Below, piece after piece: positions 1 to 64,000 of a stretch of 64,000 nucleotides of DNA. Position 1 is the stretch's first letter. Every line of letters begins with the position of its first letter. The DNA comes from Planctomycetota bacterium. GTDB taxonomy: Bacteria > Planctomycetota > Planctomycetia > Pirellulales > Pirellulaceae. The stretch spans positions 62,001 to 126,000 of the forward strand of contig JAPLNI010000027.1 of the NCBI GenBank assembly GCA_026692865.1, given 5' to 3'. The notes below the pieces were generated by a model. That model saw only the letters and a list, made by a program, of their open reading frames with translations, made no database searches and was not told the origin of the DNA. The position numbers were made by a program, and so were the translations under genes.

Positions 1-831
1 TATACGATTGTGCGAGTGGAACTCCATCTCGGGTAAAAGATCCGAAAGTGCAATACACAAAAAGACACCAGCAGAAAAAGCTAGTCCCCAGCCTGCAATC
101 GATTGCGACATGGGACCACCCAAGCTGCCAAAGAGAAGTACAAGCATCGCGCCGACAGGAACCATCGACGAAAAAAGGATGTTGACCAGTGCGCATTTCC
201 CGCTCGACGCTCCCTGGGCTCGCATCAGTGAAGTGATCGACATCGCGTCCAACGGCTTATGAAGTAAGATCGCGAGAAAAACTCCGAAGCCCATCAGAGT
301 CGAATGTCCGTGGGCATGATTCGCTTCCACTTGCATGGTCGAAACCAACGCGACCCCGTCCAAAAGCGTGTGAAAGCCGAGTCCAACCAGGACACCAATC
401 CAACTTAATCCCGATGCATGCGAATGATCGTGGTGATGGGCATGTGAACCGTGGTCAAGAGAATGATCGTGGTTGCACTTCTGCGTAGATTGATCGTTAC
501 TGGTCCCGTCTTTTTGGTTGCTGAAATCTACTTCGTCATGGTTATGAAAATGAAAGAACCTCAGCATAAAGAACATGATCACCATACCGGTCATCATTGC
601 CCAAGAAACTTCACCCAGCCGTGCGATTCCCAATTCGTGTACTGCGTGCGGCAATAAATGAAATACCGCAATCCCTAGCATTAACCCACCAACCAAGCTG
701 ATCAAAGTCTGCATTCGTGTATGAGTAAAACGAATGAACTTTGGGAGCCAACCGCCGAGCAAGCTTGCCGCGACAATGATCAGGCTGTAGATCGCAAGCA
801 GGCCCAAAAATGAGCTATTCAAAGGAGGCAT
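1..831 (-). CDS. ZIP family divalent metal transporter (partial, C-terminus off the window)
   Basis: This is an inner-membrane transporter of the ZIP (ZupT/Zrt-Irt) family, expected to import zinc or similar divalent cations. The reading frame is open for 277 codons from the ATG at 831 to the window edge, so the C-terminal part is missing. Several hydrophobic segments are visible, starting with LLAIYSLIIVAASLLGGWLP. The segment FHLLPHAVHELG matches the family HxxPHxxHE-type metal site, and a second helix has GLGFHTLLDG and LLHKPLDA. Between them lies a histidine-rich cytoplasmic loop (HNHDEVDF, HDHSLDHGSHAHHHDHSH), typical of metal sensing in ZIP proteins. The ATG follows AAAGGAGG-like purines only in the opposite strand, so the start rests on the hydrophobic N-terminus. 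It lies alone, 279 bp from the next gene. Substrate specificity cannot be read from sequence. Confidence 0.9.
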   Translation of the reverse strand, partial: MPPLNSSFLGLLAIYSLIIVAASLLGGWLPKFIRFTHTRMQTLISLVGGLMLGIAVFHLLPHAVHELGIARLGEVSWAMMTGMVIMFFMLRFFHFHNHDEVDFSNQKDGTSNDQSTQKCNHDHSLDHGSHAHHHDHSHASGLSWIGVLVGLGFHTLLDGVALVSTMQVEANHAHGHSTLMGFGVFLAILLHKPLDAMSITSLMRAQGASSGKCALVNILFSSMVPVGAMLVLLFGSLGGPMSQSIAGWGLAFSAGVFLCIALSDLLPEMEFHSHNRI

Positions 832-863
832 GTTCGCTGGTGAGACTTCCTGCAAGTTACACA

Positions 864-881
864 GTGCTTGTAAGTAAGCAC
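864..881. promoter_or_regulatory. Inverted repeat upstream of the ZIP transporter
   Basis: GTGCTT-GTAAGT-AAGCAC is a 6-bp inverted repeat with a 6-bp spacer, 33 bp upstream of the ZIP start codon. Position and symmetry would suit an operator for a metal-responsive repressor, but it does not match a Zur or Fur box that I can recognise. The rest of 832-1110 shows nothing else. Confidence 0.25.
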
Positions 882-1110
882 GACAGCATAACAATTACCG
901 ACAAATTTGGCGAGGACCGATCTCAATCTGCCGCGTTGAAATGAAGCGTTCACTCGGCAATTTCTCTCAATAAACAGAGCCGACGGCGCTAGCCGCGTTC
1001 AAACGCCTCCCCGCTTGTGCAGGAAAGTTCACCAACTCAGCTTAAAAGGAATACCTCCGATGCACTGCGTCTTCAATGGACGCGGTGGTTGGGCTCAACG
1101 TACTTCGACT

Positions 1111-2568
1111 TTAGCTGTTCGACGCTGCTTCCGCCAACTCGCGAACCGCAATCGGGGCAATTTGGTAAGCTCGCGAACGGAAGAGGAAGTCAATCAAGTT
1201 ACCTTCGTGCGGCTGTAGCCAATTGAGCTTGCTGGTTGGAATCGGGCCGATATTCAACCTGTCGATATGAACAGCATCCGTCAACTCCTCGATCCACGAA
1301 GAATCTGTAGTCAGAGCCGTTCCAACAAGCGTTGGGCCGATCGCGCCGAGCATCTGCTTCTGCGGGCACTCGACGACAGAGACGAATGGGAACATGTACT
1401 CCTTCATCGCAACGGCTCGAGTCGGGCCGTCAGCATGAACGACGACCGGCCGCAAATACGCACATCGCTCGTGCTCAACCAATCGAGTTCCGTATCCTGC
1501 AGTCATGTCGGTGACGCCTGATTCGGCCAAGTCTTGTTGGACCATCGACCAAGTGCCGGTAGCCATCGCTGGATTCGTGAACGCCGCGAGTTGTGCCGTT
1601 GGATCTGATGGTGGCTTGATCTCGATTCCACCAATCCGTTCAGCGATAGCAGCGGCGATCTCTTTTGTATTTCGCGATGCCCAAATACCCGAGCAGTTGA
1701 TGCAACTACGACCGGAATTGCTCAAAACACTCTCAACCATCATGTCCAAATAATCTTCCCACTGATCCACGCAGTCGTCACCGAGCAAAATCTTTGACCA
1801 TCCTGGCCCGTGTGCTTGGACTCGAGGGTTCCCCGCATATTGCTGCACGGTTTGAGCACTACCGAAAATCATGGCTCGCGGCGACTTACCAAGAATAGTT
1901 GAACCGACATCATGCGAGCCTGGGTAAAGGCAGAAGGCTTCTGCCGGGATCCCTGCTTCGATGAAAGCCGCAATCATTCGATACGGGGTCCAAGGTTCTT
2001 GCGAGCCGGGTTTCAGGACAAGTCCAACTTGCAATGCAACCGCTGGAAGCCACAGGGTGTGAACTCCTGGTGAGTTGTTCGGCAGAACGGCTCCAAGAAT
2101 CGGCGACTGACACTGGAAGGAGACCGTAACGCCGCGTCCTTCTTCGCCGTATCCTCGCGAGAAAATATCCAAGTCCAACCCACGCGTCAGGCAATCTAGA
2201 ATTTTCGGCATGTTATGAAGCACGAACGCATTCTTCATCATGTTCCCACGACACATGTGCTCGGGAAGACCCGTGCTGGCCGATTGTTGATGCACGAAGT
2301 CATCTACCGATTGCTGGCCGTCGCCAACACTGAGCGTTGCTGTCTCAAACAGGTGAGCCGCTTTGGCAACCTTTTCCATCAGTTCCGTAGAACTTAATCG
2401 TTTAAGAGCCGCACGTGCTTGCGGTGCTTTACGAATATCCATTTGGACCATGCCACCGTTGACTTGGCCGATCTTCGCAATCGGAGCGCCAGTTTCGAAG
2501 TGGATCACATCTTGAAACTCGAGCGACTTATAGGGCTTACCCCAACGGAGCGGACTTAACGTAATCAC
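1111..2568 (-). CDS. Aldehyde dehydrogenase superfamily protein, acyl-CoA reductase type (LuxC-like role)
   Basis: This 485-residue NAD(P)-dependent aldehyde dehydrogenase fold protein has a Rossmann-like segment around residues 155-230 (SPILGAVLPNNSPGVHTLWL, LKPGSQEPWTPYR). Its catalytic cysteine lies near residue 288 in NSGRSCINCSG. The usual ELGG glutamate motif is replaced by GPGWSKILLG; loss of that general base is typical of CoA-acylating dehydrogenases that reduce acyl-CoA or acyl-enzyme to aldehyde. It is the last gene of a minus-strand group behind an adenylating ligase and an alpha/beta hydrolase. The likely job is therefore reduction of an activated acyl group to an aldehyde, as LuxC does; that is inference. 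The start is GTG at 2568, with AGGAG 11 bases upstream. Alternatives are an oxidative aldehyde dehydrogenase or a glyceraldehyde-like substrate. Confidence 0.8.
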   Translation of the reverse strand: MITLSPLRWGKPYKSLEFQDVIHFETGAPIAKIGQVNGGMVQMDIRKAPQARAALKRLSSTELMEKVAKAAHLFETATLSVGDGQQSVDDFVHQQSASTGLPEHMCRGNMMKNAFVLHNMPKILDCLTRGLDLDIFSRGYGEEGRGVTVSFQCQSPILGAVLPNNSPGVHTLWLPAVALQVGLVLKPGSQEPWTPYRMIAAFIEAGIPAEAFCLYPGSHDVGSTILGKSPRAMIFGSAQTVQQYAGNPRVQAHGPGWSKILLGDDCVDQWEDYLDMMVESVLSNSGRSCINCSGIWASRNTKEIAAAIAERIGGIEIKPPSDPTAQLAAFTNPAMATGTWSMVQQDLAESGVTDMTAGYGTRLVEHERCAYLRPVVVHADGPTRAVAMKEYMFPFVSVVECPQKQMLGAIGPTLVGTALTTDSSWIEELTDAVHIDRLNIGPIPTSKLNWLQPHEGNLIDFLFRSRAYQIAPIAVRELAEAASNS

Positions 2569-2680
2569 TTGGAATTATCTCCTGCAAACTTTGATAGTAG
2601 TAAATGTTTTGTCATGCAACTGTTACTGCAAGTGTTAATTGAAACTTGAAGCAACGGCGTTCGATCTGTGGTATCGTGAC

Positions 2681-3841
2681 TTAGTAAACTCCGACAGTGG
2701 TTCCGCCAGGGATACCGTGGAACGGTCGTACTCCGCTGATTCCGTCCCAAGGGTATTTAGCGAAAGGTTGTTCGCGCTCTCCTTCATCTCGTTCAAGGAA
2801 GCCCGGGACAAAGAACTCTTTGGTCAATGTGTAAAGCTTGGCACGACCGGTTTTTCCGAAGCCTACAACTTGCTTGTGATCATCGAAGTCCACGACTTCA
2901 ACAACAGCCCGCGGTTGCGGTGCGTAGTAAGCGATCGTGTAGTCGTCATGTGCTCCAATCGGACGTGAGCATGCCAAACCCATCAATGTGTTACCGTAAG
3001 TTGGCGTCATGAAAACCCCACCTTCGTCGGAAGGTCCACCAAGCAGTTCTTCGACGCAGAATCGCGTCCACTGTGGAGTGAATTCGGTTCCGCCGGAAAA
3101 TATGCCGGTGATACCAATTTCTTGAATACTTGTTCCTCGCTCTGCCAGCCCATAGGCGAGCGACTCTAAGAGTTTTGGAGTCGTGAAGATACACTTGATA
3201 TCGTGACCCGCGGTAAGAATCGTGATGGCCTGGTCGATACAGTGCCTCTTGTATTCTTCAAGATGCTCCATCCAACCTTTCTTGATCAGTTTGATAACCC
3301 AACGCGGATCTAAGTCGATGCAGAAACTGATACCGCCGCGATATTGGCAGAGATGTTCTACTGCCAGTCGCAATCGACGTGGACCTGACGGACCAAGCAT
3401 CAACCAATTCGCTCCTTTCGGGAAAAACTCATCTGGAAGTGTGTGGCTGAACAATTCGTAATCGATTCGGAAGTCATCAATGACTACCCGACTCTTGGGA
3501 GTACCAGTCGTGCCACCAGTCTCGAAGACGTACGTTGGCTTGCCGGCCATACCAGCAGGAATCCAACGATTTACAGGGCCGCCTCGCAACCAATCGTCCT
3601 CGAACAGAGGAAACTTCTTGATGTCTTCGAAGCATTTCACTTCGGTTAGCGGATCAAACTTCAGCTCTTTCTTTTTTTGCAACCAAAACGGCGATCCTGT
3701 CGACTCATGAAAGTGCCACTGAACCGTTTCGTGGGTGTGGCTATCGAGAACCGCTTTTGCATTGGCGACTTGAGCGGCCAGGTCAGCGTTACTGGAAACA
3801 TTTGAGGGGGATTCAACTGTGCTCATGGGCAGAACCTGCAT
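2681..3841 (-). CDS. Adenylating acyl ligase, LuxE/PaaK-like
   Basis: This is a 386-residue AMP-forming acyl ligase. The adenylate-binding P-loop is ETGGTTGTPKS at residues 106-116, followed by the conserved GPSGPRR and TPTYGNT segments of the phenylacetate-CoA ligase/LuxE branch. LuxE acyl-protein synthetases are about 370 residues, so the length fits, while full acyl-CoA synthetases are longer. It would activate a carboxylic acid with ATP. The acceptor (own cysteine, carrier protein or CoA) cannot be told. It lies 112 bp before the aldehyde dehydrogenase and 103 bp after the hydrolase on the same strand. Two starts are possible: ATG at 3841, or ATG at 3826 (MSTVES), which has a weak CAGG ahead of it. 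Substrate is unknown. Confidence 0.75.
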   Translation of the reverse strand: MQVLPMSTVESPSNVSSNADLAAQVANAKAVLDSHTHETVQWHFHESTGSPFWLQKKKELKFDPLTEVKCFEDIKKFPLFEDDWLRGGPVNRWIPAGMAGKPTYVFETGGTTGTPKSRVVIDDFRIDYELFSHTLPDEFFPKGANWLMLGPSGPRRLRLAVEHLCQYRGGISFCIDLDPRWVIKLIKKGWMEHLEEYKRHCIDQAITILTAGHDIKCIFTTPKLLESLAYGLAERGTSIQEIGITGIFSGGTEFTPQWTRFCVEELLGGPSDEGGVFMTPTYGNTLMGLACSRPIGAHDDYTIAYYAPQPRAVVEVVDFDDHKQVVGFGKTGRAKLYTLTKEFFVPGFLERDEGEREQPFAKYPWDGISGVRPFHGIPGGTTVGVY

Positions 3842-3944
3842 AGGAAGAAAAAAGATTCAAGGTGGGGACGTGTCGGATAGTCACCGTAACGCCATGGGAC
3901 TGAGCAAAGCAACTGCCTTGCCTTATACTAGTATATCAAAGTTG

Positions 3945-4868
3945 TTAAACCGTGGCTTGAGTCCAATCAATCACTGAATGACACAATAAATCTCGGACGC
4001 CCGTGTAAGCGTGATCACCACCGCGAATGACTTGCAGGGATTGGGATTTGGCTCCCAAGGACTTCCAGGCTTCCATTAGGGCTTTGTCTGCATCACGAAA
4101 GCTGGACCTGGGTCCTCGAACTTCGTGTTCTCCAAAAGCCCAAAGTGTCGGGCAGGCATTTCGCCCGAGAAAGGAATGGTAATCATAGTGACTGGCCGGT
4201 CCATACTTATCGATGTAAGTCCCAGCACTCACGATCATCGGTTGCGGATAACGAATGGTAAAAAGCGTTTCCGCTTTCCCTTCGTCACAGAGTTGCTGCG
4301 CCTCTGCCAAATTTGCTGCATAAGCCGACGCGTACTTCACATCATCCTTGAGCGTGTCGGACTGAAGCCGAGGTGGCGACAGTAAGACAAGCCGCGAAAG
4401 CTTTTGAGAATCGGTCTTCCGCATCGACTCGGGACCAATTTGAGATACATAAAGCAGCGACTTTACCGCTCCCAAGCTATGCCCAAGCAGATTGATTTTT
4501 TCGTAGCCCTGTCGCTGGACAGCATCGACCCACGCAGCAATATCGACCGCTCCATCGCAAATCATTTCATAGGCCGAACCGCAACGAGAATGACCTGCCC
4601 CTACAGCAAAGTATGCAATCGCATCGCGACCGCGAGTGTTGATGCGGAGAACATCTGCACCGATGCTTAGTAGACTGCCAGAAACGGACGAAAGAAGCGA
4701 CGAATTGTAGAAATTTCCTGCAACTCCATGGACTATTAACCAGCACTCGCGATCGCTGACGAGCGTATCAAGCGATTTTGGCGACTGCTGGTAAAAGCCA
4801 TGAAGACGTAATCCGTCGAGGGTTTGAGTTTCGACGAGCTTTCCAATTGCACTGCCATCAAATGCCAT
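3945..4868 (-). CDS. Alpha/beta hydrolase, LuxD-like position
   Basis: This cytoplasmic alpha/beta hydrolase has 307 residues and no signal peptide. The nucleophile elbow is LLGHSLGAV with serine near residue 130, the oxyanion region is WLIVHGVAGNFYNS, and the catalytic histidine lies in GGDHAYTG near residue 292. The acidic member may be in AFGEHEVRGP. It resembles serine aminopeptidase-S33/thioesterase-like hydrolases. LuxD thioesterases have the same size, and this gene precedes a LuxE-like ligase and a LuxC-like dehydrogenase. It could release an acyl group from a carrier for re-activation (inference). It starts with ATG at 4868, only 60 bp after the stop of the upstream secreted-protein gene, so all four genes could share a transcript. 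Confidence 0.75.
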   Translation of the reverse strand: MAFDGSAIGKLVETQTLDGLRLHGFYQQSPKSLDTLVSDRECWLIVHGVAGNFYNSSLLSSVSGSLLSIGADVLRINTRGRDAIAYFAVGAGHSRCGSAYEMICDGAVDIAAWVDAVQRQGYEKINLLGHSLGAVKSLLYVSQIGPESMRKTDSQKLSRLVLLSPPRLQSDTLKDDVKYASAYAANLAEAQQLCDEGKAETLFTIRYPQPMIVSAGTYIDKYGPASHYDYHSFLGRNACPTLWAFGEHEVRGPRSSFRDADKALMEAWKSLGAKSQSLQVIRGGDHAYTGVRDLLCHSVIDWTQATV

Positions 4869-4928
4869 AGAAAAAGGCTGGTCAATAGACCAGCCCTCCG
4901 AATGTAATAAATGATCTAATCGAATTAA

Positions 4929-6194
4929 TTAGTTGATCGGGCTTACGATAACCGGTGGCTGGTTCACGACAAACCCACCATTGTTATTGTTATCGTTGTT
5001 GGCAATCGCAGCAGCAACACCAGCGAGGGCAGCAATTCCAAGAATTCCACTACCGCCCAAGCCTCCGCCGCTTCCGTAGCCACCGCCACCGCCGCCGCCG
5101 AATCCACCCATTCCGCCGCCACAACCACAGGATTGGCCGCACATGGCTTGTTCTTCGACGATGACTTCTGCACAGGCAGGCTCAACAATGGTTTCGCAGA
5201 TCTCGACAATGGGAGTCTCAACAACCGTTTCGCAAACTTGAGCTACTTCACAAGTCACTACTTCGCAGCTATCTACAACTTCGCAATTCAACTTTGGGCA
5301 GCTCTTGTGGAATAGTCCTACAAATTGTTTCCCATCGACAGAAGTCTGAGCCACCTTGGCATCCAAGAGTTGGAAAGAGGTCGCTACGAAACCATTCGAT
5401 CCGGCTGCAATGAATCCGTAGATCCCTTCGCTCAGACCATTGATTCCGAAGTGACCGTTAGCGTCCACTTCGCTGCGAGCCACTTCCACTCCGTCTTTCA
5501 ACACGTACACCGACATGCCTGTCAGTTTGCTATCGGTTCCTGACATACCTGAGCGTGCCAGTTGTCCTTGAAGCTTACCTTCTGCGTCCAATCGAACCGC
5601 AGACGTATTTGCAAATCGACGATTCGAAGCGATTGGGTCTGCCGGTGCAGCAACCGAGGAATCAACACGAGTCAATGATGTTGGAACGGTTTGCGAGCGG
5701 ACAATTTCCTTGATCTTCTCACCACCGGAACGAATGATTCGAACGTCAATGTTGTTCGGGAGGTGTTCGGCTGCCTTGGAATCCAAAACTTGAACCGCAA
5801 AAGCGGCGATCGATTGATTCGTTCGGGAGACGAGCGAGTAGAGCCCAGGCTCGACATCGTTGTACGTGAAATTCCCATCCACGTCGGATGTCGCAACATA
5901 AGCTACTTTACCGTCTTTGATCAAAGCGACCGGTAAGCCTTCAACAGGGATCGACTTGGTGTCAGTCAACTGCGTTAGGGTTCCGTTTACTCTACCTGAA
6001 GCGTCGGATCGCACCCACTGTCGCGAGAACAAATCGTTAAGAGGGCGACCAACGACTGCGGAAGGATCTGAATCGACAAGGGTGTATTCAGCCTCGACGG
6101 CTCGAACCGACTCGCAAGGGACGAAACTGTACAAACCTAAGCTTAATACGCCCAGGCCTACCGATGCGGAAAGACCGCGAAACCTTAAAATCAT
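4929..6194 (-). CDS. Secreted protein with two carboxypeptidase-regulatory-like domains, Cys-rich stretch and Gly-rich tail
   Basis: This 421-residue exported protein has a signal peptide ending near the AVEAEY segment. Two similar domains (about residues 40-145 and 185-290) each contain GxLTQLTD/GQLARSG, LPVALIKDGKVAYVA/MSVYVLKDGVEVARS, DVDGNFTYNDVEPGLYSLV/EVDANGHFGINGLSEGIYG patterns, the carboxypeptidase-regulatory (CnaB-like) beta-sandwich. A stretch around residues 300-360 has a cysteine every 5-10 residues (CEVVDSCEVVTCEVAQVCE). It is followed by a glycine-rich run and a hydrophobic segment (GILGIAALAGVAAAIA) before an Asn-rich end. Function is not recognised; it is likely a cell-surface structural protein. 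ATG at 6194 was chosen over an upstream TTG at 6224 because GAGG sits 6 bases before it and the signal peptide then begins correctly. Confidence 0.75.
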   Translation of the reverse strand: MILRFRGLSASVGLGVLSLGLYSFVPCESVRAVEAEYTLVDSDPSAVVGRPLNDLFSRQWVRSDASGRVNGTLTQLTDTKSIPVEGLPVALIKDGKVAYVATSDVDGNFTYNDVEPGLYSLVSRTNQSIAAFAVQVLDSKAAEHLPNNIDVRIIRSGGEKIKEIVRSQTVPTSLTRVDSSVAAPADPIASNRRFANTSAVRLDAEGKLQGQLARSGMSGTDSKLTGMSVYVLKDGVEVARSEVDANGHFGINGLSEGIYGFIAAGSNGFVATSFQLLDAKVAQTSVDGKQFVGLFHKSCPKLNCEVVDSCEVVTCEVAQVCETVVETPIVEICETIVEPACAEVIVEEQAMCGQSCGCGGGMGGFGGGGGGGYGSGGGLGGSGILGIAALAGVAAAIANNDNNNNGGFVVNQPPVIVSPIN

Positions 6195-6555
6195 GATGTG
6201 CCTCAATAGTTGCTTCGCTAGCAATAGAGTTCTACTGCAATTACTTCGGTTCCAAAGTACCTATACCGCCCAGGCTATTCAACCACATAATTGCTAAAAA
6301 TCGGCAAATTCCTCAAAAGTTTGGTGTCGGATACTTGGACGAAATGCAATTGAAAATCGTCGGTTTTCTAACGAAATCCTTTTAAAACACTTCTTTTTCA
6401 CCCCCGTTGGTATTGGTGTGCAAGAACTTCCTTCGGCCAGCAAGTATCGCTTGAGACGCTTGCGTCGCACTTCCCAAGTATCGTTTTGGCGTAGGATGAT
6501 ATAGAAACACTTCCTCTTGAACGCCTTGAGTTAAGAGTCTGCTGGGTAACCCGCT
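6195..6555. other. Divergent intergenic region, no recognised feature
   Basis: This 361-bp spacer lies between two divergently transcribed genes and must hold both promoters. No clear -35/-10 pair, hairpin, repeat copy or convincing short ORF was seen. Confidence 0.6.
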
Positions 6556-7641
6556 GTGAAAAACCAATCTATTGTTTATGCAGGCCAAAGTGATTGCGGT
6601 CTCAAACGCAGCTCAAATCAAGACAGCTTCATTGCTGCGGATTTGACGCGTTCGCTACGAGTGGAATCGACTAATCTCTCCTTCAAGACCCCCGCACGAC
6701 TTTGTGGAGGAGCATTCGGGCACCTATTCATAGTGGCCGACGGGATGGGCGGACATCAAGGTGGAAATCGAGCAAGCGAACTCGCCATCAACTACTTCGT
6801 CACGAACCTCCTCAACAACTTGCGGTGGACTCTGCGACCCGATCGCAATAGCGAACAATCCTTTCTAGCTGAGCTACAAGATGTTCTCGTCGAAACTCAT
6901 CGAGCAATAATCTCAGAGAGTAAATCGACGCCCGATTTCAAGGGAATGGGAACAACGCTGACGGCTGCGTATATCGTTTGGCCGCGGTTGTGGATCGTGC
7001 ATGCAGGCGATACGCGATGCTATATTTCACGACGGGATGATCTTCAACAACTCACCAGAGATCATACGATGGCGAGCCAGTTACTAGAGCAAGGCGCTAT
7101 CACAGCCGAAGAGGCCAGCAAATCACATTGGGCTAGCGTCCTCTGGAATGCAATCGGAGCCGACGCAGAAGAAGTCATCGCGGATACTTATCAACTAGAG
7201 CTTCAGCCCGGAGATCGACTCTTGCTCTGCTCTGATGGATTGAATAAACATGTCGACGACTTAGCCATCAACAAATTACTTCACGATACTCCAGACCCTG
7301 CAACAGCCTGTCAAAAGTTGATCGACCTTGCGAATTCACTCGGTGGATCTGACAACATCACAGCCATCGTCGCCAACTTCAGCAAGTACCTCGAACCTGA
7401 GCTCATTACATCTATTGTTCCGTCGATTGAAAACGAAATGATCCTAGAAAACCTCAGCCGATTCGCATCGAGTGCCGACACGACAGGAACTTTCCCAGCA
7501 ATCACGAACGAAACCGCAGATAATCCCCCGAGTACAAACTTAGGTACAAACTTAGGTACAAACTCAGGTACAAACTCAGGTACAAACTCAGGCACTGAAG
7601 CCTCCAAAGACCCCGAAGAAATCGATACCTTAGACTTCTAG
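6556..7641 (+). CDS. PP2C-family serine/threonine protein phosphatase (Stp/PrpC type)
   Basis: This is a soluble metal-dependent (Mn/Mg) phosphoprotein phosphatase of 361 residues. PP2C motifs are in order: SDCGLKRSSNQDS (11-23), VADGMGGHQGG (60-70, metal-binding Asp), GMGTTLTA (about 131), VHAGDTRCYI (about 148), LTRDHTMASQLLEQGAI, LLCSDGLNKHVDD (about 223) and SDNITAIV (about 265). It reverses Ser/Thr phosphorylation by Hanks-type kinases, which are abundant in planctomycetes, but no kinase gene is adjacent. The C-terminal 70 residues lie outside the fold and include five TNxG repeats from a 12-bp tandem repeat. The start is GTG at 6556, with only a weak ribosome site. Confidence 0.9.
   Translation: MKNQSIVYAGQSDCGLKRSSNQDSFIAADLTRSLRVESTNLSFKTPARLCGGAFGHLFIVADGMGGHQGGNRASELAINYFVTNLLNNLRWTLRPDRNSEQSFLAELQDVLVETHRAIISESKSTPDFKGMGTTLTAAYIVWPRLWIVHAGDTRCYISRRDDLQQLTRDHTMASQLLEQGAITAEEASKSHWASVLWNAIGADAEEVIADTYQLELQPGDRLLLCSDGLNKHVDDLAINKLLHDTPDPATACQKLIDLANSLGGSDNITAIVANFSKYLEPELITSIVPSIENEMILENLSRFASSADTTGTFPAITNETADNPPSTNLGTNLGTNSGTNSGTNSGTEASKDPEEIDTLDF
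7534..7593 (+). repeat. 12-bp tandem repeat, five copies, inside the PP2C gene
   Basis: The unit ACAAACTTAGGT / ACAAACTCAGGT is repeated five times in frame and encodes TNLG or TNSG. Copy-number change would alter the tail length without a frameshift. Confidence 0.9.
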
Positions 7642-7768
7642 TCGACCTGCGAGATCAAGCCTGCTATAGCTTAGGACACTCGTCCCGTTCGCATGCTCGT
7701 TCGGGACAACGGTCCCAAATTACGACTGGCATTTTTCATCCCGCCGCTTGCCACCAAAAAACTCTCAC

Positions 7769-9109
7769 ATGCGAACAACACTTTTCTTTATACCACATCA
7801 AATTGGCCCGCTTCCGCTCTGGGGTTGGGGCTGGGTTGCTGGCGTGATCCTGTTGGTTTACGCGATGGTGTTGCTCTATCGATGGCTTCAAAAACTACCA
7901 CTCCAGTCGCTTTGCTCCGATATTGTTGGGTGGTTAATGGTCTTGGCGATTGTCGTGTTCGTAGCCCCCTTGATGGAGACTCGCTTTCCAGTTCCCTCCG
8001 ATACATCAACCGGTGTGACAGCCGAAACAATACCTGGGTTTGTCGCGGCAACGGACACATCTCCAGCAATGCGAATAGTGGGACTGCCGATTCGCGGCTA
8101 TGGAGTTTTTCTCATGCTAGGGGTCGTCACGGCCGTCTCGATTGTTGCCATTCGAAGTAATATTATAGGTGTCTCCGTGGATCAAGTTCTCGCGCTTGCC
8201 ATTTGGTCGGTGATTGGAGGAATGGTCGGTGCAAGATTGTTTTACGTGATACAAAAGTGGAGTGAGCTCAAGGGCGATAGTCTGGTTGAAAAGCTTTTCG
8301 AGGCCTTCAAATTCACTGAGGGCGGCCTTGTCGTTTACGGAGGACTCTTCGGTGGGCTGGCGATCTCCATGATTTGGTGCTTCGTCAAGAAAGTGCCTAT
8401 GCTAGCGATCGCAGACTTGGCAACGCCAGCCTTTTTGATCGGGCTTGCCTTTGGAAGAGTGGGTTGCTTGATGAATGGATGTTGCTACGGAGGAATTTGT
8501 GATTCAGGACTTCCCGCGATTACATTTCCAATGGGATCGCCACCCTATGTCGATCAACTGGTCTCAGGAAAACTCGTCGGCATCGAGTGGTCGCCAAGCT
8601 TCCTCAAGCGAGAGGAAATACGCATCGAAAAAGTTGAGCCCGACAGCTGGGCTCAGGCCAATCAATTGCAACCGGGAGACTTGATAGATCAGCCGACGCG
8701 CTTTCAAATTTCCCCTCCTCCGATTGGCTTGGACCCAGCCAGCCCCAATCAAGTCGAACTTCTCTGGGATCGGAATGGTCAACTTTGGTCTCCACGGACC
8801 CCTCTGCCGAATCGCAGTCTTCCGTCGCATCCGTCCCAAATTTATGCTTCGATCAACGCAATCCTTTTATGCGGATTTTTGTTCTGGCTTTGGCCGAACA
8901 CGCAGCGATCGGGAACGGTCTTGGGTCTTGGATTGATTGGATACGGTATCAGCCGGATCTTGGAGGAGTTCATCCGTGTCGACGAATCAGGACAATTCGG
9001 GACATCATTGAGCATCTCACAATGGATTAGTCTCGTAGGCATTCTGGTCGGGATCGTGATACTCGTTGTTCCAAGGAAAAAGGCTCCACGGGTTGCGATA
9101 CCGACTTGA
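7769..9109 (+). CDS. lgt: Prolipoprotein diacylglyceryl transferase with a PDZ-like insert
   Basis: This is the integral inner-membrane enzyme that transfers diacylglycerol from phosphatidylglycerol to the lipobox cysteine of prolipoproteins. Diagnostic segments are YGVFLMLGVVTA, GARLFYVI, GGLVVYGGLFGGL, AFGRVGCLMNGCCYGG (about residue 227) and HPSQIYASINA (about 352), followed by GISRILEEFIR. At 446 residues it is much longer than usual (about 290). The extra length is an extended N-terminus with two hydrophobic segments, plus about 90 residues between the signature and HPSQIY. The insert contains IEKVEPDSWAQANQLQPGDL, which reads like the core of a PDZ domain. ATG at 7769 was chosen over TTG at 7748. 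Several lipoproteins in this window would be its substrates. Confidence 0.92.
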   Translation: MRTTLFFIPHQIGPLPLWGWGWVAGVILLVYAMVLLYRWLQKLPLQSLCSDIVGWLMVLAIVVFVAPLMETRFPVPSDTSTGVTAETIPGFVAATDTSPAMRIVGLPIRGYGVFLMLGVVTAVSIVAIRSNIIGVSVDQVLALAIWSVIGGMVGARLFYVIQKWSELKGDSLVEKLFEAFKFTEGGLVVYGGLFGGLAISMIWCFVKKVPMLAIADLATPAFLIGLAFGRVGCLMNGCCYGGICDSGLPAITFPMGSPPYVDQLVSGKLVGIEWSPSFLKREEIRIEKVEPDSWAQANQLQPGDLIDQPTRFQISPPPIGLDPASPNQVELLWDRNGQLWSPRTPLPNRSLPSHPSQIYASINAILLCGFLFWLWPNTQRSGTVLGLGLIGYGISRILEEFIRVDESGQFGTSLSISQWISLVGILVGIVILVVPRKKAPRVAIPT

Positions 9110-9185
9110 TCGTTCACCGGTTATGATGGTCCCAAACGTTCCGCTTTCGAAGCCAAACTAAGTTGTCAGGTTGCAAAGGAAATCC

Positions 9186-10043
9186 ATGAGTCTTCAGATT
9201 TACATCAACGGTCAGTTCTTCAGCAAAGAAGATGCAAAGATCAGCGTCTACGACCACGGGCTGCTTTACGGCGATGGTGTATTCGAAGGATTGCGAGCGT
9301 ACTCAGGCAAGGTCTTCCGCCTTCAACAGCATATCGATCGGCTCTACGAATCGGCTCGTGCGATCATGCTTCAGATCCCGATGACGATGGAAGCTCTTTC
9401 CGCCGCAGTCAATGAAACCGTCGCCAAGAACTCCCTCCAAGATGCATACATTCGACTAGTGGTTACCCGCGGTTCGGGCGCGTTGGGGCTCGACCCCAAT
9501 AAAACCAGCAATCCACAGATCATTATCATCGCCGATTCCATTACGCTTTACCCAGCCGAATTTTATGAAAAGGGAATGGCGATCATTACGGCCAGCACCA
9601 TTCGCAATCACCCAGCAGCACTCAGCCCGCGAATCAAGTCACTTAACTACCTCAACAACATCCTGGCCAAGATCGAAGGCTTGCAAGCGGGTTGCGTCGA
9701 AGCTTTGATGCTCAACCACAAAGGCGAAGTCGCCGAATGCACCGGCGATAACATCTTCATCGTCAAAGACGGAGTCCTCAAAACTCCTCCAACCGACGCT
9801 GGCATTTTAGAAGGAATAACTCGCAACGCGGTCATCGATCTTGCACGCGAACACGGAATCACGTGCATCGAAACAGCCATGACTCGTCACGATGTTATTG
9901 TCGCCGACGAATGCTTCTTGACCGGCAGTGCCGCGGAAGTCATCCCGGTTGTCAAAGTCGATTCACGATCTATCGGAGATGGACAAGTCGGCCCGATATC
10001 CAAGAAGCTACAATCCGCGTTCCAAAAAATGGTACGGATGTAA
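9186..10043 (+). CDS. ilvE: Branched-chain amino acid aminotransferase (class IV)
   Basis: This 285-residue PLP-dependent class IV aminotransferase catalyses the last step of Val/Leu/Ile synthesis, transferring the amino group from glutamate to branched 2-oxo acids. It shows YINGQFF, ISVYDHGLLYGDGVFEGLR, the arginine-rich RLQQHIDRLYESA, and the Schiff-base lysine (K151) in RIKSLNYLNNILAK. The PLP phosphate/substrate region is EAL..GEVAECTGDNIF, and the C-terminal part has FLTGSAAEVIPV. ATG at 9186 has AAAGGAA 5 bases upstream and is preferred over the upstream TTG. D-amino acid transaminase and aminodeoxychorismate lyase are related alternatives, but the EGLRAY and SLNYLNN segments fit IlvE best. 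Confidence 0.88.
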   Translation: MSLQIYINGQFFSKEDAKISVYDHGLLYGDGVFEGLRAYSGKVFRLQQHIDRLYESARAIMLQIPMTMEALSAAVNETVAKNSLQDAYIRLVVTRGSGALGLDPNKTSNPQIIIIADSITLYPAEFYEKGMAIITASTIRNHPAALSPRIKSLNYLNNILAKIEGLQAGCVEALMLNHKGEVAECTGDNIFIVKDGVLKTPPTDAGILEGITRNAVIDLAREHGITCIETAMTRHDVIVADECFLTGSAAEVIPVVKVDSRSIGDGQVGPISKKLQSAFQKMVRM

Positions 10044-10076
10044 TTGCGAGATTGCATCAAAGGTCTTAGGTTTCGC

Positions 10077-10224
10077 TAGTGTTTTGTCTAACTTAAAAAT
10101 TGGGGTAGCTGAATTCTTAAGAATTCAGCTGTCGCTCAAAGAAATAGCAAAAGCTGACATTTTCAGCTGTCTTACGACTCTGCTACGAGTCCACATCGCC
10201 GTTTTTCATCTGGACGATGCTCTA
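10077..10224 (+). repeat. MITE-like dispersed repeat, copy A
   Basis: This copy lies between TA dinucleotides at 10077 and 10223. The left terminus is TAGTGTTTTGTCTA and the right terminus TGGACGATGCTCTA. The body begins AACTTAAAAATTGGGG, then a perfect 24-nt palindrome at 10107-10130 (arm AGCTGAATTC, centre TTAA), a variable middle, a decayed second hairpin near 10170, and CTACGAGTC followed by GTTTTTCATC. It sits between the convergent genes ilvE and rnhA, and no coding potential is seen. The rest of 10044-10404 is featureless. Confidence 0.85.
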
Positions 10225-10404
10225 GAGTCTCATCAACACTCACGAGGATACGACAACAATGTTCACTTCCGTTCCCAGCGATCGCCAGCTTATAAGTGAC
10301 GTTGCAAATCTAATCTTCAGTTTTTTCTAGTGCAAGTGTCGCCCAATTACTCCTCGGCTTGCGACTTGGGTTAACCTGCCATCGCCATCTATTGAGAGTC
10401 GCGT

Positions 10405-10896
10405 TTAACGAAACCTTGCGGTTGCTTCTACGGCCATTACGTCGCAGCGTTCGTTCTCGGGGTGTCCGGCGTGGCCTTTGACATGATGAAAAGAGATATC
10501 ATGCATCTGCTTGAGCGAGTCGAGTATCTTCCAAAGGTCTGCGTTTTTTAGCTCTTCGAAACGGGACCCTGACTTTCTCCGCCATCCATTCTTTTTCCAG
10601 CCGGCCATCCAAGAATTCAAGCCCTGTAAAACGTATTGACTGTCCGAATAGAGCTGGACGTTACAAGGTCGCGACAAGGCCTTGAGCCCCTCAATCACTG
10701 CCATCAATTCCATTCGATTGTTGGTCGTCATCGATTCGCCTCCCGACTCGGCGCGTTCTTTCTTGGTCGGACCGTCACGCAGAATATAGGCCCAACCACC
10801 GGGTCCCGGGTTTCCGCTACAAGCGCCATCGGTAAAGAGTGCAATCAGCCGCCGTCCAACCGGCGCATCGCCACCATCAATGCGATCGTCTGTCAT
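10405..10896 (-). CDS. rnhA: Ribonuclease HI
   Basis: This 163-residue cytoplasmic endonuclease cuts the RNA strand of RNA-DNA hybrids (R-loops, Okazaki primers). All four catalytic acidic residues are visible: D23 in LFTDGACSGNPGPGG, E63 in NNRMELMAVIEGL, D85 in LYSDSQYV and D152 in ERCDVMA, together with H142 in HVKGHAGHPENE. The basic protrusion (WKKNGWRRKSG) of the E. coli type is present. ATG at 10896 is chosen over TTG at 10905. It stands alone, convergent with ilvE. The 295 bp upstream (10897-11191) show no recognised feature. Confidence 0.95.
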   Translation of the reverse strand: MTDDRIDGGDAPVGRRLIALFTDGACSGNPGPGGWAYILRDGPTKKERAESGGESMTTNNRMELMAVIEGLKALSRPCNVQLYSDSQYVLQGLNSWMAGWKKNGWRRKSGSRFEELKNADLWKILDSLKQMHDISFHHVKGHAGHPENERCDVMAVEATARFR

Positions 10897-11191
10897 GAAA
10901 AGCAATATGTCTACGAGTGTACTTCCAGAACGCCCCAGGCTCTAAAGCCGGATACTGCTCGAAGTATAGCCCAAAACATCGCTTTTGCCTTCAGCAGAAT
11001 TACAAAGACCAAAAGATCCGTGTAAGGATGCGTTTACTAAGGTGTTAAGACATTCCTTTGTGTCGGACCAAATCATGTTCGATCGCCATAAGATATTGGC
11101 TTGAAAAAGCGGGTTGGACAAATTCGCGAAGTTTTTGTGGGAACAGCGATGGGGGTGGGCTGCTGGTGTGCTAGCGCCTGATTCCGTCCGG

Positions 11192-11923
11192 TTACGTATT
11201 CGAGATAAACCGATAGCCGGCGTCACGAATGGTCAGGAAGTGTTGCGGCGAGGCGGAGTCTTTCTCGAACGTCTTGCGGAGTCGCAGCATAAATTGGTCT
11301 ACGCTACGGGTCTGCATATCACCATTCATTTCCCAGACTTCGCTGAGCAATTCCTGTCGCGAGATGACTCGACCTTCGTTCTCTGCAAAGTATCGCAAAA
11401 GCAAAAGTTCTTTGTGAGTCAGTTTGACATCTGTGCCCGCAACACAAACTTCGTAGGTTTCAAAGTTGACAAAGGACTCGCCGAACTCAAGGACGATTAC
11501 CTTCTTTTGAGTTGTCGGCTTTTTCTCCTCGGGGATGTTCGGTTTGGTTTTGAGCCGCAAGAGATTTTTGACTCTGCTTAGCAGTTCATCTAAGTCGAAG
11601 GGTTTGGTTAGATATTGGTTAGCCCCCAGATCAAATCCTCGCGTGCGATCCTCGGAAAGACTTCGAGCAGAAAGAATGAGAATCGGAACGGTGCTTTCAG
11701 TTTCGCGAATGGTCTCGCAAATTTTATAGCCGCTCATCCCCGGTAACATGAGGTCCAGCAATATAAGATCGAAAGCATAGTGATCCGCCTCGAACACCTT
11801 CACCGCCGTGTGGCCATCGGTGACCAGCGTGACGCGATAGCCTTCCGCTTCCAGGTTGTATTTGATACCCGTGCCGAGATGCTGTTCGTCTTCGACAACG
11901 AGAATGTGTTTGCGTTGGTTCAT
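11192..11923 (-). CDS. OmpR/PhoB-family response regulator
   Basis: This two-component DNA-binding response regulator has 243 residues. Its receiver domain spans 1-120, with the acidic pair E11/D12, phospho-acceptor D57 (LILLDLMLPGMSG), S85 and K107 (YLTKPFD). The C-terminal winged helix spans about 140-240 (LTHKELLLLRYFAENEG, SRQELLSEVW, RTIRDAGYRF-like end). No histidine kinase gene adjoins it, so it is an orphan here. It starts 3 bp after the stop of the methyltransferase gene, so the two are almost certainly co-transcribed. Target genes are unknown. Confidence 0.92.
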   Translation of the reverse strand: MNQRKHILVVEDEQHLGTGIKYNLEAEGYRVTLVTDGHTAVKVFEADHYAFDLILLDLMLPGMSGYKICETIRETESTVPILILSARSLSEDRTRGFDLGANQYLTKPFDLDELLSRVKNLLRLKTKPNIPEEKKPTTQKKVIVLEFGESFVNFETYEVCVAGTDVKLTHKELLLLRYFAENEGRVISRQELLSEVWEMNGDMQTRSVDQFMLRLRKTFEKDSASPQHFLTIRDAGYRFISNT

Positions 11924-11926
11924 ACC

Positions 11927-12907
11927 CTAATTAAACCAACGAAAGATATAACCGCAATCCAATTCTCGCCCTTTCAAATCAATCAGGCTCGCCCGCTTGG
12001 AGTCTACGCTAGCAAAATGACTCGATACGCTCTTAAAAATCGGCTTTTCTAACGGACCATAATCCATCGATAAAACTGGGCTATGACCTGTCAGCAGCAT
12101 CGCGATTGGACGATCCGCTAGGAGGGAACAACAGTCTGAAATCAAACTTCCCAAGTCGCGGTCCAGCTCCCATCGTTTGCCGCTTGCCCCGTGACCGAAT
12201 GCCGGAGGATCAAGAACGATTACATCATACCGATTTTTTCGCCGAGCCTCGCGCTGAACGAAATCACGGACATCGTCAATAATCCATCGAATCGGTAAAT
12301 GACTTAGTAGAGAACTTTCTGCGTTGCTTCTTGCCCATTGCACCGACGGCTTGGAAGCATCGACATGAGTAACAGCGAACCCAGCGGATGCCAAAGCAAG
12401 CGTGCTACCACCGGTGTAGGCAAACAAGTTAAGTGCTGTCGGCGGAGCATCTTCGGAACCTTTTCTAATACGTTTCTTGCCAAGCTTGCTCAGCCACTCC
12501 CAGTTCTCCACCTGCTCCGGAAAAACTCCCACATGACCAAATGGCGATGTCTTAAGACTCAGCGACAAATCATTCCATCGAAAACACCACGTGCGACTGA
12601 CAGCAAGTTTAGGACTCGCAGTATCTACGATTTCTCCGATGACTTTCTGAGTAGCAGCACCCTCGGCATCACTGGAGAATTCGACCTCATTCGTTTCCCA
12701 TCGTTTATCAACAACACGATGCGTTGCCTTGTACCAGCTTTTCGGAGTTGCTTGCGGGATACCATCGGCAGCAGGGCACGGTCGATCTAAAAGCCTTCCA
12801 TCAAATCGCTCAAGTTTTCTTCCTCGGCCAAAATCAATCAGTTGATATTGGGCTTGTTGACTGTTTGGAGTGAGCAAGATGAAAGGCGATGAAACAACAA
12901 GTAGCAT
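11927..12907 (-). CDS. Class I SAM-dependent methyltransferase, RlmI-like
   Basis: This 326-residue protein has the SAM-binding core NLFAYTGGSTLALASAGF (motif I), THVDASKPSVQWARSNAE (acidic ribose-binding Asp in motif II), IIDDVRDF and the catalytic VIVLDPPAFGHG (motif IV, DPPxF). These match COG1092, the RlmI/RlmK family of 23S rRNA methyltransferases. The N-terminal half (QYQLIDFGRGRKLERFDGRL) resembles the start of that family rather than a PUA domain. The exact RNA position is not predictable. ATG at 12907 was chosen because it leaves a 19-bp gap to the upstream esterase gene; an earlier in-frame start at 13027 would overlap that gene by 100 bp. It is the middle gene of a three-gene operon. 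Confidence 0.8.
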   Translation of the reverse strand: MLLVVSSPFILLTPNSQQAQYQLIDFGRGRKLERFDGRLLDRPCPAADGIPQATPKSWYKATHRVVDKRWETNEVEFSSDAEGAATQKVIGEIVDTASPKLAVSRTWCFRWNDLSLSLKTSPFGHVGVFPEQVENWEWLSKLGKKRIRKGSEDAPPTALNLFAYTGGSTLALASAGFAVTHVDASKPSVQWARSNAESSLLSHLPIRWIIDDVRDFVQREARRKNRYDVIVLDPPAFGHGASGKRWELDRDLGSLISDCCSLLADRPIAMLLTGHSPVLSMDYGPLEKPIFKSVSSHFASVDSKRASLIDLKGRELDCGYIFRWFN

Positions 12908-12926
12908 GGATGTGAGATTAATAATC

Positions 12927-13868
12927 CTACTGGATGATCTTACGACTGCGAAGCCATCGTTTACAGGCTTCAGGCCAATCGAACGCACCAGGAATGTTGT
13001 GGCCAAGTCCAATACCATGGCGGCCATATTCGTAGATGTGCAATTCGCCGGGGACTTTGTTTTGCATCATCGCACCGTAGAAAGCGATCGCGTTTGCGAC
13101 CGGAACGACCTTGTCTTCTGAAGTATGCATCACAAATGTTGGTGGTGTGTTGGGTGTAACTCGAAGGTGATTCGCAAAGGATTCCACGAGCTTGGGATCG
13201 GGTGATGGTCCTAGTAAGTTTTTTTCGCTTCCTTTATGAGTCTCTGATGTTCCAAACATGATGACTGGATAGCAGAGGATACCGAAGTCTGGGCGTGAAG
13301 ACTGCTTCGAGATAGGGTCCGCGTTTTCAGCGTTCACTGCACTTGAATCATCAGCCTTAGTTTTCTCTAAATCCGACGTAGCAACTTCGCCCTGGGTGAG
13401 AATCGTGGAGACTAAGTGCCCTCCTGCGGAGAAGCCGATTATCCCGACGCGATTGGGATCGATGTTCCATTGTTTTGCTTTAGCACGCGTCAAACGAATC
13501 GCTCGATTAGCATCGTCGGACGGAGCCGGATGACCGTATCCTTTGCCTCGATGGCGATAGTCACAGATGATCGCCGCTAGCCCCATTTCATTTGCCCAAG
13601 CGGCGATCTGGTGCCCCTCGTGATCAATTGCCAGAGTTCCATATCCGCCTCCTGGACAGATAACCAAAGCTCCCGTGGGAGCATCCGAGGCAGGCAATCG
13701 AACCAACGCCATCGGAACATCCTTGGGTTCGGAGCCCAACGCTCCGGGAGCACCCGATTCCCAAAGAGGCAAATCAAACGCTTTTGGATCGGCAGCTTCC
13801 GTGCGTTGAATAACGTCGACCCTCGTGACACCGATAATAACAAAAACAAAAGCAAGGACGTATCGCAT
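12927..13868 (-). CDS. Secreted alpha/beta hydrolase (acetyl-xylan esterase/BD-FAE-like)
   Basis: This 313-residue exported esterase has a signal peptide of about 25 residues (MRYVLAFVFVIIGVTRVDVI). The fold markers are the oxyanion motif VICPGGGYGTLA, the nucleophile GFSAGGHL (serine near 148), the acid in HTSEDKVVP (about 251) and histidine in YGRHGIGLGH (about 284). The family contains acetyl-xylan esterases and other carbohydrate de-acetylases, frequent in planctomycetes that degrade algal polysaccharides. Residues about 170-200 form a low-complexity insert rich in Asp, Ser and Lys. It is the first gene of an operon with the methyltransferase and response regulator. The substrate is inference. 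Confidence 0.8.
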   Translation of the reverse strand: MRYVLAFVFVIIGVTRVDVIQRTEAADPKAFDLPLWESGAPGALGSEPKDVPMALVRLPASDAPTGALVICPGGGYGTLAIDHEGHQIAAWANEMGLAAIICDYRHRGKGYGHPAPSDDANRAIRLTRAKAKQWNIDPNRVGIIGFSAGGHLVSTILTQGEVATSDLEKTKADDSSAVNAENADPISKQSSRPDFGILCYPVIMFGTSETHKGSEKNLLGPSPDPKLVESFANHLRVTPNTPPTFVMHTSEDKVVPVANAIAFYGAMMQNKVPGELHIYEYGRHGIGLGHNIPGAFDWPEACKRWLRSRKIIQ

Positions 13869-13941
13869 AGGGAACTCTTCGAAATCTATTGCAGGAGAGG
13901 AAACGCAAAGCCGTCGATTGAAGTAAGCTTAACGTAAATGC

Positions 13942-15936
13942 TCAGAATTTCCAACGAAATTCGCAACGCGTTCCGTACAAGTCCGAGGCGTTATCCAACC
14001 AAGCGTTCATCAAGTCCACTCGAACGAGAGTCCAGTTGTTTAGCGTTCGTTGCCATCGCGTCCCGATCGCGTACTGGGCGCCGGGTGCAGAGCTCAATAC
14101 CGGATCGCCATACGTATCAAGCGCTGCGAACTCGAATGCGAGCTGTCGCCGAAAGTCAGCAGTAAGCAGATTCAACCCGACCGCTCCACCGTAGGAATTC
14201 GACCCCGTCGTATCCAGAGTTGGATAGCCTGTGAGCAAATCGGATTCAAAGTTGATCCCTGTGTTTCGCAGAATACCACCTGCTCCGGCAGCCCTCGCTA
14301 CCGATTGTGGTCGACCATATCCGAGGAATGCATTGAAATATGGAACAACGTTACTAGGCGAATAAGAAATTAACGAGTTTTCACATAGCAAAAGAAAACC
14401 GTCTGCGGTTCGGTCGGTACGAGCCCCTTCTTGTCCAATGTTACCAAGCACGCGAATCGAATTGGAGAACTTGGTGAAGTAGCGTCGCGTATACGCAAGA
14501 GCCATGTTGTGATACGAACGCTCCAGACCATCTTGGTCGCTCAAAAAAGCGTAGTCGGCTTCGATATAACCATCGTAGGCTTCGATGAACCAGGCCGTTC
14601 CGAATACTTGTGCGGCTTGGTTGTTATTTTCAAACGCAGGTGAAGTGACTTGATTAAACCCTGCAAAAAAAGTGACGTCATAGTTGGACCAGTTAAGGGC
14701 TCGGCTGTTACGCCATGGAAAACCGAATGCAACTCCTGTGATCGCATCTTCCATCCAGATTCCATTCTGGTAAAGCAAGGGAATCTGACCAAACGTAAAT
14801 GGCAAATCAAATGGTGCATCAACTCCAGCGAGTCCTCCAGTCATCGCTCCAAGATCGCCTTCGAAAAAAAGCGTATCAAATTGAAAGTCGAGTTCTGATT
14901 CAAAGCGCACGTTGCGTGAGTCGCTAAAGTCGAGCCGCGTAAATTGGTTATTGTTATCGAGAGGGCCAGTGAAAGCGTGAATGCGTTCGGTTCCTGTTAA
15001 TCGAAGATCCAGATCTAGGTTCAGCCTGTTTGCGACGGAGCGAACGGGTTTGCCTTTGCTATGATGCACTCCGACTCCAGCGCGGTAGTCTCCGTAAACC
15101 AAAAAATGTGGCGTCAAAGGATTGACGTCACTGAAGACAGGAATCGCTGGGTCGTACATGCCGCCGGTGTAGAAAGGTCTCCACCATTCCACCCACGGTC
15201 GCTGCGTTGGAACAAAGTACTTTCCATAGTAAGTCGCAATATCCATCTCGGGCATGTAATGTTCAGCCGGCGCAGGTGTTCCTCGGAAGTCATACGCTTG
15301 ATAGGGAACAGGCGATGCCGATGGTACGCATCCGGCGGTTGGCTTATTACATGCACCTTCTGCACCGACCGTACCAGATATCGAATTTGGTTCGTGCCCT
15401 TGTATGCGGGTCGGCTGTTGGTGCCGCCATTGACGCGATTGCATCGGAGGAATGTTTTCAAACAGCGAGCCAAAATTTTGCGGCACCCATGGCGTTTCAT
15501 AGACGCTGCGCTGCGGAGGTGCAACAGCGACCGTTGGGGGCGGGACAGGCTGAGGACAATAAACTTGACCCAGTTTTGTATCGGTCTGTTGCGACGAATG
15601 ACTCTCCCATAGCCAAGCTCCTGTCGGTGTCATCGGCGGAACCGACTTTGTCCCAGATGCCTGAACAGACACTTGACCAGAAGATTGACTTGGTGCTTGG
15701 CTTGATGATTGGCCTGACGGTGAGATGATTAGTTGACTCGATGATCGGCTTGATGGTTCCACTGGAGGTAGTGGCACGGTCAACAAGTCATCGTCAATGA
15801 CAGCTGATTGAATTGGAGGCAATGGACGGATTAATACGCCGTCGTCTGCTATGACATGCGACAAGTAAGGATTGAAACCAGCTAGCGAGCACGCCAACAA
15901 GATCAATCCCAAGATCATCAATAGAGATCGTTGCAT
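13942..15936 (-). CDS. Outer-membrane beta-barrel protein with proline-rich N-terminus
   Basis: This 664-residue exported protein starts with the signal peptide MQRSLLMILGLILLACSLAG. Residues about 30-200 are low-complexity, rich in Pro, Ser and Gln (QSSSQAPSQSSGQVSVQASG). The remaining 450 residues have alternating hydrophobic and polar strands with aromatic girdle residues (VTFFAGFNQVTS, GYIEADYAFLSDQ, MALAYTRRYFTKF, LVRVDLMNAWLDN) and end in CEFRWKF. A terminal aromatic residue is the usual outer-membrane barrel signal. The start lies 2 bp after the stop of the multihaem cytochrome gene, so the products are probably made together. A porin-like partner for the cytochrome is inferred, and no named family was recognised. 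Confidence 0.7.
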   Translation of the reverse strand: MQRSLLMILGLILLACSLAGFNPYLSHVIADDGVLIRPLPPIQSAVIDDDLLTVPLPPVEPSSRSSSQLIISPSGQSSSQAPSQSSGQVSVQASGTKSVPPMTPTGAWLWESHSSQQTDTKLGQVYCPQPVPPPTVAVAPPQRSVYETPWVPQNFGSLFENIPPMQSRQWRHQQPTRIQGHEPNSISGTVGAEGACNKPTAGCVPSASPVPYQAYDFRGTPAPAEHYMPEMDIATYYGKYFVPTQRPWVEWWRPFYTGGMYDPAIPVFSDVNPLTPHFLVYGDYRAGVGVHHSKGKPVRSVANRLNLDLDLRLTGTERIHAFTGPLDNNNQFTRLDFSDSRNVRFESELDFQFDTLFFEGDLGAMTGGLAGVDAPFDLPFTFGQIPLLYQNGIWMEDAITGVAFGFPWRNSRALNWSNYDVTFFAGFNQVTSPAFENNNQAAQVFGTAWFIEAYDGYIEADYAFLSDQDGLERSYHNMALAYTRRYFTKFSNSIRVLGNIGQEGARTDRTADGFLLLCENSLISYSPSNVVPYFNAFLGYGRPQSVARAAGAGGILRNTGINFESDLLTGYPTLDTTGSNSYGGAVGLNLLTADFRRQLAFEFAALDTYGDPVLSSAPGAQYAIGTRWQRTLNNWTLVRVDLMNAWLDNASDLYGTRCEFRWKF

Positions 15937-15938
15937 CG

Positions 15939-18200
15939 TTATCTCACCACGAATTCTGATGAGTGAGGATGCACGTCAATGATTCCTTCGTTCATGCTTC
16001 TGAGCATGTCCGGAGTTCCATTGACAAATCGTACAAAATAAGCCGGTTCGACGCGCGATCTCATTCGAACGCTTAATCTGTAAACGCCCGGCATTCGAAT
16101 CAGTTCTCCCGGCACCGTGTAGGTGACGATTCGATTATCAACTGGTGCAATGCTGTGCGCTTCCATTCTGATGAATGCAGGGTGATTTAGAACGGTTGTT
16201 GGTGCGACTGCAGGGCGGAAGAATGGCAGTGGATCGATATCCAAGTTGACGGGCAAGTACATCTCGCGTTCTGTCCCTTTGAGATTGGTTGTCAAGAACT
16301 TGGTCTGCATGTTGAATAATTGCAAATCTGGCTGTATTTTGCGTGCCCGGACATCTAGCGAATGCTGATCTCGCATATCGCCATAAGTATCTAAATCACC
16401 CGACTCCCAGACGCGCGAGCCATCGGGACCAATCAGTACCACGTTCAACCAAAGCTGTGGCTGTGCACCGAGCGAGCCGCTGGGCATGTTGTGACCTTCG
16501 CTGAGATTGCTTACGCGGTACTGAAATTTGAGATTTCTTCCCGTGGTTGGGTGTTCGACGAACGACGGGCCTTCGATGCGCGATCCATTTTCAAGCGTTT
16601 GCAATGCAGTGGAACGCTTCAGTACGATTAGCTCCAAATTGCTATCGAGAATCTTCCGCGCGTCACGACGCTCCTGCGCGTTCGACCAGCTTGAGGGGAA
16701 TGAACAAGTGCTAGTATTTGCAGCGAGCGCCTTTTCAAAAGCCTCCGTCCCCCAACCAGCACGCCAATCGAATTCTAACCATTGGGTCGGCTTCCAGCGA
16801 AGAGCCTTTTCATTGTGAGGAAACAAACCTGGATGGGCGATCGGATAAGCAGGTCCGTAAAAAATGTGATTCGAATGCTTTCGGTCGCTGCGATAGACTT
16901 TGCCCGAGACCTCTGCACAAGCTCCAATCGCGTATCCATTCGGAAGCCCTGGTACAGCACCCATGTGGCAATCCTGGCAGGAGATACCTTTTTTGTGAGC
17001 GGGACCTTGTCGATATTGTTGATAAACAATTTCCAAGGCTATACCGGGCTGCACAACGACTTGATGACATCCTGCACAAAAGGAACTGTCTGCCAGTTGA
17101 TCGAATTGGATCGCGCCCCGGTGGATTGCTTGACGAGGGCGTTTATCATTTGGATCGGTGGTGACTTTCCAATTTTCAGCATCCGCTAAAACAGCCGGAA
17201 TTCCATCTCCACCGGAATTTCCAACGACGGGATCAAAGGGCGTTCCGGGTTCAATCCGCCGCTCACCGTTGACGCGGCCATATCGTTCGACCACTCGGTG
17301 ACACGCAACGCAAGTGATTCCCTCTCGGAAGATATGAGGACCTTCCAATAGTGAAGCCTGTCTCGGATAGTTCATCTGAGTGGCCACTGGTGCATGACAT
17401 CGCATACAAAACGTACCAACAGTTCCACGAGTCAGATCTGTCACCAGTTGTTCGAATCGCTGAAACATCGGTGAGATCGATGCATAAGCGTGGCTGGAAA
17501 CACGCCATTCGTCATAAATTTTTTGATGACATTTGGCGCAAGTGATGGCTGATGGGTAAAGCGTATTGGCAAAGACCTCGGCGTGTGGATCTAGCGTGGA
17601 TTGCGAGTCGCCTCCGTTAGAGTCCGAGTTCGTTTTTCTGCTTTTGCGTTCGCGTTCGGCGTCAGCACTAGGTCCCATGGAGCTTAACGGATCGGCATCC
17701 AAATCGCCGATCGACTGCGTCGCGGCGCTTACCATCCGATACGCTTGCTTCGGTGCATCAAATGGTTCATAACCAGTTGACGGAGTTCCACTTGAAGGCG
17801 ATTTGTGGCTTGGTAGTGAGTGTGGAGCGTAGCTTGCTTGGAACCGAATGCGACTATCGTGATTGGTACTGGGCACTATTGCAGGACCAATTCTGCTTGA
17901 GTGCGGGTTGTTGGCTGCATTATGGAGTGCTGCATCTTGAATTGCGGCCTGCTCGAGCGTTCGCCCGGTGTAACCTTGCTTACGAAGATACTCGACCAAA
18001 GTGGACGTGTCTTGATTCATGAGCGAGGCGTGATTTTCGTCGCGGCCGGGATTAGTGACGGACGGGTCATTGCCAGAAAAGCATATTCCAGGAACTTGTG
18101 CCAACGACAAACTATGACAACACAAGCAACATGCAAACGCAAATAGCAAGTGTTGAGCAGCAGATCCAAGGCGATTCGCAATCGAGAGATTTGGATGCAT
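15939..18200 (-). CDS. Exported multihaem (five CxxCH) cytochrome c
   Basis: This is a 753-residue periplasmic or surface cytochrome. After a signal peptide (to LSLAQ, about residue 35), five haem c sites are visible: CAKCH near 219, CMRCH near 264, CVACH near 295, CAGCH near 374 and CQDCH near 407. A sixth CxxCH match, CLCCH, lies inside the signal peptide and should not bind haem. Histidines that could be distal ligands follow (HAYASISP, HNEKALRW). The C-terminal 250 residues (HNMPSGSLGAQPQLWLNVVL) are beta-rich and resemble the C-terminal domain of cytochrome c554-like planctomycete proteins. Residues 40-200 are low-complexity. It is transcribed directly ahead of the beta-barrel gene. The role in electron transfer is certain in type, but the partner is unknown. 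Confidence 0.85.
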   Translation of the reverse strand: MHPNLSIANRLGSAAQHLLFAFACCLCCHSLSLAQVPGICFSGNDPSVTNPGRDENHASLMNQDTSTLVEYLRKQGYTGRTLEQAAIQDAALHNAANNPHSSRIGPAIVPSTNHDSRIRFQASYAPHSLPSHKSPSSGTPSTGYEPFDAPKQAYRMVSAATQSIGDLDADPLSSMGPSADAERERKSRKTNSDSNGGDSQSTLDPHAEVFANTLYPSAITCAKCHQKIYDEWRVSSHAYASISPMFQRFEQLVTDLTRGTVGTFCMRCHAPVATQMNYPRQASLLEGPHIFREGITCVACHRVVERYGRVNGERRIEPGTPFDPVVGNSGGDGIPAVLADAENWKVTTDPNDKRPRQAIHRGAIQFDQLADSSFCAGCHQVVVQPGIALEIVYQQYRQGPAHKKGISCQDCHMGAVPGLPNGYAIGACAEVSGKVYRSDRKHSNHIFYGPAYPIAHPGLFPHNEKALRWKPTQWLEFDWRAGWGTEAFEKALAANTSTCSFPSSWSNAQERRDARKILDSNLELIVLKRSTALQTLENGSRIEGPSFVEHPTTGRNLKFQYRVSNLSEGHNMPSGSLGAQPQLWLNVVLIGPDGSRVWESGDLDTYGDMRDQHSLDVRARKIQPDLQLFNMQTKFLTTNLKGTEREMYLPVNLDIDPLPFFRPAVAPTTVLNHPAFIRMEAHSIAPVDNRIVTYTVPGELIRMPGVYRLSVRMRSRVEPAYFVRFVNGTPDMLRSMNEGIIDVHPHSSEFVVR

Positions 18201-18477
18201 CGTGTGGGATCGATTTCCTACTTGGAAAGCCAGCTAATCAGATCGACCGGTACGTTCCGATTATTCGCTGATAGTACTACGATCGGAATTGCTCGAACCT
18301 GAATCCAGTCCGGTCGGACTAACCCCAATCGCCACCTCTTGCCTAAAAGTTGGCCGCACCGAAAAGATCGATTCAGTCGTCACAGTGTGAACTGGGTAGT
18401 CGCGAACAATGAAAATTCGTTGATTTAATTCAAGTATCAACGATAGTTGCGACCCACATTTCTTTAGGAGAACCATA

Positions 18478-18987
18478 ATGTCCGAAGAAACGCATTTCGC
18501 AACAGCCTATTCCTTTTCCGTTGACGCCGCCGACGCATATGCAGTCCTTCGGGTCGGTCGAACGACCTTTCGTGTTCAGTTGGTAGACTTCTCCTGGGCT
18601 GGTTTCACGATTTCGGCACCCAAAAAATGGGCACGTCGCTTCAAAAAGGGAACGTCGGGAACATTGTCTCATCAAGGAACGAAACACTCGATTTCGATCC
18701 TTGGTACAGCTGCATCGGCAGACGGTAATATTCATGTCTCGCTTGCAAGGGCAGACGGGAAGCCTCAGCCAAAACGAACGATTTATGGCCCGTCAAAAGT
18801 CCGTCCGCGCGGTGTTCAACAAGGAGACGCGATCCTTACCGCGGCTTCAGGGCTCTGTATCCTGCTCTTGGTTTTGGCGATGCCGGGTTGGGGTGATAGT
18901 TGGGGTACCAGCTACTACTTCACGGATGGAGTCAATTCGATTGGCCGAGCCTTGTATCAAATGTTACGATCGTTTGGTCTTCGCTAA
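18478..18987 (+). CDS. Small membrane-anchored protein of unknown function (PilZ-like motif)
   Basis: This 169-residue protein has a good ribosome site (AGGAG, 7 bases before the ATG). The N-terminal 100 residues form a predicted beta-rich soluble domain. They contain RTTFRVQLVDFSWAGFTI, in which RxxxR and DxSxxG appear close together. Canonical PilZ c-di-GMP domains keep these two motifs further apart, so the match is only suggestive. A single hydrophobic segment follows (ASGLCILLLVLAMPGW, about residues 123-138), then a short tail. It stands alone between divergent and downstream genes. I do not recognise it with certainty. Confidence 0.65.
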   Translation: MSEETHFATAYSFSVDAADAYAVLRVGRTTFRVQLVDFSWAGFTISAPKKWARRFKKGTSGTLSHQGTKHSISILGTAASADGNIHVSLARADGKPQPKRTIYGPSKVRPRGVQQGDAILTAASGLCILLLVLAMPGWGDSWGTSYYFTDGVNSIGRALYQMLRSFGLR

Positions 18988-19129
18988 ATCTAGGCTTTTC
19001 CAAAATGTAGTCGCCTCGTCCCACGTCGCGAATCTTTTGGAACACGGAGATACGCAACTACGGAAAAATTAGATGTTCGCGTATTAACAATTCAATAGTA
19101 TCAACCTTCTAAACAGTTGATTCTCTAAA

Positions 19130-19272
19130 AAGTGCTTTATCCGATTTAGACTTTGGGAAATCTGGATTCGTAGGTATTTGGACGTCAAAGTAACACCTAC
19201 ATATATTGCATTCTTCAGATATCTTACGATATATGCGATGAGTACAAACCCACGTATTTCGGCATGACAGAC
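19130..19272 (+). repeat. MITE-like dispersed repeat, copy F (decayed)
   Basis: The left end AAAGTGCTTTATCCG matches the repeat terminus. ACTTTGGGAAATCTGGATTCG and TTTGGACGTC match the first hairpin region, TTCAGATATCTTACGATAT the second hairpin, and GAGTACAAACCCACG the conserved right part. It is strongly diverged. The remainder of the 413-bp gap 18988-19400 shows nothing else. Confidence 0.55.
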
Positions 19273-19400
19273 TTCTAGTGGTTGCTTTACGCGACCAAGC
19301 TCATTAGTCTTTGTTGGTCGATTCCTTCGGTGGGCAATTGCATGAGGTTTTGCTGTAAACCCAAGTTATGGTTCAGTTCTCGAGCTGATCAAGACAATAT

Positions 19401-20531
19401 TTGTTTCTTACTAGTCGAGTACTATTTTTGAAACCTGAACTTTCAACAGAAGTCGATATCAACGCGATCGAAGTATCAGGTCCGTTTCGAAGAATGATTA
19501 CGGGCGTCGTAATCGTCTTGGTAATCTCGACAATTGCTGTAGTTGGTTACGTTGCGGCGGGATGGGGGATCGACGACGCGGTTTATATGGTGGTGATCAC
19601 CATATTCGGAGTCGGATATGGCGAAGTGAAACCGGTTGATTCGGCAGAGCTGCGAGTGCTGACGATGTTTTTAGTGATCTTTGGGTATGCGTCGATCATC
19701 TACACCGTCGGCGGATTTATACAAATGCTAATTGACGGCGAATTGAATAAGGCACTGGGAGCTAGAAAAATGACGATCGAGATTGAGAAGCTAAAGAACC
19801 ACACCATCATTTGCGGAATCGGTCGCCTTGGAACGATCCTAGCAAAAGAATTGCGAGCGGCAGGAAAGCCATTCGTTGCTGTAGACAATGATCCACTAAA
19901 ACTTCGTGCCCTCGAAGAACAAGGCTGCTTGGTTCTTAATGGAGATGCTTCTGACGAAGCGACACTGGAACAAGCCGGAATTGCTCGCGCATCAACCGTG
20001 GCAGCAGTCATGTCAACCGACGCAACGAATGTTTTTGTTACGATCACGGCACGTGAGCTCAACCCTGAAGTCACCATATTTGCTCGAGGCGAAAATCCCC
20101 GCACAGAGAAAAAGTTATTGGGATGTGGTGCGGATCGCGTTATCCTTCCGACTGCAATCGGTGCTCATAAATTTGCCCAGTTGATTATTCGTCCCACTGC
20201 AGAAAACATGCTCGAACAGCTTTCCAGCGGCGCGACCATGGTCGAAGAACTGCGCCAGCTCGGACTGCAGATTAACGAAATTGAAATCAAACCGGACACA
20301 CCGCTTGTCGATCATCCTGTCGGAGAATCTGAAACACAAAGCGAACGCGGATTATTGATCTTAGGTGTCCGCAAAGCAGACGGTTCTACCCTCTTGGATC
20401 CGCCACCGGAGACGATCCTCCGTGTTGGTGACACTCTTATTCTGCTTGGTCATAGCAAAGACGTCGCGACAGTGGCTAAGAAGCTATGCACCAGAGTTCT
20501 AAAAACGAATTATCGCGGTTTGAGAATCTAA
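19401..20531 (+). CDS. Two-TM potassium channel with RCK (TrkA-N/TrkA-C) domains
   Basis: This 376-residue protein has TM1 (about residues 33-54), a pore loop with filter TIFGVGYGE (67-75), TM2 (about 83-107), and a cytoplasmic RCK domain. The RCK domain starts at HTIICGIGRLGTILAKEL with GxGxxG nucleotide binding and VAVDNDPLK. TrkA-C follows (IKPDTPLVDHPV, TILRVGDTLILLG). Such channels are ligand-gated K+ channels of the MthK/Kch type. The filter has Gly where most channels have Thr immediately before VGYG. The start is uncertain: TTG at 19401 or 19428 and ATG at 19494 are in frame, none with a clear ribosome site; the longest is given. Its stop lies 20 bp from the stop of the convergent subtilase gene. 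Confidence 0.88.
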   Translation: MFLTSRVLFLKPELSTEVDINAIEVSGPFRRMITGVVIVLVISTIAVVGYVAAGWGIDDAVYMVVITIFGVGYGEVKPVDSAELRVLTMFLVIFGYASIIYTVGGFIQMLIDGELNKALGARKMTIEIEKLKNHTIICGIGRLGTILAKELRAAGKPFVAVDNDPLKLRALEEQGCLVLNGDASDEATLEQAGIARASTVAAVMSTDATNVFVTITARELNPEVTIFARGENPRTEKKLLGCGADRVILPTAIGAHKFAQLIIRPTAENMLEQLSSGATMVEELRQLGLQINEIEIKPDTPLVDHPVGESETQSERGLLILGVRKADGSTLLDPPPETILRVGDTLILLGHSKDVATVAKKLCTRVLKTNYRGLRI

Positions 20532-20551
20532 AAGTAGCTCTACCAACAGAT

Positions 20552-22489
20552 CTACCAGTTGGAGAAAATTCGATCAACGAGGGCGGGAAGCATCGAACGA
20601 GTAGCCACTACATGCGTCGTCTCTCTCGATCGTTGAAGCCTAGAGAGCCACTCGAAAAACTCACTTCCGATCGTTGACGAAGCAGCAGTTGGTGTCGGCG
20701 TGATTTGCAATTGCACTCGGTTCAAAACTCCTGTGTCACCACGTGCTTGATCAGTGACTTGCAAAGTCCAAACTCCCCGAGCCGAAAGACCTCGGAAAGC
20801 GGTCAGTGACTGCTCGCCCCGGAATGTGCCAGTGATGTTTGTCGCGGCTGCGATTGAAGAAATACTTGCTCCAGCATCATCATCGATCGTCACTCGCAAG
20901 TTGTCTCCGCTACCTCCTCGTCGCTGCACCAGTGTTGTGGTCACACCCGTGGGACTCGTCAAACGAATCGACAAATCGCCTATCCATGTGTGGCTTATAT
21001 CCAAAACGACATTGATATCCCCTATGCGAATATCGTCCGACACGGTGATCGGGATCCTAGTGGTCGTGCTCGATCGTGAAGTCGCATCGCTCAAGAACTG
21101 CGAACCAACCGAGGAATAAGTGCGCTGCACGGGCGCCTGAGGAACTGGCGGAGTCGGTGTTGGAGTGGGTGGGGTCGGTGCCGCTGGCGTGCCCAGTAAC
21201 GCAGCCGACGCTTTCCCAACGTTGATGCGTCCAAACTGCGAGGTCGTTCCTCGCAAAACGTTATCCGTGTTGTTGAGCAATGCGTTAGTAATAGTCGTAG
21301 CCGAGGCGGTTGCGTTTTGGCCCCAAAGCAATGCCAGCGCTCCAGCAACATGTGGCGCAGCCATCGATGTTCCACTGAGAGAGCCATACTGATTATTTGG
21401 GAGCGTACTGAAAATCGATGCTCCAGGAGCTACAACATCAACGTTCGTTCCAAAATTTGAAAAGCTCGCCAATGTATCCGTTCGAGTCGATGCGCCTACC
21501 GAGATCACACCGCTGTAATTGGCCGGAAAAGCCGGAGTCGTAACATTATTGGAGGATTCGTTGCCGGCAGCCGCTACGAATATCCCTCCCGCATTTTGAA
21601 ATTGCGTGATGGCTTGTTGCAGAGCGCTAGAAAACCCGCCACCGCCCCAACTCGCGTTGATGATCTTGGCTCCCATGCTTCTTGCATAATTGATCCCTTC
21701 GATGGCGTCGCTCAAGCTTCCTGAACCTTGGGCATCCATGAACTTCAACGGCATCAATCGCACGCTCCACGCAACACCACTGACACCAATCCCGTTGTTC
21801 CCAACTGCACCAACCGTTCCAGCCACATGCGTACCATGTCCATTGTCGTCCATTGGATTTGCATCGTTGTTGGCAAAGTCCCAACCGCGACGGTCGTCTA
21901 CGTAGCCGTTGAGATCGTCATCGATACCGTTACCCGGAATTTCATTTCCATTCAGCCAAATGTTTGCAGCAAGGTCGGGATGGTTATAGTCAATCCCCGT
22001 GTCCAAGATACCAACAACGACTGTCGACGAAGTTCCATACTGCCAAGCCTGCGTAGCACCAATATCGGCTCCGATAAGGCCACCCGAAACGCCTGTGTTC
22101 AAAAGTCCCCATTGCGATCCAATGTTGGTGTCATTGGCCGTTGTTTCTAATGTCATTCTAAAATCCGGCGTCACTAACTGAACATCGTTACGCAATCGAT
22201 ACGCACTCATTGCAGATTGAAGATTCGTCCCCGGTTGGACAGTTACTGAAAACCATCCATCATCGGTTAGCTTTCTTTGAACGGTACCTCCAGCGAACGT
22301 CTGTCCAAGTAACTGACGCGACGCATTAGAAACACTGTCGGAGGCAAACTGGACAAGAAATTCGTCGGACTGGTAGCTGTCCGATTCGATCTGGAGGACG
22401 TTCGCCGCCATCAACCGGCGTTCTTCCATCGATTCTACAAAGAGCGATCTGTTTACACGCGGACGAGCAAGCCGTTGACGCGAATTCAT
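20552..22489 (-). CDS. Subtilisin-like serine protease (S8) with P domain
   Basis: This exported protease has 645 residues. The catalytic triad is visible: Asp in VVGILDTGIDYNHPDLA (about 160), His in DDNGHGTHVAGTVGA (about 217) and Ser in LSGTSMAAPHVAGAL (about 373), with the oxyanion Asn in AAAGNESSN. A Pro/Thr linker (PTPPTPTPTPPVPQ) leads to a P/homo-B domain (SDDIRIGDINVVLDISHTWI, LTSPTGVTTTLV, RGVWTLQVTDQ). The N-terminus lacks a classical signal peptide but has ESMEERRLMAA, a planctomycetal motif seen at the start of many secreted giant or surface proteins. A propeptide of about 100 residues precedes the catalytic domain. It stands alone with an ATG start at 22489. Confidence 0.93.
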   Translation of the reverse strand: MNSRQRLARPRVNRSLFVESMEERRLMAANVLQIESDSYQSDEFLVQFASDSVSNASRQLLGQTFAGGTVQRKLTDDGWFSVTVQPGTNLQSAMSAYRLRNDVQLVTPDFRMTLETTANDTNIGSQWGLLNTGVSGGLIGADIGATQAWQYGTSSTVVVGILDTGIDYNHPDLAANIWLNGNEIPGNGIDDDLNGYVDDRRGWDFANNDANPMDDNGHGTHVAGTVGAVGNNGIGVSGVAWSVRLMPLKFMDAQGSGSLSDAIEGINYARSMGAKIINASWGGGGFSSALQQAITQFQNAGGIFVAAAGNESSNNVTTPAFPANYSGVISVGASTRTDTLASFSNFGTNVDVVAPGASIFSTLPNNQYGSLSGTSMAAPHVAGALALLWGQNATASATTITNALLNNTDNVLRGTTSQFGRINVGKASAALLGTPAAPTPPTPTPTPPVPQAPVQRTYSSVGSQFLSDATSRSSTTTRIPITVSDDIRIGDINVVLDISHTWIGDLSIRLTSPTGVTTTLVQRRGGSGDNLRVTIDDDAGASISSIAAATNITGTFRGEQSLTAFRGLSARGVWTLQVTDQARGDTGVLNRVQLQITPTPTAASSTIGSEFFEWLSRLQRSRETTHVVATRSMLPALVDRIFSNW

Positions 22490-22673
22490 TCAATAGCACC
22501 TGTCAAAGAGAGGATAAAAGACGAGAAGCGATTTCCAAAAATTCAGTCTCTCGGAAAACCGTTGATTGCCATGCTATCACACAGGAACGGACCAGGCAAA
22601 TGTCGCACAGAAAGCTCAAAAAGAATGCTAGGAATTTTTTAAATAAGCTAGCGAAAGTCCCTTCATCGACAGC

Positions 22674-22822
22674 TAATTCTTTGTCCAACTTAAAAACATT
22701 GGTAGCTGAATTCGTAACAATTCAGACGTCGATGAAAGTAAAGGCAAAACCTGATGTTTTCAGATGTCATACGATATCTAATACAAGTACAAACCCCCGA
22801 TTCTCATCTAGACGAAGGATTA
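22674..22822 (+). repeat. MITE-like dispersed repeat, copy B
   Basis: TA flanks are at 22674 and 22821. The left terminus is TAATTCTTTGTCCA and the right terminus TAGACGAAGGATTA. It includes AACTTAAAAACATTGG, a first hairpin (CTGAATT-CGTAAC-AATTCAG, 22706-22725), a decayed second hairpin and AGTACAAACCCC. The right flanking TTA is, on the minus strand, the TAA stop codon of the adjacent TPR-protein gene. The remaining part of 22490-22673 has no recognised feature. Confidence 0.85.
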
Positions 22823-24973
22823 GTCGTTTGGCTGTTTAATCGAGGCTTGAAAGACTTCGAGATTTCTTCGCAACTCTCGCATCGAGGGTTCGGCCGCGAT
22901 CGCTTGCTTCTGGAGCGTGACGGCGTCTTCGATGTTTCCGATGCGGAAGTTGCAGCGTGCGAGAGTGTCAAGATAAGCGGCGTTGTTCGGTGCCAATCGG
23001 CAAGCTAACTCGCTACATTCGAGTGCGTATTCCAAATCATGTCCGGTCGATGCAAGAAGCCAAGCATACGTGTTGAGTGCTATCGAATAGTGACTTTGAT
23101 GAGTAGCTCGCTCGCTATCACTGCTCGTCCGCAAATTTTTCTCCAATCGCGGAAGTGTTTCACGAAAAGCGAGTACCGCCGATGCGAAGGCTTTCTTGGC
23201 TTCATCGCGTCGCTGAGGCATTTTGGCTTGCGGGGCCATGGATTTCTCGACACGGTTAGGAAGTTGCTTGGGATTACTTGCATCAGTCATTTCCATCATC
23301 GAAATAATGATGTCGACATTCTCCGGATCGGAGACTAACGCCGCTTGCAGGTCTTCCCAGGCCGAATCGATTTGATTGGATTGGAGTTTTGATTTTGCAC
23401 GGAAGTACAACCACAGCGATCGCATCCGCTGTGATTGCAGGATCGCGCGTTCCTCGGGCAAAAACACTGTCTGAGCGGGAATGTCGTTGTCGATCTCTCT
23501 CGCAAATTCAGGCTCTGATTCGAAGCGTTCAACCAATGGCTTTAATGCTTTTTCGGCACCATGGTAATCCTCGCCGTCAGACAACATCATGGCGAGCTTG
23601 TACGATACGCTTAGCTCTAGTTTTCGTTCATCCAAGGCAAGTTGCCAAGCCTTTTGAAGTTCTTGTTCGGCCCAGTCGAATTGCATTCGATCTCGTAGGA
23701 AATCGCCATAGTAACAGCGTTCGTAGATCTCTGTTTCATCGGGGGAATCGTTTCGATCAAAAGCGATTTTCGATTCTCGCTCGGCCGCGCTTATATCGTT
23801 GAGTTGCCGAAATGCTTCCGCGCGAAGGTAACGCAGCTTGGTAGCAAAGGGTGAAAAGGATCGACCGATACCGAAGGGCGGGTTACCCATTTGGTTTCCT
23901 TGAGGATTACCTTGAGGATTGCCCGGGAGATTTCCTTTTTGATTAGCCTTGCGTTGGGCAATCTGTTTATCGAGTTCTTCGAAGTACTTATCTGAATGTT
24001 CCGTAACGAACGCGGGGAGCTTTCGATCCAGGGCCCAAAGATAGAGGTCTTCTGACTCTTTCGCTTGCTCGCGAAGGGAATAGGAGATGCGTAACAAGTT
24101 CTTTGCGATCGTCAGGGCCGTTTCCATTTGTCCCTGGTTTACGAGCTGTTCTGCGGTCCATCGCGTCAATTCCGAAACGATCTCACGGCTTGATTCTCCT
24201 GACTTGTTGTCGACGAGCCGAAACTCGTTATCGATAGCAGACTGCCACCAAGTGGAGTCGAGCGGAGTTTTGTCTCGTAGGCTTTCTGCGTACTCTTTTA
24301 ACCAACTGCTTCCGGTTCCCTTAGCCGCTCCGATCGATTGCAAGATGATTGGCCAGGTTTCACTTTGCTTTGCAAGATCCTGAACAGAGTCGCTTGGATC
24401 GGTGAACGATCTCATTGCCGGTTTGATATTATTCAACACCGCCAGCGCAGCCCGCTTGCTCAAGTCAATCGATGTTTCATAACGAGCAATTCGCAGTAGG
24501 GCCGGTATGCCTTGTCGATCCGGTAATGCACTCAGTTTGTCGATGCGTTCCGACCGATGAACAACGTCACCGCTTCCGTATTGCTCCAGAAGTTTTCGAA
24601 CGTTGAGCGGATCTTCGCGGCCGGTCCATCGAATGTAACTGCTTCGTATCATGTACTTGGCGGCAGTTGCGATTTGCGGGTCCGAGTTTAAGATTGCTTG
24701 CTGCAATTGATCCAAAGCAGGAACTCCGATTCGCTCGAGATCCAATTGTGCTTGCCGACGGACGGAGTATTGCTCGCTACCAAGAGCGGAAATGAGCTCC
24801 GCAATCTGTTTCGCAAGCTCGCGGCTGGTCGTGTTTTCGACTTCGGAATCACTGTTTGCTTTACCATCAGTGATAGAAGGATCGCGAACCGGTTCTGCGA
24901 CTGCAAATGGCGAGCTTGCTGCAGTGCATATCAATGCCAGTGCAGCAGCTTCATAGAAAAATAGTCTTCGCAT
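22820..24973 (-). CDS. Exported HEAT/TPR-repeat protein of unknown function
   Basis: This 717-residue protein has a signal peptide (RRLFFYEAAALALICTAA). Residues about 50-200 are HEAT-like helices (ALGSEQYSVRRQAQLDLERI, PALLRIARYETS). The C-terminal half is TPR-like (AEQELQKAWQLALDERKLEL, AWEDLQAALVSDPENVDIII, YLDTLARCNFRIGNIEDAVTL). A glycine-rich insert with GNPQGN repeats lies near residue 340-355. It is probably a periplasmic scaffold. ATG at 24973 has GGAG 8 bases upstream and is preferred to 25009. It follows a cytochrome c lipoprotein and a HEAT-like protein on the same strand. Its TAA stop overlaps the terminus of repeat copy B. Confidence 0.75.
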   Translation of the reverse strand: MRRLFFYEAAALALICTAASSPFAVAEPVRDPSITDGKANSDSEVENTTSRELAKQIAELISALGSEQYSVRRQAQLDLERIGVPALDQLQQAILNSDPQIATAAKYMIRSSYIRWTGREDPLNVRKLLEQYGSGDVVHRSERIDKLSALPDRQGIPALLRIARYETSIDLSKRAALAVLNNIKPAMRSFTDPSDSVQDLAKQSETWPIILQSIGAAKGTGSSWLKEYAESLRDKTPLDSTWWQSAIDNEFRLVDNKSGESSREIVSELTRWTAEQLVNQGQMETALTIAKNLLRISYSLREQAKESEDLYLWALDRKLPAFVTEHSDKYFEELDKQIAQRKANQKGNLPGNPQGNPQGNQMGNPPFGIGRSFSPFATKLRYLRAEAFRQLNDISAAERESKIAFDRNDSPDETEIYERCYYGDFLRDRMQFDWAEQELQKAWQLALDERKLELSVSYKLAMMLSDGEDYHGAEKALKPLVERFESEPEFAREIDNDIPAQTVFLPEERAILQSQRMRSLWLYFRAKSKLQSNQIDSAWEDLQAALVSDPENVDIIISMMEMTDASNPKQLPNRVEKSMAPQAKMPQRRDEAKKAFASAVLAFRETLPRLEKNLRTSSDSERATHQSHYSIALNTYAWLLASTGHDLEYALECSELACRLAPNNAAYLDTLARCNFRIGNIEDAVTLQKQAIAAEPSMRELRRNLEVFQASIKQPND

Positions 24974-25051
24974 CACAAAACTCCGTTGTCGAGATACTTC
25001 ACGCCACAAGTATCATCGTAGCGTATGGAGGTCTGGATTTGGAGCTCGACT

Positions 25052-26485
25052 TTAGCGAATCGTCACGCTAGCGGCCGGTTCTTTCGTACTGGGTTCTTTA
25101 GTGCTGGGCTCGGCAGTCGCTGGCTCGCTGCTCGCTGGTGGGGTTGTTTTCAGCGAGGTGACGAAATTGACGAGGTGCCAAATGTCATCGGTAGTGAGTC
25201 CTGGCTCACCAGGTTTGCTGGCAAGTGCCGCAGCTGGCATCGGACCGCCGGCAATTCCGTAGAGAATACGACGATAAACAGCGATAGGGTCACGCCCGCC
25301 ACGGAAATTGCCTTCGACTAGGTTTCGAGGAAGGATTGGTTGCGGTTTCATTCCTCCACGAGCAAGAAACGGAAGAATTGCGTTCATATCGTCTGGCTTG
25401 ACGTTGATTTGAACGGTCCAGTCCTTGGTCCACTCGTCGTAATCCGGAAGCTGCTTGCCATCTCCCTTGCCCGAATCGCCATGGCACTTTGAACAGGCAG
25501 CCACACTCCCTACAAACAACTCGCGACCTTTCGCGATGGACGCAGATAGTGCATCGGCGTCAATGTCCGCTTCAGGAGTCAACCCAGGAACAGGCACATC
25601 CTCGGGGGCTTCGACTTCTTCTACTTCGTCCTCAGCTTCAATCCACTTGTCAACAATCTCAGTTAGAAGATCTTCGGCAGTGGATGTTTGGTCTTTGAAG
25701 GCCTCTGCTTGTGCTTCTACAGTCGAGCCTCGATAAGAGACGTCATAAATTCGCTCTCGCTTGGTTGGGTCCGAATTGAATGACTCTTCCGGGTCTAAGT
25801 CGGCAGTACCCATCGCAAGTAGTTGCCGCTCGAATTCTCCTCGGATCGATAGATACACAACGTAATCAACGAGTGCATCGATTTGTTTGTCGCTCAGCTT
25901 GTTAAAGAGCGGCATTTGCGAACCAGCCAATCCATGGCGAAGGACATGAGCGATGTCGCTCTTGAGTGGCTTACTGTTTCGGAGTGCTGACTTGTATTTA
26001 AAGACCCCTTTTCGGAAGTCACGTGGATAAGGATTTTGCGACGCGGCGACTGTACCGCGGCCTTGTCCGGTCTCACCGTGACAGGAAGTGCACAATTGTC
26101 GGTAAAGCCCATGATCGCCTGGCTCAATCGATTCGGGTGCGGGTCCCACTGCGGGACGCATCGTGTCCAGCGAAATCAATTCCGCGTAGTCCGAGTCTGC
26201 GAATGCTGGAGGAAGCTTTGGATTGTCAGGAGTACCGAACCAATCGATCAAAAGATCTTTGCTGTCAGACAAAAACTGATCGGTTGGCACATCTTGCTCT
26301 ACTGTTAATCGATGTGCGAACAGATAGTTCGGCTCGAAGGCGAGCTGTTGCGGAGCTTGAGGAGTACATCCAAGACTCGATAAAGCAATCGCGGACACGA
26401 GCAACGCAATCTTGCCGGATAGTGCTTTGTGTGTTGCGTTGCGTTGATTGTGTGCTGCGCTGGGTTGATGGAACGATTGAAACAT
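25052..26485 (-). CDS. Dihaem cytochrome c lipoprotein
   Basis: This 477-residue exported protein has a hydrophobic N-terminus ending in the lipobox IALSSLGC (Cys near residue 40), so it should be lipid-anchored. Two class I cytochrome c domains carry CTSCHGETGQGRG (about 133) and CSKCHGDSGKGDG (about 332). Likely Met ligands follow each: AGSQMPLFNKLSDKQIDALV for the first and GGPMPAAALA for the second. An acidic linker (AEDEVEEVEAPEDVPVPG) separates them. The C-terminus has short EPSTKEPSTKEP repeats. It may pass electrons between a quinol-oxidising complex and a terminal oxidase, but no such complex is encoded here. It lies 78 bp before the TPR gene. Confidence 0.85.
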   Translation of the reverse strand: MFQSFHQPSAAHNQRNATHKALSGKIALLVSAIALSSLGCTPQAPQQLAFEPNYLFAHRLTVEQDVPTDQFLSDSKDLLIDWFGTPDNPKLPPAFADSDYAELISLDTMRPAVGPAPESIEPGDHGLYRQLCTSCHGETGQGRGTVAASQNPYPRDFRKGVFKYKSALRNSKPLKSDIAHVLRHGLAGSQMPLFNKLSDKQIDALVDYVVYLSIRGEFERQLLAMGTADLDPEESFNSDPTKRERIYDVSYRGSTVEAQAEAFKDQTSTAEDLLTEIVDKWIEAEDEVEEVEAPEDVPVPGLTPEADIDADALSASIAKGRELFVGSVAACSKCHGDSGKGDGKQLPDYDEWTKDWTVQINVKPDDMNAILPFLARGGMKPQPILPRNLVEGNFRGGRDPIAVYRRILYGIAGGPMPAAALASKPGEPGLTTDDIWHLVNFVTSLKTTPPASSEPATAEPSTKEPSTKEPAASVTIR

Positions 26486-26521
26486 TGACAGGTTCCAGTT
26501 TAATTGTTGTTGGGAAAGGCT

Positions 26522-26560
26522 TAGTGAAAGACCCAGTGAAAGACCCAGTGAAAGACCCAG
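26522..26560. repeat. 12-bp tandem repeat downstream of the HEAT-like gene
   Basis: The unit AGTGAAAGACCC occurs about three times, directly abutting the stop codon of the gene ending at 26561. It is non-coding on the gene strand. Confidence 0.85.
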
Positions 26561-28432
26561 TTAGGAAGCTTCTGAATCTTCCTCGGACTCGAATACATCA
26601 TGGCCATTAAATGACTTAAGTATTTTACGTCCTTTGTAAAGTGAATAAACCTCTGTTGGACCAAGCGGGCGTGATCTTCCAGAGCTCGGATACCACAGCA
26701 GCTCGACACCATCGGTGACAGCGAACCCGATCGAGTTTTCGAAACGTGACCTAGCTACAACCGCAATTTCACTTAAAAAGAAACCAAGCCAAAGCGGTTC
26801 TACTGAATCGTGACCATGTTGCTCTAGCAAGCCTAGCAATTGGCTGGCGACTTTTCTCTGAGCCGAGTTCCACTGAGGCGCGGGGACTTCGAAAATTTCT
26901 TCGTGTTCTGCATGCCAGCCAGCGAACATCGCATAAATATCATGGACCGGCAGCTCGGCCAAGTCGCACCCAAATGTGTGCGTCAATGGACCCGCGATGC
27001 CGATGTTGCTGATCTCTGCATGTGGCAATCGATACGCGTATCGAAACAAATAACACTGCTGCGGTTCGTCGTAACCAGGCCAAGACAAAGTGCGTACGTC
27101 GAGCAACTCTAGCGAATTGGGCGGCAGTCCAAAATGCTGAGGCTCCGAAAGCCAGAGTGCCAACTGCGACTCGGCAACGGCCAGCGGCATCGTGTGAGCT
27201 TCGTCAATCTCCGATTCAATCCCTAATTCTTCTGCGTATTGCAAAACGCGGAGCCTTGCGATCGGTTCAGCCGCCAAAGCGATCAACGCCTTGCGACCAA
27301 CCTCTTCACCCATCCGCGCCAGCGACGCGGCGGCTTCGGTTTGCAGGCGACGATGCTGCAGCTCTAGTGCTTGATGTAGCTTGCCAATCGAATTGCGAGC
27401 TCCCATCAATCCGACAGCATCACACAATGCGACCGCCAATGCGATCGAGTCGTTGAGTACTCCTTGAATCTCCTCGGTCGTGTTTCCTAGGCTAGTAGGA
27501 TCTTCTTCGGCAAGAGCCAACCTTGAAATAACGCCTCCCAAAATTGCGACAAGTGATTCTTGTCTCGCTTTTGCCGGATGTTCTGTTGTTCGCTGCGAAT
27601 GAACGCAATAGTTCGCTAGATCCAAGACGGGAGCTGCCATCGACGGATGCTGAAGCCCAACTAGCAGCGTTGGAAAAACCGATCCGATGTCCCATTTCCC
27701 ACTTCGCATCAGCGGACTAATGGCGACGGCCATCGGAATCCAACTGGAAGGGGGATTTGATACAAGCAATGTAGAAAGCCGGTTCAAATCGGCTGACTCT
27801 CTTCTCCACGCAATGCACTGCAGCAGCGGTCCCTCGATCGCGACCATTGGCCTTGGAACATTTGGCCCCAGGAGCACGCCATACCACGATTCGTAAATAG
27901 CTCCAGCGACATCAACTAGCGATTTTGCCAAGGATTGATTTTCGGGGTCGTAGTTTGCGATGTGAGTTTGCATCGCTCCGACGAACGACTTCAGAATCGT
28001 TTCTGCTCGAGACGACGAACCGCGGTCGACGCCTGCTTCCATGACTTGCCGAAATTGACCAGCACGGTCGATGGTCGCGTTTTGGGTACTAAGCTCGATT
28101 CCAACTTCGACCAGTCGCTCGCCATCAAACGCATCAAGATCAAAGCTACAAGGGTTGGCTTGTTTGTTTTGCTCCTCGGTGTTGACTGGTTCGTTCGACT
28201 CCAATCCATCTTCGCGGTCGAAAGAGTTGCTTGCTCCATCGACGGCGGTCGCTCGAGAAGCGGCGATCCAAGCGATCCAATCGTCGACGATTTCGCTGGC
28301 TGAAACTCGTTGAGCCGTGCCGGTTTTTGCTGCTACCGGATCTTCCTGTGGTTGAACTGGCCGTCCTGATAGCCCACCGGATAACCCGCCAGCTCGGCTG
28401 TTCGAAGTATTCGATGGTTGGTTGGTCTGCAC
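26561..28432 (-). CDS. HEAT-repeat-like cytoplasmic protein of unknown function
   Basis: This 623-residue protein has no signal peptide or membrane segment. The first 100 residues are low-complexity (GGLSGGLSGRPVQPQ). The middle is alpha-helical with HEAT-like pairs (TLLVGLQHPSMAAPVLDLAN, ALELQHRRLQTEAAASLARM, EVGRKALIALAAEPIARLRV). The C-terminal 200 residues look like a mixed alpha/beta domain (CYLFRYAYRLPHAEISNIGI) and end in EEDSEAS. I do not recognise the family. It is the first gene of a same-strand group with the cytochrome c lipoprotein and TPR protein. It is divergent from the DEAD-box helicase gene. Confidence 0.7.
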   Translation of the reverse strand: MQTNQPSNTSNSRAGGLSGGLSGRPVQPQEDPVAAKTGTAQRVSASEIVDDWIAWIAASRATAVDGASNSFDREDGLESNEPVNTEEQNKQANPCSFDLDAFDGERLVEVGIELSTQNATIDRAGQFRQVMEAGVDRGSSSRAETILKSFVGAMQTHIANYDPENQSLAKSLVDVAGAIYESWYGVLLGPNVPRPMVAIEGPLLQCIAWRRESADLNRLSTLLVSNPPSSWIPMAVAISPLMRSGKWDIGSVFPTLLVGLQHPSMAAPVLDLANYCVHSQRTTEHPAKARQESLVAILGGVISRLALAEEDPTSLGNTTEEIQGVLNDSIALAVALCDAVGLMGARNSIGKLHQALELQHRRLQTEAAASLARMGEEVGRKALIALAAEPIARLRVLQYAEELGIESEIDEAHTMPLAVAESQLALWLSEPQHFGLPPNSLELLDVRTLSWPGYDEPQQCYLFRYAYRLPHAEISNIGIAGPLTHTFGCDLAELPVHDIYAMFAGWHAEHEEIFEVPAPQWNSAQRKVASQLLGLLEQHGHDSVEPLWLGFFLSEIAVVARSRFENSIGFAVTDGVELLWYPSSGRSRPLGPTEVYSLYKGRKILKSFNGHDVFESEEDSEAS

Positions 28433-28554
28433 GTTTTTTCTACTTTTGTTGGCTTTTCTACTTTTGTTGATTCTTATCCTGTCGAATCAGGTGATCTTGA
28501 TTGACCTTATCTTAGTGAACAGATACCGTATTTATAAGTAACAAATTGATAGTT

Positions 28555-28665
28555 TTGGAGACCATCAGCGCCGACTACGGGACGGACGACGTGAAATTCG
28601 GACAGACCGCCGATCATCGCAAATCGCCTGACTTCGATCTAAAGGCCTTCGACGCAGACGACTAA
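28555..28665 (+). CDS. Possible short ORF upstream of the DEAD-box helicase
   Basis: This is an open frame of 36 codons beginning TTG (or GTG at 28597) and ending TAA 21 bp before the helicase ATG. The acidic end (DFDLKAFDADD) and G/C-rich third positions look coding-like. There is no good ribosome site and no recognised family, so it could be a leader peptide or chance. Confidence 0.2.
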   Translation: METISADYGTDDVKFGQTADHRKSPDFDLKAFDADD

Positions 28666-28686
28666 CCACTAGGCGAACTAGGATTC

Positions 28687-30060
28687 ATGGAAACGAAAGA
28701 AATAGAATACTTTTCCGATCTCGATATCTCATCGATCATGCTCGGGGCTCTCAAAAAGATGGGCTTTGAAAAACCCAGCCCCATTCAAGCGGCAATCATT
28801 CCGCTTGCTTTAGACGGATATGACGTCATCGGTCAAGCTCGCACTGGCACCGGCAAGACCGCTTCCTTTGCGATCCCGATCCTCGAACAACTCGACCCGC
28901 TTCGAAACAACCCGAACCCACAAGCCATCGTGTTGGTTCCGACCCGCGAACTGGCTCATCAGGTTTACGGCGAATTTGTCAAGCTTGCGGACGGCTGCCC
29001 GACGGCTGTCGTGGAACTCTCCGGTGGCAAGCACATGGACCGGCAACTGAAATCGCTTCGTGCGGGTGCACAGGTAGTGGTAGGCACACCGGGTCGCGTC
29101 ATCGATCACTTGGAGCGAGGCTCGCTGAAGCTCAGCAACGTTTGGTGCGTTGTCTTGGATGAAGCGGATCGTATGCTGGACATTGGATTCCGACCCGACA
29201 TCGAGCGAGTACTCAAGCGATGTCCAGAAGAACGACAAACGCTCCTTCTCAGTGCGACTCTCGCCAAAGATGTTTTGGAAATTGCAAACCGATATCTCTT
29301 CGAGCCCAAGCATATCGACTGCTCCAAGAATGACGTCTCCGTCGACACGATCGAGCAGCGCTACTTCCTCACACAGCGATACGATAAGTTCGACTTGCTC
29401 GTCAAACTTCTCCAACGTGAACAACCTCCGCAAGCCATCATTTTCTGCCGAACCAAATTGGGGACCGCGAAGCTCCATCGTCAACTGGAGCAAGCCTTCG
29501 CTGGCGATCCGAATCTCAGCAAAATGCGATTGGACACCATTCACGGAAACATGTCGCAACCGCAACGCGATGATGTTTTCAAACGTCTCCGCACAGGCGC
29601 TATACAACTGCTGGTCGCAACCGATGTGATTGGTCGCGGTATCGATGTGTCGACTATCTCGCACATCATCAACTACGATCTCCCGCAAGATTGTGATGAC
29701 TACGTCCACCGTGTGGGTCGAACAGGCCGCATGGGTCGCGACGGTATCGCCTTCTCGTTCGTTACCAAGGACGAAGGAGATCAACTGACCGATATCGAAT
29801 TGCGAATCAATCGTCTTTTGATCCGCGATTCTTTTGACGCGCCCGGTGCAAATCGTGAACTGCCAATCGGTGTCTCACGCGAAGCGAGCTTGACCGTTCC
29901 TGGTTACTCCACTGTCGCAACGCACAGCTCGCATACAGATACATCCGATGCATTGCCAGACAAAGACCCACCAGAGTTCGGAACGGCCGCAGCTCCCAAG
30001 CGTCTCTTAACGGCGAACCGCCGCAAAAGAATGGATCGTTTACCACGAAAAGGTCGCTAG
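28687..30060 (+). CDS. DEAD-box ATP-dependent RNA helicase
   Basis: This is a 457-residue RNA helicase. Motifs are in order: Q motif GFEKPSPIQ (about 26), I ARTGTGKT (with R for the usual Q), Ia PTRELAHQV, Ib TPGRVIDHL, II VLDEADRM, III LSATL, IV IIFCRTK, V ATDVIGRGID and VI HRVGRTGRMGR. Size and spacing fit the RhlE/CsdA/CshA group that unwinds structured mRNA and assists ribosome assembly, often at low temperature. The C-terminal 80 residues are a short basic tail (RLLTANRRKRMDRLPRKGR) without a recognised RNA-binding domain. AGG lies 5 bases before the ATG. Confidence 0.95.
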   Translation: METKEIEYFSDLDISSIMLGALKKMGFEKPSPIQAAIIPLALDGYDVIGQARTGTGKTASFAIPILEQLDPLRNNPNPQAIVLVPTRELAHQVYGEFVKLADGCPTAVVELSGGKHMDRQLKSLRAGAQVVVGTPGRVIDHLERGSLKLSNVWCVVLDEADRMLDIGFRPDIERVLKRCPEERQTLLLSATLAKDVLEIANRYLFEPKHIDCSKNDVSVDTIEQRYFLTQRYDKFDLLVKLLQREQPPQAIIFCRTKLGTAKLHRQLEQAFAGDPNLSKMRLDTIHGNMSQPQRDDVFKRLRTGAIQLLVATDVIGRGIDVSTISHIINYDLPQDCDDYVHRVGRTGRMGRDGIAFSFVTKDEGDQLTDIELRINRLLIRDSFDAPGANRELPIGVSREASLTVPGYSTVATHSSHTDTSDALPDKDPPEFGTAAAPKRLLTANRRKRMDRLPRKGR

Positions 30061-30197
30061 TGAAATCTTGCTGACGCTCGACATGAAATCGTCTAAGTGC
30101 CTATTCTGGTGGCGCGTCTGAGCAAAAAAAAGCGATTGTCAATCGAAGTGTGTTAATTGATCGACCTTACTCGGTGAGTCACCTCGTCTCCCCCAAA

Positions 30198-30215
30198 GCT
30201 GGGACAAGTCCCAGC
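30198..30215 (-). terminator. Hairpin just downstream of pgi
   Basis: GCTGGGAC-AA-GTCCCAGC is a perfect 8-bp stem 12 bp beyond the pgi stop codon. No clear T run follows on the minus strand, so it is a possible transcript-end stem rather than a classical intrinsic terminator. Confidence 0.35.
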
Positions 30216-30226
30216 ACTCCAAAGCA

Positions 30227-31861
30227 TCAATTATTCGCTGCTCGATATCGTTGAATGAGCGCGTTAGTCGAACTATCGTGTTGAAGCGGTTTCGAATAGC
30301 TCGGCGATAGCTCGGGAGTGATTTGCTTAGCCAGTACTTTGCCGAGTTCGACGCCCCATTGATCGAATGAATTGATGTGCCAAATGGTTCCCTGCACAAA
30401 GACCTTATGCTCGTACATGGCGATCAGTTTTCCTAGGGAATCAGGCGTGAGCTTATCCAAAAGAATCGTGTTTGTTGGATGGTTGCCTTGGAATGTCCGA
30501 TGCGAAATCTGCATCTCTGAGACCTTATCGGCTTTCACTTCTTCAGCCGTTTTTCCGAATGCTAACGCTTCGGTTTGTGCGAAGAAATTCGACATCAATA
30601 AGTCATGATGATTGCCGATTGGATTAAGCGTCTTAAGGCATCCAATGAAATCACAAGGAATCAACTTAGTTCCTTGGTGAATCAGTTGATAGAAAGCATG
30701 CTGACCATTCGTTCCTGGCTCGCCCCAAATGATCGGACCAGTTTGATAGTCGATAGGCTTTCCATCCAAGTCGACTGACTTGCCGTTGCTTTCCATATCC
30801 AGCTGCTGAAGGTAAGCGCTCAGCCGACCGAGGTACTGATCATAAGGCAGAACAGCGACCGTCTCGGCACCGAAAAAGTTGTTGTACCAGATACCGAGAA
30901 GAGCAAGTAAGACAGGCAAGTTTTGAGCAAAAGACGCTGTCCGGAAATGCTCGTCCATCGCGTGCATCCCGGCAAGCATCTCGCGAAAGTTTTGCGGACC
31001 AATCGCAATCATGAGCGATAACCCGATCGCCGAATCATACGAGTAACGACCACCAACCCAGTCCCAAAATCCAAACATGTTCGCGGTATCGATCCCGAAC
31101 TTTGTCACTTCCTCCGCGTTGGTGGAAACTGCGACAAAGTGTTTCGCAACAGCCGCCGGATCTTTGAGTAATTTCAAACACCAGTCACGAGCCGAATGCG
31201 CGTTGGTCAGCGTTTCTTGGGTTGTAAATGTTTTCGAAGCAATGATGAAGAGAGTCTCTGACGGATCGAGATCTTGCACCGCTTCGGCAATATCGGTCCC
31301 GTCTACGTTGGAGACGTAGCGAAACATAAGATCGCGTTGGCTGTAGTGTCGAAGCGCGCCATAGGCCATGACTGGGCCCAAGTCCGAACCGCCAATTCCG
31401 ATGTTCACGATTGTTCGGATTCGCTTGCCAGTAAATCCTTTCCACTCGCCGCTACGAATGCGATCGCAAAAGCCCGCCATCTTTTCGAGTACCTCATGTA
31501 CCTCCGGTACAACATCTTTACCATCGACAACAATCGACTTGCCTTTGGGTGCACGCAACGCGACGTGCAGGACAGCGCGTTGTTCGGTAATGTTGATTCG
31601 ATCACCGCGAAACATCGCCTCGGCTCGTTCTCGCACCCCGGACTGTTCAGCTAATGCGACGAGTAATCGCAACGTTTCATCGGTGACGCGATTCTTCGAA
31701 AAATCGAGATAGATACCAAGTGCTTCCGCTGCCAGTCGTTCGCCTCTCTTCGGATCCGAAGTAAAAAGTGTTCGCAAGTGAACATCGCAAATCTCTTCGT
31801 AATGCGACCGAAGTGCTTGCCAAGCGGGTTGATTCGTAAGTTGCGTGGATACAGTTGCCAT
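30227..31861 (-). CDS. pgi: Glucose-6-phosphate isomerase
   Basis: This 544-residue cytoplasmic enzyme interconverts glucose-6-phosphate and fructose-6-phosphate (glycolysis, gluconeogenesis). Signature segments are [70 protein letters not shown] (with the catalytic His/Glu) and [14 protein letters not shown]. This is the long E. coli/eukaryote-type Pgi. ATG at 31861 (MATVST) was chosen, with GGAA 6-9 bases upstream, over a TTG at 31873. It stands alone on the minus strand, convergent with the helicase gene. Confidence 0.97.
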
Positions 31862-31894
31862 ATTGGATTCCAAGAAATTGGTTTAGGTTTGGCT

Positions 31895-31975
31895 CTCAAT
31901 CGTACTCGTACTCGTACTCGTTCTCCTGCTCGTTCTCAATGAAATGGTACTCGTACTCGATTCGATTCGAGTACG
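31895..31975. repeat. Hexamer microsatellite
   Basis: CGTACT-like hexamers are repeated (three perfect, then variants such as CGTTCT and CTGCTC, and again GTACTCGTACTC), with GATTCGATTCG. The tract is flanked by a 13-bp direct repeat TTTAGGTTTGGCT at about 31881 and 32027. It is non-coding. Confidence 0.8.
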
Positions 31976-32037
31976 AAAAGACAGGGAGTACGAACAAAAG
32001 ATTCAATCCGATGGTGGTGAGTAGTGTTTAGGTTTGG

Positions 32038-32694
32038 CTAAATTGAAACGCTTCGAATAACGTACCTCCAACGAAGCGTTTGGTTGCGCTTTGTTGAAGG
32101 AAAATCCGCTTGAAAGGCCAATGTAAGTTTCTTTCCATCGATCGAAACAACGTGAGGTCCAATCGAATCAAAGATGAGCTGAATGCCTTGCTCGGCATGT
32201 GTGAGAGTAACCGACTGGTTCAAAGCATCGGCTGTCGTTTGCAGTTTGGCAGTCCAAGCAGCATCGATGACGTAGGTCGAGCCTAAAAAATCAGGCGTAA
32301 CGTTCACACGTGCAGCGAAGTCCATCGCGATCGCTTCTGTCATCGCGTCCCCTTCGACGGTTCCAGACCAGTGAGTCTTGCCTGCCATCCCAACAGCTAG
32401 TAGCACTAGCTTTTTCTCGGTACCAATTTCTTCACGGACGATCTGCTGAAAGGGACTACTGGCTGGCCACGTATCCTGAGGCGTGCCTTCGCAACTCGTC
32501 ATGATGCGAACCATGTCCATAGTCTCGCTGGACGCTTCCCACCAAAATCCGTGAGCTAGCCGATCATCATTGTTGACAACCCCAGCGACAATTCGACCGG
32601 ATCGGACTTGGAGTTCAGGGAGAACGGACTGCCAAGTAGGATTGGTTACAGAGTCGGAACCGGTCAAGCTATTTGGAGATGCAAACTCGGACAT
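32038..32694 (-). CDS. Hypothetical protein
   Basis: This 218-residue protein has no signal peptide. It is beta-rich with segments such as RSGRIVAGVVNNDDRLAHGF, WSGTVEGDAMTEAIAMDFAA and TLAFQADFPSTKRNQTLRWR. I do not recognise it; it may be a planctomycete-specific cytoplasmic protein. ATG at 32694 (MSEFASPNS) was chosen because a longer in-frame start at 32823 would overlap the prfB coding end by 41 bp. It lies 88 bp downstream of prfB on the same strand and may be co-transcribed. Confidence 0.65.
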   Translation of the reverse strand: MSEFASPNSLTGSDSVTNPTWQSVLPELQVRSGRIVAGVVNNDDRLAHGFWWEASSETMDMVRIMTSCEGTPQDTWPASSPFQQIVREEIGTEKKLVLLAVGMAGKTHWSGTVEGDAMTEAIAMDFAARVNVTPDFLGSTYVIDAAWTAKLQTTADALNQSVTLTHAEQGIQLIFDSIGPHVVSIDGKKLTLAFQADFPSTKRNQTLRWRYVIRSVSI

Positions 32695-32782
32695 GAATGT
32701 GTAGATCGTTTCGATAGTCTTGTGTGTAACTGCGTTTTGCGCGTGAATGCGACGCGATCTTATTGCAATTCCGCATTCGATC

Positions 32783-33911
32783 TTAGTCGTTTTCTGGAGC
32801 CGGGGTATCTGTTGGGTTCGCACAGAACTGGAGGAAGGAATCTAAAAATCCTTGGACCTCGCCAGCCATGACTGTGTGAAAGTTACCAACGGAAAAACCA
32901 GTTCGCGAATCCTTGACGCGTTGATCCGGATGCAAGAAGTAGTTGCGAATTTGCGAGCCGAATCCGACGCGAGCTTTTGTTTTGTACTTGGCTGCGATTT
33001 CTGCTTCACGCTTTTCCTCTTCGCGTCGAGCTAATCGGCTGCGAAGCATCTTCCAAGCTTGATCACGGTTCTTGTGTTGGCTTCGATCGCTTTGGCAAGT
33101 GACAACCGTATTGGTTGGAATGTGTGTCAGTCGAATAGCCGATGATGTCTTGTTGACGTGTTGACCGCCCGCTCCCGAAGCTCGGTAGACATCTTCACGA
33201 ACGTCTTTCTCTTGGATGTTTACTTCCACCGAATCGTTCACTTCAGGAGAAACGTCGACCGCAGCGAAACTTGTTTGGCGTTTTCCTTCGGCGTTATAGG
33301 GACTGATTCGCACCAAGCGATGCATCCCTTCTTCGCCTTTGAGATATCCATAAGCCATTGATCCACGAATCGCGATTGTTGCTTGCGTGATACCAGCTTC
33401 CTCGTTATCGCAACGATCGAGCAGTTCAACGGAGTACTCGTGTTTGCTTGCCCAATTCACGTACATGTTCAGGAGCATCTCAGCCCAATCGTTTGCGTCC
33501 AATCCACCATCACGGGCATGCACGCTCAAGATTGCACCGCAACTATCGAGTGGTCCACTGAGCAGCGCCGCCAATTCAAGCTGTTCAGCGATCGGGCCCA
33601 GAGCATCCAATTCGCGTTCGATCTCAGGGAGAATCGATTCGTCTTCGTCTGCCATCGATAAGAGCTCTTTTGCGTCGGTGAGACTTGCAAGAGCTTCGCG
33701 CAGAGGCTGAATGCGGCTTCTTCGGGACTTGATGTCGGCAACTGTTTGTTGAGCTTTCTCCGGATGATCCCAGAACCCAGGAGCAGCCATCACCGACTCT
33801 AAACGATCTACTTCTTTGACCTGGTTGTCGTAGTCAAAGAGACCCTCGCACGAGCGCAAATCGCTTTTCTATTTCGGAGGCACGATTGGATAGTTCTTGA
33901 GAAGTCGTCAT
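32783..33911 (-). CDS. prfB: Peptide chain release factor 2, with programmed +1 frameshift
   Basis: RF2 recognises UGA and UAA stop codons and triggers peptide release. The ATG at 33911 opens a 25-codon frame (MTTSQELSN...VRGSL) that ends in an in-frame TGA at 33836-33834. A +1 shift there continues as DYDNQVKEV to the stop at 32783, giving 375 residues. The codon-recognition loop reads SPY (RISPYNAEG) where RF2 usually has SPF. The peptidyl-tRNA hydrolysis motif is GAGGQHVNK. The frame beginning at 33859 alone is not the real start. Regulation is by RF2 level: low RF2 favours the shift. Confidence 0.95.
33833..33846 (-). promoter_or_regulatory. prfB: RF2 autoregulatory frameshift site
   Basis: On the minus strand this reads AGGGTCTCTTTGAC: an internal Shine-Dalgarno-like AGGG, 3 bases, then CTT TGA C. 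It is the classical slippery site where tRNA-Leu slips to UUU at the UGA codon. Confidence 0.95.
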
Positions 33912-34083
33912 TCTTTTTTCAATGCAAATTAGGATTAACGTCAAAAGGCGGTCAAAGGTGGCTTGTGAAGCTCCTCCAACAAATCTGCGTTGAAGTATAA
34001 CTCAAACACGCGTTTTTCCCAGTCCACGCCCACAGCAGCAGTGATTAGCCTCGCAAGAGCCGTCACCGCGGCCCCGATTCAGT

Positions 34084-34228
34084 TTGTCCTTTGTCCAGAT
34101 TGGACTTTGCGTAACTGATTCGTAAGAATTCAGACGTCGGTGGATGTGGAAGCAAGAGAAGCAGACGTAAGATGTCTCGCGACATCTGCTACGATTACGA
34201 ATCCCAGTTTTGATATGGACAAAACGCT
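34084..34228 (+). repeat. MITE-like dispersed repeat, copy C
   Basis: The core inverted termini TTTGTCCA (34090) and TGGACAAA (34216) pair perfectly. The body has CTGATTCGTAAGAATTCAG and GACGTCG, then a second hairpin AGATGTC-TCGC-GACATCT (34170-34187) and CTACGA. It lies between the divergent genes prfB and the pirin gene. The rest of 33912-34268 has no other recognised feature. Confidence 0.85.
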
Positions 34229-34268
34229 CAACATCATTGAGATCAAAAAACGTAAAGCAACATGCCCA

Positions 34269-34967
34269 ATGATTAAGATTCGAAAGTCAAAAGACCGTGG
34301 CTATGCCGATCATGGCTGGCTGAAGACGTATCACACTTTCTCATTTTCGGATTATCAAGACCCGGACCATATGCAGTTTCGATCGCTGCGAGTCATGAAT
34401 GAAGATGTGGTCGCACCTGGTCAGGGATTTGGAACTCATCCACATCGCAATATGGAGATCGTGACCTACGTGCTCGAAGGGGCTCTCGAGCACAAGGACT
34501 CGATGGGGAACGGAGAGATCCTAAGACCTGGCGAGTTTCAGCGGATGACGGCGGGCACAGGTATTACACATAGTGAGTTTAATCCGTCTCAAACCGAACC
34601 GGTTCACCTGTACCAAATTTGGTTGTTCCCGGACCAGCAGGCTCTTGAGCCAAGCTACGAACAAAAGCCATTTCCGGAGTCCGAGCGATTGAACCAGTTC
34701 CGATTAGTTGCTTCCAAAACGGGAGAATTGGGATCGCTTCACATCCATCAAGACGCTCGGATCTATTTAGCAAAAATCGAATGCAACCAATCAATCCAGT
34801 TCGATTTAAGCCCTGGTAGAAGTGCCTGGCTGCAAGTGCTTCGCGGTTCCGTTCATTTGAACGGACTAGCGGCCGATACAGGCGACGGCTTGGCCATCAG
34901 CGATGTGACGACTCTTGCATTAGAATCGACCGAAGACGCTGAAGTCATGCTTTTCGACTTAGCGTAG
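34269..34967 (+). CDS. Pirin family protein (YhhW-like)
   Basis: This is a bicupin of 232 residues, close to E. coli YhhW (231), a quercetin 2,3-dioxygenase. The first cupin holds the metal ligands in GFGTHPHRNMEIVTYVLEG and the matching Glu/His in GTGITHSEFNP. HLYQIWLFPD is the family hinge. The second cupin (RIYLAKIECNQSIQFDL) is degenerate, as in other pirins. Natural substrate is unknown. ATG at 34269 (MIKIRKSKDR) was chosen from family length; longer in-frame starts would run into repeat copy C. Confidence 0.9.
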   Translation: MIKIRKSKDRGYADHGWLKTYHTFSFSDYQDPDHMQFRSLRVMNEDVVAPGQGFGTHPHRNMEIVTYVLEGALEHKDSMGNGEILRPGEFQRMTAGTGITHSEFNPSQTEPVHLYQIWLFPDQQALEPSYEQKPFPESERLNQFRLVASKTGELGSLHIHQDARIYLAKIECNQSIQFDLSPGRSAWLQVLRGSVHLNGLAADTGDGLAISDVTTLALESTEDAEVMLFDLA

Positions 34968-34984
34968 CTCAAACAGGTTATGTG

Positions 34985-35380
34985 CTACTTGGTACGTCGG
35001 ACAGCTTCGATGAGAAGATAGTTATCGCCTCTGTACTCGGTTGCCTTGCCACTAACGATCCACGACGGCGGGGTTACTTCTTCGGTGATGACTTGGTACA
35101 CGCGTTGAAGCATCAGGTTTTCGAGGCATCGAAAAATCCGGCCCGTCTCGCTTTCGACAAACTGAACTCGCTCACCGGAAACGCGAAACGTTCCAACTTG
35201 ATCGGGTAGCAGCGAACCTTCTCGGATCGACTGCGACTTTAGCGAAGGCACCGGACGCTCTTCAGCATGCGTCCTGTTTTGTGCAGAAGTGCCGACAAGA
35301 CTAGACGAATTCACGACAATCGCCAATGCGACAGACGAGATGAGGACCCACGCGCCTGGAGTTTTTAGTGCTCGCATCAT
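34985..35380 (-). CDS. Hypothetical signal-anchored protein
   Basis: This 131-residue protein has an N-terminal hydrophobic segment (WVLISSVALAIVVNSSSLV) acting as signal or anchor. A small exported domain follows (GTFRVSGERVQFVESETGRI, CLENLMLQRVYQVI). It is not recognised. It lies 34 bp after a two-TM protein gene and probably shares its transcript. The start is ATG at 35380 or the next codon. It converges with the pirin gene. Confidence 0.65.
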   Translation of the reverse strand: MMRALKTPGAWVLISSVALAIVVNSSSLVGTSAQNRTHAEERPVPSLKSQSIREGSLLPDQVGTFRVSGERVQFVESETGRIFRCLENLMLQRVYQVITEEVTPPSWIVSGKATEYRGDNYLLIEAVRRTK

Positions 35381-35414
35381 GAATTGCAATGAAGTTACCT
35401 CGTCTAGCTTGGAA

Positions 35415-35705
35415 CTATGACCGCTTTGGTAATGCAAGAGCGTGAAGGCTAATTACACCGCCGGCTGTGAGCAATGCCCACCCGAGCCATGGTGGCGGCT
35501 GAATCGTCTTCTTTGGAGATGGCGCGACGCTCAATAAAATGTCGTTCATTCCGTTATTGCTTGATATCTGTGACTGTTTCGCGAATCGATGCAACGCACG
35601 TGTCGATTGCTCGCTAAGAACGAACGATTCGACCATTCGAAATTGGATTCCAATGAAGAATAGAATCACACCTAAAGCAAAATAGCGATTACGATCCCAT
35701 TCCAT
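35415..35705 (-). CDS. Hypothetical two-TM membrane protein
   Basis: This 96-residue protein has two hydrophobic segments, FALGVILFFIGIQFRMVESFV near the N-terminus and WLGWALLTAGGVISLHALAL near the end. The loop between them is basic and polar. Function is not recognised. It pairs with the following small anchored protein. Confidence 0.65.
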   Translation of the reverse strand: MEWDRNRYFALGVILFFIGIQFRMVESFVLSEQSTRALHRFAKQSQISSNNGMNDILLSVAPSPKKTIQPPPWLGWALLTAGGVISLHALALPKRS

Positions 35706-35905
35706 CAGACCATTCCCGTTTTCAAGTCGGACACCGAGAGCACTCTACCCGGAGGTTTATCGAACGCCAGCATGAATAGAGACCATAAAAAACGAGCGGC
35801 TTTGAACTATTGAAATGGACCTCAATATTTCCTCAAGTCTTACAATCGTGCAGGTCGATACAATCGAAAGAACGGTTATTTCTTCCTCGCAGCGATGAGC
35901 CTGTC

Positions 35906-36139
35906 ATGCCCAAAATCATGTCAAACGAAATGCAAGTTTTCGCGATAGTCGCTGTTGGATTAGCAGCATTGTTAGGATCTAGTTCGGGCTGCCAAGTTTC
36001 CGTAGCGGGTCAAACACTCCCAAGCCCATATTATCTGGATGACGATATCCAGTACTTCCCAACCGGCCCAGAGAATAAGCTAGCCAACGAAACGGCCGCT
36101 TTGAAGAAGGCTCGAGAAGAATCCAAGTTGCGACGTTAA
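35906..36139 (+). CDS. Small planctomycetal lipoprotein
   Basis: This 77-residue exported lipoprotein has a signal ending in the lipobox LLGSSSGC. The mature part begins CQVSVAGQTLPSPYYLDDDI, then QYFPTGPENKLANE and a basic helix. I believe this short sequence type recurs in planctomycetes; its function is unknown. ATG at 35906 was chosen, and ATG at 35930 would also give a complete signal. Its TAA stop lies at the left end of repeat copy D. Confidence 0.75.
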   Translation: MPKIMSNEMQVFAIVAVGLAALLGSSSGCQVSVAGQTLPSPYYLDDDIQYFPTGPENKLANETAALKKAREESKLRR

Positions 36140-36292
36140 GCTCCGCGACCCGGGGCATCAAAACAGTCGCGGTTTAGGCTCGTAGCAGATGTCTTTAGAC
36201 ATCTGAAGGGACTAGATTTTGTTAGTGATTCCAGCGACGTCGGAATTCTTACGAATTTCACTACCCTTAAGTTTAATCGTGCTAAAGCATTA
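36137..36292 (-). repeat. MITE-like dispersed repeat, copy D (reverse orientation)
   Basis: On the minus strand it begins CTAATGCTTTAGCACG, whose CTAA is the stop codon of the downstream sulfatase gene. It continues through AAACTTAAGGGTAGTG, a first hairpin (ATTCGTAAGAATTCC), GACGTCG, a perfect second hairpin CAGATGTC-TAAA-GACATCTG (36186-36205) and CTACGAGCCTAAACCGCG. The left end is decayed but abuts the TAA of the small lipoprotein gene. It fills the whole space between two convergent genes. Confidence 0.8.
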
Positions 36293-37858
36293 GCTTTTTT
36301 GCTTTTTGTTCGCCTTACGCTTCTCAGCGGGCGGACCATCTTGCACGGGTGTCAGCCCGTCAGTCGGTTGATTCCACAGTCGCCATGGGTCGTTCAGACG
36401 ACGCATCTCTTCCAAAAGCAATCCTTCCATCTCGACGAGCTTCGTTGCGTACTTTGGGTCTGCCGCCAAATTGACTTGATGTGCTTCCGGTGTTGCTCCG
36501 GTTAAAGCGGTCAATGTTGCCTCATGATGTTGGGTGAGGAACTCGTTGGGGTTTTCTTTGACGTTAAACAGTTGCGTTTCGCGGACTGAACCGTTCATGA
36601 CGTCGTACTTGATAAGCTTCCAGTCGCCTTGCTTGATCGATCTCATGCCAGGCTTGGTGCCACCGTTGTAAACGCCGTAAAGAGTGTCACGCACGGTTGT
36701 TTTTTCGCCTTGAAGCACCGGTTTGAAACTGGTGCCTTGATTTGTTTCAGGCGCGGTGATGCTGGCGACATCACAGAGAGTGGACAGCACATCCAGAAGG
36801 TAGATGTTCCCTTCGACCCGCGAGCCTGCCTTGATTCCGGGGCCTCGAACCACGAAAGGGACTCGCCACGTATGTTGATAAAGATTTTGCTTTCCCTGCA
36901 AGCCGTGCCTTCCAATCGCAATCCCATGGTCTGCCGTATAAAAAATGTAAGTGTTATCAAGCTCGCCCATCGCTTCTAACTTCTCTAATACGCGGCCGAC
37001 TTGGATGTCGATGTTTTCGCTACAAGCAAACTCGCGTCCCAGTTCATTGCGGATGGTTGGTTCGTCGCGTCGCTCCCACACGCCACTGACGGCGACTTCA
37101 TCTCGCAAGCCAGGGTGGCCATGATGAAACGGATGAGATGGAAGATAATTGGGAGGTAGCTTGGGTTGCTTTGCGTTCAATGCTGGCGGCTTTGATTGGT
37201 CGGCATGATTGGTCGCGCCGTACTTGTCAAGCAGTTCCGGTGTCCCGTCTCGTTCATCGTGCGGATGCGAGAATCCGAAGTAAATCAAAAACGGCTTTGC
37301 GTCTTTCGTCGACTCGCGATTTTCAAGATAATCCATTACTCGATCGCCGTGCCAAGCACTACCGGTTTCCGCCGTTCCACCACGCTTGGTCGCGTCATGT
37401 CGGACTGTAAAGAGTTTGTTGGCGGCTTCATAGCTGTTGCCTTGTTTACAAGTTCGCATCGTTGCATAACCCGCACGGTTAAAGACGGCGGGTATGGTTT
37501 GCTGTTCCAGATTGGGTGGGCAAAGTCCTTTCTCCATAGCCTTCGGAGCAATCGGTAGATGCCACAATGTGCGACCGCTCATGATCATGTGTCGCGATGG
37601 CGTACAGACCGCACCACTAAAAGAACCCATGTGATACGCCCCATCAAAAACCATCCCCTCGCGAGCTAGTCGATCGATGTTCGGTGTATCCAATGGCGAT
37701 TGTGGGTTGTAACACTTGAGATCAAACGGCGATTGATCATCGACCAGGACGAAAAGAATATTCGGACGCTTGGGCTCCGCTGCAATAGTATGACCAGAGC
37801 AAAGAAATACAAAGGTAATGAGGACAATCAAACGCATCGTAGGAATACCGATCTGCAT
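36290..37858 (-). CDS. Exported sulfatase (formylglycine type)
   Basis: This 522-residue alkaline-phosphatase-superfamily sulfatase has a signal peptide (RLIVLITFVFLCSGHTIAA). Metal-site DD is in NILFVLVDDQSP. The modification motif CTPSR (Cys near 85, SGAVCTPSRHMIMSGR) is converted to formylglycine by a sulfatase-modifying enzyme. The second metal segment is YFTADHG-like (IFYTADHGIAIGRHGLQGK). It likely removes sulfate from algal polysaccharides in the periplasm; the substrate is not predictable. ATG at 37837 (MRLIVL) is an equally good start. It follows the other sulfatase by 39 bp, so the two form an operon. The stop codon lies in repeat copy D. Confidence 0.93.
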   Translation of the reverse strand: MQIGIPTMRLIVLITFVFLCSGHTIAAEPKRPNILFVLVDDQSPFDLKCYNPQSPLDTPNIDRLAREGMVFDGAYHMGSFSGAVCTPSRHMIMSGRTLWHLPIAPKAMEKGLCPPNLEQQTIPAVFNRAGYATMRTCKQGNSYEAANKLFTVRHDATKRGGTAETGSAWHGDRVMDYLENRESTKDAKPFLIYFGFSHPHDERDGTPELLDKYGATNHADQSKPPALNAKQPKLPPNYLPSHPFHHGHPGLRDEVAVSGVWERRDEPTIRNELGREFACSENIDIQVGRVLEKLEAMGELDNTYIFYTADHGIAIGRHGLQGKQNLYQHTWRVPFVVRGPGIKAGSRVEGNIYLLDVLSTLCDVASITAPETNQGTSFKPVLQGEKTTVRDTLYGVYNGGTKPGMRSIKQGDWKLIKYDVMNGSVRETQLFNVKENPNEFLTQHHEATLTALTGATPEAHQVNLAADPKYATKLVEMEGLLLEEMRRLNDPWRLWNQPTDGLTPVQDGPPAEKRKANKKQKS

Positions 37859-37897
37859 GAGCTATGCGACTGCGGGTTTAAAATTTTTGTTACAAGA

Positions 37898-39334
37898 TCA
37901 CTTTTTACCGCGGGCCCAAACAGGTTGCCAGTCGGAAGAATCGCTTCGCGCGGATATCAAGTAGTCGTCGATCTTCGTCGCAATGTCAGGATGTTTTCCT
38001 GCGACATTCGTCTGCTCGGAAATCTCAGTGTGCTGGTCATACAAAGCGATCGAAGCATTGGGGCCGCCCGAGCGAATTCCTTTCCAACGTCCTTGGTACA
38101 AAGCGGCCTGCTTAAAGCCTCCTTCATGAAATTCCCAATAGAGAAACTCGTGCTTGGGCTGTACCTCAGTGGGCTGGCCGAGAAGTGTTGGTGCGAAACT
38201 GATCGAATCGCAGTTGTCAGGTGTCTTTGTCCCAGCCAACTCAGCCGACGTTGCCATCAAGTCTCCAAAGTACGCGACATGGTTTGTCTCGGTTCCACTT
38301 GGTACTCGACCAGGCCACCAAGCGATCATGGGGACTCGGATGCCACCGTCGGTTAAACTGCGTTTGATCCCAGTTAGCGGTCCCGAAGGATTAAACCTCG
38401 CGAGGTTGTGGTTGCTTTCGTTATGCGGCCCGTTATCACTGGTAAACATTACAAGCGTTTTTTCCGCGATGCCTTGTTCTCTCAATTTCTCGAGCATCCT
38501 CCCTACATAACCATCCAAACGCGAGATAAATGCTGCTTGACCTCGATCTGGATCGGGCCAGTCCTTGTCAGTATATGGACCAAAATCAGGCACATCCGCG
38601 CCGTTCTTCAGTTCGCGAGTCCGTTCGTTGTTAGCGTGCGGAATGACCATACTCCAGTACAAGAGGAACGGCTGAGCTTTATTGTTTGTGACAAACTTGA
38701 TCGCTTCTTCCGCAAACAGATCATCAGCAAACTGCACCGCTTTTGTCGCATAACCCGCACCATCACCACCTACCGGAGTCACCACATTCGGCAAAGCAAC
38801 CCGCTCTTCGTTTCGCCAAAGAAAATCAGGAAAGTGATTGTGTGCGTGCCGTTGATTCAAAAAGCCGAAGAACTCATCGAAACCCTGCTTGCGAGGCAGC
38901 CCGCTCTCGGCATCACCGATATCGCCCAGTCCCCATTTGCCTATGAGCGATGTTCGATAGCCAGATTGCTGCAGGACCTTGGCGACCGTCACGTCTTCAG
39001 AACGAAGTGCTTGGGCGCTCGGGTTGGTAGCACCCGCATTACCACGAACTCGAGTATGACCATGATGCTGGCCCGTCATAAGTACACTACGCGACGGAGC
39101 ACAGACAGTTGCCCCCGCATAGAACTGCGTGAATCGCAATCCCTCCTGAGCCATTCGATCCAGGTGCGGCGTAGAGATCACTTTTTGACCATAGCAACCC
39201 AGATCGCCGTATCCCAAATCGTCGGCCATGATCCAAATCACGTTGGGTCTATCCGCTGGTGCTGGGACTGCTGCGAATGAAGCTGTCGCGAACGATGCAA
39301 TACTGAAACATGCCGCGAGATAAAACTTAGTCAT
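37898..39334 (-). CDS. Exported arylsulfatase-like sulfatase
   Basis: This 478-residue sulfatase has a signal peptide (TKFYLAACFSIASFATASFA). Metal site VIWIMADDLGYGDLGCYGQ, formylglycine motif CAPSR (Cys78, ATVCAPSRSVLMTGQHHGHT) and MFTSDNGPHNESNH are all present. This is the arylsulfatase A-like group common in Pirellulaceae. It is the first gene of a two-sulfatase operon; the pairing suggests sequential removal of different sulfate esters (inference). ATG at 39334 has AAGGAC 6 bases upstream and is preferred to 39367. Confidence 0.94.
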   Translation of the reverse strand: MTKFYLAACFSIASFATASFAAVPAPADRPNVIWIMADDLGYGDLGCYGQKVISTPHLDRMAQEGLRFTQFYAGATVCAPSRSVLMTGQHHGHTRVRGNAGATNPSAQALRSEDVTVAKVLQQSGYRTSLIGKWGLGDIGDAESGLPRKQGFDEFFGFLNQRHAHNHFPDFLWRNEERVALPNVVTPVGGDGAGYATKAVQFADDLFAEEAIKFVTNNKAQPFLLYWSMVIPHANNERTRELKNGADVPDFGPYTDKDWPDPDRGQAAFISRLDGYVGRMLEKLREQGIAEKTLVMFTSDNGPHNESNHNLARFNPSGPLTGIKRSLTDGGIRVPMIAWWPGRVPSGTETNHVAYFGDLMATSAELAGTKTPDNCDSISFAPTLLGQPTEVQPKHEFLYWEFHEGGFKQAALYQGRWKGIRSGGPNASIALYDQHTEISEQTNVAGKHPDIATKIDDYLISARSDSSDWQPVWARGKK

Positions 39335-39542
39335 AGTCGTCCTTCTGACTTGGGAGAGAGTCATCATGGTAATGGCCTATGGGTTATATCTTAACTTACC
39401 CTCGCGAGCTCCGCTCGATCTCTTTCGCATCTAGTTCTAAAAAGTACTGCTCAAGCAATCGATCGCCCAAATGTCCCCGCAAAAACGGTCGTTATTGATA
39501 AAGCCAGCCTTAAATCCTCGTTGACAATCCGTCTCTCAATCA

Positions 39543-39560
39543 TATCGTATATCGACGATA
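39543..39560. promoter_or_regulatory. Candidate ArsR operator
   Basis: TATCGT-ATATCG-ACGATA is a perfect 6-bp inverted repeat with a 6-bp spacer, 49 bp before the arsR start. Size and position suit a dimeric ArsR repressor. The remainder of 39335-39608 shows no other feature. Confidence 0.45.
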
Positions 39561-39608
39561 AACAATTTTATTGTGTAGCTTCCGTTTGAATCTTGAGAGA
39601 AATAAACG

Positions 39609-39944
39609 ATGGTCAGGGTAAAAACAGTAGTTCAGAAATGCGTTACTTCGAGTGAGAAGTTTGCATTGCCTGATGTTGTTTGGGCTGAGGAATTGGCGAA
39701 GCTTAGTTGGGCTCTGGCTCATCCGGCTCGAGTTCGAATTGTGAGATTGCTACTTAGCCGAACCTCGTGCATGTGCGGCGAGATCGTCGAAGAAATGCCG
39801 TTGGCCCAGTCAACGGTTTCCCAACACCTGAAGATATTAAAAGAGACCGGGTTGGTGCAAGGCGAAATCGATGGGCCGCGGGTTTGCTATTGCATCAACA
39901 AGTCGGCGATGACCAAGCTAAAGAAGTTGATTGCGAACCTGTAA
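39609..39944 (+). CDS. arsR: ArsR-family metalloregulator
   Basis: This is a 111-residue winged-helix repressor. The core HPARVRIVRLLL and recognition helix AQSTVSQHLKILKETGLVQG are typical. In the alpha-3 helix, TSCMCGEI carries C54 and C56 in the place of the arsenite-binding CVC motif of classical ArsR. Binding of As(III) or Sb(III) would release DNA. It is followed by arsD and arsA on the same strand, and a candidate operator lies 49 bp upstream. Confidence 0.92.
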   Translation: MVRVKTVVQKCVTSSEKFALPDVVWAEELAKLSWALAHPARVRIVRLLLSRTSCMCGEIVEEMPLAQSTVSQHLKILKETGLVQGEIDGPRVCYCINKSAMTKLKKLIANL

Positions 39945-40008
39945 GCCGAAAGGCAAAAGTTTACCGTGAAGATATTAGATCCTTTCTCAATAACGTAGGA
40001 ATGAAATT

Positions 40009-40380
40009 ATGAAAACTGTTCAAGTTTACGACAAACCCATGTGTTGTTCGACCGGCGTCTGTGGTCCTGAGGTGGATGCCAAGTTGCCTCAATTCGCAGC
40101 CGATCTCGACTGGCTCAAGAACCAAGGTCACAACGTCGAGCGATATAACTTGGCTCAACAACCGCAAGCCTTCATTGATAACAAGTCGATTCATCAAGTG
40201 CTAAGCACTGAGGGAACAGATTCGTTGCCAGTGGTTGTTATCGACGGAGAGATCGTCAGCCGAAAAGTTTACCCCTCACGCGACATGCTAACAGCATTCG
40301 TCAACGGCGGGCCCGCGAAGCAATTGCTACCCGTTACCAAATCAAGCGGCGGCTGCTGTGGCACCAACGGCTGCTGCTAG
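40009..40380 (+). CDS. arsD: Arsenite metallochaperone ArsD
   Basis: This 123-residue cytoplasmic thioredoxin-fold chaperone hands As(III) to ArsA. C12, C13 and C18 in KPMCCSTGVCGP match the known arsenite-binding cysteines of E. coli ArsD. The C-terminal CC pairs (116/117, 122/123) are also present. LPVVVIDGEIVSRKVYPSR is the family signature. It lies 64 bp after arsR and 90 bp before arsA. Confidence 0.96.
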   Translation: MKTVQVYDKPMCCSTGVCGPEVDAKLPQFAADLDWLKNQGHNVERYNLAQQPQAFIDNKSIHQVLSTEGTDSLPVVVIDGEIVSRKVYPSRDMLTAFVNGGPAKQLLPVTKSSGGCCGTNGCC

Positions 40381-40470
40381 AAGGCGGCAAACGAAGGGCC
40401 CTTGGCCCGAAACCATAATCGATCACGCAACACGCACACAAATCAACTCACAACTCACACATTGGCAATC

Positions 40471-42300
40471 ATGAAATTCTTAGATCATCCGACGCGGAAC
40501 TTGTTTTTCACAGGAAAAGGCGGCGTTGGTAAGACGTCAGTTGCTTGTGCGACCGCCGTTCGATTGGCTGATGCGGGCAAGAAAGTTTTGCTTGTGTCAA
40601 CTGATCCAGCGTCGAATCTCGATGAAGTGCTGGGCGTTGCTCTTGGAAACCACCCAACGTCGATTCCTGCGATATCGACACTATTTGCGATGAACCTTGA
40701 CCCTGAAAAATCAGCGGCCGAGTATCGCGAAAAAATGGTTGGTCCTTACCGGGGTTTATTGCCTGAGGCTGCTGTAAAGAGCATGGAGGAACAGTTCTCT
40801 GGGTCTTGCACGCTTGAGATTGCTGCCTTTGACGAGTTCTCACGATTGCTGGGTGATCCTAAAGCGACTGTTGAATTCGATCATGTGATTTTCGACACTG
40901 CCCCAACTGGCCACACGTTGCGATTGCTCACACTGCCATCGGCATGGGATGGCTTCTTGGAGAAGAATACAACCGGTGCCAGTTGCCTTGGACCTTTGAC
41001 AGGTTTGCGGGGGCAACAAAAGTTATATCAAGAATCTGTGAAAGCACTCAGTGATCCAAAAGTAACAACGCTTGTGTTGGTAGCTCGTGCTGAACCCAGC
41101 GCGATACGAGAAGCGGCTCGCACCAGTGGTGAGTTGGCGGAATTGGGTGTTTGCAATCAACATCTTGTCGTCAACAGCGTGTTTCATGCGATCGATGCAA
41201 CTGATCCTTATGCGGTAGCACTTGAGCAACGAGGATCGGCCGCGCTGGCCGCAATGCCAGACGGCTTAACAACCTTTCCGCAGACGATTGTTCCGCTCAG
41301 TCCCGCCGGGATCCTTGGTATTGAATCACTTCGGAATCTCGGTAAGTCATCCACAGATCAGCCGTCGGGCGTTGGTTCTCGGTTGTCGCCTGATACCGTT
41401 GTTGATGTGGAACCGGATACTAGTAACGCGTTCCGGCTGATGCCACAACTTGGAGAGCTGATCGATGACTTAGTTGCTCCCGGTCATGGTGTAATCCTTG
41501 CTATGGGCAAGGGAGGTGTGGGTAAAACGACCGTGGCCGCAGCAATAGCAGTTGCAATCGCTCAGCGTGGCTTTGAAGTCCATCTATCCACCACCGACCC
41601 TGCCGCTCATATCGCCGCGGCCATGAACGATGAAAGCTTACCGACCTTGTCGGTCAGTCGAATTGATCCGCAAGTTGAAACGGCCAAGTATTCAGCGGAA
41701 GTCTTAGGCAAAGCTGGTAAGAATCTCGATCTTCACGGCAAAGCATTGTTGGAAGAAGATCTGCGTTCGCCATGCACTGAAGAGATCGCTGTTTTTCGCG
41801 CATTTGCCGACGCGGTGGCCGCTGGAACGAACAAGTTTGTCGTGCTCGATACGGCTCCGACCGGCCACACGGTTCTACTGCTCGATTCGGCGCTAGCTTA
41901 CCACCGAGAAGTGACTCGGCAATCGAGCGAAATGCCGGAAGCGGTTGAAAACCTGCTTCCTCGTTTGCGAGATCCCAACTTTACAAGAGTCCTGATCGTA
42001 ACGCTCGCAGAAGCGACTCCGGTGCATGAAGCGGCCGCGTTACAGCGAGACTTGCGACGCGCGGAAATCGAACCCTACGCGTGGGTAATCAACCAAGTTC
42101 TCAGCCCTCTGCCTCTCACCGATCCACTGATGAAACAGCGTCAATTGCATGAGCAAATGTACTTACGTGAAGTCCAAGAAGTTCAGGCGACTCGCGTTGC
42201 AATCATTCCATGGCAAATTGCACCGCCGATCGGGTTGCAAGCACTAAGCCGATTGACGCACTCCGAATCGAGTTTGTACCCGGAGGTCGCCGGAAGCTAG
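40471..42300 (+). CDS. arsA: Arsenite-stimulated ATPase ArsA
   Basis: This 609-residue tandem ATPase drives an arsenite efflux pump. Two P-loops GKGGVGKT (15-22 and about 345-352) and two signature DTAPTGHT segments mark the duplicated halves. The three metalloid-binding cysteines are visible in SGSCTLEIAAF, GASCLGPLTGL and SPCTEEIAVF. It would normally couple to ArsB, but neither ArsB nor Acr3 is encoded nearby, nor is an ArsC reductase. ATG at 40471 (MKFLDHPTRN) was chosen; an in-frame start at 40402 would add an uncharacteristic N-terminus. Confidence 0.96.
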   Translation: MKFLDHPTRNLFFTGKGGVGKTSVACATAVRLADAGKKVLLVSTDPASNLDEVLGVALGNHPTSIPAISTLFAMNLDPEKSAAEYREKMVGPYRGLLPEAAVKSMEEQFSGSCTLEIAAFDEFSRLLGDPKATVEFDHVIFDTAPTGHTLRLLTLPSAWDGFLEKNTTGASCLGPLTGLRGQQKLYQESVKALSDPKVTTLVLVARAEPSAIREAARTSGELAELGVCNQHLVVNSVFHAIDATDPYAVALEQRGSAALAAMPDGLTTFPQTIVPLSPAGILGIESLRNLGKSSTDQPSGVGSRLSPDTVVDVEPDTSNAFRLMPQLGELIDDLVAPGHGVILAMGKGGVGKTTVAAAIAVAIAQRGFEVHLSTTDPAAHIAAAMNDESLPTLSVSRIDPQVETAKYSAEVLGKAGKNLDLHGKALLEEDLRSPCTEEIAVFRAFADAVAAGTNKFVVLDTAPTGHTVLLLDSALAYHREVTRQSSEMPEAVENLLPRLRDPNFTRVLIVTLAEATPVHEAAALQRDLRRAEIEPYAWVINQVLSPLPLTDPLMKQRQLHEQMYLREVQEVQATRVAIIPWQIAPPIGLQALSRLTHSESSLYPEVAGS

Positions 42301-42488
42301 CCCATTTGACGCCAATGAATACGACGCGAATGAATAAAAAGACTTAACATTTGAGAAGCCCTGCGATACAACGTTGTGGCTGATTAAGATTTAATGATGA
42401 TACAAGATGCGGCTTTCAGCGAAGTAACGCGATGCATACACTGCTTACCTGTACTTTTAGATACTCAAGAACCTACAGCAAGTTTTCT

Positions 42489-44243
42489 ATGAACACTATT
42501 GAAATCATGCAACAAAAACTTATTCGATGCGTCTGCTTCCTGGTCGTGTTTATTCAAGCCAATGCAATGCAGATCAATGCATGGGCCAACGAAACGGTTC
42601 ATCCGCGATTAGTTGTCGTCATAAGTGTGGATCAGTTTTGTGCTGATTACCTTGTCCGCTTTCAAACGAACTTTTCCAAGAACGCAGACGAGAGCTTTTG
42701 CAGATCCGTGTTAGAGAGCGGAGCTTGGTTCCCAAATTGCCACCACCAACATGCATTGACTTATACAGCTCCCGGGCACGCAGGTCTACTTACAGGTGCC
42801 TACCCGAATACACACGGTGTCATTGGTAACGAGTGGTTTGATCGGTCAACCGGCGAGACGAGATACTGTGTCTCGGACCCAAGTGTAAAAGTCGTTGGCG
42901 TGGCGTCCGAAAAATCAATGTCTCCTAGGGTGTTATTGGTTGATACCGTAGGCGACATGATGAAATTGGCTACGAACGGAAAAGCGAAAGTATTCGGTGT
43001 TGCGATTAAAGATCGCGCTTCGATCTTGATGACTGGCCATCGTGCCGATGCAGCTTATTGGTTAGAAAAAAATCGTTGGGTTACCTCGACGTATTATCGA
43101 GAGGATTTACCGGGTTATCTGAGAGTCCTCAATGACGGTGATGCGATTGACCAGTTTCGTGGCAAGACGTGGGACCTTCTGCTGCCGAAAGAAAAGTATT
43201 TCAATCAGGGTGACGACAACAACGAGTTTGAAAACCCGCCCAAAGGTTTTACTGCGAGCTTTCCGCATCAATTAGCGAGCGTTGGAGAAGCTTTACCAGA
43301 CGAGTTCGGAGAGCAGGTTTTGTTTTCACCATTCGGCAACGATTACACGTTGCTTGCAGCACGTGAGATTATCAGAAATGAAGAGCTCGGAGCTGACGAT
43401 ATTCCCGATCTTTTGGCTATCAACTTCTCGTCCAATGATTATATCGGGCATGCGTTTGGGCCAATGAGCTATGAGGTCGAAGATATGACCTACAGAACAG
43501 ACCGACAACTTGCGGATTTTGCAGGCCATCTCGATGAAGCAGTCGGAGCGGGTCGCTGGACGCTTGTAATTACAGCGGACCATGGTGTGGCTCCTATTCC
43601 AGAGATCATTGCGCAGCACATGCAATCCAAAGCGGAAATTCCTTCGCCAAAGAGAAATCCAATCGGCAATTTAAATGACGTTCAAGATCTGATCGAAGCC
43701 GCTATTCGCAAGGATATGGCCGCGGTTGGAAATGCTGAGGAAGATGCCGCGCGAATTGTCCTGAAAGTGGAGCCGAACCAAGTCCATTTAAATCATGCAC
43801 ATACTCGACTTGAGGGCGCTAAGGTTCTGCAAGCTCAGAGGATCGCCAGAGATTGGCTACTTTCCCAACGCTATGTCGCTGCAGCAGCCACACAAGACGA
43901 GTTGCAAAGTGGGAACGGCGGTGCCTTGTTTGAGCAATTGCGTCTAAGCTTTCATTCAAGCAGAAGTGGCGATGTTCTGTTTGTTTACACACCCTATTCG
44001 ATTCCAGGAAGCAGCTCTCCCAATGCAAAACCTCGCGGTACAACCCATGGTAGCCCCTGGCAATACGACACCAATGTACCGCTTCTCATTTTAGGCAACG
44101 GTGTAGTTGCTGGACGATATGTCGAAAGGGTTAGCCCAGCCCAGATAGCCCCAACGTTATCGAAGTTGCTTGGTATCAGTCCACCAGCTGGCTGTGCCGT
44201 AGAAGCCCTCTACCCAGCGATCAAAATTCCGCCGAGATTTTAG
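42489..44243 (+). CDS. Exported alkaline phosphatase-superfamily protein (PafA-like)
   Basis: This 584-residue hydrolase has a signal peptide (LIRCVCFLVVFIQANA). Metal and active-site segments are VVVISVDQFCADYL, HALTYTAPGHAGLLTGAYP (nucleophile Thr), INFSSNDYIGHAFGP, LVITADHGV and TTHGSPWQYDTNVPLLILG. This layout matches Thr-type alkaline phosphatases/phosphodiesterases such as PafA. It should release phosphate from organic esters in the periplasm. The start is ambiguous (ATG at 42489 or 42507). It lies 188 bp after arsA; a link with arsenate/phosphate is only conjecture. Confidence 0.85.
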   Translation: MNTIEIMQQKLIRCVCFLVVFIQANAMQINAWANETVHPRLVVVISVDQFCADYLVRFQTNFSKNADESFCRSVLESGAWFPNCHHQHALTYTAPGHAGLLTGAYPNTHGVIGNEWFDRSTGETRYCVSDPSVKVVGVASEKSMSPRVLLVDTVGDMMKLATNGKAKVFGVAIKDRASILMTGHRADAAYWLEKNRWVTSTYYREDLPGYLRVLNDGDAIDQFRGKTWDLLLPKEKYFNQGDDNNEFENPPKGFTASFPHQLASVGEALPDEFGEQVLFSPFGNDYTLLAAREIIRNEELGADDIPDLLAINFSSNDYIGHAFGPMSYEVEDMTYRTDRQLADFAGHLDEAVGAGRWTLVITADHGVAPIPEIIAQHMQSKAEIPSPKRNPIGNLNDVQDLIEAAIRKDMAAVGNAEEDAARIVLKVEPNQVHLNHAHTRLEGAKVLQAQRIARDWLLSQRYVAAAATQDELQSGNGGALFEQLRLSFHSSRSGDVLFVYTPYSIPGSSSPNAKPRGTTHGSPWQYDTNVPLLILGNGVVAGRYVERVSPAQIAPTLSKLLGISPPAGCAVEALYPAIKIPPRF

Positions 44244-44433
44244 GTAACACTTCATCCATTCGTGTTACTAACGACGCCTGAAGCCGCAGAAGGTGTCATC
44301 TATCGACGATGACATTTATCTTGGTGCACTGGATCTTGTGAACGATTAGATTAGAATCTCGGAAGGCATCGCGCGTCCATCGCCCGCCCATTGCGCGTGC
44401 TCTCTCCTATAGTTTGCGAATCGAGTTGGTGTG

Positions 44434-45900
44434 ATGAATGACGCTGCAATACATGTTGACGCGAGAGATATTCAGTTCAGCAATAGCATCGAAGTAACAA
44501 GAGCGCGGCGCTACATTAGCTTGTTGTTCGTCGTTTTTTGTTTCGTTCTCGCGAGTAACAGTCACTCGGTAAGTGCTATTGAGAAATCGCCCAGCGGTTT
44601 GTCGGTAGCGACTTTTGATGTGGACGCAACGCCACCAATTGGGTTCATGATGGCGTATGACCGGGTGAAGCGGATCGATGAACTTGGGTTGCGTTGCCGA
44701 GGTATTGTTATCTTAGGATCCGGTGAACCGATCGTTCTATGCGCGGTGGATTGGATTGGTATCGCTAATCAGAGTCAAGACATTTTTCGCGAGCGAATAG
44801 GGAAAGCTTCTGGAACATCGCCATCCCGAGTTGCCGTGCATACGCTTCATCAACATGATGCCCCTCGTAGTGACTTTAGCGCGGAAGCATTGCTGCACCA
44901 AATCGGCGCTTCGGAGCTTGGTGCGCACAACGGATCGTTTGCTCGAGAAGTATTAAATCGTCTCACACGAGAAATTGAAGCTTCCATCGCAAATGCGACT
45001 CCAATCACGCATGTTGGGTTTGGTTCGGCACAAGTAAAGGAAGTTGCGTCGAATCGTCGAATCCAAGACGAAACCGGTAAGGTAGTTGCGACGCGTTACA
45101 CAGCGACTCGTGATGAAAAAATGCGTGCATTACCAGACGGCGTCATCGATCCGGAACTCAGTTCTCTTTCATTTTGGAATGACGAAAAGCCAATAGCCGT
45201 GCTTAGCTATTACGCTTGCCATCCCCAAAGTTATTATCGCACAGGCATTCCGAGTCCCGACTTTCCAGGAATCGCAAGATTCATGCGAAGCCAAGATGCC
45301 CCAGGTCCTTTGTATGTACACTTCAACGGTGCGGGCGGGAATATTGGTGCGGGTAAGTATAACGATGGTTCTAAAGAGAATCGATTGTTGTTAGGGAGAC
45401 GAGTCGCCGACGCAATGCGTGAGTCGATTGAGAAAACTAAGAAATTTGAAGTCACGCCTGCGCAAGTGTCGTGGGCAACAACGCCGGTCTCGCTGCCACC
45501 CGCCAAGCATTTGAATCGAGATGCTCTGACGAAAGAACTTCGCAATTGGGATGGAATCAAGTACTGGGGAACTCCTGACAAGCTGGCCTGGGTGTTACGC
45601 TTTGAAAGTGGAGCTAAGATCGACTTGGGTTGTTTATCGATTGGTGATGTGCGAGTCTTGCATATGCCCGGCGAACTATTTGTCGAGTACCAGCTCGCCG
45701 CCAAAGCGATTGCTCCCGATTTGAACGTCGCAATGGCTGCCTACGGCGATTACGGTCCTGGGTACATCGGTACGGCCGAGGCTTATGGACAGGGTGGCTA
45801 CGAAACGAGCGAGCCAGCATCTAATGTTGGACCTGAAACAGAATCGATACTTATGAACGGGATAAAGACATTGCTTCAAATCAATGAGGCGACTAAGTGA
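44434..45900 (+). CDS. Exported neutral-ceramidase-like protein
   Basis: This 488-residue protein has a signal segment near residues 27-48 (YISLLFVVFCFVLA). The N-terminal domain resembles neutral/alkaline ceramidases: VATFDVDATPPIGFMM, LHQHDAPRSD (metal-ligand His) and VHFNGAGGNIGAGKYN. Planctomycetes carry many such proteins, and real substrates are undefined. ATG at 44434 is preferred to GTG at 44431. Its TGA stop overlaps the ATG of the following PVC haem protein (TGATG), so the two are translationally coupled. Confidence 0.8.
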   Translation: MNDAAIHVDARDIQFSNSIEVTRARRYISLLFVVFCFVLASNSHSVSAIEKSPSGLSVATFDVDATPPIGFMMAYDRVKRIDELGLRCRGIVILGSGEPIVLCAVDWIGIANQSQDIFRERIGKASGTSPSRVAVHTLHQHDAPRSDFSAEALLHQIGASELGAHNGSFAREVLNRLTREIEASIANATPITHVGFGSAQVKEVASNRRIQDETGKVVATRYTATRDEKMRALPDGVIDPELSSLSFWNDEKPIAVLSYYACHPQSYYRTGIPSPDFPGIARFMRSQDAPGPLYVHFNGAGGNIGAGKYNDGSKENRLLLGRRVADAMRESIEKTKKFEVTPAQVSWATTPVSLPPAKHLNRDALTKELRNWDGIKYWGTPDKLAWVLRFESGAKIDLGCLSIGDVRVLHMPGELFVEYQLAAKAIAPDLNVAMAAYGDYGPGYIGTAEAYGQGGYETSEPASNVGPETESILMNGIKTLLQINEATK

Positions 45901-48377
45901 TGGATGTTCGAAGGGTGTATGTTCGAGTGTTATATGCTTGGTGCTTAGCGACTTTACTTTCGGTCTCATTTACGATCTCATTCTCAAGCTCGGTAATGGC
46001 ACAAGAGCCTGACTACTCTAACGAGCTGCCGAGGATCGAGCCAACTGAATTGGATTCGGCACTCTCTACATTCAAGGTTGCTGATGGATTCGCGATGCAG
46101 CTTGTTGCAGCAGAGCCGCTTATTGGTAGTCCAGTTGCAATCGAATGGGATGCTGATGGAGCGATGTATGTTTGTGAGATGCGAGGTTACAGTGAGAACC
46201 GCGACGATGGGATTTCGCGTATTGCAAAGCTGATTGATACCGACCACGACGGAGTCTATGACACTCGCACGGAGTTTGCGGAAGGACTTTTTTGGCCGAC
46301 TGGTTTGTTCCCGTACGACGGAGGGTTGTTCGTTGGTGATGCGCCCGACTTGTTGTACTTGAAAGATACCGATGGTGATGGCAAATCGGACTTGCGGCAA
46401 CGTGTGATTACAGGATTTGGAACATCGAATGTTCAAGGGCTGATGAATTCATTTCGTTGGGGTTTGGACAACCGCATTCATATTGCGTGCAGCAGTGTTG
46501 GTGGCGAAATACTTAGTGCTCATGCTCCGTCGGATACTGTTGGAGTCAGTATTCGCGGTCGCGATCTTGCACTGAATCCAGGGACTTACGAGTTTGAACC
46601 TACTAGTGGCGCGGCACAGCACGGAATGTGTTTTGATGATTGGGGACGAAAATTTGTTTCTTCCAACAGCGACCATATTCAACAAGTAATGTATGAAGAC
46701 AACTACGTCGCTCGGAATCCATACGTCAAGCCGCCACCGTCAAGGATTTCGATTGCGGCTGATGGGCCTCAATCGGAGGTCTTTCGCACTAGCCCAGTGG
46801 AACCTTGGAGAATTGTACGTACGCTTTTGCGTGTCGCTGGTAAGGCCAAGGGACCAGTTGAAGGAGGCGGTCGAGCGGCTGGATACTTCACGGGTGCGAC
46901 GGGAGTAACAATTTATCGAGGTGATGCTTGGCCTGCTGATTGGAAGGGGCTTGCAATCGTTGGCGATGTTGGAAGCAACTTGATTCATCGTAAACGTCTC
47001 GATGCAAACGGTTTGGAATTCATCGCTAGGCGAATCGATCAGCAGAGTGAATTTGTTACCTCATCCGATAACTGGTTTCGTCCCGCTCAGTTCGCGAATG
47101 CGCCGAATGGTTCGCTGCATGTGATCGACGTTTATCGCGAAGTCATCGAGCATCCTTTGTCGCTACCGATTGAAATCAAAAAGCATCTTGATCTCACATC
47201 TGGACGCGATCGAGGACGCATCTACCAAATCGTTCCGATAGGCTTTAATCGCAAAGCACCCGAGTCACTCCGCCTGCAAAGCACTCAAGATCTAGTGCAA
47301 TTACTAGCCCACCCAAATGCTTGGCATCGCGAAACGGCTGCTCGATTGTTGTATGAACGACAGGACGATTCGGCAATTGAATCGCTTCGAAAGCTGGTTG
47401 TTGAAAGCCTGTCACCTCTTGGTCGGATGCACGCGTTGTATTCGCTTGACGGACTGCGAGGGCTCAATGATTCGGCACTGATTACCGGGCTGAGTGACTC
47501 GCACGAGCAAGTACGCAGGCATGCAGTACGATTGGTAGATCGCGTCGAGTTGACACCAATGTTACTTGAAAAGATTGACGAGCTGCTTCACGATCCTGCT
47601 CTGGAAGTTCGCCATCAACTCGCCTATGCATTGGGAACGCTCAAGGTTGACAGCCGAGTAAATCGTTTGCTTAGTCTGCTTCGACAAAATCCCGAGGATC
47701 GTTGGATGCAAGCTGCAGTACTTTGTTCGATCGGTGACGAGGCCGCTGAATTTGCTGAAGTAATTAATCAAGATTCTGTATTGAAAGGCGATTACTCCAT
47801 CACGCTTCTCAAGCAGCTCGCCGACCAAGCGGCGACTCGAAAACGCGTTCGTGAATCTGGAAAGGATTCCATTGCAAAAATCGAGATTTCGAAGACTTCG
47901 GCCATTCGCTCAACAGACCAAGTGGAGAAGAGGCAACGTGTCATTATGAACTATCAGAATGCACTCAAGTTGGTCGGAAACGTCGAGCAAGGTCGCGAGC
48001 ACTTTCGAAAACAATGTAGCAGTTGCCATCGAGTGGAAGATATCGGAAATGAAATCGGCCCTAACCTCGCAGCAATCAAGTCGCGTGGTGCTGAAACGGT
48101 TCTCACAGCGGTCCTCGATCCAAGTCGCGAAGTAAATCCGCAGTACCTCAACTACATCGTCGCGACGACCGATGATCGCGTGCTATCGGGAATGATTGTC
48201 GACGAAGGCTCGACAAGTCTGACGCTTCGCAATTCCAATAACATCACAGAAGCTGTGCTGCGGGTCGACATAGACGAAATTAAAAATACCGGTTTGTCGA
48301 TAATGCCCGAAGGTTTCGAAAACACGTTAGACCCTCAAGCCATGGCTGACTTGCTGAGTTATTTGTTGAAGTTGTAA
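45900..48377 (+). CDS. PVC-type haem-binding protein (membrane-bound dehydrogenase domain, HEAT, cytochrome c)
   Basis: This 825-residue exported protein has a signal peptide (VLYAWCLATLLSVSFTISF). Residues about 50-430 form a beta-propeller of the PVC membrane-bound dehydrogenase type (EWDADGAMYVCEMRGYSENR, TDTDGDGKSD-like Ca-binding turns). HEAT-like repeats follow at about 460-640 (LAHPNAWHRETAARLLYERQ). A C-terminal cytochrome c domain has CSSCH near 705 (RKQCSSCHRVEDIGNEIGPNL). It is presumed to oxidise a carbohydrate substrate and pass electrons via its haem (inference). The start ATG overlaps the TGA of the ceramidase-like gene. Confidence 0.88.
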   Translation: MDVRRVYVRVLYAWCLATLLSVSFTISFSSSVMAQEPDYSNELPRIEPTELDSALSTFKVADGFAMQLVAAEPLIGSPVAIEWDADGAMYVCEMRGYSENRDDGISRIAKLIDTDHDGVYDTRTEFAEGLFWPTGLFPYDGGLFVGDAPDLLYLKDTDGDGKSDLRQRVITGFGTSNVQGLMNSFRWGLDNRIHIACSSVGGEILSAHAPSDTVGVSIRGRDLALNPGTYEFEPTSGAAQHGMCFDDWGRKFVSSNSDHIQQVMYEDNYVARNPYVKPPPSRISIAADGPQSEVFRTSPVEPWRIVRTLLRVAGKAKGPVEGGGRAAGYFTGATGVTIYRGDAWPADWKGLAIVGDVGSNLIHRKRLDANGLEFIARRIDQQSEFVTSSDNWFRPAQFANAPNGSLHVIDVYREVIEHPLSLPIEIKKHLDLTSGRDRGRIYQIVPIGFNRKAPESLRLQSTQDLVQLLAHPNAWHRETAARLLYERQDDSAIESLRKLVVESLSPLGRMHALYSLDGLRGLNDSALITGLSDSHEQVRRHAVRLVDRVELTPMLLEKIDELLHDPALEVRHQLAYALGTLKVDSRVNRLLSLLRQNPEDRWMQAAVLCSIGDEAAEFAEVINQDSVLKGDYSITLLKQLADQAATRKRVRESGKDSIAKIEISKTSAIRSTDQVEKRQRVIMNYQNALKLVGNVEQGREHFRKQCSSCHRVEDIGNEIGPNLAAIKSRGAETVLTAVLDPSREVNPQYLNYIVATTDDRVLSGMIVDEGSTSLTLRNSNNITEAVLRVDIDEIKNTGLSIMPEGFENTLDPQAMADLLSYLLKL

Positions 48378-48809
48378 ACCAGAATTCGCTGTACATGTGC
48401 CGCAAAATGTGAATTGAGTTTAAACCATCCCGTACCGCATTTCCCGAGCATGAATCCCAAGTGTCTGTTATCGCTACCGACCGTTGGTTCATCACACTTG
48501 AAACCTTCGTATCGGGTAAAGAACGTTAATTGTTCGCTTCGAGTCTTCGTACTTGCGTTTCACTAGCACCATCGCGAGATTCGATCCCATGATTCGACTT
48601 AGCGGAGGTGGCTTTTAGGTGTCGATCGGAATAGATTGCTTGACAGAGATCATTCCAAGTTTTCGCCTGCTATCAGCTGGGTACTAAAGCGTTGGTTCAG
48701 CTTGACGTCGAATGATACGTCATGCTGAAAGAAGAATCTTTGCTCTAGCGGCATCCAATGTGCAGAACATGGCATGTTTCCAATCAGTTGAAATCAAAGG
48801 AGTTCTCGA
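48378..48809. other. Intergenic region upstream of copZ
   Basis: This 432-bp non-coding gap holds the inverted repeat at 48696-48729 and a TTGACA hexamer near 48650 without a convincing -10 partner. No other feature is seen. Confidence 0.5.
48696..48729. promoter_or_regulatory. 13-bp inverted repeat upstream of copZ-copA
   Basis: The arms TTCAGCTTGACGT (48696-48708) and ACGTCATGCTGAA (48717-48729) pair with one mismatch around an 8-base loop, 80 bp before the copZ start codon. No T run follows, so an operator for a copper-responsive regulator or an mRNA leader stem is more likely than a terminator. Confidence 0.5.
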
Positions 48810-49034
48810 ATGAATGGAAAAGAACGCAATCAATCGTTTATGGTGTCAGGTATGACCTGTACCCACTGCAAAGCTACGGTAGAGTCGGCGATTAGGGCAA
48901 CCGATGGTGTCCAGGATGCCCACGTTGACTTACAGGCAGGGAACGCCACAGTGGAGGGGACGTTCGAAGACGCGGCAATCCTCGAGTCTATCCAGGAAGC
49001 TGGCTACGCGGCCGCAATACTGGTTGACAAATAG
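48810..49034 (+). CDS. copZ: Copper chaperone, heavy-metal-associated domain
   Basis: This 74-residue single HMA domain has the metal motif GMTCTHC (C17, C20). It carries Cu(I) to the P-type ATPase encoded 45 bp downstream. The ribosome site AAAGGAG lies 7 bases before the ATG. A small beta-alpha-beta-beta-alpha-beta fold is consistent with the length. Confidence 0.93.
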   Translation: MNGKERNQSFMVSGMTCTHCKATVESAIRATDGVQDAHVDLQAGNATVEGTFEDAAILESIQEAGYAAAILVDK

Positions 49035-49079
49035 TTCTTGGTTGACAATTAGCTGTGGACGATTCGCAAGGAGCACCTA

Positions 49080-51344
49080 ATGAAAAGCGCTGAAAAGCCC
49101 GTGGAAATTGGTGTAGGTGGGATGACTTGTGCCGCATGCGTACGACGCGTCGAACTTGGGCTTCGCAAAATACCTACCGTTGTTGAAGCCTCGGTCAATC
49201 TCGCAACGGAGCGCGCGTCTGTCCGGTTCGACCATAACCCGGAACACGGTGACATTGAAGCGGTACGAACTGCAATCGCCAAATTGGGCTACGAGCCTGT
49301 CAATTTGACCGTTGTTAGCGCCTCCCACTCACAAGACGATCATGATGTCGAGACATCGCGGCTATGGTGGATGTTCCTCGGTGCCGCGGGCTTCACAGTA
49401 CCGATTGTCATCCTCGCCATGGCACCGATGGTGTCTGGCCGTATCATGGACCTTATGATGCGCTGGTTGTCCATGGAAGAATGGAACTGGATCATGCTGG
49501 GGATGACGATCCCAGTTCAGTTCTGGTTTGGTTGCCGATTTCTTCGCCTGGGAGCAAAGAGCCTTTTTTCTACGTCCCCCGACATGAACTCGCTAATTCT
49601 TCTCGGGACGATGGCAGCTTTCAGCTACAGCACTATCGTCACAATAGTCCCCCAGTGGATTCCCCTGGCGTCTCGACATGTCTACTTCGAAGCGTCAGCC
49701 GTCGTGATCACGCTCATCTTGCTCGGCAAGTTCCTTGAAACGAAGTCGCGGCACCAAGCCTCAGATGCAATGAAGGTGCTGCTGAATTTGGTGCCGAAAA
49801 TGGCGACAGTCATTCGTGATGGTGAAGCGGTGTCGATTCCCGCTGAAGATGTTCTGCTAAATGATCTTGTTGAAGTTCGCCCCGGCTCTGCTATCGCCGT
49901 CGACGGCGTAGTCGTCAGCGGCTCTACCTATATCGATGAGAGTATGGTGACAGGCGAGAGCTTACCTGTGGCCAAAGAAGCCGGAGACGAAGTAGTGGCT
50001 GGAACGATCAATGGCAACGGGAGCATTCAATTTCGAGCCACAGCAATTGGTGCCGATACGACGCTAGCAAAGATCGTAGCGTTTGTTGAATCCTCGCAGG
50101 CCTCGAAGCCTCGCATTCAAGGCATTGCGGATCGAGTCGTTGCCTACTTTGTACCGGTGGTCTTGTTAATCGCCCTATTTACCGCACTTGCATGGCTCTT
50201 CGTGATGCCCGGTGGTTCCACCGATCAAGCACTTATTCATGCCGTCGCTGTTCTGATTATTGCTTGTCCTTGCGCTATGGGGCTGGCCGTTCCGACAAGC
50301 GTGATGGTAGGTACCGGAAAAGCGGCGCAGTACGGCATATTGTTTCGATCGACAGACGCCATTGAATCGTTGAGCCAAGTTGGGTTGATCGCTTTCGACA
50401 AAACAGGCACGCTGACCATTGGTAAACCGCAGTTGTCGCTCTTTCATGTTTTGCCACCGTTCTCAGAAGGAGACCTATTGTCGCAACTGGCTGTCGTCGA
50501 GCAGCGATCTGAGCACCCGCTTGCTACTGCCATCGTGGTGGCCGCAGCTAACGGTAAAAGATCATTACTTACCATCAATAGCTTTAATGCTATTGCTGGC
50601 GCGGGCGTCGAAGCCCAGCTATCCAACGGCGACCGAGTCCTTATCGGCTCGGAAAAAATGATGCGAGAACATCGCATTGATATTACTCCGTTTGATGCAC
50701 AAGTAGCCGATGCCATGTCCGACGGCAATGGCTATTTCTTCGCGGCTGCCAATGGTGCGCTCGCGGCACTCATGGTCGTATCCGATCCTATCAAGCCGTC
50801 AACGACTCAGGCTATTGAGCAACTTAAACAAACCGGCTTTCAAGTGGCACTCATTTCTGGCGACAACGAACGAACAACACTTTCTATTGCAGATCGCTGT
50901 GGGATACCACCAATGATGGTCTATGCGGAGGTGCTTCCCAACGACAAGGCAGATGTTGTGCAAACACTCAAGCATGGAGGCCGACGGGTAGCGTTTGTCG
51001 GTGATGGGCTGAACGATGCTCCTGCTCTAACGATCGCCGATGTTGGCATTGCCATGGGAACCGGGACTGATCTTGCGATCGATAGCGCCGACGTCATCGC
51101 AATGTCAGGGGACATACAGAACATTCCGCGTGCTATCAGTTTGTCGCGGGCTGTGATGTGGAATATCAAGCAGAACTTGGCGTGGGCTTTTGGCTATAAT
51201 ATTGTGCTAATCCCAATTGCCACCGGGCTGCTCAAACCCATGACCGGTCTGACTCTTTCGCCAATCGTAGCAGGAATTGCAATGAGTCTCTCGAGTTTTT
51301 TTGTCGTTAGCAACGCGTTGCGATTGAGGTCATGGCGTTCATGA
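49080..51344 (+). CDS. copA: Copper-exporting P1B-type ATPase
   Basis: This 754-residue inner-membrane Cu(I) exporter has one N-terminal HMA domain (GGMTCAACVRR, C17/C20). Actuator motif MVTGESLP, transmembrane CPC (IIACPCAMGL, about 396), phosphorylation site DKTGTLT (D440), SEHPLA and hinge GDGLNDAPAL are all present. AN...-type C-terminal helices NPIVAG-like (SPIVAGIAMSLSSFFVVSNA) support Cu(I). AAGGAG lies 7 bases before the ATG. It forms an operon with copZ, and the exported copper would be delivered to the periplasm. Confidence 0.97.
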   Translation: MKSAEKPVEIGVGGMTCAACVRRVELGLRKIPTVVEASVNLATERASVRFDHNPEHGDIEAVRTAIAKLGYEPVNLTVVSASHSQDDHDVETSRLWWMFLGAAGFTVPIVILAMAPMVSGRIMDLMMRWLSMEEWNWIMLGMTIPVQFWFGCRFLRLGAKSLFSTSPDMNSLILLGTMAAFSYSTIVTIVPQWIPLASRHVYFEASAVVITLILLGKFLETKSRHQASDAMKVLLNLVPKMATVIRDGEAVSIPAEDVLLNDLVEVRPGSAIAVDGVVVSGSTYIDESMVTGESLPVAKEAGDEVVAGTINGNGSIQFRATAIGADTTLAKIVAFVESSQASKPRIQGIADRVVAYFVPVVLLIALFTALAWLFVMPGGSTDQALIHAVAVLIIACPCAMGLAVPTSVMVGTGKAAQYGILFRSTDAIESLSQVGLIAFDKTGTLTIGKPQLSLFHVLPPFSEGDLLSQLAVVEQRSEHPLATAIVVAAANGKRSLLTINSFNAIAGAGVEAQLSNGDRVLIGSEKMMREHRIDITPFDAQVADAMSDGNGYFFAAANGALAALMVVSDPIKPSTTQAIEQLKQTGFQVALISGDNERTTLSIADRCGIPPMMVYAEVLPNDKADVVQTLKHGGRRVAFVGDGLNDAPALTIADVGIAMGTGTDLAIDSADVIAMSGDIQNIPRAISLSRAVMWNIKQNLAWAFGYNIVLIPIATGLLKPMTGLTLSPIVAGIAMSLSSFFVVSNALRLRSWRS

Positions 51345-51662
51345 GTGGCTCAAGCCAATTGATCCGCCGGCCTTGAAACATTGTGTTTCTCTTTTGGGAA
51401 ATTGTTTGATAATTGCTTCTGAAATCGCAAAATCCCAGAGAGTGCTTCCGAGGCATTCGTTGGTCTACTAAGTTTACGAAATGCGACCGCAGGTATATTG
51501 GAAATGTGACTGTCAGATAATATTTTAAAGCGAATTTGCAGTTCGGTGCTTGAAGCAGCTGGCGGAGCAATATATTTTTGAGCAGTTAGCGAAGTATGCA
51601 CTCGCATCAGAACAATCAGGTGCTGTGGCAAGCACCGAACGGGTTTGCCAGCTTGACCGGTC
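51345..51662. other. Intergenic region between copA and the desaturase gene, no recognised feature
   Basis: These 318 bp between convergent genes contain no convincing ORF, repeat or RNA gene. The terminator of the desaturase gene lies at the right end. Confidence 0.6.
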
Positions 51663-51699
51663 AAATAAAAAGCTCGCTAGTCCAGTGACTCGCGAGCTT
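51663..51699 (-). terminator. Intrinsic terminator of the desaturase gene
   Basis: On the minus strand AAGCTCGC, a mismatch, AGTC, loop ACTG, GACT, mismatch and GCGAGCTT form a 12-bp stem, followed by TTTATTT. It lies 64 bp beyond the desaturase stop. An imperfect 15-bp tandem repeat (ACTGCCCAATAAA, three units, about 51716-51757) lies between. Confidence 0.75.
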
Positions 51700-51762
51700 A
51701 GGTACTTTTAATTTTACTGCCCAATAAATCACTGCCCAATAAACTACTGCTCAGCAAACGGT

Positions 51763-52860
51763 TTAAGCAGCTTGATGGTCTTCTTCTGCGAAGCGTTGCT
51801 TCTTATCAGCGACACTCTTTAGATCAACTACGTTCTTTGCCAAACCGAGGAAACGAAGAATGCAAATGAACTGATATGTCATATCAAATTCCCACCACTT
51901 GTGCCCGTGTTGAGCCAAACGCGGTTTTGCGTGGTGATTGTTGTGCCAGCCTTCGCCATAAGCAATCAAACCAACCCACCACAAGTTTCGGCTTTCATCG
52001 CGAGTTTCATAGTTACGATAACCCCAAATGTGTGAGGCCGAATTGACGAACCATGTTGTGTGCAATAAGGCTACGTGACGCAAGCAGATTGCCCAAAGGA
52101 ACCACGAAGTCGCAAGGTAAAATCCGCCAACTGGATAGAAACTACCAACGATGTAACCAGCGAGTGTGACCAATGCACCGAAAGCAATGTGGATCGGCAA
52201 GAAGTAGTCTTCAAGGAAAACCAAGTACTTGTCTTTGATCAGGTCGGGAACCCATTTCTTCACGTAGGCTGCACGGTCGCCCCCGTCAGTGTTGAATGCA
52301 AGCCAGTAGAGGTGTGACCACCAAGGGCCGTCCTTTGGCGAGTGGGGATCACCCACTTGATCGCTAAACGCATGGTGCTTGCGGTGGTTTGAGCACCAGG
52401 AAATCGGTCCACCTTCTCCTGCCAAGGTTCCGATAGTCGCAAACACGTTCCGCAACCAGCCGGGCATATCCATTCCGGTGTGCGTTAGCAGTCGGTGAAA
52501 GCCTAAGCAAATCCCCAAACTACCTGCCATCCAATGGAACAAAACAGCCAACCCAAGTCCTGACCACGAGAAGTAGAAAGGAGCACCCAAAGCGAGCACG
52601 TGCAGCACGATCAACCAAATCGCAGGGCCCCAATTGATTGTCATCGGATTATCAAGCGGGTGCGGTCGGCGTGCCGGAGATTCAGTCGATTCGTCAACTG
52701 CGGATTCAGCGACCGTGGATTCAGCAATCGAAACAGCCCCGCCCGAAGCAAAACCCTTCGCAGGCGAAACAAATTCTTCGGTCACCGATGCGTAGCCATG
52801 TGGCGTTTCAACTGGTGCGGGAGCGTGGTGATGATGGTGTTTGGGGACAGGGGAAACCAT
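51763..52860 (-). CDS. Fatty acid desaturase (acyl-CoA delta-9 type)
   Basis: This is a 365-residue membrane di-iron desaturase. Histidine boxes are in order: HRLLTH (HxxxxH), HRKHH (HxxHH) and HNNHH (WHNNHHAKPRL). Hydrophobic pairs flank these (AIWLIVLHVLALGAPFYFSW, AFGALVTLAGYIVGSFYPVG). It introduces a double bond into acyl chains for membrane fluidity, using an electron donor not encoded here. The N-terminal 70 residues are low-complexity and begin with a HHHHH run. ATG at 52860 is preceded by GGAG. Confidence 0.92.
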   Translation of the reverse strand: MVSPVPKHHHHHAPAPVETPHGYASVTEEFVSPAKGFASGGAVSIAESTVAESAVDESTESPARRPHPLDNPMTINWGPAIWLIVLHVLALGAPFYFSWSGLGLAVLFHWMAGSLGICLGFHRLLTHTGMDMPGWLRNVFATIGTLAGEGGPISWCSNHRKHHAFSDQVGDPHSPKDGPWWSHLYWLAFNTDGGDRAAYVKKWVPDLIKDKYLVFLEDYFLPIHIAFGALVTLAGYIVGSFYPVGGFYLATSWFLWAICLRHVALLHTTWFVNSASHIWGYRNYETRDESRNLWWVGLIAYGEGWHNNHHAKPRLAQHGHKWWEFDMTYQFICILRFLGLAKNVVDLKSVADKKQRFAEEDHQAA

Positions 52861-52953
52861 AGGGAAGAAACTCCGGTTCTTCGGGTAAAGGAACTAAAAC
52901 TCACGGGTGTAAGTATTAACGCCTTCCGCCCGAGAAGAATGTCCCAATCTGGT

Positions 52954-53073
52954 TCATCATTTGTCAAAGATACGTAAAAGTAGCTGAAAGCCTCTGATTA
53001 AATGTTCTTGTGTACACTGCCTTGTCGCATTTCAGTTGTTCTCATCGTGATTTTTCATTTAGACGAAGGGCTA
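52954..53073 (+). repeat. MITE-like dispersed repeat, copy G (decayed)
   Basis: The left terminus core is TTTGTCAA (52960) and the right is TAGACGAAGGGCTAG (53060-53074). GTAGCTGAA and the right-hand GATTTTTCAT remain, but the hairpins are decayed. The right flanking CTAG is the TAG stop codon of the minus-strand PVC haem protein gene. Confidence 0.65.
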
Positions 53074-56000
53074 GGGCAATTCAACTTGGCTCGGATGTCG
53101 CAGGTACCCGAAGAGGTCGCGAATCTGAGCGGCACTAAGTTGCTCGAGCTGCCCTTCTGGCATTGGAGATTGGCTCGTCTGCTTGATTTCCTGAATCTCT
53201 GCCCGCTCAATGACAAGCAATTCACTTTGCGTTTGCAGCGAAAGTGTTCGATCATTTTTCGACACAACAACACCATTGAGAACTCTTCCGTCCTCCATCA
53301 TTAGTACACTTACACGATAGTCGGCTTGAACAACGGCGCTGGGGTCCACGATGTTTTCAACCAAGTAATCGAGATTGGATCGATTCGAACCGGTCAGGTC
53401 TGGACCAATCTTTTGACCCTCACCGTACATCCGGTGACATTTTCCACATAGCTCCGCAAAGACCGCGCGGCCCTTGCTCAAATTGACTGATTGAGGGGCT
53501 TGTTCAGCCAGCAATTTATGAAGCTTTTCCATCGCAACTCGCCGATCCTCAGGAGACTCGCGCGTCTCTCCCCAGGCATCGGCAAGCCGCCGGTTAAGCT
53601 CTTCATCACCGAACGATCGAATTTGACGAGCATCAAAAGCGGAAAGGCTACTTTTCGCGATCGTCCCTTTCGCAATCGCGTTAACCAGTTCCGATGCAAA
53701 AGACTTACGAGTCACCATTGCAGCGATAATCTCAGGCCGATCGGTACCACGAAATCGACCGAAGCTCTTGATGACCAGTTTTGCATTCTCTGCGTTATCG
53801 TCCAGAGCAAGTCCTTTCGCGGCGATGGTGTTAATACGTTGATCGCCTATCAGCTTCGTACAGATTTCATTGAGATCCTCGGGCCGCTGATTCAGCAGAG
53901 AAAGGAAAGCCGATCTCCGAAGCCCTATCTCTGCCTTCTCGTCGAGTACTAGCTCACGGATTTGCGTCATGGCTCGTCCATCGCCAAAGACGACCCCAAG
54001 CTCGCGAACCATCGGGGATAGAGTCACTTCGGTATCTTTCACCGAGGCTGAAAACGCTTTCCATGTTTTTGGCTCGGGAGCCTTCGCCCAACCTTTCATT
54101 GCGTCGCTAATTCCCGAAATTATCGTAGCCCGCAAATTGGAATCTTTGCTATGGGTTATTGCGTTGATCAGCGACTCCAATGACGTACGATCCTTGTGCA
54201 TGGTATCGGCAAGTCGTCTTGCAATCAGTCGTTGCACCAAAGGCCACTTACTCTGGATTGCAACGTCAATAAGACTCGACGGTAATTCTTCCGCAACAGG
54301 CATCAATCCATACCAAACAAGAAGAGGAAGATTATGGTCGTTGGCATCCTCTTCGCGTGACATCAATGCCTGTGCGAGTTTCGCTCGATCCTTGACCGGA
54401 AGTCGTTGAATGTTCGAAGCGAGAGCAAGCCGCACCAATCCGGATGGGTCGGCTTTCGCCAAAGAAACATGACTCGCTAACAATTCTGCATCGACAGCCA
54501 TTGCCACGGGATGAGCTCTAAAAACGTCATCAATCGACATCGAATCAAGGCTTGCCCGTATAGACCAAGCTCGCACGTTTTCGCTGGGACTAGCAAGCCA
54601 GCTTAAGGCGACACTTTGATTGACTTGACCACAGGCGAGTAAAGTCATCGCCGTTCGCACAGCAGTCAGTTGGTTCGTTTCGGAAGTCATAGCGAGCAAG
54701 TCCTTCATCGCCATGGATAAGTCTGCATCCTGTGCCCCGGGCTTTGCGAGTCCTGCTACCGATCGTTGGGCGAGTATCAATCTCGCTTGTCGAATGGCCC
54801 ATTCGTTATCGGTACGATGAAGGCGAACAAGCTCCTGATTAGATAGAGAATCCACGCTTGCAATCTTGCTGGTGGAAAGATGATCTTGATGCGTGATCTT
54901 AAAAATCCGCCCACTAGTTCGATGCACTCCATTGCGTTCATGACATTCTCCGGTGTCGCTCCAATCGATCAACATTACACCGCCGTCTGGGCCAACCGAT
55001 AGATCCATGCCTCGATAGAACGGATCTGGAACAATACAAAAATCTGGATCGTGAGAGGCTAAGTAACCGCTACCCTTGCGTGAGACAGTCTCTTGGTTGA
55101 GTCTTCGGCCATGGAAGTTGGAGGTAAAGAACTTCCCGCGGTACTCTTTTGGCCAGCCTTCACCGATGTAGAACATCGCGCCGCAATGAGCATGTCCACC
55201 GCCCAGGGAGTTGGCTGCACCGTCACGAGATTGCATCCAGCTTTTGCCCGTATCAAAGTGATAGTGATCCGCGTGTTGATCGATGGTTTGATATGTTTGC
55301 GGATTGGGATCAAGATTGAACGGTCGGTTGTAGTGCGCGCCGGGTATCGCATGCCAGAAGTGACCATTGACTGTATTAATGAAGAACAAATCACCAAACT
55401 CGTTCCAGTCGTGTCCCCAAGGATTCGTTGTGCCTGCGCAGAGAACCTCAACCGTTTTGCGAATTGGATGGTATCGCCAGATTCCTCCTTCAAGCGCGAA
55501 GCGATCTTTGTCGAGTGTTCCTGGTCTTCCAATAAGCCCCGGACATGAAGCACCACAGCGTCCATATAACCAACCATCAGGCCCAAACCGAAGCCCGTTT
55601 GCGTAGTTATGGTAGTTGGCTTCCGCAACAGTGAAACCATCCAAAACGACCTGAGCAGGACCATCCGGCACGAGATCATGATTCGCATCGGGAATGAAGA
55701 GAACTTGCGGAGGACACATCAACCAGACGCCACCATGCCCGACCTCGACACTCGTCAGCATCTGAACCTGATCGGTGAAGACAGTTCGCTTGTCAGAGAC
55801 ACCGTCCCCATCTAAATCCTCTAGCACCAACACACGATCACGAAACGAGAGATCAAACCTTTGTTGGGCTTCTGCATACGTAAAGTTTTCCGCAACCCAG
55901 AAACGTCCGCCAGCATCCCAAGCCATCGCAATCGGATTCTGAACTTGCGGTTCAGAAGCAAACAGAGTCGCCTTAAAACCCTTTGGCAACTCCATTTTTA

Positions 56001-56154
56001 GAGCAACTTCGGCGGCGTTCATCGGAGTTGCATTGATATCGGTTTCCGAATTACGGAGTTCCGGAAAATCGCCAGCGAATGCATTGCAAACGATAAAGGA
56101 GATCAAAGCGACATACGTGAATCGTCGAAGTCGAGAGCTAAGAGCATCGGTCAT
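53071..56154 (-). CDS. PVC-type haem-binding protein, large (propeller, HEAT, cytochrome c)
   Basis: This 1027-residue exported protein has the signal segment FTYVALISFIVCNAFAG. The propeller domain spans about 50-430 (AWDAGGRFWVAENFTYAEA, DLDGDGVSDKRTVFTDQ, GLRFGPDGWLYGRCG). Many HEAT-like helices follow (NVRAWSIRASLDS, LVRLALASNIQRL). The C-terminal cytochrome c has CGKCH near 901 (AELCGKCHRMYGEGQKIGPDL). It belongs to the same superfamily as the protein at 45900-48377 but is longer. It likely takes part in carbohydrate oxidation at the cell surface (inference). ATG at 56154 (MTDALSS) was chosen over 56229 from the signal peptide. The stop lies in repeat copy G. Confidence 0.87.
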   Translation of the reverse strand: MTDALSSRLRRFTYVALISFIVCNAFAGDFPELRNSETDINATPMNAAEVALKMELPKGFKATLFASEPQVQNPIAMAWDAGGRFWVAENFTYAEAQQRFDLSFRDRVLVLEDLDGDGVSDKRTVFTDQVQMLTSVEVGHGGVWLMCPPQVLFIPDANHDLVPDGPAQVVLDGFTVAEANYHNYANGLRFGPDGWLYGRCGASCPGLIGRPGTLDKDRFALEGGIWRYHPIRKTVEVLCAGTTNPWGHDWNEFGDLFFINTVNGHFWHAIPGAHYNRPFNLDPNPQTYQTIDQHADHYHFDTGKSWMQSRDGAANSLGGGHAHCGAMFYIGEGWPKEYRGKFFTSNFHGRRLNQETVSRKGSGYLASHDPDFCIVPDPFYRGMDLSVGPDGGVMLIDWSDTGECHERNGVHRTSGRIFKITHQDHLSTSKIASVDSLSNQELVRLHRTDNEWAIRQARLILAQRSVAGLAKPGAQDADLSMAMKDLLAMTSETNQLTAVRTAMTLLACGQVNQSVALSWLASPSENVRAWSIRASLDSMSIDDVFRAHPVAMAVDAELLASHVSLAKADPSGLVRLALASNIQRLPVKDRAKLAQALMSREEDANDHNLPLLVWYGLMPVAEELPSSLIDVAIQSKWPLVQRLIARRLADTMHKDRTSLESLINAITHSKDSNLRATIISGISDAMKGWAKAPEPKTWKAFSASVKDTEVTLSPMVRELGVVFGDGRAMTQIRELVLDEKAEIGLRRSAFLSLLNQRPEDLNEICTKLIGDQRINTIAAKGLALDDNAENAKLVIKSFGRFRGTDRPEIIAAMVTRKSFASELVNAIAKGTIAKSSLSAFDARQIRSFGDEELNRRLADAWGETRESPEDRRVAMEKLHKLLAEQAPQSVNLSKGRAVFAELCGKCHRMYGEGQKIGPDLTGSNRSNLDYLVENIVDPSAVVQADYRVSVLMMEDGRVLNGVVVSKNDRTLSLQTQSELLVIERAEIQEIKQTSQSPMPEGQLEQLSAAQIRDLFGYLRHPSQVELP

Positions 56155-56706
56155 AGTTTCGTGCAATCGAAGGTGGAGGGTGCGGCAGGGCACGGATAGG
56201 GGGCGAACTACCGTGCGGTTATCGATCATCGATTAAATCCGCGCCAGAAGCGCGGGTGAAAATCGGTTAGGCGAGCAGATCAACCAGCATTTTTGAAGGT
56301 GTGATCGGAGTCAAGTATCAACAAAGTTTCGTTCTGACTTGGCGGTAGATGCTGCCATCTTGCGATCGTACAACTTGTCGAAAAATTGAAAGACCTACTT
56401 TTTTAACTGTTTCTTAATGCGGATGCCACCCTCAATGCGTTAATTTATATGAATAACATTTGTTGTGGTTGTTCATACATATAGCAACTTGACAACGTTC
56501 GTTGGCAATTCAGTTCTCGTGCTGAAAAGGTTTCCTTTAAAGCACTGAAGAAAGGGCAAATTCTTAAACGTGCTTCAACATTATTTGGGGCTAGAGAAAT
56601 CCACGATTGCCTTCGAATTTTTTGCCTCCACAAGCACCTGGGGTAGCGTGCCTAGGTTTGGCAGTAGTGCATTTGGATTTTTTAAAGTGTAACAGGGATT
56701 TTCAAA
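56155..56706. other. Divergent intergenic region, no recognised feature
   Basis: These 552 bp must hold promoters for both flanking genes. I examined TTTGGCAGTAGTGCATTT near 56654 as a sigma-54 site, but its GG-to-GC spacing is wrong. No repeat copy or ORF is convincing. Confidence 0.55.
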
Positions 56707-57816
56707 ATGAATACAAAATTAGTACGAAGAGCTGGGTTTACTCTTGTTGAACTCTTGGTCGTTATAGCAATCATCGGAGTCTTGGCTGGGTTGCTGCTCC
56801 CTGCAGTTCAGCAAGCACGCGAAGCAGCGCGTAGAATGACTTGCAGCAACAATCTACGTCAGCAGGGGCTTGCACTTATGAACTACGAAGGTGCATATAG
56901 AAAGCTTCCACCCGCGATTTGGACCGCGCCCCCTCCGGTGGCACCACTAACACCCGGGTCGGTTCTATGGACTGCCGGCGGAACAAACAGGAGCTACTCC
57001 CAACTAGACGACGACGGCTACGGCTGGCAGACTGTTATCCTGCCATTTATGGAACAAGGTCCACTTTACGATCAGATGACTAGTGTTGCGGGTACAACAA
57101 TTCCACCAGTAGGTACACCGGGTGCGATTGAACTTTATTGGCGAAGGATGGGGGCATCCCCTAACGGTAATGCCGTTATCCCTGGAGGTAACACAGTGAT
57201 ATCGCCTTATCTATGCCCATCAAGTCCACATCCAACCATCGTTCCTGCCACGTATAGAGTTTCTGGTACGAGTGTTGATACTGCGATCCAAAGACCTGCA
57301 TCAATTGGGTACGCGACAACCAGCTACAAAACCTGCGGCGGAACCGAACCTGGCGTTGGAGCCGATCCAAGCGGTAACAACGGCATGATGGCAAAACTCT
57401 ATGAAACACAAGGGTTAAAACTTGCTTCGGTCAGTGATGGCCTTAGCAACACGGCGATGTTGGCAGAATCGACATATATGACTTGCAGTTCAAGCACTTT
57501 GCGAGGCGGATCAGCAACACCTTTAGCTCCTGGTGTTGTCGAAAACTGGCCTATTTGGATTGGGTCTAGTGATGATGACGAAGGCTCGCGAGTTACTGGC
57601 GAATTTAATAATCCAATCAATGCAGGTACCAAACCCAACAATTGGTTTAATGCGATTAGTGATGACGCCGCGGCAAGTTATCATGCCGGCGGTGCAACCT
57701 TTGTATTTGGTGATGCTTCGGCTCAGTTCATATCGGAAAACATAGATGGTTTGACGTATGCGCGGCTTCACGCAATAAACGATGGTAAAGTCCTAGGAAA
57801 CTGGGGTGGCGACTAA
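56707..57816 (+). CDS. DUF1559 family prepilin-like protein
   Basis: This 369-residue protein has the type IV pilin-like N-terminus RRAGFTLVELLVVIAIIGVL (prepilin peptidase cleavage before FTLVE) and LLPAVQQAREAARRMTCSNN, the hallmark of DUF1559. The C-terminus shows the typical SYHAGGATFVFGDASAQF segment. Planctomycetes have tens to hundreds of paralogues, and their function is unknown beyond a pseudopilin-like export. It is followed by a small lipoprotein gene, a common arrangement. Confidence 0.95.
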   Translation: MNTKLVRRAGFTLVELLVVIAIIGVLAGLLLPAVQQAREAARRMTCSNNLRQQGLALMNYEGAYRKLPPAIWTAPPPVAPLTPGSVLWTAGGTNRSYSQLDDDGYGWQTVILPFMEQGPLYDQMTSVAGTTIPPVGTPGAIELYWRRMGASPNGNAVIPGGNTVISPYLCPSSPHPTIVPATYRVSGTSVDTAIQRPASIGYATTSYKTCGGTEPGVGADPSGNNGMMAKLYETQGLKLASVSDGLSNTAMLAESTYMTCSSSTLRGGSATPLAPGVVENWPIWIGSSDDDEGSRVTGEFNNPINAGTKPNNWFNAISDDAAASYHAGGATFVFGDASAQFISENIDGLTYARLHAINDGKVLGNWGGD

Positions 57817-57999
57817 GTTGATTTAGGCGTCATTAGATTGATGTCTACAACAGGTTATTTTTAAAGGGTTGCAGGTAGACTCAGTTAAATCTTTTCGATG
57901 AATTGATTTAATGGGAGTCCATCATTTTCAACCCCATCTCGCACACAGACGCTACCCAGCTAGCTATTAATAGTTTAAATATTTTGAGGATTTTAGAAG

Positions 58000-58458
58000 A
58001 TGCTTCGAAGTGATGGTCTAGTCGTCATCTTGACTTTGCTTGTCGTAATCTCCGGTTGTAGTTCGGGCGAGAGTGATTACCCGGTCGCGGTCGTTACAGG
58101 CAAAGTGCTTTGCGATAACAAGCCAGTTGCCAACGCACTTGTCTACTTTCAACCCATGAAGCCACCGTCGGCGGCGAAAGATAGCAGTTCCTTACTGGGC
58201 AAGATGGGGATCGGGCTTACCGCGGAAGACGGAACTTACAAAATCTCCACTTACGGAGAAGCTGATGGGGCTGTTTTGGGAATGCATCGAATCCGCGTGT
58301 TGCGTCCTGAAAATCCAAACTTCAAGTGTTCGTGCGAAATCAACCCAACCAAAACACTCCTTGAAGTCACCGTTAGCGAAGGGCAAAAGAACGAGTTCGA
58401 TATTCAGCTTCCTCCAGGTACCGGGGCAGCACAGCCCCAAGTCGATCCGGATGAATAA
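58000..58458 (+). CDS. Small lipoprotein with carboxypeptidase-regulatory-like domain
   Basis: This 152-residue protein has the signal GLVVILTLLVVISGC with its lipobox Cys. The mature part resembles a carboxypeptidase-regulatory/transthyretin-like sandwich (VTGKVLCDNKPVANALVYFQ, LTAEDGTYKIST, GMHRIRVLRPE). Such proteins follow DUF1559 genes in planctomycetes. They presumably sit at the membrane; the partner is unproven. Confidence 0.85.
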   Translation: MLRSDGLVVILTLLVVISGCSSGESDYPVAVVTGKVLCDNKPVANALVYFQPMKPPSAAKDSSSLLGKMGIGLTAEDGTYKISTYGEADGAVLGMHRIRVLRPENPNFKCSCEINPTKTLLEVTVSEGQKNEFDIQLPPGTGAAQPQVDPDE

Positions 58459-58587
58459 CGTCTGTAAACGCGTGAATGCGGCATCAGATTACTTTCTTTC
58501 GTCGGACTACTGATTGGTGTTCTATTGAAGAGGCTCTATTGAGGATGTTCTCTTGAAAGTGTTCTTTTGAGCTGGGCCAAAACGTAA

Positions 58588-59646
58588 ATGAACAGTCTGT
58601 TGCGATTTCTAATAGCATTCTCGTTTTGTGCTGGCTGGGAAGGGTTGATTTGCAAAAGCCACTCGGAAACAAATTCGAATCAACCAGTCGCCTTCTCGGT
58701 CAGGCTTCATAATGATGCTGTAGGCGATCAAGATGATCTCTGCTTTTGGGCTAACGGCAAAGATCCTTCTGAATCACGCGTGTTTGTATCTGATAAGAAG
58801 GCTAATTCTTTGTTCGTCTATTCGCTTGACGGGCATTTGACTCAGAAGATCGAGGTAGCAAAGCCAGGCAACATCGATATCCGGCGGCGAGTTGTGCTTG
58901 GTGGGGAAGCGAGCCAAATGCAGCCAACTGACGTCGTGGCTGTCAATGTTCGAGCCGATGGATGGAAGGTTAGAGTGTTTTCGGTAAATGCGGTCACATA
59001 TCAACTAGAACCGATCGATGCGGGCGGTTTCGCTACCAGACCCAATTATGGCTCGTGTTTGGCTTATGATTCAAAAAGCCAAAAGCTTTCTTATATCGCG
59101 ACGTCTGAATCTTCAGGAGTGACTCAGTACGAAATTAGTCGGCTTATTGATGGAAGACTTGCCTGTATGGAGATCAATCATTGGGACTTAGGGAAGTGCG
59201 AGGGGATCGTGGCGGATGATGAAACTGGCAAGGTTTATGTTGCGGTGGAACAGGAAGGAATTTGGGAGTTAACTATCGATGCCGTTAACCAGAAAGTTCC
59301 TGAGCTGGTAATTGCACTCGGAAAGAATGGTTTGGCGGGTGATCTCGAGGGATTAACTCTGGCGACTTTAGAAGATACGAGTCGCGTTTTGATCGTTTCC
59401 TCCCAAGGCCTCGACAAGTTCTTTGTTTTCGATCGTCAATCACCCTGGAACTGTCGAGGGAGTTTTCAAATTGACGGCGTCACGGAAACGGACGGAATCG
59501 ATCTCATTCAAAGCAACGAGATTCCTCATTTTCCAGGTGGAATATTTGGCTGTCACACAAGTCAACTTGGGCACCCAATAACGCTTGCTTCTTGGAAAAG
59601 TATTCTTGTAAAGTTGGAACACTTGAAGTCAGATGCATTCCGCTGA
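58588..59646 (+). CDS. Beta-propeller phytase-like protein
   Basis: This 352-residue exported protein has the signal peptide LLRFLIAFSFCAGW. Calcium and phosphate-binding repeats of beta-propeller phytases are seen: VGDQDDLCFWANGKDPSESR, VSDKKANSLFVYSLDGHL, GKCEGIVADDETGKVYVAVE, GIWELTI and GDLEGLTLATLED. The enzyme would release phosphate from phytate or inositol phosphates outside the cytoplasm. It lies 129 bp after the lipoprotein gene. ATG at 58588 was used. It may cooperate with the PafA-like phosphatase in phosphorus scavenging (inference). Confidence 0.85.
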   Translation: MNSLLRFLIAFSFCAGWEGLICKSHSETNSNQPVAFSVRLHNDAVGDQDDLCFWANGKDPSESRVFVSDKKANSLFVYSLDGHLTQKIEVAKPGNIDIRRRVVLGGEASQMQPTDVVAVNVRADGWKVRVFSVNAVTYQLEPIDAGGFATRPNYGSCLAYDSKSQKLSYIATSESSGVTQYEISRLIDGRLACMEINHWDLGKCEGIVADDETGKVYVAVEQEGIWELTIDAVNQKVPELVIALGKNGLAGDLEGLTLATLEDTSRVLIVSSQGLDKFFVFDRQSPWNCRGSFQIDGVTETDGIDLIQSNEIPHFPGGIFGCHTSQLGHPITLASWKSILVKLEHLKSDAFR

Positions 59647-59714
59647 TGATTCAATTGCTTGATACATCACATCCGAGCCTATCGGCGGCGGGCTCCGTAT
59701 GGTGAAGGTAAACA

Positions 59715-61232
59715 GTGGAATATCTCTTAAGACAGTTACGATTCATGTTGCCCCTCGGTACCTCGAAGCTATCTTCGGTTGTTGATCGCCTAACCAGCAG
59801 TGCAACTACTTCAATAGACTCCGCGAGCGCGATTGTTTTTCGCATCGGTTTCGGTGCCATAATGGCTGCGTGGGCTTGGGACTATCTGGCAATTGGTCGT
59901 GTAACTCAATTGTATGTCGAACCAAGGTTCCATTTCACTTATCTCTGGTTTGATTGGGTTCAACCATGGTCCGGAAGTGGGATGTACATTCACTTCGTAG
60001 TACTGATTGTTCTGGCACTTTGTATTGCGTCCGGTTTCTTGTTTCGACTTACGTCCACTCTATTTGCACTTGGATTCACCTACTTTTTCTTACTTGATCG
60101 TACAAACTATCAAAACCACTATTACTTGGTGTGCTTGATTAGTTGGTGGCTTCCATTTTTGCCACTTAACCGTAGCGTTTCTGTCGATGCGTTCCTAAGT
60201 CCTAAACTGAGAAGCGATACCATGCCCACCTGGGTGTTATGGGTGCTTCGATTCCATACTGGTATTCCCTATTTCTTCGGTGGAATCGCAAAGTTGAACG
60301 CGGACTGGTTTTTGGGCGAACCTATGAGATCGATGTTGGCGTCGAAGAACGGTCTTCCAATAGTCGGTTATTGGTTCACATGGGAGCCACTGGTTTTGAT
60401 GTTTACCTGGGGGGGGTTACTTTTTGATCTCGCTATTGTTCCGTTACTTCTTTGGAAGAAGACGAGGGTTGCAGCATATATTCTGTGTGTTGGATTTCAC
60501 TTGACGAACGCGGTACTGTTTAACATTCATATTTTTCCATGGTTTATGATTTTTGCCACGCTTCTCTTTTTTGATCCAAGTTGGCCAAGAAAGATCTTGG
60601 GCGGTCTTCCCGTCGAGATTCCTGACACTCGCGTTCAAAAGTGGGGGTTGCTTTCGAACGGTATGCGTTTGGGTTTTGTGTTGGCTGGCCTCTACGGACT
60701 TTTTCACTGCACGTGGCCGCTGCGTCACCGCGTTCTCGAAGGAGATGCCAGTTGGACAGAACAGGCTCACCATTTTGCTTGGAGAATGATGTTAAGAGGC
60801 AAAACGGTCGTGTTGGGCTATGGTATCACCGATAAGGTTACGGGGATAACTGTCGACGGTAAAATCAACCGGTTCTTATCGAAAGAGCAGTCAGATAAGC
60901 TTGGACGAAACCCGGATATGATTCTTCACTTGGCACACTTCCTAGGGGAGCAGTATCGAGTTGAGACCGGCCATGATGCCGAGGTTCATGCGTTAGTATA
61001 TGCATCGCTCAATGGTCGAAAGCCCGAATTGTTTATCGATCCAAATGTGGATTTAATGAGTATTTCTCGAGGCAGTTCCATTCGCGGGTGGGTAATGCCG
61101 CAGTCGGAACCGATGCCAGCGACTCCATGGACTCTACCAGTGGATCAATGGCGGCAACACGTTCCGGTTCCAGAACTTCGATTTCTCAAACCGAATCGGG
61201 CAGCAAACGAGTCTGGACAAGAAAAAAAGTAA
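59715..61232 (+). CDS. HTTM-domain (vitamin K gamma-carboxylase-like) membrane protein
   Basis: This 505-residue protein has several membrane segments. The HTTM core shows RFHFTYLWFDWVQPW, RTNYQNHYYLVCLISWWLPF, FHTGIPYFFGGIAKLNADWF and GFHLTNAVLFNIHIFPWFM, matching the gamma-glutamyl carboxylase family. The carboxylase lysine region is present as IAKLNADW. The C-terminal 150 residues are soluble (LRGKTVVLGYGITDKVTGIT). Bacterial family members have no settled function. It begins with GTG at 59715 (AAGG 7 bases upstream) and lies 68 bp after the phytase gene. Confidence 0.8.
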   Translation: MEYLLRQLRFMLPLGTSKLSSVVDRLTSSATTSIDSASAIVFRIGFGAIMAAWAWDYLAIGRVTQLYVEPRFHFTYLWFDWVQPWSGSGMYIHFVVLIVLALCIASGFLFRLTSTLFALGFTYFFLLDRTNYQNHYYLVCLISWWLPFLPLNRSVSVDAFLSPKLRSDTMPTWVLWVLRFHTGIPYFFGGIAKLNADWFLGEPMRSMLASKNGLPIVGYWFTWEPLVLMFTWGGLLFDLAIVPLLLWKKTRVAAYILCVGFHLTNAVLFNIHIFPWFMIFATLLFFDPSWPRKILGGLPVEIPDTRVQKWGLLSNGMRLGFVLAGLYGLFHCTWPLRHRVLEGDASWTEQAHHFAWRMMLRGKTVVLGYGITDKVTGITVDGKINRFLSKEQSDKLGRNPDMILHLAHFLGEQYRVETGHDAEVHALVYASLNGRKPELFIDPNVDLMSISRGSSIRGWVMPQSEPMPATPWTLPVDQWRQHVPVPELRFLKPNRAANESGQEKK

Positions 61233-61252
61233 GTTCCCGGTACGCGTGTTCC

Positions 61253-61362
61253 GAGTGCTTTTTCCAACTTAAAAATTGGGGTAGCTGAACTCGTAAGAAT
61301 TCAGATGTCTGGCGACATCTGCTACGAGTCTAAACCCGCGTTTTTCATCGGGACGAAGCACG
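61253..61362 (+). repeat. MITE-like dispersed repeat, copy E (internally deleted)
   Basis: The left end is GAGTGCTTTTTCCA and the right end GGGACGAAGCAC. The body has AACTTAAAAATTGGGG, first hairpin CTGAACTC-GTAA-GAATTCAG (61285-61304) and second hairpin CAGATGTC-TGGC-GACATCTG (61302-61321), which share CAG because the middle is deleted. CTACGAGTCTAAACCCGCG and TTTTTCATC follow. It is the best-preserved right part in the window. Confidence 0.85.
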
Positions 61363-61450
61363 ATCGCTTCGTAATGCCTGGAGCATAAGTGTCGGCTAGG
61401 GTAAACTCTCGGATTCAAAACTTTTGACTCTAGAGAAGCTTTATAAACTG

Positions 61451-63019
61451 ATGACTGTTCGAACTCGATTTGCCCCAAGTCCCACTGGATACCTTCATAT
61501 CGGAGGTGTTCGGACGGCTCTGTTCAATTATCTTTTAGCAAAACAGGCTGGCGGCCAGTTTATCTTGCGGATTGACGACACGGACAGTCAACGTAATGTG
61601 CAGGCAGCACTGCAACCTATTCTCGACGGCTTTCGTTGGCTTGGATTGGACTGGGATGAAGGGCCGGGGGTTGAAGGTCCGCATGCGCCCTACTTTCAAT
61701 CGCAACGTTCGCATCGGTATCAAGCAGCCGTGGAGCAGTTGCTAGCTTCCGGTCATGCTTATCACGACTTTGCCAAGCCCGAAGAGCTTCAAGCACTTCG
61801 TGAAGCGGCAGACAAGGAAAAAAAACAATTTGTTTACGATCGACGCTGGGCCGCAGAAACGCCCGAGCAAGCCAACGCCTTTCGAGCCGAAGGACGAGCC
61901 TCGGTAGTAAGGCTTAAGCTGCCACGCGAAGGCCAATGTGATTTTCACGACTTGGTCCGTGGCGATCTTTCATTCGAATGGATTGGCGAAGCGGATCACG
62001 TTGTACAGCGTGCTGATGGTACATGCTTGTATCACTTGGCAAGTGTCGTCGATGATCATGATTTTGATATTACGCACGTTGTCCGAGCTGTAGAGCATCT
62101 TCCCAATACGCCACGACAAATCTTTATTGCTCAAAGCCTAGGTTACAAGCTCCCTGCTTACGCGCACTTACCGTACGTCGCCGAGCCTGGTGGAACATCA
62201 AAGTTAAGTAAACGGAAGCTCGATCAGTATCTCAAGCAAAAGGATTTTGCGTCGCTCAACGCTCATGGTGCTTCGATCGCCAAGAGCATGAATATCGAAA
62301 CGACGAAGGAAGCGTTCAACCCAGTAGTGACCGATTTTTATCAGTCAATTGGCTTCATGCCAGAAGCAATCCTGAACTACCTACTGCTACTAGGTTGGTC
62401 GTTCGATGACTCGAAAGAAGACTTCACCATGGAAGAAGCAATTTGCTTGTTCACGCTAGGTCGAGTTAACAAATCGCCAGCTTCGTTCGATCCTCAAAAG
62501 CTGGTTTCGGTTCAGACGCGATGGATGAATGCCCTGGACATAAAGAAAAAAGTTGCGATGGTGCTTCCGTACCTTCAACGAGCCGGTTGGGTCAGCTCGC
62601 CACCGAATTGCGAACTAGGTCCACGACTTCAACAAATTGTCACCGCTGCTGGCGATCGTATTAAGGTTGCCGGAGACATTCTACAATTTGACGAACTGTT
62701 CTTAGCAGATGATCTGTTCCATTTTGATCAAGTTGTTTTTGATAAACGATTGAAGAATGATCCAGTGGCTTGCGGATTGATCAAGGAATTTCGAGAGGAA
62801 CTGGTCACCGCAGAATCATTCAATGCGGGACCATTGGAAGAACTCTTGAAGGCGTTCCTTGAAAAGCGAGCTTTAAAGTTCGGTCAAATTGCGGCTGGCT
62901 TGAGAACCGCTATTACTGGCAAGGCAACGGGTCTGCATTTGTTTGACTACTTCGAGATACTCGGCAAGGAATCTTCGCTTCGAAGGATCGATAGAGCGCT
63001 GAGGCTCTGTGATTCGTAA
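61451..63019 (+). CDS. gltX: Glutamate--tRNA ligase
   Basis: This 522-residue class I aminoacyl-tRNA synthetase has HIGH-like [17 protein letters not shown] (about 10-26) and KMSKS-like [11 protein letters not shown] (about 249-259). FILRIDDTD is the Glu-binding segment, and [13 protein letters not shown]-like ([19 protein letters not shown]) lies between. The C-terminal anticodon-binding half is present. ATG at 61451 ([10 protein letters not shown]) was chosen over 61424. It converges with the YdcF-like gene, with stop codons 3 bp apart. It forms Glu-tRNA and, in organisms using the amidotransferase route, may also charge tRNA-Gln. Confidence 0.96.
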
Positions 63020-63022
63020 AGA

Positions 63023-63934
63023 CTAACGCCCGATCAAGCTCCCTAAGTATTCTTTGATGGCGACTTCAATGCTGACCGTTGCTTGCGAGTTGGGCATGAG
63101 TTCAATCATCGTGAATTTGTTTCGGTTGGCTCGGTAATCAGCTGCGATTGAAGTCAAATCAAGCCCTTGAGCTTTTGCCAGTCGAATCGCACGTGGCATG
63201 TGAAAAGCGCTCGTGATCAACCCGCATCGTTTGCCTTCCCAGAACTCAGGCTTCGCTTTCAACGATTTCATTTCTTCACTCGTATTGATCCCTGTAATCA
63301 TCACAATTGCGGATTCGTTCACGTTCGACTCCACCAATATCTCTTTGGCTTGAAGCATGGGGTTCATCCTAGGATCCTCTTCGCTTCCCGGAAGTACGGT
63401 TCCCGGAAGTGCTGTTCCCGTCACAATAATGTTGCGAACGGCACCTGCATGATAGAGTCGTATGGCCAAGCTGATACGGTCCCCTGAGCCATTTAATTGA
63501 GGTCGAAGCTCAGGAGTAAGCCCCGTTCCACCCCCTAGCACCACCGCATAATCTAGCGGGTTATCCGCAGTCGGCACGTGAGATTCGACTTGCGATTCAA
63601 TTTGATCGATAATCCGCGAGGCCAGCAGTGGACTAGCACTAGCCCACACAAAGCAACCGAGCAACAGTAACCCGAGCCCAAGCGACCAGCGAGCGTTGCG
63701 AATCGCAAAGAGCCCAGATCCAATCAGCAAGAAAAAAACGATGCTCAATGGCATGAACAGCGACGTCGCAACCTTCTCCGCAACAGACCTACCATCCAAG
63801 TAAAACCCGGCAGATACCGCAAGCACGGGTGTAAGCAATGAGAAAAATGCAAGTCGAAGGAGCTGACGAGAAAAGCTAACCCGATATCGCGATGAATCGT
63901 CCTGTTGATTCATAGTGGACGAACTACGAGTCAT
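63023..63934 (-). CDS. YdcF/ElyC/SanA-like membrane protein (DUF218)
   Basis: This 303-residue protein has N-terminal membrane segments (LLRLAFFSLLTPVLAVSAGF, LFMPLSIVFFLLIGSGLFA, LGLGLLLLGCFVWA). A DUF218 domain follows: YAVVLGGGTGL, GDRISLAIRLYHAGAVRNII, SEEMKSLK and LITSAFHMPRAIRLAKAQGL. In E. coli ElyC works in envelope polymer assembly. ATG at 63934 has AGAAGG 5 bases upstream and is preferred to a GTG at 63964. A 15-bp tandem repeat (CCCGGAAGTACGGTT-like, two units near 63390) encodes LPGTVLPGS. Confidence 0.85.
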   Translation of the reverse strand: MTRSSSTMNQQDDSSRYRVSFSRQLLRLAFFSLLTPVLAVSAGFYLDGRSVAEKVATSLFMPLSIVFFLLIGSGLFAIRNARWSLGLGLLLLGCFVWASASPLLASRIIDQIESQVESHVPTADNPLDYAVVLGGGTGLTPELRPQLNGSGDRISLAIRLYHAGAVRNIIVTGTALPGTVLPGSEEDPRMNPMLQAKEILVESNVNESAIVMITGINTSEEMKSLKAKPEFWEGKRCGLITSAFHMPRAIRLAKAQGLDLTSIAADYRANRNKFTMIELMPNSQATVSIEVAIKEYLGSLIGR

Positions 63935-64000
63935 TAGAGCCTTCTTTCGGATTGGATTCGTCACTGATCATGGCGGATAGCTGGAGTTCTGTCAGTACAG
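63924..64000 (-). CDS. Possible C-terminal end of an upstream gene (partial)
   Basis: An open minus-strand frame enters from the right edge and ends ...AMISDESNPKEGSNDS at a TAG (63926-63924), overlapping the YdcF-like start by 11 bp. Composition looks coding-like, but only 25 codons are visible and no family can be named. Confidence 0.3.
   Translation of the reverse strand, partial: VLTELQLSAMISDESNPKEGSNDS

Follow-up and report, generated by a model that had tools for sequence, protein, structure and literature searches.

The window analyzed here, a 64,000-nt stretch of a contig from a Planctomycetota bacterium of the family Pirellulaceae, carries several copies of a short repeat among its protein-coding genes. 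An earlier note on this DNA claimed that in three copies, B, D, and G, the outermost bases of the repeat are the in-frame stop codon of the neighboring gene, and that copy D also abuts the stop codon of a small lipoprotein gene on its other side. This observation is partly confirmed and is real in large part. A covariance model of the repeat, R1, built from 20 copies, finds six copies in the window, B and D included and G not. In copies B and D the stops of the named genes consist exactly of the TA of the terminal CTAR and the first base of the element.

Copy B (22673–22823, plus strand; R1 score 141 bits, E 2.9e-29) is a 151-bp element with 83% identity to the typed consensus. The TPR gene beside it (22820–25009, minus strand) ends with a TAA at 22820–22822, which is TTA on the forward strand; the gene call places the stop there as well. 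Copy B contains two hairpins on the plus strand, hairpin 1 at 22706–22725 (CTGAATTC-GTAA-CAATTCAG, model positions 34–53) and hairpin 2 at 22761–22780 (CAGATGTC-ATAC-GATATCTA, model positions 89–108). Copy D (36150–36293, minus strand; 73.7 bits, E 2.8e-14) has an intact end on the side of the sulfatase gene (36290–37858, minus strand, with the Pfam domains Sulfatase and SGSH_C), whose TAA is located at 36290–36292. The consensus element begins with G; copies B and D give TAA rather than TAG because the first element base is A in both. The opposite end of copy D is decayed, with 5 of 15 terminal bases matching, and the TAA of the lipoprotein gene (36137–36139, plus strand) lies about 7 nt from that end as extrapolated, so that the two are close but do not coincide. 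In the congener G001, the ortholog of the TPR gene stops four codons earlier and that of the sulfatase gene has a diverged tail, while the lipoprotein ortholog has TAG at the identical codon and no element after it (codons compared by eye).

What was called copy G is a remnant of the right terminus only (53051–53074, plus strand), which agrees with the consensus end at 20 of 24 positions. No match as good was found in one shuffle of 1.03 Mb, on one strand, and neither R1 (E<=5) nor an nhmmer search (E<=0.01) recognized the remnant. The TAG claimed for it is present at 53071–53073 (CTA on the forward strand), as the stop of a minus-strand gene (53071–56229) with DUF7133 and cytochrome c domains, and G001 has the identical stop codon without a terminus, as judged by eye. 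The presumed left part of copy G is mostly non-element sequence, which lies upstream of a fatty-acid-desaturase gene (51763–52860, minus strand) and is conserved in G001. About 130 nt upstream of that gene (52860–52990) are nearly unchanged in G001 and form a candidate leader or promoter region.

The remaining four copies are all on the plus strand. Copy A (10076–10225; 139.4 bits) has CTAG at both termini and does not lie at a stop codon. A diverged copy is found at 19129–19275 (38.8 bits, E 1.5e-6), a further one at 34083–34230 (72.5 bits), common to G001 at the orthologous site, and one with an internal deletion at 61252–61364 (79.7 bits), for which the G001 site is empty and bears a 2-bp signature. 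A called gene at 34140–34967 starts within the copy at 34083–34230, and its start has probably been called too early.

Synteny with G001 breaks at 22655–22842 and 36138–36366 of the window, that is, at copies B and D, which are oppositely oriented. One G001 contig (C437) carries the window blocks 19224–22655 and 36366–39373, and the segment 22842–36138 is found on other contigs. This arrangement suggests rearrangement breakpoints at the repeats. The G001 counterpart of copy B (L350 3406–3543, C356) stands beside the TPR gene with a different neighbor on its far side, and the TAA of that neighbor coincides with the other terminus of the copy.

An IS630-type element and its target site

The genome of the window (G000) was searched in two rounds. 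In the first, the best 40 of 195 candidates were scored and 43 matches were listed, the last three short and secondary; in the covariance-model search, the best 150 of 1665 candidates were scored and 149 were listed at E<=0.01. The 108 regions around matches, together with the window, merged into 106 regions of 1,025,908 bases with 161 distinct copies, a sample that was drawn round the 149 top model matches and therefore under-represents weaker copies. The G001 assembly is fragmented and 87% complete, and its sample holds 93 copies, 92 of them usable. A DNA search of 40 genomes, G000 included, gave matches only in G000 and G001, and Rfam gave none in the window at the gathering score.

The relatives carry IS630-family elements with DDE_3-type transposases. 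Comparison of copies within genomes defined the right ends of these elements in G007, G029, G030, and G052 and the left ends in G029 and G030. All of them start with CTAGTGCT, and the bases that follow resemble those at the ends of the repeat; CTAGTGCTTTGTCAGGCTTTGATTTTGGGGTAG (G007) and CTAGTGCTTCGTCAGG (G029) are examples that match its two ends. The terminal inverted repeats agree with the ends of the IS630 elements of these relatives; in the comparison with G007, for instance, 13 of the initial 15 bases match. Among 159 good ends of the repeat, the terminal context is C (72%), T (82%), A (80%), followed by G (71%) as the first base of the element, and nothing is conserved outside it; because CTAG is part of the 15-base match used to select these ends, the percentages are upper estimates. 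According to the accessible part of PMC2170065, IS630 and ISY100 insert almost exclusively at TA and duplicate it, and a title in its reference list names a preference of IS630 for the TA in 5'-CTAG-3'; unlike the repeat, both are autonomous. Two DDE_3 matches are present in G000. The one at C56 is a 231-aa frame whose N-terminal part is missing by our reading, followed by ACAAAGCGCTAG, a terminus-like end, and the one at C22 is a fragment with internal stops. No intact transposase with the exact ends of the repeat was found in G000.

The target duplication can be followed at sites that are empty in the congener. For 32 copies of G000, both flanks could be placed next to each other in the G001 sample. 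The gap between them is element-sized (100–210) for 17 copies, with a detected element in 16; it is −2, −2, and −1 for three copies and has other sizes for 12. The corrected gap is −2, leaving one TA, at C30 and at the window copy 61252–61364, and −1 at C26. Thus, two empty G001 sites, each holding a single TA, bear the signature of a 2-bp TA duplication. The flanking TA copies in G000 are partly mutated (AA and TA at C30, GA and GA at 61252–61364), so the evidence for the duplication is the length together with the TA present in the unoccupied site. In the case of C30, G001 has CCC TAG at the empty position, where the TAG is the stop codon of the orthologous gene; insertion into a pre-existing stop codon is therefore seen directly. 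A 4-bp YTAR duplication of the IS5 type was considered and dropped, as the ends match IS630 and the empty sites show 2 bp.

Stop codons at the ends of the element

Genes were called by codon usage in this analysis (749 genes). In the 1.03 Mb of G000, a terminus coincides exactly with a facing in-frame stop codon in 36 of the 161 copies, or 37 ends, as one copy coincides at both; every other listed distance from −60 to 120 holds at most 6 ends. Random placement predicts 9.2 coinciding copies when any non-coding or stop TA is the target, 13.0 for YTAR, and 9.9 for CTAG. The genome-wide comparison of terminus-to-stop distances with random sites, which the earlier note had proposed, accordingly gives an enrichment, contrary to the outcome that the note had named as its refutation; the enrichment is attributable to the supply of target sites, as set out below. 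G001 replicates the coincidence with 18 of 92 copies (21 ends). The coinciding stops are TAG at 30 of 37 ends and TAA at 7, compared with 204 TAG and 264 TAA in genes without an element at their end, an excess that is expected if the first G of the element completes the codon. None of the 161 copies lies entirely within a called gene, although a broken gene would appear as two called pieces. Convergent genes flank the element in 57 of 155 cases, compared with a convergent arrangement in 133 of 643 gene pairs. One copy (L135 3504 and 3648; G000 C50:115055–115199) ends on each side in the stop of a gene, the two genes being convergent; it looks as though their stops had overlapped in one CTAG that the element then split.

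Insertions are concentrated at gene ends as a whole. Per available TA, their density within 0–30 nt of the facing stop exceeds that at 31–200 nt by a factor of 4.45 in G000 (p=1.9e-16) and of 3.54 in G001 (p=1.7e-7); in the subset of good ends the factors are 4.33 and 2.23 (p=0.039), respectively. Together with the C-TA-G context and the 2-bp TA empty sites, this bears out the suggestion of an insertion preference for CTAG/TTAG near gene ends.

We propose that the repeat belongs to the non-autonomous transposable elements (MITEs) of the IS630/Tc1-mariner type and that the stops it meets repair themselves through TA-specific insertion, without targeting; we give this explanation as a whole a probability of about 0.88. 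The MITE would insert at TA, mostly within C-TA-G, and duplicate the TA. Since TAA and TAG stops contain TA and the element starts with G on both sides, each junction would read TA followed by G, so that an in-frame TAG is formed anew and the protein stays as it was. Insertions within genes would be removed by selection, and many of the survivors would lie exactly in stops, since no other position in the tolerated zone past genes comes close to them in TA density. The explanation needs the extra density at 3' ends, because chance over plain non-coding TA predicts only the 9.2 coincidences given above. Selection against insertions at other sites would be the simplest cause of that density; from the data at hand, we infer both such purifying selection and a former transposase that moved the repeat.

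The sharp peak of 37 ends at distance zero, and the drop in density past 30 nt, could also be produced by a transposase that specifically targets stop codons or terminators. If stops were targeted, they should be preferred to the sites next to them. In G000, the per-TA rate at the stop relative to 3–30 nt downstream is 0.91 for all ends and 1.46 for good ends; the corresponding values for G001 are 1.29 and 1.01. In this comparison the observed 3–30 bin also takes ends scored at distances of 1–2, which are slips of end alignment. With TA, YTAR, or CTAG as the target, the ratios in the two genomes range from 0.61 to 1.48, with a smallest one-sided p of 0.097. As the rate at stops is not detectably above that of the next 30 nt, targeting of stop codons is unneeded and was dropped (all one-sided p>0.09); the stop-codon excess vanishes per available TA and is explained by target-site supply. 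Targeting of terminators in the 0–30 nt zone would be an alternative cause of the density. Taken jointly, targeting of stops or terminators is, in our judgment, improbable. Still harder to accept, and very improbable, is an account in which the element inserts inside genes near their ends, truncates them, and supplies a new stop. The TA followed by G does give a stop when a tyrosine codon is struck, and the TPR and sulfatase genes of the window end differently in G001. However, 6128 of 24386 coding TA are in phase 0, and from this phase usage truncation predicts about three read-through ends per exact end, whereas among the good ends exact coincidences outnumber genes that read into the element by 28 to 2 in G000 and by 6 to 1 in G001. 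Over all ends, decayed ones included, 37 are exact and 35 have a gene ending 1–60 nt inside the extrapolated element, which is in line with truncation, but in these the phase is not judgeable. Furthermore, for 14 distinct coinciding genes the sample of the other genome contains an ortholog, and 11 of the 14 end at the identical codon. The three that do not are the TPR gene at copy B, the sulfatase gene at copy D, and the left gene of G001 L335. In four of the 14 comparisons no element was detected within 400 nt of the ortholog; three of these orthologs keep the stop, and the one at D differs. Orthologs and coding phase thus disfavor truncation in general; at the window's copies B and D, the genes may have run on to the stop of the element, since the G001 stops differ.

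The hairpin core

The core of the element, at model positions 30–112, consists of GTAGC, a hairpin, a spacer, a second hairpin, and GCTAC. The tagged-hairpin pattern, with GTAG at the foot of a palindrome, has 221 matches at <=1 mismatch in G000 and none in a reversed control. All 97 exact GTAA-loop matches in the G000 regions lie inside elements or within 60 nt of them. Among the 100 exact matches listed in G000, 14 fall outside the 149 model matches, and the two of these that were examined (L390 and L394) look like dimers without a recognizable IS630 end.

The stems are the best-conserved part of the element. Over 246 copies, they are conserved at 89–92%, the spacer and arms at 63–76%, and the termini at 79–81%. 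At 21 insertions common to G000 and G001, the two stems differ at 0.144 and 0.162 of sites, compared with 0.354 for the spacer in the middle, 0.361 for the arms, and 0.283 for the ends where aligned; the pairs were matched by hand and required a detected element in both genomes, and one of them (C51 3504/L340, with 24 of 35 middle sites different) may be two separate insertions. By this comparison of aligned copies, the hairpin stems are constrained after insertion, with a divergence below half that of the remaining parts of the element, and this slower divergence suggests a retained function.

The earlier note's other suggestion was that the element is selected as a 3'-end structure that protects or terminates transcripts. 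In its fuller form, the hairpins would be a bidirectional mRNA 3'-end structure, a stabilizer or terminator, and selection would place the element end at the stop. The constraint on the stems and the density at 3' ends are both consistent with such a role. Pairing is, moreover, a little weaker in copies between divergent genes (0.871 vs 0.911, permutation p=0.006), and compensatory double changes over the 246 copies exceed shuffled expectation in hairpin 1 (70 vs 19) and hairpin 2 (22 vs 6.4), with 8 vs 7.6 in a control. In a listing of other genomes of the family that allowed one mismatch anywhere, most loops are GTGA or GCAA and so conform to GNRA, although GTTA (G021) and GTCA (G077) also appear. 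Against this role, many of the compensatory changes mark a single subfamily (pair 2 of hairpin 1), for which reason we give the covariation little weight, and the 20 best copies show no covariation excess. Counts of G-U and A-C pairs on the transcribed strand of tandem copies are flat (60 vs 62). Incoming proximal hairpins have 62 vs 35 in convergent copies, an imbalance that is not context-specific because divergent copies also have 42 vs 29. Stem identity is nearly equal across contexts (0.892–0.912), and the exact coincidence with stops, which target supply explains, is left unexplained by a 3'-end role. Such a role is possible but, on this balance, doubtful; selection as a 3'-end structure is weakly supported, and the interpretation in the earlier note as a whole is partly supported.

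Tagged hairpins were also sought across the family, and matches were found in 24 of 149 genomes, G000 and G001 included. Many of the 24 have one to four matches, near the control level of 0–1, and six (G126, G021, G040, G168, G091, and G088) have 30 to 197 each. Thirty loci from these six genomes (L400–L429) were sampled through a GNRA query and are for this reason unusable as GNRA evidence; their loops vary (GTGA, GCAA, GCGA, GTTA), and 13 have an inverted partner under a loose pattern. An IS630-like terminus (>=10/15) lies near 3 of 32 hairpins from other genera, about the control rate of 0.105, compared with 49 of 105 in the G000 regions. One hairpin in G040 (L415) has a 12/15 terminus at exactly the spacing of this element, 29 nt before the hairpin, and the G126 locus L405 has CTAGCGCTTCGTCC 34 nt before another GTAGC. 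IS630-framed copies may therefore exist in other genera, with one clear case in G040 and one likely case in G126.

Relation to known repeats and biological meaning

Repeats that supply stop codons are known in kind, and the coincidence described here is known biology rather than a new mechanism. In the portion of Di Nocera et al. (2013, PMC3733652) available to us, GTAG REP termini often give a TAG stop to flanking ORFs, in two species most convergent REPs are located <20 bp from both ORF ends, and many GTAG-15 dimers of A. variabilis sit in long palindromes. The present element resembles such REPs and REP dimers in its GTAG beside a palindrome, its inverted pairs with a spacer, and its location between convergent or tandem genes near ORF 3' ends. 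Unlike in GTAG REPs as that source describes them, it is the IS630-like terminus (TA followed by G), rather than the GTAG tag, that supplies the TAG; IS630-type inverted repeats, with a 2-bp TA signature, enclose the dimer; and the hairpin is found near none of the tyrosine-transposase loci: at <=4 mismatches, it lies within 1.5 kb of 0 of the 5 PF01797 loci in G000. As no RAYT association was found there, we call the core REP-like and not a RAYT-borne REP.

RUP of Streptococcus pneumoniae, as far as the accessible text of PMC2229807 and PMC3049150 goes, is likewise short, non-coding, and present in high copy number, with IS630-like terminal inverted repeats and TA targets, and it is over-represented between convergent genes. 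It differs in its length of 107 bp, and a GTAG dimer core is not described in those portions of its accounts. BOX of the same species encodes the stop codon of 36 CDSs, without strong evidence of truncation, in the sections seen of Croucher et al. (2011, PMC3049150); unlike the present element, it is modular, up to over 500 bp long, and has other ends and another family. No published description of the 151-bp element was found in the literature searched, which was covered in part; judged by this coverage, the dimer that IS630 ends frame in this genus is a new variant.

As to its origin, we tentatively consider, at somewhat less than even odds, that a pair of IS630 ends captured a REP-type dimer, a structure normally tied to RAYT tyrosine transposases, that a DDE transposase then spread it, and that after insertion purifying selection in the host preserves the hairpins as the transposon ends decay. 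If this were true, a parasite that lands in stop codons would seed gene-end hairpins throughout the genome. The per-site null also has a wider use: a striking coincidence with stop codons needs no targeting, and the same control would serve anyone who infers function from such coincidences. Finally, the slower decay of the hairpins at common insertions makes the usefulness of REP-like hairpins to the host testable in a genus that provides natural empty sites.
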